From assembly GCA_949130485.1 (NCBI GenBank), contig OX422184.1:22467506-22531505 (forward strand): DNA of 64,000 nt, read 5' to 3'. The translations under genes were made by a program, and so were the position numbers. This document shows positions 1 to 64,000 of the stretch, in pieces; position 1 is the first letter of the stretch, and each line of letters starts with the position of its first letter. This stretch comes from Agelas oroides (Eukaryota > Porifera > Demospongiae > Agelasida > Agelasidae). The notes under the pieces were generated by a model. That model saw nothing but the letters and a program-made list of their open reading frames with translations, was not told the DNA's origin and did not search any database.

Positions 1-325
1 CTCAAGATGCACAAATTATGTGAGTTCGAAATCTCATACCTAAAACATGTGGTGAATATGTACTCAGCAAAATGCTTGTTTCAAAGGTGTAAAGCTGTTC
101 AGTTACCAACTCACTATCCGTTAATAGTTAAGATCCCAAACTTGCATAGTGTGTGGCCAATGCCCTAGTAGTAATAATGCTACATTGCAAATTTCAACCT
201 TCAGGTACCTTCCAATCAAAACAGTAAGCAATATGCATTTTGGAGCTCAGGAAGCTCTCAATGAGGGCTTCTAAAAGTTGGCTGACTTGCTCTGCATGGA
301 GTATTGTAGACTATACGTAGTTTAC

Positions 326-3350
<3,025 letters not shown>

Positions 3351-4855
3351 CTACAATAGCAAAATCCATAACTCCGATGCTTGATACCAGCATCTATTAG
3401 TTATATCTATTGCAGCGTCAGTTACTTTGGAGAACTTTTATTGCATACGAGTATCTTGCAGGTACCTATATAGCTACCAAACGTCACAACATAAGTTGTC
3501 ACATGCATGATTGTTTGTACTACAAGGCACTTAGCAGCTAGTGACAGACATGAACTGTGGAGGTTAGTTGTGGCTTTTCATTAATTACTAGCTATATAAT
3601 AATAACTGTGCAAGAATGTGATTTACATAATAATAGCCATTTCTCTATCAGTGCAGACAAAGCCCACACATCTGTAATAACCTACTGCTTGAATGTAGGT
3701 TCGGTTTCAATCAATGTAATTCTGGGTACAAGAACAAGACTTAAACTGAGAGACCAGAGAGAGACCAGAGAGAGACTACAGAGAGACTGACAAACTCATA
3801 CTTAAATATTCATGAATCTCATGCATACATAGCTAAATACTGAACAGTAAAATATACAACAGTGACATCACTGGAGCTACATTTCACACTTTGGGAGCAG
3901 TAAGCAAACTGGTCTTAGTGTACAATTAAAGGCAAATGATGTTTAGTTAAACCTTATAACCCCATTAGTTTCATAAACGTACAAGGTGTCGTATAAACTG
4001 TTGTAATAGCATTCACATTCTGTCACAGTGTATAGATGGAAATGCTATTATCAGCAGTTTATCACCTTGGAACTTGTAGCACATAAGAAACGTGGCCAAT
4101 ACAAGAAGTAAGTATCATTGAAATATCGGCTTACACCAAGTTCTTTAGAATTCCTTTAGCTTCACTATCTCGATCTCTACCCACCTGAAGGTTCCTCCCC
4201 ACTGCCATCGGAAGGCACCCAGCATGCAGCGAAACCACCACCCAACTCTGGCCAGGGCCGATTCCAACATAAAACCAGTAGTGTCAGAACATCGGCTTAT
4301 GGCTTTGAGGGGCAACATGCAGTGCCGAGCAACTTGATATGAGAGGATAGGATCCACCATAAGTAATTGTATCAACTGCTACATCTTTATAATTCTATGT
4401 ACCCATGTATCTTTGCACCCTTCTTGGTCTGTATACAATATTAATAACAATAATATAATATTACAATAATAAATTAGCAGATTATACCAGTATATAAGAC
4501 TGTAGTATAGTGTGGTAAATGATTGTCTTGCAATTGTCTTATTTAGTATTGCATATATACATACAATTACAAAATGTCAACAGTCTCAGAATCTGTGTCT
4601 TAATTTTATCCACCCACTAGTTATAGCTAACATTAGCTGATAGATAGTGATATGTAGCCTAATTCAAAGACTCCTACTCAGATTTTCGGGAATATAATGC
4701 AACCACAATGCCGGGGAGGAGCCTGGTGAGAACAAAGCTAAGTGATATGTAAACATACAGATACACTAAGTATTACTAAGCAACAATTCTTTCAATCAAA
4801 CTGCAGTCTTACACACATGCATGTATGTCAATGTCACTGATGAGTATTGGAGTGG
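3351..4855. other. Intergenic, duplicated and repeat sequence
   Basis: No convincing gene. About 3139-3780 is duplicated near 50500-51110 and again at 5640-6190. About 3890-4080 is one copy of a dispersed repeat also seen at 7790-7950 (inverted), 8690-8800, 38870-38930 and 52740-52880 (inverted). From about 4200 the sequence parallels 44000-44720, the flank below the copy-2 stop codon. Confidence 0.6.
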
Positions 4856-5025
4856 TTAATGGAGGCACTGGAAGAGAAAGACACACTTCCTCTGGTTGAT
4901 CACCTTCCCCTTGGGATACTGACAACGAGGCACACACTGCCGTGTACAGATGGGGTTAGGGTTGGTGCAAGTGGGAGGGCAGGCTGAGCCACAGCTGGTA
5001 AACTGCTGGCCTTTAATTGGACACC
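4856..5025 (-). pseudogene. Decayed TIL-domain terminal exon of another VWC/WAP gene copy
   Basis: On the minus strand a TTCCAG acceptor is followed by 170 nt that start in phase 1 and end at TAA (4858-4856). They encode a trypsin-inhibitor-like domain: GQQFTSCGSACPPTC, TNPNPIC, then CVPRCQYPKGKV. The intact paralogue at 44904-44729 has ten cysteines. This one has nine, because the CQC motif is CQY. The preceding Cys-rich exon found in copy 2 is absent upstream, where 5030-5450 otherwise matches 46490-46720. The loss of a half-cystine and of the neighbouring exon suggests a broken remnant. Confidence 0.65.
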
Positions 5026-6236
5026 CTGGAATGTAGCAGAAAAGAGAAGGAACATTAATGCGTACGGTAGCTCCTATCTGTCATCGAGAAGTATAATTTT
5101 AATGTCTACTTACCTACCATCTCTCATCAAAGAGAGAGTGTACTACATTTCTGTAAATAAAGTGGAGGCACAGGAAATGTAGTGTGAATTATACTTTATC
5201 ACTCATCTCTCATTTTTTGACTTCAATCAGAGCAGAAGAGAGTGCACTATGCAAAGAAAACAATTGGAGGCTTATGGAGGCGGAGGTAAGTGTCAGCTCC
5301 AATTTGTGTTGGATTATTCAGTGCAAGTTTGTGAAGCCTTCAGTAGCACAACCACCTATATATATACTGCAAATGATCATCAAAGACGGGAGCCAGTTGT
5401 TATAGCTACACTACCGAAAGAGACAAAATAGTGCTGATCAGTCATTGCAATTTCATACTGACACACTGCTCAGCTAAAGTGAAACTGCTGCATACAATGG
5501 TATCTAAGCATGTCTAGTACAATGTGCAGGATTAAACCTGCCCAACAAACAGAAAGAACAAGGAAACAGCAAAGAGAATAATGATCAAACACATAACAAA
5601 CTAAGGTGACTTAATCATGGTAAATTTCGTTATTGGCTAGCTATATCATTCTACAAACTTCTGCCATCACATGCATTACATGCTATACGTACACGGTATA
5701 TCACAACCAGGCCAATATGTAATCACTACCTGCTAGCTACAATCGGTGATAACTCAGAGGCTTGATACCAGCATCTTTAGCTATATCTATTGCAGCTTTA
5801 GTACTTATGAGAACCGAGTTTATTATACGAGTGTCTTGCAGGTACCTATATAGCTACCAAATGTCAAAACATAACATGTCACATGCATGATTGTTTGTAC
5901 TACAAGGCACTTAGCAGCTAGTGACAGACATGAACTGTGGAGGTTAGTTGTGGCTTTTCATCCATGAATTACTAGCTATATAATATAACTGTGCATAGTT
6001 TAGTAATGCTATTTCCCTATCAGTGCAAAGCCCACACATCTGTAGTAACCAACCACTAGAATGTGGGTTCGGTTTCCGAATCAACATAATTCTGGGTACA
6101 AGAACGAGACTTAAACTGGGAGACCAGAGATAGACTCATGAATCTCGTGCATACATAACTAAATATTGAACAGTAACAATAGAACAGTGACATCACTACA
6201 ACATCAGCTACATTATTTTCTGTTTACAAAGAGCCA
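5026..6236. repeat. Duplicated non-coding segment
   Basis: About 5180-5430 is a diverged copy of 46490-46720, with the intervening exon lost. About 5640-6190 is a copy of 3230-3850, including a degenerate version of the 42-nt exon region. I see no intact coding exon. Confidence 0.55.
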
Positions 6237-6246
6237 TTGCATTCTA

Positions 6247-6513
6247 CTGTTAATATAGAACTGCAGGAGACGCTCTTGCATTCCAGAATGGATAGCGGTT
6301 TAGTACAAGAGATCAAGCCATATGATGCTGATGGTCACACTGTTCTCTACAAATGTGCACGGTGGTATAACAACTGTCACACTTCAAATCTCAATGGTCT
6401 CTATCATGGTGGGCCACACTCACCCAATGCTGATAGAGTAAAATGGCAAGCATGGAAGGGAGACTATTAGCTGCTCCCTCAATTTTACTGAGATAAAACG
6501 GAGGCAATATTAA
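6247..6513 (+). pseudogene. Fibrinogen-domain 3' fragment
   Basis: Matches the 3' third of the lectin exon 2 found at 12809-13476. The readable part is [22 protein letters not shown], read in two overlapping pieces ([24 protein letters not shown]), then ADRVKWQAWKG. The upstream part is in a different frame, a TAG interrupts before the last strand, and LNFTEIKRRQ follows in frame. There is no exon 1 and no 5' domain half. A sister fragment lies at 52112-52359, so the fragment predates the segmental duplication. Confidence 0.8.
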
Positions 6514-6879
6514 GTGACGGGCGGGTGTTGCAGATTTTGTACTCTTATGTAGTAGTTCTACAAGAAAACAGATGTATCATGACTTACGTACTATACTGCC
6601 TGCATAGCTTATGCTAAGATTAGATGTATCCAAGGTAACTCTGGTAAGCTCTTTGATTGCTAAGCAGTTAAATAGATTTTAGATGCCAAAACAAAGCGAT
6701 CCTTTTTGCATACAGGAATAACAAATTGAGAATGTTATAGGGGTGGCATGCCATTAATATAGAGAGCATTATTATAATGAGCACTTAACACATGTATACA
6801 TGTAGTTCAAGCATTGATTGCCAGAGGCATAGTACAATTGAATTTAAGGTGTAGAGCTTAGACTGGATGATTGTGTTAA

Positions 6880-7441
6880 CCCTTGAAGACTCTCTTTTGT
6901 GTTACATACAAGTTCATAAACTGCCGATAATTAACTCTTTAACAAACGTAGGCTATTTACTGGAGGTCTTTATTTGGCTATGGATACTTTCCATGGTCCG
7001 TATTTTCACTTCTGCTTGGAGCTAGCACTGGAAACTTGAGTCAAAACTTTATTGACACACTATCTGTGGTTTCTTGACCTTGGACACACCCACTCATTAG
7101 CGAGCATTCAATAGTCAGGACCCTCCCACCAGAGAACGCTCCTCCGGACTAAAAGGTGCCTAAAATGCCAGAAATGGAGTCCCTACAAGGTGAAAGGAGT
7201 GTTTTCTACACCCGTTTGTGCAAGAAAGCAGACAAATGGCCCACGCGGCATGGACCAGGGCTTTTCTACAGGCAGCTGCAATGGCCGCCATGCACTGTCA
7301 GCCAGAGAGGTGCACCCACCCACCTCCCCCTGTCCCACCCTTTCTGCTAGCGCAGAACCCATCTTCAAAACGGATTGCGCCAACTGATAACATGCGGCCA
7401 AAAACTGACAACGCCAAAAGGTGTTATCAGTTGTTAAAGGG
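6880..7441. mobile_element. Possible TTAA-flanked MITE
   Basis: The segment starts CCCTTGAAG after TTAA (6876-6879) and ends TTAAAGGG before TTAA (7442-7445). Only about five terminal bases are inverted, so the call is weak. An internal inverted pair (AACTGATAAC / GTTATCAGTT) lies near 7382-7435. No empty site was identified for this copy. Confidence 0.35.
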
Positions 7442-7789
7442 TTAATCAGAGAACAAAACAGCCCATAAAGCAGTCATTTAATGATATTCATGAGAACTGT
7501 TGGGTCAGGTAAGGTCAGGCTGTGTCAAGTAAAGACCTACTGCACAGACTTGGCTGTCACCGGTCTTTGCATGGCTGTTAATGGCATTCATGACCCACAA
7601 GTGTGCCCAAACTTAAAGCTAAAGGCTGCTGCTAATGAGATTCATAACTTCATGATGACATCCATGACACACCTGACACGGGTTACTGTCACCGAAGGGT
7701 TGGACAGAGGCCTAAGGCTAAATTCAAGTTTAGCCTGTCAGCTACCTCAAAACTTGACTCTGAATTTTGCCTCTTTTACTAACACTTTG

Positions 7790-8807
7790 CATTTCCATCT
7801 ATACACTATGACAGGATGTAAATGCTATTATAACAGTTTATATGACACCTTGTATGTTTATGAAACTAATGGGGTTATAAGGTTTAACTAAACATCATTT
7901 GCCTTTAATTGTACACTAAGACCAGTTTGCTGACTGCTCCCAAGGTTTATTAAATGTAGGCACATGCACAATGCCAGCTGCAATCCCAACCCTGTATGTA
8001 GCTAATAAGTATAATAAAGTTTTATAAATTTTCACCAGCTCAAAAGCCAAAACTTCGTAGTCCAGTTGTGCCCTTTTTACTTGCTCATGATGTCACCTTC
8101 AATTCAACATACTGCACTGATATGGATGTGAACCCAAATACAACTTTCTCCATACGATTAGCATGCAGCAGTAATGAATTTTGGAGTACCTTAATAATGT
8201 AGGTTAGCCTACTATATAATATAAAGGCCAACCCACCTTGCATGAATTATAAGGCTCTGTGCTAATTCCTGTGTGTATACTGCAAGTACACATTATATGT
8301 ATACCACATTAATATAATTTTTAACCATCTAAATGACAACATGGTGCTTACCAGTGTTCAAATATGTATACCTTCAAAAACCACCGTAACATTTTAGTTT
8401 TCAAGCATACATTGTGCATGGCATTACCATGCAGTATGAGAGCAAAACAGCATAATGTGTGCCTAGCTCTTTACTGAGAAACCAGTTACCGGTAATGCCA
8501 GTTACTTTTTCTGTGACATGCACTTTGCTTTCTGTACATGACAAGCAAATGTTTGAGGCAAGAAAGCAATATCCAAAGTATAGTGCATGTTAATTCTTCT
8601 TGTTGTACTCATTGCCTGTCATATCAGTGTCACATACCACCTCATTGCTTTAAAATTCTGCAAATGTCTGCCTACATTTATACTTTGGGAGCAGTCAGCA
8701 AACTGGTCTTAGTATGTTTAGTTAAACCTTATAACCCCATTAGTTTCATAAACATACAAGGTGTCGGATCTGTTACAATAGCATTCACATCCTGTCACAG
8801 TGTATAC
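7790..8807. repeat. Dispersed repeats shared with 38-39 kb and 52-57 kb
   Basis: 7790-7950 is an inverted copy of the repeat at 3890-4080. 7960-8215 recurs at about 51830-52040 and 53690-53870. 8330-8800 recurs near 37920-38930 and 54010-54250. These shared blocks show the segmental relationship of the flanks of genes A, D and E. Open frames crossing them look accidental. Confidence 0.6.
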
Positions 8808-9240
8808 CGATCAGACGCCGTGGCTACCATTTCTTTCGCTGCTCGTTTTTGTGCGGCTATACTATTTGAGGGCGGCTACTATTCTAGGGCGGCGTTTATT
8901 TCCTTGGAAAGCCCGCAGACATCAACGACGGCTGGATATAGGGTATATGTACGGGTGAGACGGTGATTGTTGCTAGACGCTGTCAGTACTATACGCGCAG
9001 CCTCTCAGTCCTGCTTTCAGCCGTGAAAATGACTCGTACAACACAATTAGCCCTAGGTCTAGCGTGGTGACCGTCGTCAAAAATTATTCGCACTCGTGCG
9101 CGTGCCGCGTACATACTAGCCATAGCTACTATTCGAGGGCGGCGTTTGTTTCTTTAAGAGCTTCGGATTGTGCGGCTACTGTTCGAGGTCGGCGACCATT
9201 TGAGGGTGGCGGCTATTCGACGGCGGCGTCCGTATTCACG
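8808..9240. mobile_element. GC-rich non-autonomous insertion with GGCGGC subrepeats
   Basis: Interrupts the dispersed repeat, which continues as AATGGAAATACTACTATCGG after 9240 and is uninterrupted at about 4030-4050. Inside are several copies of a TATTCGAGGGCGGCG-like motif. The ends show an imperfect inverted pair: CAGACGCCG on the left, CGGCGTCCG on the right. No transposase is visible. Confidence 0.45.
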
Positions 9241-9416
9241 GTAAATGGAAATACTACTATCGGCAGTTTATGAACTTGTATGTAACACAAAAGAGAGTCA
9301 TCGAGGGTTACTGTCTACACCTTAAAATTCTATTCCTGTTAATGGCCTACGTAAAGTGGGAGGTATGTGCTTATGTCTCTTTAGATGATTAAGTATACTG
9401 CACCTTGAGTGAGTAC

Positions 9417-9423
9417 ATATAAG
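9417..9423 (+). promoter_or_regulatory. TATA-like element of lectin gene A
   Basis: ATATAAG lies 80 bp before the gene A start codon, in the place of the TATAAAA boxes of genes B to E. It is weaker than those. Confidence 0.4.
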
Positions 9424-9496
9424 ACAAGCAGCATTGACTAAGTTAGATGCTAGTAGAAATCTAATTTTTTGAAGAGCTTCAACACTAATGATCAAG

Positions 9497-12400
9497 ATGA
9501 GTTCTTTTAGTCTACTAGTTCTGGTTTTCGCCATGAGCTGTTTTGCTCTATCTGCTTCAACCAGCCACGATACGTGTCCTTCCGATTCGCAACTTGAGGT
9601 GGTCATGTCTGAAATAAAGCAAACTATCAGCAAGGTCCTAGATCAGTGTCGACGTAAGTACTAAATGTAGTAATACACTGAACAACTGGTATGTGCAACT
9701 GAATGTAAAGCGTAACTTACTGTGGTAAGGGTGTACCCTGCATGTGAACTGCCGCACTGTAAAGACTTTCGCACCTGCACTGACTGCCATAACAAAACTT
9801 CGTGAGCTAAAAGTTGTGCGTTGCAATTATATTGTACCGGCGTGTCTTTGTCACAAGCACTCGATCGTATATTGGATGCCCTGAGACGGTAGCTACACTT
9901 GCAAAGCTAAAGCTTCCGCCTAGCACATTTTATGAGAATGCGGGGCCCCTCTGATATTAAACTGCCTGGTGAGATAGGTTGCTATAGGTTAAACTAGCTA
10001 CAATGCCATGCAACGGGGGGCTCTCAATGGAAAGACCGAGGATAGAGGCGAAGTGACCGAGGATCCAGGTGCAGAGGCAAAGAGACAGAGGATCGAGTGG
10101 ACCTTTTCTGTCCACACAATACCGATACCTAAGCACCTAGCTAGCTATAGGTGTACTACTGGTAGTCGAAGATGGGTAAAATAGGCGCCGCAGTTAGGTA
10201 AACCGCTACCATGCATGCATGGGTGAGGGGCTATTACTGCACATGGTTGGGGCGAGCCTGAGCGAGCCCCACACTAGCGTGACTTCATTGCGCAGATGCG
10301 TGTGTATGTTTGCTTGCTTGTTTGCTTTGACCGACCACTTACCGTAAATTTTAAATGAGCGTATTCAAATATTTCACGAAGATCGATATCGTGAAGCATG
10401 TGAAGGAGGGCTACTGTCTGAGTGCAGCGTCGGGGACCCGGAGCGAAGACGACTGAAATTGAAGCACGTGTGACACTGGTTTGTGCTTCTACCGACGACG
10501 GCAGGCCACTCACAGGCGATATAAATTTGATATGGACGGTGGCCGGTTGACTGGGTCGCCTCATTTCAGGTAGCGGGCCCTGATGTATAAACAGCACGCA
10601 TAAACACCAGAAATTTAGCTCACGATTTCGATATAAAGCTTAGTCCATGCATGTGTAGCCACGTTAGCTGCCATGGCTGGAGAAATGGTTGGCATATGTG
10701 ATACATATATTGAGGACTTATGCGTTGTCAAATTTGGCTTAAACAGTCGACAGTGACAAATCCTGCTGTGTGCCATGACAAAGTAGTAAATCAGTAGTGT
10801 GCTGCTTGCTCAGGCTCGCCCTATGATGATGAATAATCTCACTAGTAAGGTAGGTTGTATGAGTGTAGAAATACAAAAATTGTAAACAGAAATAAATCTA
10901 TAGGAAAACCTTTGCTCGAATGGCAGAACATGTTTCTCGTCTATACAATTATCATGCGGCTCTTCGAGACCGACGCCCTAAGTAGTCATACCATAAGCAA
11001 AAACGTAGCAGTATGTTAATCAGACTTCCTTCTCGATCCCCTCCATGATGCATTGATATTTTGGTACCGTAATTATTCGAATACTACGTATGCTTAAAAG
11101 ATAATTAAGTCGTGACCTTACGTTAATTAGATTCATCATAAATTCCTGAAATTGATTTTCTTACGTTAAATTGGATCATACGTAGTATTCGAATGATTAC
11201 GGTACGTACAAGTAGTCTTGCCATCTGCTTCTCCGTCCTTGATAGTAGTGGCGCAAGTGCAGACACTTGTTATGACACGGCGCGACGCGCTTGCCCTCGC
11301 GTACCCGCCTAACGTCTTCAACTTATGTATACACATTGTTCGTTAGTGACTTGGTTCATGCGAAGTCCGTAGTTGTTGGCAGAGCGTCTGGCAAACTTTA
11401 CCCTCGATCGCTTGCTGTACTGGCCGCATATTGCCTGGGCACGTTGCAATTGTCACCCTCAGGCTGCTGTCCTTTGCGTAGGACGCCATTTTCTAATTTT
11501 GTACGCAGGTAGTCTTGTTCCCAGTCCAAACACAACGGGCATTGATCTGGGAGCGAGATTAGCGCACAAGCGAAATTGCGAGTTGACCAGAGGGCGGTAC
11601 GCATGGTTGGCACGGTCTTTTCCTGTAGTAGTGGACAAGACTTATGAACATGACGTAAGTAAGTCGCTGCATTCAGCTGCCTACTTATAGCTACACTAAA
11701 AATAGCCTACTGGCAGCTTTAGTAAATTGCCTAAAGCCAGGATCGTCAGCTGGTCAGCCGTCATGTCATCGAAAATCAGGAGATTGGTTTCACAAAGTTT
11801 GGTATAGAAAGTGGTTGGCCTTCATCAGTTTCTAGCTGGCAATGTTACACATTATCACATGCTTGGAACCACTACTAAACTGTCAATGCTGTTTCAATTT
11901 CTGGGGTTGTGGTTACACTTGAAAGAAGTACTAGGTCTAGCTGTAATTATAATTAACGTCAAAAGTACAGAAACAAAAGATAAAAACATTAAAGATGTAA
12001 AAGGATGTAGGGATGGCATGCCAAAAATGATAAAGTGAAGGTAAATTTACAAATCCCTATCCCACATCTTTTTACACTACAGTTGCAAACTAGTGTGAAA
12101 ACGATGCAGGAATGGGGCTTTGTATGTTTACCCTCACTTTTATATCATCCCTACCTTGTTTGCATACTTTTTGGCATGCCGTCCCTACATCCTTACATTT
12201 TTAATTTTCCCGTATCATTTGGACTCATTAATGTCAGTTACTTTAGCCTAACGTACATTTCCAAATTAGTCTATATACCACGGAAAATTACGAAAGCCCG
12301 CTGTCATCAAATTTTGGGGTCCCCATGAGGTTGGGGGGGGGGGGGGGGGCGGCCCTAATCCCAATCTCCTGGTAACATGGGGCCCCTATTTGGCCTTCGC

Positions 12401-13476
12401 TTTACGGTCTGTCAGCACATGTCAATGTCTGCCATTCCAGTGTGAAAAGTAGGTATACATTTGTATCATATATCCTAGTATTGGATGAAATATACGATAT
12501 TTTACCACAGTTCCTCCCAGGGGAATAATGATATCCTGGAATAAAATATCTCAGGAGATCAAATAGGCAGACATGCGAGTATCGTAGACCTGCGTCATAG
12601 TTGATTTTATCTCCCCCTAATTCCAATGTATACAGTACAGAACGGATTTTTATTTCTTGCATCGTTCTTGAGATACAGCCAGCTTGTGCAAGAGCAAGAC
12701 ATATTTTGATGTATCGCCAACATAGCCTTGTTCCCAGGCTCTCCCCACGTGCAGAGAAGAAAAGCTGGCTATAGAAGTCTACCGTAGGTATCTCTTTTGT
12801 TATTGTAGGAGTTTCAGAATATCAGCCAATTGGAAACCCTATGTACAGGGACTGCAAGAATGCCTCAGCTCAAGGCCAGACTACCAGTGGAGTCTACACT
12901 ATACAACCAGACAATCAAACAGCATTTCAAGTATACTGTGACATGGAGACAGATGGTGGTGGGTGGACAGTGTTCCAGCGCAGAATGGATGGATCTGTTG
13001 ACTTCTATCGCAACTGGACTGACTATGAGCAAGGTTTTGGAAATCTAAGTGGAGAGTTCTGGCTGGGACTGGACAAGATACACCGTCTGACATCTACTGC
13101 TACTCAGTTACGAGTTGATCTGCAGGATTTTGAAGGAAACTCAGCATACGCAAAGTACACAAGTTTCAGTGTAGGAGATTCAGCATCCAAGTACATTCTA
13201 TCAGTATCAGGATACAGTGGAACTGCAGGAGACTCTCTTGCTGAACAAAATGGACAGAAGTTTACCACAAGGGATCAAGACAATGACGCTGCATCAGGTG
13301 ACAATTGTGCACACCTTTATAAAGGTGGCTGGTGGTATTATGCGTGCCACCGTTCAAACCTCAATGGTCTCTACCATGGTGGATCACACTTATCCTATGC
13401 TGATGGTGTGAACTGGTACGTGTGGAAGGGATTCTATTACTCCCTCAAATTCACTGAAATGAAAGTGAGGCAATAA
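9497..13476 (+). CDS. Secreted fibrinogen-related lectin A (two exons)
   Basis: Exon 1, 9497-9653, encodes a signal peptide (MSSFSLLVLVFAMSCFALSA) and a short helix beginning CPSDSQLEVVMSE. It ends in phase 1 at GTAAGT. Exon 2, 12809-13476, follows TTATTGTAG and joins in frame to give 274 residues. It opens VSEYQPIGNPMYRDCKN and continues as a complete fibrinogen C-terminal domain: DGGGWTVFQRRMDGSVDFYR, GEFWLGLDKIH, the calcium motif [30 protein letters not shown] and KFTEMKVRQ. The four cysteines expected for two disulfides are present. Ficolins and tachylectin-5 bind acetylated sugars through this fold; a recognition role here is inferred. Exon 1 lacks the Asn-Thr-rich linker of genes B to E. 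The 3.2-kb intron is about three times theirs and carries insertions. Confidence 0.87.
10343..10597 (-). CDS. Candidate first exon of an unrecognised gene, antisense in the lectin A intron
   Basis: An open frame starts with ATG at 10597 (second ATG at 10564) and runs 255 nt to a strong donor, ACG|GTAAGTGG. It is CpG-rich, unlike the surrounding intron. The residues (for example ASISVVFAPGPRRCTQTVAL) resemble no family I know. I found no matching downstream exon, so it may be a chance open frame in a CpG-rich insertion. Confidence 0.25.
11066..11205. mobile_element. 140-bp MITE with 29-bp terminal inverted repeats
   Basis: The first 29 bases (from GTACCGTAATTATTCG) match the reverse complement of the last 29 at 28 positions. 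The middle is AT-rich and has no coding potential. No target duplication is evident. Confidence 0.6.
11512..12250 (+). repeat. Intronic segment with an inverted paralogue at about 54270-55015
   Basis: The order of motifs (AGTCTTGTTCCCAG, GAAATTGCGAGTTGACCA, TTCTAGCTGGCAATGTTA, GGATGGCATGCC) is reproduced in reverse complement near 54270-55015. Within it, 11993-12205 is a fold-back element whose ends read GATGTAGGGATGGCATGCC-like and its complement. Further members occur near 52960-53080 and 54280-54510. Confidence 0.55.
12333..12349 (+). repeat. Poly-G run
   Basis: Seventeen consecutive G. Its length is a likely sequencing or assembly uncertainty. It lies inside the lectin A intron. Confidence 0.8.
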
Positions 13477-15030
13477 GAAGGCAATCAAGAAGTGACTGCT
13501 TTCAGGCTTGGTAGTTGTACATATGTAGCTGTGTGGATTATTATATACTTCTTAGATTTCAGTTACTAGATTGCAGTAATGTGTTTGTAGATGCTATGTA
13601 GATGGTAGCTAATTACAGTACCCTGACAGTTGACCCTTGTACAAAGCCAGACGTATTTAATTGTTTTTTAGTTGTCTGTAGAATGTGACTTTGAAATTAA
13701 ACATTTGTGCTCATCTCGTAGGTTGAATAATTGTACACACACACTTGTGCACTACTGGCAATGTCTTGGGACTGTAAAATCCAACTTGCAGTCATGCACT
13801 CTTTGTTTGTTGTTGTTGTTTTTGTTTGGTTCTTTAAATTTTGTTTTATTTTTATTTTTTGGCCAGGGAATGATGTTATGATGACACATGGCCAGTCAGT
13901 CCACATAACAAGTATTACCCATCCTAAACGGTCACCATCCTCTTATACTGGAGGACATCCAATCGAGTGTTCATCTAAATTCCCCACTTGCATGGTGTCC
14001 ATGTATGATGGCCTTGACACAATACGACCCCATCGTTTTTGTCAGAATATAATATTACATGTTCAAATCTCAGTGAACCCCCAATGCTGCAGTGGTAGAG
14101 TCCCCACAGCCTCCTCACCTTAGCCAATCCTTTCTCTGAACTGCCATGTTCTCTAGATTGCAGTATGCAAAATGCATTGTATGATTTGAGAACGTCATTG
14201 TTCTAGTGTGTTATACAATGAGACAGTGATAATACCAAAGTGTAGTGGATTAAAATTGTTTCTTTAACTGGTGAAAAGATTGACTAACCATCACTCTTAA
14301 AATGCATGGTCTTACCATGCCACAGCTTCTATTAGATGGAAGCTCAGCCCATGACACATGAAGGGGTGAGAGGTAAAGTGGACTAACCCACAATATTGAA
14401 TTTACCCCTCAATTTATGTTTATAGGGTATATGCATGTATTTTACTGCATTTTTTGTGCAATTCATGCAATTTCTAGTATTTAATTTTGGATTAGTCCAT
14501 TTTACTTCTCAGCCCTTCACATGTAAAGCCCTTCACATGTAAAGCACTCCAGTCATAATATAGTTCTCTGTGCAGAATAGAATTAATATCTGCACAATTT
14601 ATGTAGTGTTTGCATTGATATGTATATTAAGGTCAGCGTGTGCTTTGCTTCATCTGACTAGTTATTTATACTTGTCCCTTTGTTGTACATATCAACTGTG
14701 GGTCATGCAGCCAGGCAGACAATCTACTGAAACACACTCTTATGCCCTTCCAACTGTGGACGTCATCCTGTTCTCAGTTAAAATAATGAACTATAGCGAG
14801 TAGGAAAAAATGTGCTTGTTCTTTCTCTTATCATTTGTATACGCTGTAGTGTAGCTACAATGGGTGTGGTGCAGGCAACCAACTATACTAATGGATTGAT
14901 CTACCTATACTAATGGATTGATCTACCTAGTAATGTATTGATGTTGCTAATTACATTTAGCTATGCATAGCACAGATTAATCACCCAATAGTTCTGAAGA
15001 CTGGAAAACTGGAGTGGATTGATGGTAATG
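13477..15030. other. 3' flank of lectin A
   Basis: 13477-14060 is related to the flank of gene D (42803-43390) and, more distantly, to the flanks of B and E. It carries a T/G-rich stretch at 13800-13865. From 14100 I see no gene. A short direct repeat (CTATACTAATGGATTGATCT) lies at 14880-14930. Confidence 0.5.
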
Positions 15031-15039
15031 ATAGTTTAC

Positions 15040-15402
15040 CAGAATTGCATTTGATACATCTGCTGGCAATTAAACCAACAACTTTGAATGGATGACATTA
15101 CAGTGAAAGTAAATTTGAGTTCCAAGGAGCCATGCATTTTAACAATTTACCAGAGAATATCAAAATCATTAAGGGATGTAAATAATTTAAGGCTGCCTTG
15201 CTTCAGTATAGTAATAATAATTCATAGTTGTTTTCTACATTTTTTCTTTTTGTTTGTTGTTTGTTTGTTTGTTTTGTTTCTTTGGTTTACTGTGTAGTTA
15301 CTATTATTCTTTGTTTTGTTCCAGGACCTGTATGAAAATCTACTAATATGTAGATACAGGATTCCTGTGTCAAAACAAAATTTTATCTATCTATCTATAT
15401 TC
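15040..15402 (+). mobile_element. 3' end remnant of a CR1/L2-type LINE
   Basis: One frame near 15130-15220 reads HFNNLPENIK, a stop, then FKAALLQYS. This is the usual C-terminal end of jockey/CR1-group reverse transcriptases. It is followed by a T/G-rich stretch and an (ATCT)n tail at 15385-15400, a typical 3' microsatellite for such elements. It is 5'-truncated and dead. Confidence 0.5.
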
Positions 15403-16160
15403 TGAGTCATGCATGCTGTTTCAATTTCAAAATCTGCAAGCCCATCTGTAGTTTCACAAATTCATCCACCACATTGCAGAACCAATCTGTAAATCTGACA
15501 CTAGATAAGAAGTTGTGGCTATTATTACTTGAAGTGTGTATCCTCATGAAAGTATAACCCCACATTATTGAAGTCCTACAGCAAATTGTCAATTCCAAGT
15601 AACCCACACTGAGTTGTGAGCTCTGCACAGATGTGGCTGCATGCAGCACAACCATTCAATCACTCAAAATACTGTGTGGTTCAGTATAGCTACACGGTGG
15701 TGATAACTGGAGTTGCGGATATAGGGGTCATATCTGTTGCAGTTCAATAATATTCTGAAAAACAAGTTGGGTTTCAGCATACAAGGTGTTCTCTGTCCAA
15801 AACTATAGCAGTTGCCAGTGGGAGCAAAGTATAATTCTGTTCATCAAATTAAAACACATGCAGATGCATGTCTCAAAACTCATTTTAAGCTCAGCATCTG
15901 TGAATGGTGTTTTACAATATTATGTGGGATGCTCGTGAAGTTTACTCAAGTATCAGGTCTCATGCATGATCACTGAATCCTTTTCCATCATTGCATTCAT
16001 TGAAATGGCATGACAAGGAAAGTCACACATCTGTAATAGTTGAATAGCTCAGCTGAAACAACAATTCTAGAATGAAGTATGCAACTATGCACTATGCTTC
16101 TATTATCTATGGTGACAGCAACAACAAAAGTACAATACGTTAGTATAACTAATACGCTAC
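15403..16160. other. No supported feature
   Basis: Non-coding as far as I can see. One minus-strand open frame (15655-15407) has no recognisable domain and no compatible splice link to the candidate exon at 16266-16161. Confidence 0.4.
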
Positions 16161-16266
16161 CCACTCTCAAAGTTTTAGCCACGAATCGAGCCATCTGACC
16201 TTCCGCATCAACCACCAAAGATGATAGGTCATCGTCGCTCGCCTGAGTAGCCGAAGCCATATACAT
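16161..16266 (-). CDS. Candidate first exon of an unrecognised minus-strand gene
   Basis: ATG at 16266 (a second in-frame ATG at 16260) opens MYMASATQASDDDLSSLV and continues to a possible donor GTAGCG in phase 1. It is CpG-rich compared with its surroundings, as promoter-proximal exons often are. No downstream exon was found and no family is recognised. Confidence 0.25.
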
Positions 16267-16919
16267 TTTCCTCTCCTGCTCCCAGAAACACGCAACACTC
16301 GGTCCCAATGGCAGCCCTTCGGTAATTCAGACCTACCTACTTCACAACCAGCGATAACACAAAGCTAAACTATATGGACTAACAGCCAGAATAATACAAG
16401 CAAAGCTAAAAAGCTTATACACTAGCGATGTCAGAGTTTCCAAACCTATAAATGTTCTTCTTCACAGGCCATTTCTCCACAATGTCTTAATGTATTCACA
16501 TCAAATTTGATATACAGATTCCTTAGAGGCTTGGGTATATTTCTTTGCACAGCTTTGTTAAAAATATCTGCCTCGATCAAAACTACACACAATTTTTTGT
16601 CACATCTCGTTACTTTTCTGCAAAGTGTTGAAGTATTAAAACATTTTGTGATGCTGCTCACAGTTACTTCAATATTCAACAAAGCACAACCAGTTCTGTA
16701 TACTAGAGTATTGTCCAGTGGGATGGTACAGGTTTTTGATTGGAACCTTGTTCCAACTTCCCCGGAAATGCAACTATTTATGGCCACAAAATGCCGTTTT
16801 TTAAGCATTTATCAAGCCTATAGTACAAGGATTATACTAGATATCTAAAGCTACAACCTTCATTCGACTAAATAGGTAGAGACTATCCTTCACAGCGAGT
16901 TTCATTCTGATCGGGCTTA

Positions 16920-17460
16920 CAGTGGCTTCCGGAAAGGTAGTGCCGGACCGGAATATTGCGCTAAAACGACGTAGAAATTTTTGGCCAAACCAGTTACATT
17001 TCGAAGACCGTACCGCTTGCTGTATTCACCCAATCTCACTGATATGGGTACCGTTGGAATCGCCATTTTATGCTCTTTTCAAAAATAAAGGTTGTTGTTG
17101 TGATAAACGGAAGTTCGATTTTCACCCCGACATCGCTACTTACAAGCGGCAGCGGACTACGGCAATATTTTCGCAAACTATGGCAATACTTTCGTGTCAC
17201 ACTTGGGGACCGCCGACCTGAATCCAGCAGCGATGGTGGACTGAAAAAGTCGACAAGTGTCCACTAAATCGGGGTCGTTAAGCCAGTACGGTTTGGCGTA
17301 CAACTGGGACCGCAAAAACTGTCTAGTAGCGAGGTGTCCGCTATTCAGGGATTGCTTAAGTATTGAAGTGAATGGAAGGACAGTCGGGGCTTTCGGAATT
17401 GTCCCGGTTATATCGTGAGTGTCCGCTGTTGAGGGGTGTCCGTTAAGCGGGGTTCCACTG
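16920..17460. mobile_element. Putative pogo/Tigger-like MITE flanked by TA
   Basis: Starts CAGTGG after TA (16918-16919) and ends CCACTG before TA (17461-17462). The right end, GTCCGTTAAGCGGGGTTCCA, resembles pogo-group termini. The left terminal match is only six bases, so the left boundary is uncertain. No transposase frame is present. Confidence 0.45.
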
Positions 17461-17884
17461 TACTACAAATTTAACACTGAGTTGATGTCTAGTTTCATAC
17501 GAGTTACACAAATGCTTACCTATTATTTTACAATGATATATAAGTAGCACTAAGAATGGACTTAAATTTTTCAATAAGGGTAAGGGAGGTAAAGGTATCA
17601 TCTCATGCACAATTTGTGTGTGTGTTGTTATAGCCTTAGAGACAGTGCAATTTTTCATATTAGCAGCTGGACTACTCAAAGTTGGGTTTTTCAGCATTAT
17701 CAAGTAGGGGGAGCAGTGTGGTGCAAAGTTTCTGTAAAGCTTTAGCTGACTTTGATGTTGCTCACTTTAGCCATCTAGCTACATGCATGATTCATGATTT
17801 GTGACCCAAGGTTGTTCTTTAAACAGGGTGTGTAACTTAATCCAAAGATAATAGTTCTCCACTCCCTATTCTTTCATCACTCAG

Positions 17885-17979
17885 TGTATATATAATGAGT
17901 GCAGGATGCCTTGGCTTAAAGCTGAACTACCGGTGGAGTCTACACTATCAATCCAGATGATCAGCCAAATAGCACTCTG
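17885..17979 (+). pseudogene. 5' fragment of a lectin exon 2
   Basis: After a CACTCAG acceptor-like site the sequence follows the first 95 bases of the fibrinogen exon (a match to ...GGAGTCTACACTATC...CAGATGATCAGCCA), then departs. A shared upstream block makes it a sister of the fragment at 63777-63870. Confidence 0.65.
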
Positions 17980-18377
17980 AAAACATGCTATTTTAAAGGA
18001 TAACCAGAGTGGTTGCCTTGGTTGCAGAAAAGTTGATTCAGAAATGACAGTGCATGGTTAACTATAATAAGAGGTTAATTTTGCTATTGTAAACTAATAG
18101 TCTCAGAGGAAGTTGGCCTAAATCCTCTTTCAACCAGCATCCTGTAAACTGTAACCACTAGAGTCACCACTTGTCATTAATGGTATGAAGTAACTTTGAA
18201 TTGTAGTTGTAGTGATTCCTCAATAATGTTCAGTGGATTGTTAGACCATTGTGGTTGTATAAGTATACCTATGCCAGCTTCCTCTGCGGTTGAAAATGCA
18301 ATTAGTTCTTGGACCATGCACTGCATCTTCAGCTTGTCTGCATCTGGGGGAACTACTGTGAGGTGCTGCAGGGAGAG

Positions 18378-18388
18378 TATATATAAAA
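18378..18388 (+). promoter_or_regulatory. TATA box of orphan exon F
   Basis: TATATATAAAA lies 71 bp before the ATG, followed by AAGCAGC as in the other lectin promoters. Confidence 0.5.
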
Positions 18389-18448
18389 CAAGCAGCAAAT
18401 GTCTAACCAGTAAAATTGCAGTTATTCAAGATCAAATTTTAAAGCAGA

Positions 18449-19256
18449 ATGATTTCTCAGAGGCTGCTGGTTGCTGTCTTGGTTTTGAGTTGTGTTGCTG
18501 ATGCCACTTGTAACCATGACAACATAACCATTCTGACCTATCCTATTCAAGTGGTAAGCACTACTACTCAGGGAGAGTGCCCTTCTGATGCACAGCATGA
18601 GATGGTCATGTCTGAAGTGAAGGAAGACATCCGCAACCTTCTACATCAAGTTGGTAAGTTGCATGATGTGGGGTATGAATAACAAAACTTGCATTGTGCA
18701 ACACAAATTTGAAAAGTATACACCTATATATGTTGGCCCATTGGGGGCTATATGGCATGTCCGCAAGTTTTGATGTCAAGCTGTGAAGTATCTATATTTC
18801 CAAGTAGTAACAATCACAGACAGCTAAAACTTATCTTTTTCTCATAAATTCTTTAAACTCAGCCTCAGGGGTGAAATCTTTGACAGTAGCTATATTGCTA
18901 TAACTGCATGGTCTCACAGCAGGTAAATAATGCTCTACAAGCTGCATAGTTGTTAAAGTAAACCCATGCACCTCCAGAATTTTGCCATTTCAACACTATT
19001 TTTATCATAAGTTTTATGCTGTGAAGGATTCTTAGTCATAGCTACTTTGTCTTGTTTTCTTCAAACAAATGCTTTGAAATTGCATCATTTGTACAAATTT
19101 GGAACATCTCTGTTTTATCATCACCCAGGAGTGTATAATGACATTTTGTATCTCTATCCATGGTCAACACTCTTGTGTTTGGTGCTGTGCAATGCTGTGG
19201 TGTGTGTTTGTCCGAGGATACTATTGTTTATGAACACGATAGAGTGGACAAAATAA
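18449..19256 (+). pseudogene. Orphan lectin exon 1 (F) with a truncated exon 2
   Basis: Exon 1, 18449-18653, is intact. It has a signal peptide (MISQRLLVAVLVLSCV), the helix GECPSDAQHEMVMSEVKED, and a GTAAGT donor in phase 1. At 19129 a CACCCAG acceptor is followed by the family start GVYND. The fibrinogen sequence then stops and unrelated sequence reads to a stop at 19256, which would give a 110-residue product without lectin domain. The intact promoter and donor could instead feed exon 2 of gene B at 23315, which has the same phase (inference). Confidence 0.6.
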
Positions 19257-20069
19257 GAGTGGACTCACATGCAGACATTTTGCATGTGGGATCAGGGCTC
19301 TGAGGTTGATCTACTTGTTCACACTAAGTCTCGTCAAAGCTGTGCATGCTATATAGCTGCCATGTTCGATGATAGAACATACAAAGAATCCAAAGGAGCA
19401 AGTTGAACACTGCCTCATAAGTGCCAGGAAGATAGTTTGAGGGGATAGTTTATCTGTCAGTGTAGCCACACACTACAAGCTCTGGGCAGGTAAGGCAAAT
19501 TGGTTACTGAAAATACAATCATGTATTTATCGAAAAAGTGAATATTATGCGGAAATGTACGTGAATAAGATGCCAAATTGACTTCTACATGTTCAGTCAG
19601 ATGTTTTGTACATTACAAACAACTAATAATACTCACCGTGAGATAGTCGCCGCAGTACAGACCCGAATAATCTTCGGTACAGGAGCGCCTACCAGCGAAG
19701 AACAAGCCTCCCAGACGTTCCACCAAGACGACACGATAGCGAGCCAGAATCCCGTACGTTAACCGTTTGCCCATCCCCCTAGTTATTATAAGTTAATATG
19801 GTAACTCCACCCATTGAGCCCCACCCCCAATTTGTTTAGTAAATTGAATATTTATAGCACTGTGAATGCCCATAGCACTATGTGCCAACCAAAAGCTGGG
19901 CTCCTCAAAGCAAACCTTAGGCGGGGAGTGGCCCCGCCCTTTCTGTAGTAGGCCACGGGTCGGGAGTTCAAAGGGACCGAAACCCGTGGTCATGCGAGGA
20001 CCGGAAAGGGTACTCCCCTGAAGACCAGTATTTTTTTGAGCATATCTCCCAAAAACAGTAACTAACCGC
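19257..20069. repeat. Segment shared with 63040-63680
   Basis: 19660-20290 and 63040-63680 share ordered motifs such as AACAAGCCTCCCAGACGTTC, GGGAGTTCAAAGGGACCGAA and GCATATCTCCC. No gene is supported. Confidence 0.55.
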
Positions 20070-20197
20070 CCCATCCATTTGAGCCATAAATGCCCCACCC
20101 ATTTAAGTCATAAATGCCCCACCCATTTAAGCCATAAATGCCCCACCCATTTAAGCCATAAAATGCCCCATCCATTTAAGCCATAAATGCCCCATCC
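20070..20197 (+). repeat. 24-bp minisatellite
   Basis: Five copies of a unit like GCCATAAATGCCCCACCCAT + TTAA. Degenerate copies are also found at about 63450-63575. Confidence 0.8.
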
Positions 20198-20329
20198 CCA
20201 TCTCCCTTTATGTTTTAACTTCACACTTTATGTATGTGTGAAATTTTGAACATCGATGTGCCAGCGGTGTTGGTGCTCCCCCACTCAACACACAACTTCG
20301 TAACAAAATTCCTACTAATCCACTATGGT

Positions 20330-20747
20330 ATTTCTAATCCCATAGTCAGAACACATTGCTCATCATGTGCCTAATTGACTCTTATATGTTTGGTCAGATG
20401 TTTGATCTTCAAGTAACAAAATCCTTGTTAATATACTATGGTATGTTTATTCCACAGCAAGAAACAAATTGCTCATTATGTCAATTATACCTACAAAGCT
20501 CACAGGCAGTTATATTGATTTCCACGCATTCGATACTTTTTAACTTGTAGTATCTAACAATATCCCATTAGTGTACTATGGTATGCTTATTCTGTAGCAA
20601 TTATGAAACAAATTGCTCATTATACTTAATTGACTGCTACATGCATGTTCAGACGGATGTTGTGCACATTTAACAAAATCTTTAATGTACTATGGTATGC
20701 TTACTCATAGCTAGAAACAAATTGCTCATTACCATCATTGTATATAT
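20330..20747 (+). repeat. 145-bp satellite array 1 (upstream of gene B)
   Basis: About four degenerate units marked by CTATGGTATG and ACAAATTGCTCATTATGT. The array is interrupted on its right by the insertion at 20748-21321. Confidence 0.75.
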
Positions 20748-21321
20748 CACTGCAAAAACTACTTGGTTAAAATAACCTCAGAGTGGTTACTCCACTTTCA
20801 TGGTTCAATGAACTGGTGAGTATACATACTATGAAGAGAATTTAAACATTATAAAGACCATCCACCTCCCTCAAAATTCCATCAAGCTTCATTGAATAGT
20901 GAAGAGCTAGCACAGACACTTGTCTGCTAGCTAATGCACATGTGTACCACTTTTTATGGTTCATCTGCTGGCTATATCTGGTTCATTAACTATCCATCAT
21001 CCCCCTCACAATTTCCATCAAGCTTCATTGAATAGTGAAGAGCTAGCACAGACACTTGTCTGCTAGCTAATGCATGTGCATACCACTTCTTACGGTCCAT
21101 CTTCTGGCTATTATCTGGTTCATTAACTATCCATCATCCCCCTCACAATTTCCATCAGAAACAAAGAGCTACCACAGAAAAGTACTCCTTGCTTCTTTGC
21201 TTGCCTAATGGAATTGTGAGGGGGATGATGGATGGTAAATTCTCTTCGTATATAGTATTCACCAACCCTGAAACTGGAGTAACCACTCAGAGGTTATTTT
21301 AACTGAGTAGTTTTTTCAGTG
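20748..21321. mobile_element. 574-bp insertion with about 100-bp inverted ends
   Basis: Begins CACTGCAAAAACTACT and ends AGTAGTTTTTTCAGTG. The terminal ~100 bases on each side are inverted copies. The core holds two direct repeats of about 130 bp (starting CATCAAGCTTCATTGAATAG). There is no coding potential. It sits between satellite array 1 and the gene B promoter. Confidence 0.65.
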
Positions 21322-21565
21322 TGCATGCATGCATGCAGCTAACAAAATATGGGTGCATGGGATCCTTATTAGGTACTGCTATATAAAACAGTCTAAGTTT
21401 TGGGGTAAATGTGTTGTTTTTTATTGGACTGACAAACTGACAGACTGGCAGGCAAAACCAGTTACTTAACCCCCGAGATGCATGCATGCAGTAGGCCTCA
21501 GGGAATACCAAATCATAATGCCACGTAACAGTTTAATGACTTTGCTATAGAATTGGGTTGACTAT

Positions 21566-21956
21566 ACTGAAAATAAACTTGGGTTACTTCAACCACATTT
21601 TTAGGTTGTCTCAGTTGCATTGGTGTGACTATTACTCAAGGGATGCTACCAAAAATATTTTCTTGAAAGTCCATTGAGAAGCTTTTTAGTTAAATCAGTG
21701 TCTTCTTTCAGAAGACCTGTTTGGTTACATCCCTGGAATTTCTACCATAATCGTGCAAAAAAAAAAATTCTCCAGGTGCAGACTTGTATATGATCAAGGA
21801 AACAGCACATCTCACCAGAATGTTCTGAATGGAGATAATGATTTAACAAAAAGGGAGAGCATCTCAACTACACTTTGGAAGCAGTTCATGTGTCACGTAC
21901 ACAACAGGCATGCAACTGAGATGACCATAATAAAGTAATCCAAATGTTTTTACAGT
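21566..21956. mobile_element. 391-bp insertion in the gene B upstream region
   Basis: Starts ACTGAAAATAAACTTGGGTT and ends CCAAATGTTTTTACAGT. It is absent from the otherwise matching region of gene D near 40960, where TAATTGGGTTTACTAG is continuous. A piece of a related element precedes the gene C promoter at about 27475-27515. ATTGGGTT lies on both sides of the insertion, consistent with a target duplication. Confidence 0.5.
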
Positions 21957-22069
21957 GATTGGGTTAACTAGTATTGCAAGTGATAGAAACTGTGTGGGGG
22001 CCTGAGAACAAGGCTAATTATGCATTCCTTGCACAATTATGTTACTATGCATTCAAGGGATAGGAAGAG

Positions 22070-22076
22070 TATAAAA
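22070..22076 (+). promoter_or_regulatory. TATA box of lectin gene B
   Basis: TATAAAA, 102 bp before the ATG, in the block GGATAGGAAGAG-TATAAAA that is shared with genes C and D. Confidence 0.7.
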
Positions 22077-22171
22077 CCAAGCAACAACTGAATGATAGAC
22101 TGCAGATCCAGTGGTGCAAGAAATTGAAGATCCAAAAGTGATAGACCCAGCTGCGTGGTTTAAAAAGCAGA

Positions 22172-23949
22172 ATGACTTCTCATAATCTGCTAGTTGCAGT
22201 CTTTACTGTGAGCTGTGTTACTCTTTCCACTGGTAACCATGACAACACAACCACTCTGGCCTATCCTGCCAGAGTGTTCAACACTACTCAGGGAGAGTGC
22301 CCTTCTGATGCACTGCGTGAGATGGTCATAGCTGAAGTGATGGAAGACATCCGCAACCTTCTACCTCTGTTTCGTAAGTGGCTACATCTAATGTGCAAGT
22401 TACCTAATACTGACAGTATACTTTGATGGTGCATTGCATGAGAGGCAATTTCACATGCCCAGGAAAGATAAGTGATGTGCCGCATATTGTAAGGCAACAG
22501 AAATTTCAAGCAACCATCAAATATCGTATATTGCAGTACACTTGACAGCTATGTTGCTACAGAGTGGCATTAACTGTATTGGTAGGCCTTGGCGAATTAT
22601 GAGCATAACTGTACTGTTGAGAAATTTTCAACATTTGCTGCATAAGGGAACAAAGCGAACATGATAAAAGTGGTACAGCATAATATAAACTTCAGTTTAA
22701 CATTATAAGGAGTGCATACATCAGATAAAAGATCAGCTTTTTGTACTTGTGACACTTGCAGGTCAGAGCTCATGAATAATATTAGGAGCATAAATAATAA
22801 CTAATAATAATTTACAATTCTTGAAAACAATATACCACTACTAATATTACATGCATTATGAGCATAATAAACAGTTCTTGAAAACATAATCAAAACAGTT
22901 TGGAGCATTGGAGCATAGCCAATTTTTAAGCATAATTCACCAAGGTCTATAACTAGGCCGGAGCCTAATATGCTAATGCTTTAGCCTAGTATTCTATTCT
23001 GTAAAACATTTTCCCATTATTTTTCCTATGACATTGTGTTCTCAGATGTTCCCATCAAAAACATAAAAATGAAATTATTTTGACAGTACAGTAGCTATAG
23101 CTGCATGGTCTCACAGCTGGTAAATAATGTAGTGCTATGCAAGCTGCATGTTAAAGTAAACCTATGCACCTCTAGAATTTTGCCATTTGAACACTCTAAT
23201 ATTATCATAAATTTTATTCTGTGAAGGATCCTTAGTCATACTTTGTCTTCTTTTCTACAAACAAATGCCATCGTTAGTACAAATTGAAAATACTTCTGTT
23301 TCATCATCACTCAGGAGTGTATAATAACTGCAAAGATGCCTTGACTCAAGGTCAAACTGCCAGTGGAGTCTACACCATCCAACCAGATGATCAGCCAGCA
23401 TTCCAAGCATACTGTGACATGGAGACAGATGGTGGTGGGTGGACAGTGTTCCAGCGCAGAATGGATGGATCAGTTGACTTCTATCGCTACTGGACTGACT
23501 ATCAGCAAGGTTTTGGAAATCTAAGTGGAGAGTTCTGGCTGGGACTGGACAAGATACATCGTCTAACATCTACTGCTACTCAGCTACGAGTTGATATGCA
23601 AGATTTCGAAGGAAACTCAGCATATGCACAGTACACAACTTTTACTGTAGGAAATTCGGCATCCAAGTACATTCTAACAGTATCAGGATACAGTGGAACT
23701 GCAGGAGATGATCTTGCATACCATAATGGACAGCGGTTTAGCACAAGGGATCAAGAAAATGATGCAGCAGGTTACAATTGTGCACAGACCTACAAAGGTG
23801 GCTGGTGGTATAATGCTTGCCACAACTCAAACCTCAATGGTCTCTACCATGGTAGATCACAATCATCCATCGCTGATGGCGTGATCTGGTTCACGTTGAG
23901 TGGCAACGACTACTCCCTCAAATTCACTGAGATGAAACTAAGACAATAA
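22172..23949 (+). CDS. Secreted fibrinogen-related lectin B (two exons)
   Basis: Exon 1, 22172-22373: signal peptide (MTSHNLLVAVFTVSCVTLST), an Asn-Thr-rich linker with NTT glycosylation sequons, and GECPSDALREMVIAEVMEDI, a likely amphipathic helix with one free cysteine. Donor TTC|GTAAGT, phase 1. Exon 2, 23315-23949, follows CACTCAG and opens GVYNNCKDALTQG. The product is 278 residues. The fibrinogen domain is complete and has all four cysteines, but its calcium motif reads DQEND. The pocket region is the most divergent of the family: YHGRSQSSIADGVIWFTLSG replaces the usual YHGGPHSS-type loop. That may mean altered specificity or relaxed constraint. Its first ~355 bases of exon 2 and adjoining intron are nearly identical to gene C. 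Confidence 0.88.
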
Positions 23950-26369
23950 GAACTGAAATTGGTTACAGATTTGACAGCTACACATGTGTAGCTGTATGGA
24001 CTATTATGTACTTCCTTGGTTTGAGTTGCTTGTGCAGTATTATTTGGACATATAGCTAATTACAGTATCCCTGACAGCTAACCCTTGTACAAAGCTCAGT
24101 CGCCTTTGAGTTTTCAATTTAGTTGTCTGTAGAATGTGATTTTGAAACTGCTTTCTCTTTAGCTCATAGCTTCTGCAGCAATTGTAAACACATACTTGTT
24201 AAGTTGAGCTGTTAGCAATGTCTTTGTCATGCAGACAGAAGTTCACATAACAAGAACTACCTTTCCTAAACGATCACCATTTTCTAGTATCTGAAGGTAT
24301 CCACTGGAGTGCATGTCCATCTAATTTCCTCACACTTGGTGTCTATAGTGGACCCAACACTTATGACCCCTTCTTTCTTGTCAAGGCATATACTGAAAAT
24401 ATGCCCATTGGCAATGAACTTTAATTGCATGGCTCCTTAATTAGGGGGGTGAGCACATGATTTATAATATCTCCTCCAAAAATATGCCTGCCTCACACTC
24501 AAGTAGTCTAGCCTTATACATGTACATGTACACACGCCATAATTCTGCAATGCCTCTCTGGTCATATGCACTCGCTTACGCAATAGCAGCAAATGCTGCA
24601 TGCCTTCATGCATTAGTCCCTCCTCTTTCAAAGTATCACTTCAATGCTTCATAAAACCACATGTACTATGCAGCATAAATAGGTGGTCGTAGTTTTAAAA
24701 GAGCATTGCAATAACTTTATTCAAAGAAGGGGGTAGGCTTATTATATCAGGTGGAGCAACCACAATCTCCTCTACTTAGCCAGTGCATGGAATATTTTTC
24801 TGAATTACCATGTTCTCAGCATAAATTGCTGTGTATAGCCTTACCATATAATATTATAGCGTGAAACTTCGTGCATGCATGGCCATGTATATGTAGAGCA
24901 GCAAGTGCAATAATTTTGCAGAATATGAATATGTGCAAATGTTGATATATAGCCTGCCTTATATGTTGTACTCAGTCAGCTCCTGCCTGACTTCACCTAG
25001 CTGTATAGCTAATACGGTCTTACCATATTGCACGTTCCATTAGTGTGCAACTTAGCCCATGACACATGCAGAGCACTTCAACAATAGCACCTGGTCCCCT
25101 GTGTAGACAACACAAGGGGGTACATTTTCATCATTCTAAATTTTCCTACAGCCTACAGATTTGTTATACCCTTCGGATATTAGACTTCATTCGATCGCGG
25201 TACAACCATTGACAGCGGGGTCCCTAAATCTACGCGGGGGTCCCCTAACTAATGTAGATATGGGAGATTTAGGGACGGGGGTCCCCATATCTACGGGTCC
25301 CCAATTCTATGACAACGGGATAAAAACTGAACTTTCACAGATTCGTTAGTTCCAAGCGCTTTACGTTGATGGGCGGGGGTTGGCAGCGATCGATCGATTA
25401 CCGACTGAATCTGTGGTTCTACAAACATGGGACAGGAATTAGCGAAAAAGAACCTCTAGGCCTAAAACAGTTAATTTGTGGTCTCACACACCTGTATGCT
25501 ACTAGAATATTACATTCGTTGATTAGCACCCCATGAATATAAGCATCCGACGATTATAAGCACCCATTCTGGCTGCTAATTTCGAACATAGGCATTGGTG
25601 CTTAATATCCCGATTTTGCGGTACTATTCGTAGCATGGAACATGGAACCCCAGTGAATTTCGCCATCGTCCCATGGCTGTATGATCGACACCAGGAGCCA
25701 AAAGGATTGTGATTTCGCATTTCTGGACATCAGAAACGCAATCTCACCGTATACTTGCGCCTTCTCATCATGCTGTATGGGTAGTGCTAGTAGCGAATTT
25801 AGTAGGTATAGTTCAGCCTCATACCAATTTACTAGGGAGGAATCCTGGTAAGAGGCTAAGTATAGCTGGTTAGCCACATGTAGTATCCCAGACAGTTGAC
25901 CCTTGCACTGCACTTCACAACTTAGTAAGAAATTGTGAAAAGGTCGATTACTTGAGGGAATAAATTTTCTTTTTACGTGCATGAGTTCAAATTGAATATA
26001 TTGTGCATGTGCGCATATCTGATTGCATGCACTATGCCCAAACACTCATAGCGCGTGAATGCTTACAACTTGCGATTTGTAACTTGAGATCGCAGTACCC
26101 ATATTAACTATGGCATGGCTATTTTGCATAGCAGACTGAAAATTTACACGTTCGGGGTTTGAAGCGAGGCGTACACCAAAATATACGTTGTAATTAGATG
26201 CCCATAATATTGGAAGAATAAGGCCATTGTGATCAGCAATAAATGCACTGTCATAAACTTATTGGTGACAAAGTATGCCAAGTGGTTGATTGTGTGCAAT
26301 ATATCATCTAGTTCTATATAGTACCACTGTGACAAACAATTTATTATATGCAATGCCAAATTGACTTCA
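23950..26369. other. 3' flank of gene B and non-coding sequence
   Basis: 23950-24510 is almost the same as 62157-62740 behind gene E. 25185-25310 has GGGGTCCC-containing inverted motifs (CCCTAAATCTACG / AGATTTAGGGACG). 25520-25635 is a solo repeat end (TAAGCACCC...ATCCCGATTTTGCGGTA) whose inverted counterpart is at 43395-43530. No gene is supported. Confidence 0.5.
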
Positions 26370-27360
26370 GCTGATGCTTCTACCTTATTTGGTAACTAAT
26401 GGTAGTACTAATTTCATAGTCAGAACAAATTGCTCATTATGTGCCTACTTCACTCCTACATGTTTGGTCAGATGTTTTGATCTTCAAGTAACAAAATCTT
26501 CACTATAATGTACTATGGTATGCTTATCCCATATCATGGTATGTTTATGGTATAATTATGTTTATTGCATAGCATGAAACAAATTGCTCATTATGTCAAT
26601 TTTACCTATACAACCCCACAGGCAGTGCTCAGACAAAATAATTTGTAACAAAATCTTCATGAATGTACTATGGTATGTTTTGTTCACTATGTACTTTATT
26701 TGATGGCAAAATTTCTACTAATGGTAATTCTACCAATTTCTCCTAATTTCATTGTCAGAACAAATTGCTCATTATGTGCCTACTTCACTCCTACATGTTT
26801 GGTCAGATGTTTGATCTTCAAGTAACAAAATCTTCATTAATATACTATGGTATGCTTATTCTATAGCAAGAAACAAATTGCTCATTATGTCAATTTTACC
26901 TACAACCCCACAGGCAGTTTATATTGAATGCCACGTGTTCAGACAAAATATTTTTCACATGAAGTTTATAACAAAATCGTCGTTAATGTGCTATGGTATG
27001 TTTATTCTGTGGCCCGGCAAGAGAAAATTTGCTTATTATATCTACAAATCCCATGGGCAATAATTTGACTGCTAATGTGTCCAGACAGATGTTGTGCACT
27101 TTAAGTAACAAAATCTTTATTAATGTACTATCGTATGCTTATTCCATAGCAAGAAACAAATTGCTCATTACCGGGGAATGTACAAGCAATTATAACTACA
27201 AATCCCACAGGCAGTTTATATTGACTGAGACAGATGTTGTGGACGTGAAGAATGTAACAAAATCCTAATGTAACAAAATCCTAATTAAAGTGCTATGGTA
27301 TGCTTAATTCACAGCAAGAAACAAATTGCTCGTAATGTGCAATTACACCCACACATCCAT
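26370..27360 (+). repeat. 145-bp satellite array 2 (upstream of gene C)
   Basis: About seven units, each with CTATGGTATG and AAACAAATTGCTCATTATGT, and some truncated. It ends about 375 bp before the gene C start codon. Confidence 0.8.
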
Positions 27361-27633
27361 AAGGACTTTTACATATCACGTGCTGTATGCATGAGTGACT
27401 CACAGCAGAAGTGGAAATACAGGTGATAATACCTCTAGAAAATCAAATTTGGTAGTTAAAGGGTTAATCTTTATGTGAGATGACCAAAATATGGTTGAAG
27501 TAACCCAAATGTTTTTACAATTGGGTTTACTAGTATTACAAGTGACAGAAACTGTGTGGGGGCCTGAGAACAAGACTATAATTACACATTCTTTGTGCAA
27601 TTATGTTACTATGTAATCAAGGGATAGGAAGAG

Positions 27634-27640
27634 TATAAAA
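27634..27640 (+). promoter_or_regulatory. TATA box of lectin gene C
   Basis: TATAAAA, 101 bp before the ATG, with the same flanks as genes B and D. Confidence 0.65.
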
Positions 27641-27734
27641 ACAAGCAACAACTTAATGATAGACTCAGATCCAGCTGTGCAAGAAATCAAAAAACCAACA
27701 GTGGTAGAACCTGCTGCGTGGTTTAAAAAGCAGA

Positions 27735-28917
27735 ATGACTTCTCATAATCTGCTAGTTGCAGTCTTTACTGTGAGCTGTGTTGCTCTTTCTACTGGTAAC
27801 CATGACAACACAACCACTCTGACCTATCCTGCCAGAGTGTTCAACACTGATCAGGGAGAGTGCCCTTCTGATGCACAGCGTGAGATGGTCATAGCATAAT
27901 AGACCCGAATTTTTAAGCATAATTTGCCAAGGCCTATAACTAGGCCTGAGTCTAATATGCTAGTGCTTTGGCCTAGTATTTTATGCTGTAAAACACTTTT
28001 CCCCATTATTTTCCCAAGTGTTCCCATCAAAAACATAAAATATGAAATCATTTGACGGTATATTGCTATAACTACATAGTCTCACAGCAGGTAAATAATG
28101 TAGTGCTATGCTAGCTGCATGTTAAAGTAAACCTATACACTTCCAGAATTTTGCCATTTGAACACTCTAATAATTTTATTCTGTGAAGGATCCTTAGTCA
28201 TACTTTGTCTTCTTTTCTACAAACAAATGCCATCGTTAGTACAAATTGAAAATACTTCTGTTTCATCATCACTCAGGAGTGTATAATAACTGCAAAGATG
28301 CCTTGACTCAAGGTCAAACTGCCAGTGGAGTCTACACCATCCAACCAGATGATCAGCCAGCATTCCAAGCATACTGTGACATGGAGACAGATGGTGGTGG
28401 GTGGACAGTGTTCCAGCGCAGAATGGATGGATCTGTTGACTTCTATCGCTACTGGACTGACTATCAGCAAGGTTTTGGAAATCTAAGTGGAGAGTTCTGG
28501 CTGGGACTGGACAAGATACACCGTCTGGCATCTGCTCCTACACAGGTGCGAGTTGATCTGCGGGATTTTGAAGGAAACTCAGCGTATGCACAGTACACAA
28601 CTTTCAGTGTAGGAGATTCATCATCCAAGTACACTCTGTCAGTATCAGGATACAGTGGAACTGCAGGGGACTCTCTTGCTGCACATCACAATGGAGCCAA
28701 GTTTAGCTCAAGAGATCAAGATAATGATGGAGCTGCTCATACTAATTGTGCGCAAACCTACAAAGGTGCTTGGTGGTATACTGTGTGTCATGATTCAAAC
28801 CTCAATGGCCTCTACCATGGTGGACCACACTCATCTGATGCTGATGGTGTGAACTGGAAGACATGGAAGGGAATCTATTACTCCCTCAAATTCACTGAAA
28901 TGAAAGTGAGGCAATAA
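27735..28917 (+). pseudogene. Lectin C: broken exon 1, intact fibrinogen exon 2
   Basis: Exon 1 starts at 27735 with the family signal peptide and linker and runs to EMVIA. It then meets TAA at 27897, because a deletion has fused exon 1 to the middle of the intron and removed the donor. The join lies in CATAGC, which occurs at both parental points in related genes. Exon 2, 28277-28917, keeps its acceptor and an open, complete fibrinogen domain (DQDND, four cysteines, AWWYTVCHDSN). Its first half equals gene B and its second half is of the A/D type (EMKVRQ). As a stand-alone gene it cannot make a full lectin. Splicing from an upstream exon 1, such as that of gene B, would keep frame (inference). 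Confidence 0.75.
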
Positions 28918-30229
28918 CAAGGCAGTCGAGAAATGAATGCTTCCAGACTTGGTAGTTGTACATGTGTAGATGTGTGGATTATATTATGTACCTCCTAGAT
29001 TTCAGTTACTTGATTGCAGTAATGTGTTCGTAGTTGGTATATAGCTAATTACAGTGTGGGATCTGGGAAAGATCTCAGAAGAGCTCTGCGGTGAGACTGT
29101 GGAGAAAGTGACCATATTGAGCTCGAGCAGGGCATTAATTAATGAAAATTATAATGAGATCCATAGTTGCATTTATGAATATAATTCGACCTACCTACCC
29201 ACTTTTTCTGTGAACCCTACTCGTGGATCAAAAGATCAAATTGGTATGGCCTCAGGCATATCGAGTGCTTCCATGAGCAATGGGACCGTTAAATTGGCTG
29301 GAGAGTATCGCTGAAGTAACAGACCGGCAAGTCGCTAAAACGGGTAAATTGTCTATCTTCTGACTTTATTCTGTCAGTGTAACTGTAAGCCAGGCTAGCA
29401 CGATAACGGCTGAAGCTATTACAAAGATTCAAAAGCGAAAAAACAGCGTAAGTCACTAGGTATTGTACTCACCACCTATCGTTCTCAGAGAAAGAACTCG
29501 AACTAGTCAACGATTCTCAGGTAACCCTGCGCTTATGCTTGCCGATATACGCCAACGCCATTTTGTTAGATTATAACATTATTCATAGCAGGTACGTCCC
29601 GGAAGCTCAACTGAGCACGTGTTTAGATAGCTTACCACGATAAGAAGCAGCAGCTGATATACCAGTACGTACGTGAAGACTGCAACAGCCAAGGTCAGGT
29701 TGCACAACGCAAAATGTAGAGAGGGGATGTGTGCGTGCTTCCAGGAGAAGTATTATAAGGTATGTATTGTTGGGGCTGTTGTAAATGAAATTATGTGAGG
29801 ACTCCACACAATGAGCACGTGTAGCTAGTTAGCAAGGGCAGCAGCTTCTACTTCCGTTCAGACTATAGCTGGAAGTCATTCTGGAACCTGATTGGTCAAT
29901 GGCTAGACCTGTATAAGTCACCTAGATACCAGGTATCTGATACTTTGACCGGGGATGGATAAACTTCGAGTTCGAGTTCGAGTTCGAGTTGCCTCCACGG
30001 TTTCCGGTGCGCACTGTAAAGAATAATCTTGCTAGCCAGATCTGGATCGTTTTATATCGTATTTGTTTGGTCGGGTTTGACTTTCGAGGCTAGACAGCGA
30101 AGGGTTGCAGGTGTGCGCAGAGCCCGCTTCTGGCTGAGAAATCCGGCGAGGACTAGTGCTAAGGGGCCGGGTGTGGCTCGATGCATGTCAATTCTTTGAG
30201 AAAATTAGCTACTGAGTACAGTTTGTTAC
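28918..30229. other. Flank with CpG-richer sequence, no gene supported
   Basis: 28918-29050 is the 3' flank shared with genes A and D. 29250-30200 is richer in CpG and might be promoter-like. It includes (GAGTTC)4 near 29968-29991. An 86-codon plus-strand frame at 29054-29314 has no recognisable domain. Confidence 0.4.
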
Positions 30230-31650
30230 TCAGCATTTACTTCAATGACAGCAATCTTTACTGCCCCTATGTCGTACCTACCACCCCTAAGATTTTCTGC
30301 AGCCAAGCACAACAACAGCCATTACTGTAAGCCGCAGTGTATAATAGGCGTACACCTCTGCATTTTGCACAATGACATATCTAAGTAATTTCTACAACCC
30401 CATAGCATTCTCTGCAGTGAGGCTCATGCAATAGTAGCTAGGTGCATTGTCAGCCGGGCACAATGGCAGTCATATACCCCAGTTTATAGCGCACTTCTAT
30501 ATACTCCCCCACACTCTGTTCTGCCCCTCATGGATTCTCGGACCCAAGCAGAATGGCAACCATACATATAGCTCTCAACAATAACTATGGACCTCAGTAT
30601 TTCAAACAAATTTCTATAGTCAAGGACAATGGCTCTATAAGCAGCTCTACTACTTAGAATTATACCTGAGCATTAAATAAAGCACAACTGCAGTCATAAA
30701 TCCTCTATTCCAATCTACTATCCCCTCAGCATTCTTTGACCCAATGGCACATCATTAATTCATTAGTTGCCTTCATTTCTTTCCACTACACCTCAGTATT
30801 CCTTGCTACTCTCTCTGGAGTAGCAGGAACTGCCAAGGGGCAGTGGAGACTGCTGAGAGATAATCATGGCAGAAGTGAACAGTGGAAAAGGTTATAGCTA
30901 TTGGCTGAAGGTGGCAGAGGACAATTCACTTCTGCCCTCTCATAATTGCTATTCAGCAGTCTCTATATTGCATGTGACTCAACAATTCCTGGTAGCTACT
31001 TCTATAAAGTCAAGCGCAACTGCAGTTAAACCTGTCAGCAATCTCCACACACGAGAGCCTGGGAGTGAGGCTACAATTTCTACTGCCAATCATTTCCCTG
31101 CATGCACTTTCTACTGCTCATTGGCTTTTATTTCAGCCAAGTATACATGATAGCAATGCCCTCAGAAATCTTTGCTGTGCCTCAGTGATCCTCTCTATAC
31201 ACACACATCCTTGGCCCTTGCATGGCTAAAGAATATATTCTTTAGCCAAGGGCAAATTAATAAGGGTGTATTCTTTAGCCACGTATACATTATCTCTCAA
31301 CAGTCTGTACATACTGCCTCACTTGTATCTTTCCCACCTTATCATTCTCTGCATTCAAGCACAATGGCAGTCATACCTATCAGCAATCTCTACTGGCCCT
31401 TAACAATCTCTAATTTCCTTCAGCTTACTAAATGCAAGGGTAGCCAATCTATTCAGCAATCTCTACTTTCACTTAACATTTAACAACACACTGTATATAG
31501 CTACTGCCATTCAGCATTTTCTAAGAACAATGGCAGCCATAATCTCAACAGCAATTCTGCATCCCTTACTATCCCTCAGCGTTTTCTACTACCTGACAGC
31601 AATTTTCAGCAGACAGGCACAATGGCTAGCCACACCTCTCATTAGTTTCT
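30230..31650. repeat. Old degenerate repeat field
   Basis: The phrases CAGCA(A/T)TYTCTRC and CACAATGGCAGYCAT recur at irregular 50-120 bp spacing (for example near 30300, 30420, 30470, 30540, 31360, 31390, 31520, 31620). This suggests a decayed tandem repeat. A small inverted pair, TAAAGAATATATTCTTTA, is at about 31227-31244. Confidence 0.45.
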
Positions 31651-32426
31651 AACCCAGCACAGATTGCTTTCAGTGGATCATGCATGACTGTGGTACTGAA
31701 AGCAATATGTGCGTGGGTTGATTAAATTGGTGTGGCTTGTGGGACTGTAATGTAGGAAGTGGTTGGTTACTATTGTAGTGTTAATTACGTACATTGTACC
31801 ACCAAAGCATATAATTATGTATTGTGCTTATCATTGTTACATGTGCATATCACCTGGTAAGCCTCTAACAACCTCCTTCATGCCTGTATGAGCCAAATCT
31901 ACCCCAAGTCACCTATTGACATTACAAGATCCTATAGTTGTACTATTTCACTAGTTAGGCCTGGCTAGTTGGATCTCCGGGGATCCTTCAGAGAGGTATA
32001 CCTGCATTACGTCATCCATGTACACATGAGATGAATAGGCATTGTATTGAGTTGAATTGAGTCACAAGTGTGCAGGTATATCTCTCTGAAGGATCCCCGG
32101 AGATCCAACTAGCCAGGCCTAACTAGTGAAATAGTACAACTATAGGATCTTGTAATGTCAATAGGTGACTTGGGGTAGATTTGGCTCATACAGGCATGAA
32201 GGAGGTTGTTAGAGGCTTACCAGGTGATATGCACATGTAACAATGATAAGCACAATACATAATTATATGCTTTGGTGGTACAATGTACGTAATTAACACT
32301 ACAATAGTAACCAACCACTTCCTACATTACAGTCCCACAAGCCACACCAATTTAACCAACCCACGCACATATTGCTTTCAGTACCACAGTCATGCATGAT
32401 CCACTGAAAGCAATCTGTGCTAGGTT
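31651..32426. repeat. 776-bp near-perfect palindrome
   Basis: The left arm 31651-32006 and right arm 32071-32426 are both 356 bp and are inverted copies with only scattered mismatches. The spacer is 64 bp. Each arm begins with its own small hairpin (ATTGCTTTCAGT / ACTGAAAGCAAT). There is no coding potential. Confidence 0.9.
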
Positions 32427-33530
32427 TGGTTGGGTGCATGATACAGAAAGTCGGGTTGTTTGGGTCTCATTTGTGAGACTATTCCAAAGGCACTGCTTCC
32501 CAGATGTGCACTGAATTGGGAACACCTACAAACTATTTTCCCAAAATAACATTGTTGTGACCTAAGTTGTGACCCCCCTCCCCCCTAGCTCCAATAAGGT
32601 CCATAACCGTCATTATCAATTGTTTTAGTAACGTTTGCATGTACAATCATACTCTTTATAACGCCAGAGTGTTAACAACCCTCCTCTTTGACGTCACAGC
32701 GCGTCGACGCCATCCCTACATGGAGAGTCTACCGACTCTCTGATATATACCACACTAATATATTAACCATACTAGGTGTACGTATTCGCAGTGTATGCCT
32801 CGCGCGCATGACCTTTGAACCAACACGTGTGGATTAGTTAGTAGGCGTGGCACGTGCTTTTGGGACTGTCGGTCCGGTCATGCATGTGCAACGAAGTGTG
32901 AAAAGTGAGGGCAAAGCGTACGTACTACGTTGAAAGAGTTTGAGGATGTGAGCGCGGTTTCGAACCGCACAGAACGCGAGGATATGGTCGTTTCTCAAGA
33001 CGACCACGCGCTTTATTTGCTTCGCTAGGCACTGCCGCTCTCTCTCGTACTCATCGTTCTCGACACGGACTTCACGGCGTTGTGGATGCATTTACGCTCG
33101 CTGTCTTCTCTTTCGTTTTCGCGCCAGGCTCCTAGCTCTTTCTTCCTCGTTCCCATCACAATTTTTGCCGTTTTGACGTCGCGACAATGAGACCGCTAGC
33201 GCCGCTACAGCGCTGAGTACGATAAACTTACGTAAGTTTTTGTAAACAAGATATTTTAATTGCACTCCTAAGCTGGACGGATGTTTGCGCACAAGCCACA
33301 CCTTTAATTGCATTCCTAAAGCGGGACGGAAGTCAAAGCCACACCCCGCCAACCGAGAACACGCACTGCTACTCAGGAGTCGCCTAACTCCATGTGGTTC
33401 CATATCCATAAGTAACCCGTCGCGCGCACTTACGGAGACTGTACACCGTGCCAACGAAGACAGAGGTGTTCACCACACTTATAAACCAGAGGAAAAAAAA
33501 AAGTACACCTAGTGTATTCCCTGGCCCCAG
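32427..33530. other. CpG-rich region, no supported gene
   Basis: 32800-33200 is CpG-rich. It has two minus-strand frames in the same phase separated by one TAA (33094-33092), Lys/Arg-rich on both sides. I cannot tie them to a family. Short repeats with the consensus GCACTCCTAAGCTGGACGGA lie at 33262-33335. Confidence 0.35.
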
Positions 33531-33552
33531 CCCTAACCCTAACCCTAACCCT
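33531..33552 (+). repeat. Interstitial telomere-like repeat
   Basis: CCCTAA repeated 3.7 times, the animal telomere unit (TTAGGG on the other strand). It lies about 135 bp before the LINE ORF1. Confidence 0.85.
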
Positions 33553-33687
33553 CGGCAACAGAAGGAGCTACAGCTAAAAGCTACAGGAGTCATAAAGTAT
33601 AATAGCGGATGTACTGGGATAGCTATGTAAGAACCCACTCAGTGTTGGCAGTGTCGTTCAATAGACAAAGAACATTATAGCATTACT

Positions 33688-34745
33688 ATGCCTCCTAAGA
33701 AGCAGAGAGGGTCACAAAATTCCGCTACTAAAGAACCCTGCTGTATCTGCTGTCAACCGATTGTAATTGGCAAGGATGAAGCTCTCTTCTGTGTCGGCAA
33801 ATGCCAGCAGTGGCTACATCGCTATTGCGCCAGCGTTAGCGTCAAGTGCTACAAGGCCATTATAGATGATAACTACTCGTATCTCTGTCCCTGCTGTTAT
33901 CGTGAAAGTCAAGAAGAACGCATCACTGAACTAACCAGCACTGTGGAGACTATGAAGCTTGAAATAGCCCAACTGAAGAAGGAGCTAGCAACCGCCCAGG
34001 GTATAGCAACTACTCAACCGCAGAGAAGGGTACAGCAACTACTCAACCGCAGAGAAGCTACGCGAACGTGGCGAGCAGAAAGACTGGCGCTGGCGCTAAC
34101 AAAGCTCATAATTACCGCAAGCCTCTGGGTGGAGAACATGGTGCAGGTAGCGACGCGGGGAGTACAGCCCTTGGAGAACCTTCTGTGAGTACAAACAAGA
34201 TAAAGGTTGTGGGAGCTCGCAGGATTTGGGGTACACTCAAGAGTAGTAGTACTAAGACTGTCAAAAGTGTGATTCTGCGAGTCAGTAAGATTGAAGGTGA
34301 GGTGCGTATAAAGCGTAAAGATAAAGAGAACCCTACGACTGGACGACCAAAATGGTGGTACGTTGTCCATGGCAGTGAATCCACTCTTATGGAACTCGAA
34401 GCCAAGTGGGATCAAGTGAAAGTGCAAACCTCATGGAAACTTGAGCCATGCTTTCTGACAGAAAGTCAAAACATCTCACCACCTTCAGCTACTACCACTG
34501 ATGCTGCAAGTACCCTACTGCCCACCCATATTCAGCCTTCTACTGACGTGCAACCATTACCACCCCCACCTCAACATCCTGTTGCTGCTGACATGCAACC
34601 ATTACCATCCTCATCTCAATCTCCTGTTCTTATAGAATGTACCCAGTCTGAGGAGCTTGATATTCAGGGAAATGGACATGCCCCTTTGGAGCCAGTTACT
34701 TCGGGCTTCAATCTACAACAGGGGGCCCAGAAGGAGCAGCAATAA
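33688..34745 (+). pseudogene. LINE ORF1, frameshifted by a 29-bp tandem duplication
   Basis: Starts MPPKKQRGSQNS. Residues ~18-70 have a PHD-like Cys/His pattern (CCICCQ, CVGKCQQWLHRYC, CPCC), followed by a short coiled coil (ITELTSTVETMKLEIAQLKK). At about 34001-34058 a 29-bp unit containing GCAACTACTCAACCGCAGAG is present twice. Since 29 is not a multiple of 3, the second copy shifts the frame. The rest of the protein (KVVGARRIWGTLKSS, WWYVVHGSE) is readable from 34068 to 34745. Such proteins bind element RNA or membranes in other CR1 elements; the role here is by family. Confidence 0.75.
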
Positions 34746-34765
34746 CCTCTGAACTACCTACCCTG

Positions 34766-37599
34766 TTGTCAAACTATGTATATCCTGTGAGCAGAGACTC
34801 AAACTTCATTGTTCCCAGCAATACTGTTAACGGTAGAGGTATGGATTTGTCTATTTTGTATTTTAATGCCAGAAGCATCTTACCTAAGTTTGATGAGTTA
34901 CAAGCTGTCTGCCTAACTCTAGATCCTGACATAATATGCATTACGGAAACCTGGTTAAGCAGTGACATTGAAGACCAAGAGATTGTGCTCTCAGGTTATT
35001 ACAGCTGTCGTTTGGATCAAAACAGACATGGTGGTGGTCTTGTTATTTTTTATAGGAGCTACACTAGGTTACAAGCCGGTTCAAATGACCTTGAACTTTC
35101 AATTGTTTCATTTCATAAAGATGATTGTAAAGTTTGTATCGCTCTATTTTACAGACCACCCAGTTCTCCCTTTTGTACTTTTGATAACTTTTGTACCATC
35201 CTTCATTCACTAGACCCGGCATTACTTTCTAATTTTGTACTTCTTGGAGATTTTAATATTGATTTTTATAACCCCCACCACCCATTGTACCCCAGGCTTA
35301 CTACCTTGATGTCTACTTTCTCTCTGACTCAGGTTGTCTCTCAGCATACCCACTTTGGTCCCCATGGACGCTCACTAATTGACTTAGTTCTGCTCTCCCA
35401 ACCAAGCCAGTTACAAGGTTGCTCAGTTATTCCACCACTTGGGAACTCTGACCACCATGGTATCATTCTGTCACTCAAATGGAGACTCTTACGTAAGTCC
35501 GTTGTCAGTAAGAAAAGATCTGTTTGGAGATACAAGCATGCTGATTTTACCAGGGCATGCTCCCTACTTAACTCAGTTGATTGGGATCAAGTTTTGTCTA
35601 TGAACATAAATCTGTCCGGGGACACATGGCGGGACAACTTTATGGAGGTCATGGAACGTTGCATTCCGAGAGCTACTTTACCTGAGAGACGGAATCTCCC
35701 TTGGCTCGATAAGAGCATTGTCCAGGCTATCAAGAGACGCAATTGCCTATACAGGAAACAGAAGCGCACCAACAATCCTAGGCTGACATTGAAGTACACC
35801 CAACTTCGTAATCAGGTCACAGCTAAGTTGAGACAGGCAAAATGAAGCTATTTCAGGAGGCTGAAGAACGCTAGCAGCAGAGACTTTTGGAAATCACTGA
35901 AGTATCTGAATAAAAAACAAACAACATTCCCAGAATTAACCTATAGAGGAGTAGTTATGTCCACTGCATCCGATAAGGCAAATGCTTTCAATACATTTTT
36001 CGCAACCTGTTTTAACCAATCCTTCCCTCAACTTACACTGGAGTATGCACCTGACTTACCACCACAGGACTGCCCTGCTGAAATGTTGTGTACTGAAGTG
36101 GATGTATTTAATATGTTAAATGCATTGGATACCACTAAAGCATGTGGCCCGGATGGTATCACAGGGAAAATGCTTAAAATGACTGCTTCTAGTATAACTC
36201 CTGTGCTAACTAAATTGTTCAATCTATCAATTGCAACTGGTACAGTTCCTACGGCCTGGAAAACATCTACTGTTGTTCCTGTCCCCAAGTGCAGTGCTAA
36301 TACCTCAGACCCCTCAAATTATCGACCAATTTCATTACTATCGATATGCGACAAGTTGCTTGAACGACACATCTCCCATCTGCTGATATCATTTTTGGCG
36401 TCTTCTTGCCCATTGTCTAGCAGTCAGTGGGGTTTTACATCAAAGAAATCTACGGTAACTGCACTGCTATCAGTCCTGCATGATTGGCATCGATATCTTG
36501 AAAAGGGAATAGAGCTCTGTGCAGTTTTTTTGACCTTCGAAAGGCTTTCGATACGGTTCCCCACTATCCCTTGCTCTGTAAACTAGAAGAACTTGGAGTA
36601 GACCGCTATCTGCTCAGATGGATTTGCAATTATCTCTTGGAACGAAAACAGCAGGTGGTTGTGGATGGTGCTATCTCTGATGAGCTTTCTGTTATATCTG
36701 GAGTACCTCAAGGCTCCGTATTGGGCCCGCTATTGTTTCTTATTTACATTGATGGGGTTGAGTCAGTCACTCTCTCAGATGGAACTATCGTGCTGTATGC
36801 TGATGATATGGTTCTATATCGACCAATATACTCCTATGAAGATTACTGGTTACTGCAACAGGACATTAGTGCTATTGCCACGTGGATTGCCGATAACCAC
36901 CTTCAATTTAATACAAGCAAGTGCAAATACATGACCATATCTCGGAAAAGAGCAAAAGAGTTACCACCCACAAACAACCTGAATGGCATCCCACTTGACA
37001 GAGTCACCGAATTTAAATATTTAGGCGTTCTTATTACTGCTGATCTATCCTGGACTGCCCACATAAATATGATATGCACCAAAGCAAGAAGGCTGGTTGG
37101 AATGCTCTATAGGCAATTTTACCAAGATGCAGATACTACCACCCTAAAGCAACTCTATGTCTCTAACATCAGACCCCATCTTGAATATGCCTGTCAAGTT
37201 TGGGACCCTTACCTACAGAAAGATATAGATATGCTAGAATCAGTTCAGAAGTTTGCCTTGCGAGTCTGTTCAAAACAGTGGGATGCTAGTTATTCTATGT
37301 TGTGCAGTAGCCTAAATCTCCCGACTCTCGCTGCCAGGAGAAAGCAGATGAAACTCAGTGTAATGTACAAAATTGTACATGGTCTAGCTTGCTTCCCAAA
37401 TGTTCCCATCTCTGCAAGAGACAACCCTTTCAATCTACGAAGCTTAGCCCCCCATACATTGTCAGGATTTACTGCAAAGACAGACAGCTTTAAGTACTCT
37501 TTCTTTCCTCACTCCGTTGAGCTTTGGAATTTACTACCATCTGATGTGGCTCTGGCAAATTATAACTCTTTTAAAAATTCTATTTTAAATATACTTTAA
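34766..37599 (+). pseudogene. LINE ORF2 endonuclease-reverse transcriptase, disrupted
   Basis: The APE-type endonuclease at the N terminus shows FNARSIL, CITETWL, LLGDFNID and SDHHG, so its catalytic motifs are kept. An in-frame TGA at 35843-35845 interrupts the linker. The same frame resumes and carries NYRPISLL. A one-base loss near 36525, in a T run, shifts the frame just before the DLRKAFD-like motif. The rest, from about 36571, has GVPQGSVLGPLLFLIYI and LYADDMV, the polymerase active site, then HLEYACQVW and a typical CR1 C terminus ending at 37599. No RNase H domain is apparent. Confidence 0.85.
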
Positions 37600-37715
37600 C
37601 TGTGTAATATTAGATGGGTACATACCATGTATTAGCGACATGTATGCTATTGTATGTATCCCTGACATGTAATCTCATGCAGAATTATTATACACAAAAA
37701 AAAAACAAAAAACCT

Positions 37716-38187
37716 TAACCATTTAGCCAACAAGCCACAACAGACAACCAGCGCACTTAGTACCGCGCTTTCTGCAGCATGCATTTGAGCGCATGCAGTT
37801 GTGCGCATGCGTAAGGAGCCAGTACAAATTAACCTTTGAACCTCTGACGTCACCACATGGAGTTGGGTCAACTTAGCGACTTCTATGATTAGTAGCCTCG
37901 CGCTAAGGCGCTCGGCAATAAATGACAACACGGTGCTTACCAGTGTTCAGAGTCATTGAGGCCTCAAAAACCACTCAAGTCATTGAGGCCTCAAAAATCA
38001 CTGTAGTATTTTAGTTTTCAAGCATGCATGCACACTGCATGGCATTACCATGCATGCAGTTTGACAGCAAAACAACAGAATTATGTAAAATTAGGTGTGC
38101 CTAGCTCTTTACTGAGTAACCACTTTTAGTTACCTGTAATACCAGTTACTTTTTCTGTGACACTTTGCTTTCTGTACATGACAAGTA
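37716..38187. repeat. Dispersed repeat flank
   Basis: 37920-38187 matches 8330-8545 and 54020-54250, the upstream flanks of genes A and E. A direct repeat (GTCATTGAGGCCTCAAAAA) is at 37951-37998. No gene is supported. Confidence 0.5.
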
Positions 38188-38739
38188 CAGTGCATCCTCG
38201 GTTGTCCAAACACCTTCGAATTCGTTCATGGTAGACTTGCGTTCAGATAGCTAAGTGAATTTGTTCGAAATCCGTCAAAAAATTTAGAACTGACAGTCAA
38301 CATCACACGGTTATTGTGATGGTGCCAGCTGGTAACAAGCGTGGCTTTCTCATTCTGTAGTCCAAACCCAAAATACGGCGTTTCATCTAGCTTCGGCTAC
38401 TCACCAATCTTCAATCGTTTTTGTATTTTTACGCCCATGTCGGCCAACTTAGCGTTTTGAGAACCTTTCAAGTTTGTGCGACTATAGTTGATCATCCACT
38501 TCCGTATAGCACTCCGTCTAGGGTGTATCTTTAGCTATGAGCGAATATCCAGCTTCTCTTCAATAGTCAATACCTTTTTGTTTCCCAGCGTTTGCTTTGA
38601 TGATTGGAAGGCGCCATTTTGCAAGATTTAGCAATCACCACGACCCACGTGGCTTTTGTAAATATGGGTGTGGCTTGTGAAATGTTACGTTCGGATAATC
38701 GAGGCGTTGCACGAGATTCGGATAACTGAGGATGCACTG
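38188..38739. mobile_element. 552-bp pogo-like MITE with TA target duplication
   Basis: Begins CAGTGCATCCTCGGTTGTCC, ends with the inverted CGGATAACTGAGGATGCACTG-type end, and is flanked by TA (38186-38187 and 38740-38741). Copies of the flank at 8540 and 54248 read GACAAG(C/T)AAATG without it, giving an empty site. It has no transposase, so it is non-autonomous. Confidence 0.8.
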
Positions 38740-39289
38740 TAAATGTTTGAGGCAAGAAAGCAATATCCAAAGTATATTGCTCGTTAATTCTTCTTGTCGT
38801 GCTCATTTCCTGTCATATCAGTGTCACATACCACCTCATTGCTTTAAAATTCTGCAAATATCTGCCTACATTTATACTTTGGGAGCACTAGTGTACAATT
38901 AAAGCCAAATGATGTTTAGTTAAACCTTATAACCATTACTAACCATGTAGACTTGGCTATATATATAGCTAGACTCTAGCAATGTAGCTATTGAGAAGAG
39001 ATGGAGAGGCCCTACTGTGTGGGCTAGCATGTCTGGAACTTTTTTTTTTATCTGTTTGTAGAATCTGATATACTAACAGTAACAGCAGGTGTAGCGGGTG
39101 TAGAGGGTATCCTGACGAGAGTCTGCATTGTGAAAGAAATCAACAATCTTAATTCAAGATGAGTTGAAAAATAATTTAGCAAATTCTTTCATATCAGTTT
39201 TCCTATGCAGAAAAAGTGCAATGTAAAATTTGGAAAATATAATGTGTCATGTTCCATGGCAAAAAAAAATGGTCACTACATCTCACAGG
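38740..39289. other. Upstream flank of lectin D, repeat-derived
   Basis: 38742-38930 belongs to the dispersed repeat block also at 8540-8720 and 56722-57230. 39115-39240 matches 58800-58935 in front of gene E. No gene is supported. Confidence 0.5.
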
Positions 39290-40840
39290 CAGTTGTATGC
39301 TACATGTTCATACAGATATCTTTTACTTCAAATTTGTAACAAAATCTATACTCTGGTATGCTTAATCTGTAGCATGAAACAAATTGCTCATTATGTGCAA
39401 TTATACTTACAAGTCCCACAGGCAAAATTATATTGACTGATACATTTTCAGAGAGATGTTTAAGTAACAAAATCCTCGTTAATATACTATGGTATGCATA
39501 TTCTGTAGTAAGAAACAAATTGCTCATTATGTGAAATTATACTTATAAATCCCACAGGCAAAATTATATGACTGATATGTGTTCAGCAGATGTTTCACAC
39601 TTTAAGTAAGCAGCAAATTCATGTTAATATACTATGGTATGCATATTCTGTAGTAAGAAACAAATTGCTCATTATGTGCAATTATACTTACTAATCCCGC
39701 AGGCAAAAATAGGTTTACTGATACGTGTTCAGACAGATGTTTCACACTTTGAGTAACAAAATCCTTGTTAATATACTATGGTATGCATATTCTGCAATAA
39801 CTAACAAATTGCTCATTATGTGCAATTAGACCTACAAATCCCACAGGCAAAATTCTGTTGACTGATACGTTTTCAGGCAGATGTTTAAGTAACTAAATCC
39901 TGGTTAATATATATATATTATTTGATGGGTGAGAGGGCAATATGGCTGGATATTGCACGAGTGTGCGGTCGTATTTTCACGAGCCGCAGGCGAGTGAAAA
40001 TACAGCACAAGAGTGCAATATCCAGCCATATTGCCCTCTCACACATCAAATAATAGATTTATTATATACTACTGTGATTTAACAGCACCTAGAAGATAGA
40101 CAGCTACTGCGCATGCGCAGTACAAAGGTCGCTGCTGCGTGCATATTTAATGAGCTTCAGGCTGCTGGCCTGTTTCTAGCTTTGGACGCCACCAGCATGC
40201 GTACCGATCCCTCTACCAGTGGAAGAAAGTACCGTAAGTCAGTAAATAATTCCGTTTTCATCCGTAATGAAAGCTTATTCGTTGTTTCAGCAGCGGCTAC
40301 GAGTGCATTCCAATTAAAGCACACGCCGCGGTTGCTACGCAGCATATGCCCTGAGGGCTATGAAATACGGACTATCGAATATGGGAAAATATTTGTCATG
40401 TTGCTCTATGGGAAATACTATTGGCGCGTATACTAGGTATATAATAAACTATGGTATCCATATTCTGCAATAACTAACAAATTGCTCATTATGTCCAATT
40501 AGACCTACAAATCCCACAAGCAAAATTCTGTTGACTGATACGTTTTCAGACAGATGTTTAAGTAACAAAATCCTGGTTAATATACTATGGTATCGCAATA
40601 ACTAACAAATTGCTCATTATGTGCAATTAGACCTACAAATCCCACAGGCAAAATTCTGTTGACTGATACGTTTTCAGACAGTAACAAAATCCTCGTTAAT
40701 ATACTATGGTATGTTTATTCTGTAATAAGAAACAAATTGCTCATTATGTGAAATTATACTTACAAATTTATATTCACTAATATCTGTTCAGACAGAAGTT
40801 TCACACTTTAAGCAACACAATCCTCATTGTTTTAGCAGTA
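39290..40840 (+). repeat. 145-bp satellite array 3 (upstream of gene D)
   Basis: About eight units. Two well-kept neighbours are spaced exactly 145 bp (CAAATTGC at 39516 and 39661). It is split by an insertion at about 39915-40440 and ends about 330 bp before the gene D start codon. Confidence 0.85.
39915..40440. mobile_element. Insertion with a terminal hairpin inside satellite array 3
   Basis: Breaks a satellite unit between AATATATA and TATATAATA. The left part holds a ~40-bp stem: TGAGAGGGCAATATGGCTGG and its complement, near 39931 and 40021-40040. An open frame at 40113-40436 has no recognisable domain. The boundaries are approximate. Confidence 0.5.
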
Positions 40841-41066
40841 CCTAACAAGGTGCATCCATACTTTGCTAGCTGCAGTAGGCACAAGGGCACCACTAAACAC
40901 CTTTGGTATATCAAACCATAACGCCACATAACAGTTTAATGACATTGCTATATAATTGGGTTTACTAGTATTACAATTGACAGAAACTGTGTGGGGGCCT
41001 GAGAACAAGCCTAATTATACATTCCTTGTGCAATTATGTTACTATGTAATCAAGGGATAGGAAGAG

Positions 41067-41073
41067 TATAAAA
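41067..41073 (+). promoter_or_regulatory. TATA box of lectin gene D
   Basis: TATAAAA, 102 bp before the ATG. Confidence 0.7.
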
Positions 41074-41168
41074 ACAAGCAACAACTAAGTGATTGACTGC
41101 AGATCCAGCTGTGCAAGAAATTGAAGATCCAAAAGTGATAGAACCAGCTGTGGGGTTCAAAAAGCAGA

Positions 41169-42802
41169 ATGACTTCTCATAATCTGCTAGTTGCAGTCTT
41201 TACTGTGAGCTGTGTTACTCTTTCCGCTGGTAACCTTGACAACACAACCACTCGGACCTATCCCACCAGAGTGTTAAACTCTGCTCCAGGAGAGTGCCCT
41301 TCTGATGCGCAGCGTGAGATGGTCATAGCTGAAGTGAAGGAAGACATCCGCAACCTTCTACCTCTGATTCGTAAGTGGCTACATCTAATGTGCAAGTTGC
41401 TTAATGCTGACAGTATATATAGTTTGATGGTGCATTGTATGGGAGATAATTTCACATGCCCAGGAAAGATAAGTGATGTGCCGCATATTGTAAGGCAACA
41501 GAAATTTGAAGCAACCATCAAATATCGTATATTGCAGTACACTAGACAGCTATGTTGCTACAGAGTGGCATTAACTGTATTGGTAGGCCTTGGCGAATTA
41601 TGAGTATAACTGCACTGTTGAGATATTCAGCACTTATAAGGAATGCATGCAGCAGATAAATTTTGTGTACTTGTGACACTTGCAGGTCAGAGCTCATGAA
41701 TAATATTATGAGCATAAACAATTCGTGAAGCATAATCCAAACAGGAGCATTGAACCATAACATAATTTTTAAGCATAATTCGCCAAGGTCTATAACTAGG
41801 CAGGAGCCTAATATGCTAATGCTTTAGCCTAGTATTCTATTCTGTAAAACACTTTTCCCATTATTTTTCCTATGTGTTGTCAGATATTCCCATCAAAAAC
41901 ATAGAAAATTAAATTATTTTGACAGCACACTAGCTATAGCTGCATGGTCTCACAGCAGGTAAATAATGCAGTACTAGGCAAGCTGCATAGTTGTTAAAGT
42001 AAACCCATGCACCTCCGGAATTTTGCCACTTCAACACAATAATTGTTATCATAAATTGAAAAATGTGAAGGATCCTTAGTCATACTTTGTCTTGTTTCCT
42101 ACAAACAAACTGAAATTGCATCATTTGTACAAATTGGGAACATTTCTTTTTCATCATCACTCAGGAGTGTATAATGATTGTAAGGATGCTCTGACTCAAG
42201 GCCAAACTACCAGTGGAGTCTACACCATCCAACCAGACAATCAGCCACCATTCCAAGTATACTGTGATATGACCACAGACGGTGGTGGGTGGACAGTGTT
42301 CCAGCGCAGAATGGATGGATCTGTTGACTTCTATCGCAACTGGACTGACTATCAGCAAGGTTTTGGAAATCTAAGTGGAGAGTTCTGGCTGGGATTGGAC
42401 AAGATACACCGTCTGACATCTACTGCTACTGAGCTGAGAGTTGACATGCGAGATTTCGAAGGAAACTCAGCGTATGCACAGTACACAAGTTTCAGTGTAG
42501 GAGATTCAGCATCCAAGTACATTCTAACAGTATCAGGATACAGTGGAACTGCAGGAGACTCTCTTGCTGAACAAAATGGACAGAAGTTTACCACAAGGGA
42601 TCAAGACAATGATGCCCATTCAGGTGACAATTGTGCACAGATCTACAAAGGTGCCTGGTGGTATCACCGTTGCCACTATTCAAACCTCAATGGTCTCTAC
42701 CATGGTGGACTACACTCATCCTTTGCTGATGGTGTGAACTGGGAAGCATGGAGGGGATACTATTACTCCCTCAAATTCACAGAAATGAAAGTGAGGCAAT
42801 AA
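41169..42802 (+). CDS. Secreted fibrinogen-related lectin D (two exons)
   Basis: Exon 1, 41169-41370: signal peptide (MTSHNLLVAVFTVSCVTLSA), an NTTT sequon, GECPSDAQREMVIAEVKEDI; donor ATTC|GTAAGT in phase 1. Exon 2, 42165-42802, after CACTCAG, opens GVYNDCKDALTQGQTTSGV. Total 279 residues. The fibrinogen domain is complete: TDGGGWTVFQRRMDG, GEFWLGLDKIHRL, calcium motif DQDND, NCAQIYKGAWWYHRCHYSN, GLYHGGLHSSFADG, KFTEMKVRQ. The residue before CH is Arg, as in tachylectin-5A, where that residue forms the cis peptide bond of the acetyl pocket (family knowledge). It is the cleanest B/C/D-type gene here and useful as reference for the damaged ones. Confidence 0.9.
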
Positions 42803-44396
42803 GAAGGCAATCAAGAAGTGAACGCTTCCAGACTTGGTAGTTGTACATGTGTAGCTGTGTGGATTATTATGTACTAGATTTCAGTTACTTGATTGCAGTA
42901 ATGCGTTTGTAGATGGTATACATATAGCTAATTGTGGATTATTATGATGTATTTCCTAGATTTGAGTTACTTGGTTGCAGTATTGTATTTGTAGACAGTG
43001 AAATAATTACAGTATCCTGACAGTTGACCCTTGTACAAAGCCAGACACATCTAATATTTTTTATTTGGTTGTCTGTAGAATGTGGTTTTGAAATTAAGCA
43101 TTTCTCTCTGTTTAGCTTGTAGGTTCTGCAGTAATTACACACACACTTGACACAGTGTGCTACTGGCAATATCTTTGGACTGTGAAAGCAAGCTTGCTGT
43201 CACTGCAAGCAGTCTTTTTTGTTTGTTTCTTTGTTTTTGGGGGGCTAGGAATTGACATGGCCACATAACAAGCATCTAAATTCCCTACCATGCATGCATG
43301 GTGTCTATGCATGGTGTCTATGCATGGTGGCCTTAACACAATATGACCCCTTCTTTTCTTGTCAGAGTACAGCACTCTACATGTTCAAACATCAGTGAAT
43401 ACCATAAAATCGGGATGTTAGGCACCCATAGAAAACAAGCACCCATTGATTACCCATTTCGATACAACAACTTTATTGTGTTTATAAGCACCCATACAAA
43501 AATGGGCACCCCACATGGAAAGGCACAAATGAAAGTAAATTTGCTGATTCGGCTTTTCACTGAACACTAGTGGCCAACTTTCGCCAGTTCTCACTCCGAT
43601 TTTACCCAAACTATCAACAAGAGATAAACTTTATGCAATGCATCTTGATAAAACATATTTTAAGAATTAGCAACACTAAAATCCAGCAAGAGTAGCTGCT
43701 TAGTTAAGACAAATGGCTCCGTTGTGTGGTGTCTCTCCATAAATGCAAAACATCCACTGAATTATGACAATTTCGCTAAACTCTCACATGACTAAGAAGA
43801 CCTTGCATGTGATGTGCTAATACACTGGTAAAGTGTTCAATTGCTCTCACCCCACAATGTTCTATATTCTCCTAAAGTTATTATTGAAATGCTAGCTAGT
43901 TGGTGCCAATACCTGAGACTTCAAGAAGTCATACAGTAAGATATAAGCAACAACAAGCTACTGCATGGCCTGTATTAAATGCCTTTGGTATGTACTGGCC
44001 CCTCCTCCCCGCCAACTTTACTCTTGCCCATTTGGGGCAGGGGGCTACGGTTCTGCTGCCTATGCACATTATCATACAATTCCAAAAGTTTGAGGAGCAA
44101 CATGCAGTGTAACTTGATTCCCCCATAAATTAGCAAACTGCACTAATGTGCAAGGGTATATAAGATGGTAGTGGTGTGGTACAATGATTATCTTTGAATC
44201 ACCTTAGTAAGTCAATACTGCATACTGGCCACTACACATGTACATGTACTATTACACAAATCTCAACATTCTCAGAATCTTTGTCTTAGCTGTATCTACT
44301 CACTAGTTACAGCTAGCATTATCTGATAGATAGCGGTATGTAGAGCTCCTTCCCAGATTTTTGGCCACATAATACAGCTGAATATACTAGTTGGAA
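42803..44396. other. 3' flank of gene D, no gene supported
   Basis: 42803-43390 is related to the flank of gene A. 43395-43560 has GCACCCAT motifs of a repeat end also at 25520-25640. 43960-44396 parallels the region near 4170-4700. Confidence 0.5.
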
Positions 44397-44513
44397 TTAG
44401 CCTCATTCCCAGACCTCCCGGTTTTACAGCGTTCACAATAATACACGGGAGCGGAAGACTGGCCGATTCCGTGTATTATTGTGAACGCAAATGGAGGATC
44501 AAAATGAGGCTAA
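44397..44513. mobile_element. 117-bp MITE with 7-bp target duplication
   Basis: Perfect 11-bp ends TTAGCCTCATT / AATGAGGCTAA flanked by GTTGGAA (44390-44396 and 44514-44520). An internal stem pairs GCGTTCACAATAATACACGG with its complement. A paralogous empty site, CTAGTTGGAATGAGAAGAG, is at about 46188-46206. Confidence 0.85.
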
Positions 44514-44728
44514 GTTGGAATGAGAAGAGATGGAGAAATGTTTGATCCTGTGGAGGTCCTGGGAACAGGACTACATAAGTGCTACTGTATGTAGATATAT
44601 AATACATCAATTATAAAATTAATATGTACACACTAAGCTAGTATCATGAAGCAACAACTCTGTCAATCAAACTTAAAGTTATACACACATGCATGTATGT
44701 CAATGTCACTGATGAATGTTAGAGTGGC

Positions 44729-50717
<5,989 letters not shown>

Positions 50718-51117
50718 CTGCAATAGCAAAATCCATGATAACTCCGAGGCTTGATACCAGCATCTATTAGCTATATCTATTGCAGCTTTAGTTACTTTGG
50801 AGAACCAGGTTTATTGCATTCAAGTGTCTTGCAGGTAGCTATATAGCTACCAAACGTCACAACATAACATGTCACATGCATGACTGTTTGTACTACAAGG
50901 CACTTAGCAGCTAGTGACAGGCATGGACTGTGGAGGTTAGTTGTGGGTTTTCATTAATTACTATGTAATATGACTGTGCAAGAATGTGATTTACATATAG
51001 TTTAGTAATGCTATTTCTCTATCAGTGCAAACAAAGCCCACACATCTGTGGTAGCCTACTACTAGAATGTTGTTCGGTTTCAATCAATGTAATTCTGGGT
51101 ACAAGAACGATACTTAA
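50718..51117. other. Duplicated flank, no exon recognised
   Basis: Parallels 3350-3760 and 5750-6120. The missing 5' exons of copy 2 should lie here or beyond, but I could not identify one. Confidence 0.5.
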
Positions 51118-51720
51118 CCCTTTACACCCGATGCGCATGCGCACAATAAACACGTGATTACGAGAGAAGCAAGATAAAAAATGGCGATTTTGTACTATGT
51201 TGATTCGTTACGTTATATCTTGTGAACTAGCAGAGTTCAACAATCGGTAGTTAGGCTTAGTTTGGTTGAAAACAAACCTACTTTACTCGGGAAGTAGTCA
51301 TACGAGTTGGCAATAAGATACAGCGGTGGAAGCGCGGGTATTCGCTACGTATTGGAAAATGACTGGAAATCCGTGGCAAAACTTCCAGCGAAGGTACGTT
51401 TTCACTGTTGTTTAGATGATTAGCGAGAACAAATTCGGTAGGGCCAGTAGCGCGTGGGAAACCAGCTGTTCTGTGGCAGTACTAAGTATAACATGATCGA
51501 ACGGTAAACTTCGAACGCGATTTCCGGGGAAAGTCCCTATAGGATGGCCCAGCTAATTATGCTTTATTTGACTTCCTGCGGCACATACTAACTATATACT
51601 ACGTAGCCGCGGGGTATAGAGCGCTAACCGCTCGATAGTGGCCATGACGACTATAGTCGTCATTCGGAATTAACGTACCTATATTCATGACGACTATAGT
51701 CGTCATTCGGGTATAAAGGG
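51118..51720. mobile_element. 603-bp piggyBac-like MITE with TTAA target duplication
   Basis: Ends CCCTTTACACCCGA / TCGGGTATAAAGGG flanked by TTAA (51114-51117 and 51721-51724). The paralogous positions near 3750 and 6110 read GACTTAAACTG without it, a clear empty site. Near the right end ATGACGACTATAGTCGTCAT occurs twice. No transposase. Confidence 0.85.
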
Positions 51721-52111
51721 TTAAACTGGGAGACTAGAGAGATACTATTATACATAACTAAATATAGAACAGTAACAATAGAACAGTGACATCATTACAA
51801 AGTATAAATGTAGGCAGATTTACAATGCCAGCTGCAATCCCAACCCAGTATATATGTAATAAAGTTTTATATTTTCATCAGTTCTAAAGTCAAGACTTAG
51901 TAGTCCAGTTATGCCCTTTTTACTTGCTCATGATGTCACCTTCATTTCAACATACTGCACTGATATGGATGTGAACCCAAATACAATTTTCTCCATACGA
52001 TTAGCAGGCAGCAGTAATGTACTTTGGAGTGCCTTAACATAACTAAATATAGAGCGGTAACAATACAACAGTGACATCACTACAACATTATTTTCTATTT
52101 ACAAAGAGCCA
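51721..52111. repeat. Duplicated non-coding block
   Basis: 51800-52040 recurs at 7950-8215 and 53690-53870. No gene is supported. Confidence 0.5.
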
Positions 52112-52359
52112 TTGCATTCTACTGTTAGCTAATATGGAACTGTAGAAGACTCTCTTGCATTCCAGAATGGATAGCGGTTTAGTACAAGAGATCAAGCAAA
52201 TGTGCATGGTGGTATAGTAACTGTCACATTTCAAACCTGAATGGCCTCTACCATGGTGGGCCACACTCATCCAATGCTGACGGTGGAACTGGCAAGATGG
52301 AAGGGGAGACTATTAGCTGCTTCCTCAATTTTACTGAGATGAAACTGAGGCAATATTAA
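52112..52359 (+). pseudogene. Fibrinogen-domain 3' fragment, sister of 6247-6513
   Basis: Same truncated exon-2 remnant, with further deletions: about 40 bases are missing in the middle. Readable parts are [21 protein letters not shown] and [10 protein letters not shown], in short in-frame pieces. Confidence 0.8.
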
Positions 52360-54269
52360 GTGACTGTTGCAGATTTCGTACTCATATATAGTAGTTCTAC
52401 AAAGAAAGCAATCATTATTATTCCATACCATAATAACAAAGCGTTGAAATTGAGAATGTTATAACAATGGGTTGCATGCCTACAAAATGAGGATGAAGTA
52501 AAAGGTTGAAAATGTTGTCAATGATTGAGTTAAAAACTATCAAGTCATGAATAGCTGCTGGTAGACGTAGCAGCATTACTTCGTAGCCATTGCTTGCCTG
52601 CATGACACATTTCATTCCTGGGCCAAGTCAAGTTGACTAATTGTGGCACATGCACATTCAGAATGGGAGCAGAACATGTAGAGGAATTGGATTCTCTGTA
52701 GAATGAAAGTAAAATTGTGCAGCTGATAATTAACAGCATTTCCATCTATACACTATGACAGGATGTGAATGGTGTTATACGACACCTTGTATGTTTATGA
52801 AACTAGTGGTGTTATAAGTAAACATCATTTGCCTTTAATATTGTACACTAAGACAAGTTTGCTGACTGCTCCCAAAGTATAAATGTAGGCAGTTGTACAA
52901 TGCCAGCTGCAATCCCAGTCCAGTATAATTTGTGTAACAAGACTTAAAAAACATTAAAAATGTAAAAAGATTTAGGGATGGCATGCCAAAAAGTATGCAA
53001 ACAAGGTAGGGATAATGCATGAAAGCGAAGGTCAACATATTGGCAAAGCCCCATCCCTACATCTTTTTCACACTGCAGTTAGACAGCGTGCTTGAGTTGA
53101 GAGCTGAATCTGCACCCATCCACGCAGTTATGCTGGCCATTTCGCCTGTGTACTAGTCTCGCTTCCAGACCAATGACCGTGGTCTTTGGTCTGGGAATGA
53201 GACTTCGTGTACGCATGCGTACAAAACTAAAAATGGCGTCCTAAGCAATGGACAGCAGCCTCAGAGTGTTGTGAATGGCTTGTGTTGACTAGGGTGAATT
53301 TGAAGCTATGAAGACGCTGAGTGGTCGTAGAGCTCCACGCTGTGATAAGCATCAGTTTCGTGCTAAAATTACGGTGAGTGCTTGAACCGTTTTTGAGTTA
53401 TTGTTGTTTGAACAAAAGTCGTAACGAAGAAAGAAAGAAAGAAAGAAAGAAGAATACGAAAAATGGTACTTTTGCTACCGCACACTTTTGCGTTTAGCTG
53501 TCTTCCGCGTGGCTTTTGGCCACTTATATGAGTCTTGCTGATCACAAAGGCACTCAAAGAGGAAGCATGGGCGCTTAAATAAGCTTTTAGCGTGTTTGTG
53601 GTGAAGTTATACGGCTTTTGCTTAAGTATTGCATATATTTCGCGTCGGCGCCATCCCTACATAGAGAGTCTACTGACTCTCTGATAAGTATAATAAAGTT
53701 ACATCAGTTCAAAAGTCAAGACTTCGTAGCCCATTTGTGCCCTTTTTACTTGCTCACGGTGTTACCTTCATTTCAAGGTACTGCACTGATATGGATGCGA
53801 ACCCAAATATCACAACTTTCTCCATACTATTAGCATGCAGCAGTAACGTATTTTGGAATACCTTAATGTATTTTTTCTGTTTAGTATATAGGCTAGCCTA
53901 CTATACACTAATATAAAGGCCATCCCACCTTGCATGAATTGTAAGGCTCTGTGCTCTTAATTCATGCGTGTATACTGCAAACAACTGCAGTACACATTAT
54001 ATGTATACCACATCTAAATTACAACATGATGCTTACCAGTGTTCAAACATGTACAAGTCGTTAGGCCTCAACAATCATGGTAGCATTTTAGTTTTCAAGC
54101 ATGCATACTGCATGGCATTGCCATGCAGCATGAGAGCAAAACAACGTATGAAAAATTAGGTGCATCTAGCTCTTCAATGGGTAATCACTTTCACAGTTAC
54201 CTGTAATACCAGTTACATTTTCTGTGACACTTTGCTTTCTATACATGACAAGTAAATGTTTTAGGTAAG
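52360..54269. repeat. Mosaic of dispersed repeats and small palindromic MITEs
   Basis: 52738-52880 is an inverted copy of the 3890-4080 repeat. 52960-53080 and 54280-54510 are fold-back members with TGTAGGGATGGCATGCC. 53154-53214 is a ~60-bp palindrome (TAGTCTCGCTTCCAGACC / GGTCTGGGAATGAGACT). 53221-53375 is the first of three copies of the block described at 55425. (GAAA)n is at 53430-53450. Confidence 0.5.
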
Positions 54270-55015
54270 AAGAAAGTACAAAAACGTAAAAAGATGTAGG
54301 GATGGCATGCCAAAAAGCATGCAAACAAGGTAGGGATGATATCATAGTGAATGTAAATTTACAAAGCCTCATCCCTGCATCGTTTTCACACTAGTTTGCA
54401 ACTGTAATGTAAAAAGATGTAGGGATAGATAGGGCTTTGTAATTTTACCTTCACTATTATATCATCCCTACCTTGTTTGCATACTTTTTGGCCATCCCTA
54501 CATCTATTTACACTTTTAATGTTTTTAAGTCTTGTCTCTGTACTTTTGTCACCGATGTTAATCTCAGTTACAGTTTGACCTAAGCCTAAGAAGAACATTT
54601 CATTCACAACCCCAGAACATGAAACGGCATTGACAATTTAGTAGTGGTTTCAAGCATGTAATAACATTGCCAGCTAGAATCTGCCAACCACTCTGAGTCT
54701 CAGGAGCTCCGTACCAAACTTTTGAAACCAATCTCCTGAATTTCGATCACATGACGACTGCAGCACAGTAAACTATATTGACAACTGACCATCATAGCAT
54801 CACAGTTTACTAAAGCTGTGAGTAGCTACTTTATTTAGTGTAACTATAAGTTGGCAGCTGAATGCAGCGCTTTACCTATGTGGTGTTCATAAACCTTCCC
54901 CACTACTACGGGAGGAGACCGTGCCAGCCGTGCGCGTGGTCAACTCGCGATTTCGCTTGTGCAATAGTCTCGTTCCCAGACCAATGATCGTGGTATTTGG
55001 CCTGGGAACGAGACT
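54270..55015 (-). repeat. Inverted paralogue of the lectin A intron segment
   Basis: Reverse complement of about 11512-12250. It ends with a 50-bp palindrome (TAGTCTCGTTCCCAGACC ... AACGAGACTA) at 54965-55015, which is also present in degenerate form at 11512-11565. Confidence 0.55.
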
Positions 55016-55424
55016 ACATCCTATAGTCATCCTGAAGTCAACCAAGGAAGAGATACACAGGCTCTTCCTGCTTCTGGCAAACACAAAGCTTGCAAGCCAC
55101 ATCCTTCACGGCTTACGAGACTAGCAATATAGCTGAAATTTCCCGTACGACGCGTGAAACCCTACATCTCCTTGAATATACAATGGCTGTGAATTTTTGA
55201 GGAGGATTCAGTCTTCTGATTTTACGTCGATAGTCGCCAGGTCAACACGTGTAATGATCTACTGCATCACAGTGCTGCATATTACAGTCGTCAAGCCAAT
55301 GCATCCCCTATTTAGCGCATATCCTCTACTAGGCGCATATCTGCTTACCACTTACACTTATAAGCGCATACGCTTATTAACCAGAGTCTACAGTATGCGA
55401 ATACGTACAAAATTAGAAAATGGC

Positions 55425-55870
55425 GTCCTTCGCAACGGACAGCAACTACAGAGTGTTGTGATGGAATGGCTTTATTGACCAGGGTGAAGTTGAAGCCATG
55501 AAGACGCTGAGTGGTCGTAGAGCTTCGCGCTGTGATGAACATCAGTTTCGTGCTAAAATGACGGAGATTACTTAAACTACTTGCGAGATATCGTTGTTGA
55601 ACACAGTGGTCGTAACAAAAGAATAAAAATGGCACTTTCACTACCGCACACTTTCATGCGTTTAGCTTTCTTCCGCGTGGCTTTTGGCCACTTATATATT
55701 TGGCCTGGGAACGAGACTACATGTGCACATGCGTACAAAATTAGAAAAAGGCGTCCTTCGCAACGGACAGCAACCACAGAGTGTTGTGAATGGCTTTTAT
55801 TGACCTGGGTAAATGTGAAGCTATGAAGACGCTGAGTAGTCGTAGAGCTCCGCACTGTGGTAACTGTGAT
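55425..55870 (+). repeat. Repeated ~150-bp block with a conserved short frame
   Basis: Copies at 55425-55580 and 55735-55870, and at 53221-53375. Each has ATGGCGTCCT/AAGGCGTCC, then ATGAAGACGCTGAGTGGTCG. The frame MKTLSGRRAPRCD-x-HQFRAK is kept in two copies (the start is ATGAAGACG in all three). It is most likely an exon or end captured by a transposon. Confidence 0.45.
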
Positions 55871-56722
55871 GTTGACTGTCAGCTGAGCTAAATTTCTTTA
55901 TGGATTTCACTTATCTGAACGAATTGACTTAGCTATCTGAGCACTTTCCAAGTCTACCATGAATGAAGGTGTTCAGATAACCAAGGATGCACTGTACTTG
56001 TCATGTACAGAAAGCAAAGCGTCACAGAAAAAGTAACTGGTAGTACAGGTAACTGTAAAAGTGGTTACTCAGTAAGGGGAGCACTACTATAGGACTACCT
56101 CCGTGTAACCCTTTCCTTGTCTGGATAAAAATTATTTCAATTCAATATCTTTAGCTATGAGCGAATATCCAGCTTCTCTTCAATAGTCAATCAGAGGCGT
56201 AGGAAGCAATTTCATTTTTGGAGGGGGGTCTGGGGGCATGCCCCCCATGAAAATTTGGAGTTTAAGACACTCTGAAATCGTTTCTAGGGCAATTCTGCAA
56301 GAGTTGGATGACATGCTGATTCGGTCTTTCGCGATCGGCGCTACAGCAATCACCTATACACTGCTGCTCTTGGGGTACAAAAGTAGCGGCACAACTGGGT
56401 TCACCAGTGCTGGACTCGACGGGTATCATCTTCAGCGCCAAAACAGTCTACTGCTATCCGCGCTGCATGCATGAATATTAATAAAGTCTCGAGGGTAAAA
56501 CATTGGGGGAGGGTCCTGCCCCCCCCCCCCCCTGCCACCCCGGGTTCCTACCCCTATGTCAATAGCGTTGCTTTGATGATCGGAAGGCGCCATTTTGCAA
56601 GATTTCGCAATCACCACGACCCACGTGGCGTTTGTAAATATGGGTGTGGCTTGTGAACTGTTACGTTCGGATAATCGAGGTGTTGGATAATCTAGATTCG
56701 GATAACCGAGGATGCACTGTAA
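55871..56722. mobile_element. Rearranged pogo-like MITE with a nested insertion
   Basis: The right end at 56719 is in normal orientation (AACCGAGGATGCACTG, TA follows). The left end, 55871-55994, is inverted together with its flank (CTTGTCATGTACAGAAAGC). Compare the intact copy at 38188-38739. Between them lie a LINE-like 3' tail (about 56085-56150) and the element at 56192-56558. Confidence 0.5.
56192..56558. mobile_element. 367-bp MITE with 5-bp target duplication
   Basis: Begins CAGAGGCGTAGGAAGC, ends TTCCTACCCCTATG, and is flanked by TCAAT. It contains GGGGGCATGCCCCC and C-rich runs. It belongs with 57468-57796. Confidence 0.6.
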
Positions 56723-56801
56723 ATGTTTGATGCAAGAAAGCAATATCCAAAGTATATTGCTTGTTAAGTCTTCTTGTCGTGCTCATTTCCTGTCGTATCA
56801 G

Positions 56802-57114
56802 TAGTCTCGCGTAGCCAGACTCTCGCAGGGAGGAGAGTCTGGTGAACTGCCCATATAGGACTTGTTCCAACACCCACCCCAACTGGGGTGGGCGATAAGT
56901 GCCTTCACAACCACAGCATTTATATTATGCAGCTAAAATAGTGACATGTCAAGTAAACGAAGCCTCACTCACACTAGATTATTGCGAAGCGATGTAAACT
57001 CTGTGGTGCGCAGCTACTTATCGCCCACCCCAGTTGGGTTGGGTGTTGGAACAAGTCTTATATGGGCAGTTTACCAGACTCTCCTCCCTGCGAGAGTCTG
57101 GCTAAGCAAGACTA
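56802..57114. mobile_element. 313-bp MITE with 9-bp target duplication
   Basis: Ends TAGTCTCGCGTAGCCAGACT and AGTCTGGCTAAGCAAGACTA; about 110 bp at each side are inverted copies. It is flanked by TCGTATCAG (56793-56801) and TCATATCAG (57115-57123). The empty site is at 38813-38821 (TCATATCAG, then TGTCAC). Confidence 0.85.
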
Positions 57115-57467
57115 TCATATCAGTGTCACATACCACCTCATTGCTTTGCAAATGTCTGCCTACATTTATACTTTGGGAGCAGTCAGCAAACTGGTCTTAG
57201 TGTACAATCAAAGGCAAATGATGTTTAGTTAAACCTTATTAACCCCATTACTAGCCATGTCGACTGGGCTAGCTAGACTGTAGCAATGTAGCTATTGAGA
57301 AAAGCTAGAGAGAGACCTACTATGTGGTCTAGTATGTCTGGAAGATTTTATAGCACAAAAATTGATTTTTATTTCTTTTTTTTACAGATTGGTCTTGACT
57401 AGTTGTGAAACACTACAAGATTTTAGCAGGCATGCTCAGCCAAGAATTTAAGTCTCATACTACTTTA
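57115..57467. repeat. Dispersed repeat flank
   Basis: Matches 38815-39040, the flank upstream of gene D. No gene. Confidence 0.5.
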
Positions 57468-57796
57468 CAGTGGTGGATCTAGAATTTGGAAAAGGGGAGT
57501 TCCAGTATGCGGTTACAGCGCGCGTAGGGTGCCTGCTAGGGGGGTGTGGGGGCATGCCCCCCCAGGAAAATTTTTTGATTTCTGACCTTCTGAGATCGTT
57601 TCTGGTGTATTCTATGGTAGTATATACGTGCATGTAGGCCATGCACGCATTGAATTCTTGATACAGGAGTTGACACACGTGCGTTATTGCTACTGTTGAA
57701 GCTGGAGTGCGTGGCTCCAGTGCGGGCGTAGTGTACGTAGTACGTTTGCGCGTTGTATTTTCGAAGGGAGCCCTTCAAAAGAGGGATCCGCTACTG
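57468..57796. mobile_element. 329-bp MITE with 5-bp target duplication
   Basis: Ends CAGTGGTGGATCTAG and GGATCCGCTACTG, flanked by CTTTA (57463-57467 and 57797-57801). It contains GGGGGCATGCCCCCC, like 56192-56558. Confidence 0.65.
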
Positions 57797-57802
57797 CTTT
57801 AA

Positions 57803-58657
57803 CTCTTTGCACGCGAAGTGCAGATATATATTATGCATACGTGATTAATTTAGCCTACGCGAAGTGCACATAAATCTGCACGGGATCTTAGGAAAAGCAG
57901 AACCGCGCAATAGTAAAGCCAAAGAAGAAGTTAGGGTAAATCCCTGTCTATTGAGTAGTAATAAGTCTAGGCCACACCTTTCCACTTACGTTGATCTCAT
58001 AAAAGGCAGGAAGGGGCGGTGCTAGTTCGCGAGTAATCGTGAATTTGACCAAGGGCTGCTAAACGCGAAGCTTTCTCTTCAACACGGGGAGCAAACGGCC
58101 TCCAGTTTTCACTCAAGGTTGGAGTACTACCTTTGGATAACTTGGAAATCGGCTGGGAGAGAGTCTGGTGACACTCGCATATTGAGTTGGTGTTGCCCTG
58201 TCAGCAAGTCAATAGGTAATTAAGTAGGTGCGAACAAGTGTGCGATTGACAAGGAAGTCATGGAAGTGACATTAAAGCCAGACTCTCAAACGGTAACTCA
58301 CTTATGGTCAATTATCGCCCCCAGAAATTCCTGGGGCTGTTAGCACCAACTCAATATGCGAGTGTCACCAGACTCTCTCCCGCTTTTCGTGTGAGAGTCT
58401 GGCTCCGCGAGACTATTCGAATCGCTGGTAAGCTACGATGTAAAGCCGCAGATAATGGCTTCAAACAAGTACAAATTGCTTACCTAGCAGTGATCAGCTA
58501 TTTAGATAAACTAATCCAGCCTAGTTACACGCTGTCTACGCACTGGCACTGCCCAGGGCTTGCTATAGGCAACGCTTTCCACTTTGACCTCAGACTGATA
58601 ATATTAATTTCCGCGTTAATAAACTGTAATGTACAAATCATTTCCGCGTGCAAAGAG
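57803..58657. mobile_element. 855-bp TTAA-flanked MITE, itself hosting another element
   Basis: Ends CTCTTTGCACGCGAAG and TTCCGCGTGCAAAGAG with TTAA on both sides (57799-57802 and 58658-58661). At 58155-58414 a fold-back element is nested. Its inner arms, GGGAGAGAGTCTGGTGACAC and complement, are related to 56802-57114. No transposase. Confidence 0.75.
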
Positions 58658-58661
58658 TTAA

Positions 58662-59389
58662 TGGCTGAATGCATGATGGGATTACTTGCAATTGAAAGAA
58701 TCCAAGTCGTTTCCACAGATACTTGCAAACAGCATGAACAAATGACACTATCATCTTTCAGCTTCATTAAAATCATGTTATCAGAGACAACTCTTACTGA
58801 CTAGAGTCTGCATTGTGAAAGGAATCAACAATCTGAAGCATTTATTTCAAGATGATTTGAAAAATTTAGCAAATTCTTTCATATCACTTTTCCTATGCAG
58901 AAAAAGTGCAATGTACAATTTTCACTAGAAAATATGTGCTCCATGGCAAGAAAAAAAAAATGGTCAGTACATGCATATCGTAAATCGGTTTAGCTATGCA
59001 TTGCTTATCCTTTTTCAGCATTTTGTCTTGGGACTAAAGGACAATCAAAAGGTTCCACCATCTGTTTCTTCTCTGTGTTCTTTGTCTGGCTAACTTTTGT
59101 ATATCACCTTCTTGTGTCCAGTTTTATTTTGCATTACACTTTGTGCTCACAGTTCTTTTATTTTGAGCATTTAAAGGCTAAACCCTACGAATTACATTAA
59201 ATGAAACTACTTTACTAGTTACACTAACTGCACATAAGAGTAACTAGTGTACTCCTTTAAGTGCTTACCATAACTCCATACAGGAGTAAAAATTTTACTC
59301 CTTGGGGGGTTAAATTTGCCCGGCTGTCGGAACTCCTTCAAAAGAGTAACTCTTACTCCTTTCTTTTAACAGTGTACATCTCACAGGCA
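58662..59389. other. Upstream flank of gene E satellite array
   Basis: 58800-58935 matches 39115-39240. 58975-59370 is a segment not seen at the gene D locus, with ACTCCTTT motifs of an apparent insertion. No gene is supported. Confidence 0.45.
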
Positions 59390-60160
59390 GTTGTATGCTA
59401 CATGTTCATACAGATATCTTTTACTTCAAATTTGTAACAAAATCTATACTCTGGTATGCTTAATCTGTAGCATGAAACAAATTGCTCATTATGTGCAATT
59501 ATACCTACAAATCCCACAGGCAAAATTATATTGACTGATACATTTTCAGACAGATGTTTAAGTAACAAAATCCTTGTTAATATACTATGGTATGCATATT
59601 TTGTACTAAGAAACAAATTGCTCATTATGCGAAATTATACTTACTAATCCCACAGCCATAAATATGTTTACTGATACGTGTTCAGAAAGACTTTGAGTAT
59701 CAAAATTCTCGTTAATATACTATGGTATGCGTATTCGGTGATAAGAAACAAATTGCTCATTATATGCACTTATACCTACAAATCCCACAAGCAAAATTCT
59801 ATTGACTGATACGTGTTCAGACATCTGTTTCACACTTTAAGTGGGTAACAAAATCCTCGGTATTACACTATGGTATGCAATTCTGTAATATGAAACTAAT
59901 TGCTCGTTACGTGCAATTATACTTACAAATCCCACAAATTATATTGACTGATACGTGTTCAGCAGGTGTTTCACACTTTAAGTAAGTAGCAAATCCACGT
60001 TAATATATTATGGTATGCGTATTCTGTAGCCAATAACAAATTGCTCATTATGTGCAATTATATACCTACAAATCCCACAGGCAAAATTATATTGACTAAC
60101 ATCTGTTCAGACAGATGTTTCACACTTCAAACAACAAAATTCTCATTAATATGCTACTGT
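59390..60160 (+). repeat. 145-bp satellite array 4 (upstream of gene E)
   Basis: Five to six units with CTATGGTATG and AACAAATTGCTCATTATG. It ends about 330 bp before the gene E start codon, the same spacing as for gene D. Confidence 0.85.
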
Positions 60161-60384
60161 TTTAGCGGTACCTATCAAGGTGCACCCACACTTTGCTAGC
60201 TGCAGTAGGCCCAAGGGCACCACTAAACACCTTTGGTATACCAAATCATAACGCCACATTACAGTTTAATGACATTGCTATAGAATTGGGTTTACCTGTA
60301 TTGCAAATGATAGAAACTGAGAAAAGGACTAATTATACATTCCTTGTGCAATTATGTTACTATGCAATCAAGGAATAGAAATAG

Positions 60385-60391
60385 TATAAAA
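60385..60391 (+). promoter_or_regulatory. TATA box of lectin gene E
   Basis: TATAAAA, 102 bp before the ATG. Confidence 0.65.
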
Positions 60392-60486
60392 ACAAGTGAC
60401 AACTAAATGATAGACAGCAGACCCAGTTGTGCAATGAATTGAAGATCCAAAAGTGATAGAACCAGCCGTGTGGTCTAAAAAGCAGA

Positions 60487-62156
60487 ATGACTTCTTTTAA
60501 TCTGCTAGTTGCAGTCTTCACTGTGAGCTGTGTTGCTCTTTCCACTGGTAACCTTCACAACACAACTGCTCTGTCCTATCCAGCCAGAGTGTTCAACACT
60601 ATACAGGGAGAGTGCCCTTCTGATGCACAGCGTGAGATGGTCATGGCTGAAGTGAAGGAAGACATCCGCAACCTTCTACCTCTGTTTCTGCCCATTCGTA
60701 AGTGGATCCATCTAATGTGCAAGTTACCTAATACTGACATATATATGATGGTGCATTGCATGAGGCGATTTCACATGCCCAGGAAAGGTAAGTGATATGC
60801 TGATATTGTAAGACGACAGAAGCATTCATCAAATACCAAGTATATTGCAGTACACTTGACAGCTATGTTGTTACAGTGTGGCACTAACTAGGTAGGCCTT
60901 GGCGAATTATGAGCATAACTGTACTGTTGAGAAATTTTCAACATTAATTTGCTGCAAAGGGAACAAAGAAAACATGATAAAAAAACTGTAACGGTGTAAC
61001 ACAAACTTCAGTTTAACATTATAAAGCAGATAACCTCTTTGTACTTGAGACACTTGCAGGTCAGAGCTCATGAATAATACTATGAGCATAACAAACAATT
61101 CTTGAAAACATAATCAAAACAGTTAGGAGGTTTGGAGCATAGCATAATAGGCACCAATTTATCGCATAATTCACCAAGGCTAATACGTTAATGCTTTAGC
61201 CTAGTATTTTATGCTGTAAAACACTTTTCCCCATTATTTTTCCAAGTGTTCTCAGATATTCAAAAACATAACAAATGAAATCATTTGACAGTACATCAGT
61301 TATAGCTGCATGGTCTCACAGTAAACAATGTAGTGCTATGCCAACTATCATAAATTTTATGGTTTGAAGGATTCTTACTTTGTCTTGTTTTCTACCAAAA
61401 AATGCTCTGAAATTGCATCATTTGGAACATTTTATCATCACTCAGGAGTGTATAATGATTGTAAGGATGCATTACCTGCTCTCTCATGTAGGAGTTTCAG
61501 AATATCAGCCAATTGGAAACCCCATGTACAGTGACTGCAAGAATGCCTCAGCTCGAGGCCAGACTACCAGTGGAGTCTACACCATCCAACCAGACAATCA
61601 ACCAAGATTCCAAGTATACTGTGACATGGAGACAGATGGTGGTGGGTGGACAGTATTCCAGCGCAGAATGGACGGATCTGTTGACTTCTATCGCTACTGG
61701 ACTGATTATCAGCAAGGCTTTGGAAACGTAAGTGGAGAATTCTGGCTGGGGCTGGACAAAATACATCGTCTGACATCTACTCCAACTGAGCTGCGAGTTG
61801 ATATGCAAGATTTCGAAGGAAACTCAACGTATGCACAGTACACAAGTTTCAGTGTAGGAGATTCAGCATCCAAGTACATTCTATCAGTATCAGGATACAG
61901 TGGAACTGCAGGGGACTCTTTTGGAGGCCATAATGGACAGAGGTTTAGTACAAGGGATCAAGACAATGATGCTTGGGGTCACAGCTGTGCACAGCACTAC
62001 AAAGGTGGCTGGTGGTATAGTGCTTGCCACCATTCAAACCTCAATGGTCTCTACCATGGTGGACCACACTCATCCTATGCTGATGGTGTGAACTGGTACA
62101 CGTGGAGGGGCCACCATTACTCCCTCAAATTCACTGAGATGAAACTAAGAGACTAA
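60487..62156 (+). CDS. Secreted fibrinogen-related lectin E (two exons, chimeric)
   Basis: Exon 1, 60487-60697, is of the B/D type (MTSFNLLVAVFTVSCVALST, GECPSDAQREMVMAEVKEDI) with a 9-nt in-frame insertion before the donor CATTC|GTAAGT. Exon 2 must start at 61492, after CATGTAG; it opens VSEYQPIGNPMYSDCKN as in gene A. Total 291 residues. An older B/D-type acceptor with 24 nt of its exon remains upstream (CACTCAG, exon base 61446), but its use shifts the frame and meets TGA. The domain is complete, with DQDND, SCAQHYKGGWWYSACHHSN and [14 protein letters not shown]. It ends KFTEMKLRD, and its 3' flank equals that of gene B. So exon 1, exon-2 start and 3' end trace to different paralogues. Confidence 0.88.
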
Positions 62157-62918
62157 GAACTGAGGTGATTGGTTACACATTTGATAGTTACACATGTGTA
62201 GCTATATGGACTAGTACGTACTTCCTAGATTTGAGTTACTTGTGCAGTACAATTTTTGTACACAGGGCACATAGCTAATTACAGTATCCCTGACAGTTAA
62301 CCCTTGTACAAAGCTCAGTCGCCTTTGAGTTTTCAATTTAGTTGTCTGTAAAATGTGATTTTGAAACTGCTTTCTCTTTAGCTCATAGGTTCTGCAGCAA
62401 TTGTAAACACATACTTGTTAAGTTGTGCTGTTAGCAATGTCTTTGGACTGTGGTAGTGAATTTGCATGTCATGCAGACAGAAGTTCACATAACAAGAACT
62501 ACCTTTCCTAAACGATCACCATTTTCTAGTATCTGAAGGTATCCACTGGAGTGCATGTCCATCTAATTTCCTCACACTTGGTGTCTATAGTGGACCCAAC
62601 ACTTATGACCCCTTCTTTCTTGTCAAGGCATATACTGAAAATATGCCCATTGGCAATGAACTTTAATTGCATGGCTCCTTAATTAGGGGGGTGAGCACAT
62701 GATTTATAATATCTCCTCCAAAAATATGCTCGCTTCACACGCAAGAAGTCTAGCCTTATACGTGTACACGTGGTGTTGTTCCCATCTTGTTTGCCTGGTT
62801 TTTGAAGGTTCCATCCCTACATGCACTTGTTTTCATTCCAAAAACTTTTTTGTGACCTTTTCACCAGTTTTGTGTGCATATGGTCCATTATTGATGTTAT
62901 CAGCCTCTTAGTTGAGCC
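62157..62918. other. 3' flank of gene E
   Basis: 62157-62740 is nearly identical to the gene B flank (23950-24510). After this the two diverge. No gene is supported. Confidence 0.6.
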
Positions 62919-63215
62919 ATGGACACAGTGCAGTTTTTAATTTTAGCAGAGGGACATAAGTTAGGTTTACAGCATTGTGGTGCAAAGTTTTTGCAATGCT
63001 TTTGCAAAGCTTTTGCTGACTTTGATGTTGCTTATTTAGCTGGATGTCCAGCGAAAGAATCTTCGGTACCTACCACTAAACAAGAAGCCTCCCAGGTGCA
63101 CCACCAAGATGAGACAACAGCGAGTCTGCGAGAGACATCACATCAGTTTGCCCACCTTGTAAATTTTGTGATAACTCCACCCATTAAGCCACACCCCAAT
63201 TTGCTTAGTAATTAG
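62919..63215 (+). other. Open frame of unknown nature, partly duplicated at 17710
   Basis: A 98-codon frame (MDTVQFLILAEGHKLGLQHC...). The first half faintly recalls the end of a BTB/BACK region. A decayed copy of the segment GTGGTGCAAAGTTT...GACTTTGATGTTGC lies at 17712-17762. It may be a fragment of a gene or chance; no start context or domain decides. Confidence 0.25.
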
Positions 63216-63776
63216 AATATTCATAGGTCTGTGTGAATGCCAACCAAATGCTGGGCTCCTCACTCAAAGCAAGCCTTAGGCAGGGAGTAGTCCCGCCCTT
63301 TCTGTAGTAGGTCCGCCCTTTCTGTATTAGGCCACGGGTCAGGAGTTCAAAGGGGCCAAAACCCATGGTCATGCGATGACCAGAAGGGGTACTCTCCTGA
63401 AGACCAGTGCTTTTTTTTAGCATATCTCCCCCCCCCCCCCCCAAAATTACTGCCCCACCCATTTAGCCTTAAACGCCCCACCCATTTAAGCCATAAATAC
63501 CCCATCCCCATATCCTAGTATGTTCACCCATTTAAGCCATAAATGCCTCATCAATTTAAGCCATAAATACCCATATCCTAGTATGTTTAACTTCACACTT
63601 TACATGTGTATGTATGTGTGGACATAATGAACATCGATGTGCCAGCTGGTGTTGGTGCTCCCCCACTCGACACACAACACTTGTATGATTCATAAATCCA
63701 TGATCCAAGGTTGCCCTTTGAAGCAGATGTATAACTTAATACAAAGATAATGACTTCCTATTCTTTCATCACTCAG
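63216..63776. repeat. Copy of the 19660-20290 segment with minisatellite remnants
   Basis: Contains a C run at 63429-63442, four to five degenerate 24-bp units (CACCCATTTAAGCCATAAAT-like) at 63450-63575, and a block leading into the fragment below. Confidence 0.55.
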
Positions 63777-63870
63777 TGTATAATGATTGCATAGATGCTT
63801 TGGCATAAGGCTGAACTACCAGTAGAGTCTACAGTATCCAACCAGATGATCAGCCAAATAGCACTCTGAA
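63777..63870 (+). pseudogene. 5' fragment of a lectin exon 2, sister of 17885-17979
   Basis: After CACTCAG the sequence TGTATAATGATTGCATAGAT follows the B/D-type exon start, with stops and a frameshift, then ends at the same point as the 17885 fragment (AGCACTCTGA). Confidence 0.65.
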
Positions 63871-64000
63871 GCCATGCTATCACATAGCATCCAATGTTCT
63901 TTATTTACAGTGCGAGGCAAGTGTTATAAAGTGTTATAACGTGCAAACTTTTTATAAACCTTATTAATGCCAAAATACCAGAGATGCGCTAAAGCACAAC

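Follow-up and report, generated by a model that had tools for sequence, protein, structure and literature searches.

The window, a stretch of 64,000 nucleotides of contig OX422184.1 from Agelas oroides, lies within a germline array of fibrinogen-domain lectins of the tachylectin-5/ficolin type that are predicted to be secreted. The gene models A to E and the other features are as follows; pocket positions are in FIBCD1 numbering.

6258..6509, + strand: pseudogene; 3' portion of a fibrinogen exon, broken
9488..9653, + strand: gene A exon 1 with donor GTAAGT; start resembling a signal peptide by eye (MIKMSSFSLLVLVFAMSCFALSAS...), and a short N-terminal segment
12809..13476, + strand: gene A fibrinogen-domain exon; Pfam PF00147 E 2.6e-81; acceptor TTGTAG at 12803-12808
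13228..13344, + strand: gene A first pocket-rim segment, FIBCD1 positions 376-413 (coordinates counted from the alignment); the stretch in which young duplicates differ
18449..18653, + strand: orphan exon 1 with donor; fibrinogen-exon homology ends just past the first codons near 19141
22172..22373, + strand: gene B exon 1
23315..23949, + strand: gene B fibrinogen-domain exon; I at pocket-wall position 431, N at 443
27735..27895, + strand: gene C exon 1 remnant; homology stops short of the splice donor
28277..28917, + strand: gene C fibrinogen-domain exon, frame open; D at 431, I at 443
41169..41370, + strand: gene D exon 1
42165..42802, + strand: gene D fibrinogen-domain exon
52136..52355, + strand: pseudogene; 3' portion of a fibrinogen exon, broken
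60487..60697, + strand: gene E exon 1, B/C/D type
61492..62156, + strand: gene E fibrinogen-domain exon; its 5' start is A-type and is preceded by a B/D-type acceptor remnant at about 61444

All five fibrinogen-domain exons matched PF00147 over its full length (E 3.5e-79 to 2.6e-81; 266-273 bits, cut-off 22). In A, B, D, and E, the first exon codes for about 55-70 residues and joins the fibrinogen-domain exon in phase 1; in gene A, the splice phase of exon 1 equals that of its fibrinogen-domain exon. In these predicted gene models, no collagen-like Gly-X-Y was seen by eye in exon 1 of A, B, D, and E, and the length of exon 1 leaves no room for an IgSF domain (the Pfam scan covered the fibrinogen-domain exons). 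Because the homology of gene C exon 1 does not extend to the splice donor, it is doubtful that gene C is functional, and it may not be expressed in its present form. Gene E is, in its predicted structure, a mosaic gene.

A profile search of the 259 Mb assembly, which has a mitochondrial contig of demosponge type, gave 79 PF00147 matches. Family 1 comprises 30 full-length paralogues, each a single open frame that scored 359 bits or more with a profile of our own; copies that are broken or partial (in L002, the second one in L015, and the second one in L021) were not included. Most family 1 copies sit on one 26 Mb contig. Averaged over all pairs, the copies differ by 10% in the 5' part, by 24% at positions 376-413, and by 19% at positions 414-455. 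Family 2 is a second array of 16 genes, defined as the frames on C4, C1 (L035), and C22 that score 160 bits or more and span 215 residues or more. This cut-off removed two C4 frames of at least 215 residues (155.9 and 157.3 bits); the other C4 pieces were broken or short. The loop 424-437 of family 2 aligns poorly to family 1, and the family 2 tests were repeated without it. Eight further fibrinogen domains were used for alignment only. C13, C15, one match on C7, one at C4:467901, and small C2 relics were left out of the 79 matches.

Variable positions around the sugar pocket

Searches with a window domain matched FIBCD1 (E 2.1e-76), ficolin-1 (1.4e-73), and tachylectin-5A (3.6e-61). An AlphaFold model of domain A (five window copies) reached a pLDDT of only 35.7 (pTM 0.32) and was set aside; the pocket mapping therefore rests on alignment to a solved structure. 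According to PMC3908420 and PMC10825690, Tyr431 and Trp443 of FIBCD1 are pocket walls, and Arg412 and Asn413 line the S1(2)/S1(3) extension.

The earlier note had listed eight sites that differ in almost every window copy and had placed them at the acetyl-sugar pocket. The exon alignment gave the same residues for genes A to E: YA, NA, TV, HR, and SA after WWY; R, N, D, Y, and H after CH; Y, I, D, F, and Y after HxS; YV, FT, KT, EA, and YT after GVNW/GVIW; and FY, ND, IY, YY, and HH before YSLKF. In the five window copies, these sites carry 3-5 residues each (mean 4.0, against a domain mean of 1.38). None of 100,000 random site draws matched this mean, although the comparison is post hoc because the sites had been picked for varying. 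The nine pocket residues taken from the literature have a mean of 2.44 in the same copies (p = 0.0013 against the domain, and p = 0.044 against the C-terminal part only).

Among the 30 paralogues, the highest entropies were found at 381, 416, 438, 412, 404, 444, 413, 397, 399, and 398. Five of the eight listed sites (412, 413, 416, 438, and 444) are thus in the top ten, but 431, 443, and 439 are lower (2.06, 1.64, and 1.44). Similarly variable sites were missing from the list, namely 381, 385, 397-399 (with length changes), and 404. There are 28 distinct rims among the 30 copies, and the domain body is nearly constant.

The placement at the pocket was borne out in part. The domains align without gaps on the FIBCD1 sugar site from Cys401 on, and in A, C, and D a single-residue gap is required in the 396-400 loop; but the rim is the most variable part, and the acetyl anchor is less so. 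The most variable positions ring the N-acetyl pocket of FIBCD1 and the ficolins, above all the S1(2)/S1(3) extension (381, 396, 398, 412, and 413); 397, 399, 404, 416, 438, and 444 also belong to this ring. The S1(2) and S1(3) contacts (381, 382, 396, 398, 412, and 413, as published in PMC10825690) have a mean entropy of 2.39 in family 1, against 0.90 for the C-terminal part (p 7e-5), and the S1(1) anchor is less variable than they are. The corresponding values in family 2, without the loop, are 1.80 and 0.72 (p 0.0005). Position by position, the entropies of the two families correlate with rho 0.73 when 66 positions are taken (376-455, with 424-437 omitted), and with rho 0.50 when 194 are.

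Several residues of family 1 are conserved. The disulphide cysteines C401 and C414 are each found in 29 of the 30 copies, and W409 and W410 in all of them. The calcium aspartate D395 is invariant; D393 is present in 28 copies and is E in the other two. H415 and A432 are each present in 26. Seven anchor residues were required for a complete acetyl anchor (C401, C414, Tyr/Phe 405, H415, Tyr/Phe 431, A432, and Tyr/Phe/Trp 443). All seven are present in 12 copies, and the other 18 have at least one departure. In the window, the anchor is complete in A and D; E departs at 443 (H), and B and C depart at 431 and 443. Ten of the 30 copies have no Tyr/Phe at wall position 431, and these probably bind something else or nothing.

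Gene conversion and tests for selection

The f03 exon is identical to the f01 exon except for less than 100 bp coding the pocket rim; within this tract, f03 matches f06 at 13 of the 14 differing codons. The pair E/f18 shares a short tract between otherwise different copies with unchanged flanks, and A/f19 shows a one-sided exchange. Identical runs never reached in 400 column shuffles were found in 36 of 435 pairs, where about one was expected by chance. Under M0, with branch lengths only rescaled, imposing the tree of the 5' part on the 3' part costs 664 log units. As judged from these alignments, short-tract gene conversion re-deals the rims, and this copying of short stretches from gene to gene accounts for part of the differences around the pocket. 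What the earlier note had called substitutions are real residue differences, but pocket segments are also exchanged between genes (f03/f01/f06). The two broken fragments (6258-6509 and 52136-52355) were rejected as recent conversion donors to the window copies, since they are at most about 81% identical to the intact ones.

Standard site models gave very large statistics. The M1a/M2a comparison (own Python code) gave 2dL of 250.6 for the full domain and 132.4 for the 3' part in family 1, and 67.5 and 33.6 in family 2. We do not count these values as evidence: in null simulations that used two trees and let the synonymous rate vary, the statistic averaged 93.9, peaked at 143.4, and was at or above the observed 132.4 in 4 of 25 cases. 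Standard site models can thus greatly overstate selection in arrays with gene conversion. A pairwise NG86 count at the eight sites in five copies (pN 0.50, pS 0.66) had too few sites.

A stricter test of dN > dS, in which the synonymous rate is free per codon, was compared with null simulations. In family 1, 2dL was 15.4, and none of 60 nulls was as high, even with two trees; for the 5' half of family 1, it was 6.1, reached by 2 of 30 nulls. In family 2, 2dL was 10.6 (1 of 60 nulls), and 8.8 without the loop (0 of 60). The eight sites, with the synonymous rate left free, had a dN/dS of 1.56 in family 1 (p = 0.052) and 2.28 in family 2 (p = 0.038); without site 431, which lies in the poorly aligning loop, the family 2 value was 2.28 (p = 0.068). 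For the 12 literature contact sites of family 1, dN/dS against the local synonymous rate was 0.96 at S1(1) and 1.15 at S1(2) and S1(3) together; the latter value was 1.09 in family 2. The named pocket sites alone span a dN/dS of about 0.9 to 2.3 across both families.

The amino-acid rate beta was 3.5 at eleven rim codons, against 0.29 at 27 conserved codons interleaved with them. The synonymous rate was also about threefold higher at the rim (2.25 against 0.71). The rim is rich in H, Y, W, N, and T, and its composition departs from the neutral one in family 2 (p 0.0003) and marginally in family 1 (p 0.046), in columns that had been picked for varying. On the whole-domain tree, 249, 271, and 367, which lie outside the pocket part, also pass 0.9 for dN > dS. 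The earlier note had proposed site-wise dN/dS tests as a check on the diversification: the amino-acid rate of the rim is indeed far above that of the codons between, but a dN/dS above 1 is not secure. Positive selection is supported, though less than the standard tests imply.

Explanations considered

We regard as probable that this is a germline lectin array with a constant body, in which conversion and selection for different sugars vary the rims and yield an inherited repertoire of binding specificities. The body is nearly constant, the rim of the N-acetyl site is different in nearly all copies, and short conversion tracts carry rim segments from copy to copy. A second array in the same genome varies at similar positions. 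Selection may favour copies that read different sugars beside a common acetyl anchor, so that the array would act as such a repertoire. Some results speak against this explanation: the contact-site dN/dS is about 1 in family 1, and 1.09 for S1(2) and S1(3) in family 2; the raised synonymous rate of the rim is not simply predicted by pure selection; 249, 271, and 367 pass the same threshold outside the pocket part; gene C is without a usable exon 1; and the full anchor is present in 12 of 30 copies only. Moreover, in FIBCD1 itself the H396A mutation made no significant difference, and the K381L mutant could still bind an acetylated resin (PMC10825690). A combinatorial form is offered tentatively. 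On a constant scaffold that keeps its acetyl anchor, rim segments would be dealt by short conversion at about 378-405 and 404-426, and probably at a third place at 431-444, and each gene, probably each individual, might read a different second and third sugar.

The main rival is relaxed constraint, which seems unlikely. The rim would be unimportant in most copies, its residues would drift, and conversion would spread variants without selection for difference. The contact-site dN/dS near 1, and not clearly above it, in family 1, the 18 of 30 copies with at least one non-canonical anchor residue, and the broken exon 1 of gene C are consistent with such drift. However, adjacent pocket residues are fixed (C401, C414, D395, W409, and W410), the stricter test rejects in both families, and the second, diverged array varies at similar positions; the non-neutral rim composition points the same way, with the reservation given above. 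An origin in mutation is improbable. Codon-scale hot spots, multi-nucleotide mutation, or conversion of old codons might raise both types of change at the rim, and both the threefold synonymous rate and the frequent conversion agree with this. Yet a hot spot must skip single codons such as those of WWY, C, H, and SNLNG, the excess of dN over dS persists when the synonymous rate varies by codon, and the choice of residues is biased.

Near-identical units (E/f17 and f00/f02) might also be haplotypes placed in tandem, and mosaics such as f03 might be chimeras; E and f17 indeed differ by 2 nt in the exon, and their flanks by 0.0-0.2%. Such an assembly artefact is very improbable as an account of the pattern, given the pair differences between copies, the location of most of them on one contig, and the agreement of f03 with f06 inside an exon with f01 ends. 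The pattern across 30 and 16 genes is also independent of the near-identical or mosaic cases.

The pattern might instead be selected for targets other than microbes, namely glycans of conspecifics, used in allorecognition or aggregation, or particles of food. Sponges have strong allorecognition, and nothing in the sequence names the ligand. We consider this reading unlikely, and microbial or symbiont surface glycans are the most likely targets. According to PMC6208332, fibrinogen-domain genes of the sponge Dysidea avara respond to microbial patterns (its Table 3 gives two as raised and three as lowered), and in Cliona varians re-infection with a symbiont raises a ficolin-like gene. Relatives such as PmFREP and FIBCD1 have acetylated sugars and microbes or chitin as ligands (PMC7858579, PMC3908420). 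These reports argue against own-kind or food targets.

Comparison with known systems

Many sponges host dense microbial communities and are not known to have an antigen-receptor system. An array that varies at the sugar contacts of a relative with solved structures is a testable candidate for how a sponge tells microbes apart. It also suggests a function for the S1(2)/S1(3) extension of human FIBCD1, which is the most variable part in these arrays. If the combinatorial form were true, such rims would give one of the earliest animal lineages a germline equivalent of antibody loops. Among the matches listed from the open-licence literature, none concerned pocket-centred diversification of sponge fibrinogen lectins.

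The peptide-binding region of the MHC has hypervariable ligand-contact residues, a fixed fold, and short-tract conversion. This likeness is an analogy only: there is no homology, and the variation here was seen between paralogues. The Sp185/333 (SpTransformer) protein of sea urchins is unrelated to the fibrinogen-domain lectins. Its genes, like those here, are clustered, duplicated immune genes, and gene conversion is a term in papers on them; the variation is described there in blocks called elements, and not around a known ligand pocket as in the sponge array.

Tachylectin-5A, the ficolins, and FIBCD1 share with the array the same domain, the disulphide, the calcium aspartates, and, in canonical copies, the S1 residues. 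The canonical copies would belong to the acetyl-binding FReD type and may bind N-acetylated sugars. The S1(1) pocket of those lectins is described as conserved (PMC10825690), whereas about thirty copies here differ at the S1 rim. Unlike in the ficolins, no collagen-like region was seen, and a short signal-peptide-like exon forms the N-terminal part. The FREPs of Biomphalaria glabrata are likewise an invertebrate fibrinogen-domain family with gene conversion and point mutation, and they carry IgSF domains and have been claimed to diversify somatically (review PMC12074976). In the sponge array, no IgSF domain was seen in the predicted exons, and the variation lies in germline copies and is centred on the sugar site.

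The predicted lectin genes and their relatives in the assembly

The assembly comprises 141 contigs and 259,295,671 bases; the window is the stretch C2:22467506-22531505. It contains five complete fibrinogen-domain exons (genes A to E), all on the + strand; each is an open frame whose match to Pfam Fibrinogen_C has an E-value no higher than 3.5e-79. In genes A, B, D, and E, an exon with a signal-peptide-like start (by eye) precedes the fibrinogen exon; its splice donor is GTAAGT, and the junction between the two is in phase 1. The first exon of gene C is truncated ahead of the splice donor. The residues quoted in the earlier note for these genes were all correct. Relics of further copies are also present:

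6258-6509, broken 3' fibrinogen fragment
52136-52355, broken 3' fibrinogen fragment
18449, orphan exon 1

Genes A to D are flanked by a long direct duplication (1-3744 and 47854-51117; ~90-92% identity in parts). A satellite-like repeat of ~135-148 bp lies upstream of several lectin genes (39277-40824, 59375-60156, 20374-20731, and 26743-27358), and might aid misalignment and array duplication. There is also a palindromic stretch at 31651-32426, with a 94% match to its own reverse complement over 789 alignment columns. A LINE-like retrotransposon relic (34766-37599) consists of an endonuclease/phosphatase frame (E 5.8e-12), after which come two reverse-transcriptase frames (E 1e-4 and 3.8e-17) that lie in different frames.

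PF00147 matched 79 places in the assembly. Two sets of relatives were analyzed: family 1 has 30 full-length relatives on contigs C2 and C6; family 2, a diverged array, has 16 on C4, C1, and C22. At loci L004, L005, and L001 (C2:20608-20609, 22369-22374, and 22444-22446 kb), fibrinogen exons lie head to tail and 0.7-1.7 kb apart; these may represent alternative terminal exons of a single gene. The mitochondrial genome is a 22,436-base contig (C141) with 23 tRNA calls, an atp9 frame recognized by eye in translations, and a COX1 with in-frame TGA. Its cox1 is interrupted by a putative intron that includes an endonuclease-like frame, seen by eye (L043, ~14.6-15.8 kb). The presence of atp9 in a mitochondrial genome so arranged points to a demosponge. 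A second COX1 match, at C107:16176-16808, is free of stop codons, and is probably from a bacterial contig (symbiont or contaminant).

Variable positions and the FIBCD1 sugar site

The alignment of domain A with human FIBCD1 (4m7f) is gap-free from Cys401 through to the end. The 396-400 loop requires a one-residue gap, so residue numbers there are approximate for copies with an extra residue. The numbering was anchored on Cys401, Tyr405, Asn413-Cys414-His415, Tyr431-Ala432, and Trp443, named in PMC3908420. The earlier note had placed its variable positions in the acetyl-sugar pocket; these correspond to 412, 413, 416, 431, 438, 439, 443, and 444. By this alignment, 431 and 443 form acetyl-pocket walls (PMC3908420), and 412 and 413 belong to the S1(2)/S1(3) extended sugar site (381, 382, 396, 398, 412, and 413, as listed in PMC10825690). 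Among the five window copies, 381, 397, 399, and 404 are variable too, as is the length of the loop. In FIBCD1, K381L blocked the binding of acetylated albumin but not of acetylated resin, and the effect of H396A was not significant (PMC10825690).

The ten most variable positions of family 1, by entropy, were 381, 416, 438, 412, 404, 444, 413, 397, 399, and 398. Mean entropy was 0.54 over the domain, 0.90 over the C-terminal part, and 2.39 at the published S1(2)+S1(3) residues (p 7e-5 against the C-terminal part); that of the S1(1) acetyl anchor pocket (1.14) was not exceptional within the C-terminal part (p 0.25). In family 2, both were raised: 1.80 for S1(2)+S1(3) (p 0.0018) and 1.65 for S1(1) (p 0.006), with residues 431 and 432 inside a poorly aligning loop. 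Without positions 424-437, the values were 1.80 (p 0.0005) and 1.42 (p 0.045). The entropies of the two families were correlated: rho was 0.50 over 194 positions, and 0.73 over the 66 positions of 376-455 that remain when 424-437 are left out.

The 30 family 1 copies carry 28 distinct 11-residue rims, the rim being the variable positions round the N-acetyl pocket. D395, W409, and W410 are fixed (each 30/30); C401 and C414 (29/30 each), H415 and A432 (26/30 each) are nearly so. At position 431, 17 copies have Y and 3 have F; at position 443, the counts are 19 for Y and 3 for F.

Tests for selection, and exchange between copies

The M1a/M2a comparison strongly preferred a class with omega ~4-5, whose sites lie at the rim. 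This result was not relied on, because the M2a statistic reached the observed value in 4 of 25 null simulations (no codon with dN above dS, synonymous rates varying by codon, two trees). In family 1, a stricter test, with a separate synonymous rate for every codon, gave 2dL 15.4 for the 3' part (0/60 simulations as high; maximum 14.5) and 6.1 for the 5' half (2/30 as high). Family 2 gave 10.6 (1/60), or 8.8 without the loop (0/60). Eight of 80 C-terminal sites in family 1 had a posterior > 0.9 for dN > dS: 381, 385, 398, 399, 404, 427, 431, and 438. With the whole-domain tree, 249, 271, and 367 also passed 0.9, all outside the pocket part.

The rim pattern is moderately supported as diversifying selection, and the main rival is relaxed constraint at the rim. 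The eight sites that the earlier note had read as a diversifying binding face gave a pooled dN/dS of 1.56 in family 1 (p 0.052). In family 2, where they had not been chosen, it was 2.28 (p 0.038), and 2.28 without 431 (p 0.068). For S1(1), the pooled value was 0.96 in family 1 and 2.01 in family 2 (2.10 without the loop); for S1(2)+S1(3), it was 1.15 in family 1 and 0.88 in family 2 (1.09 without the loop). Conserved codons in between gave 0.54 and 0.34. Compared with these codons, rim codons have a ~12-fold amino-acid rate, and the synonymous rate is also ~3-fold. The rim columns had been selected for their variability; their composition departs from neutral (p 0.046 and 0.0003), with His, Tyr, Trp, Asn, and Thr in excess.

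The 3' part fitted the 5'-part tree worse by 664 log units (M0, branch lengths merely rescaled; -3951 vs -3287). Among other family 1 copies, f03 and f01 are identical in the exon 5' part and at 414-455, with a difference of 0.2% over ~500 nt on the upstream side and of 1.8% over 450 nt on the downstream side; past ~820 nt upstream they are unrelated. Between 376 and 405 they differ at 14 codon positions; 13 of the 14, among them a one-codon insertion, are the same in f03 and f06. Gene E and f18 show no difference at 414-455, 0.2% downstream, 2.9% in the 5' part, and 15.8% at 376-413; upstream, f18 lacks ~450 nt and elsewhere has 0-4 differences per 60 nt. No single-piece donor was found for the f18 tract: 401-426 equals f20, and the best match over 328-408 is f14 (91%). 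Between gene A and f19, the difference is 0.6% over the upstream flank and 0.3% over the 5' part; from ~nt 380 on the two diverge (33% at 376-413), and their downstream sequences are unrelated. E/f17 and f00/f02 are duplicates without rim-tract change. When lengths of identical runs were tested, 36 of 435 pairs (~1 expected) carried stretches longer than any seen in 400 column shuffles. These stretches include rim segments common to f14/f15, f18/f20, and f12/f15, and scaffold segments; therefore, conversion homogenises the body and also moves rim segments.

Proposed mechanism and known systems

The predicted secreted lectin would retain the calcium site and the acetyl-anchoring floor, while the rim loops might read the surroundings of the acetyl group. 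New rims could arise via point change and short conversion, and the resulting copies would be kept. Simple acetyl binding has probably been lost by copies whose residue 431 is Asp, Ser, Ile, Val, Gln, or His, or whose residue 443 is His, Asn, Ile, or Asp. The predicted targets are likely microbes or symbionts, since microbial patterns alter the expression of fibrinogen-domain genes in Dysidea avara, as reported in PMC6208332.

No earlier description of such a sponge array was found among the papers listed in searches of the open-licence literature. Diversified fibrinogen-domain immune proteins are already known in snails (PMC12074976). Compared with these, the sponge array is germline and focused on the published extended sugar site; the pattern is repeated in a second array, and the exchange of rim segments is visible between young duplicates.
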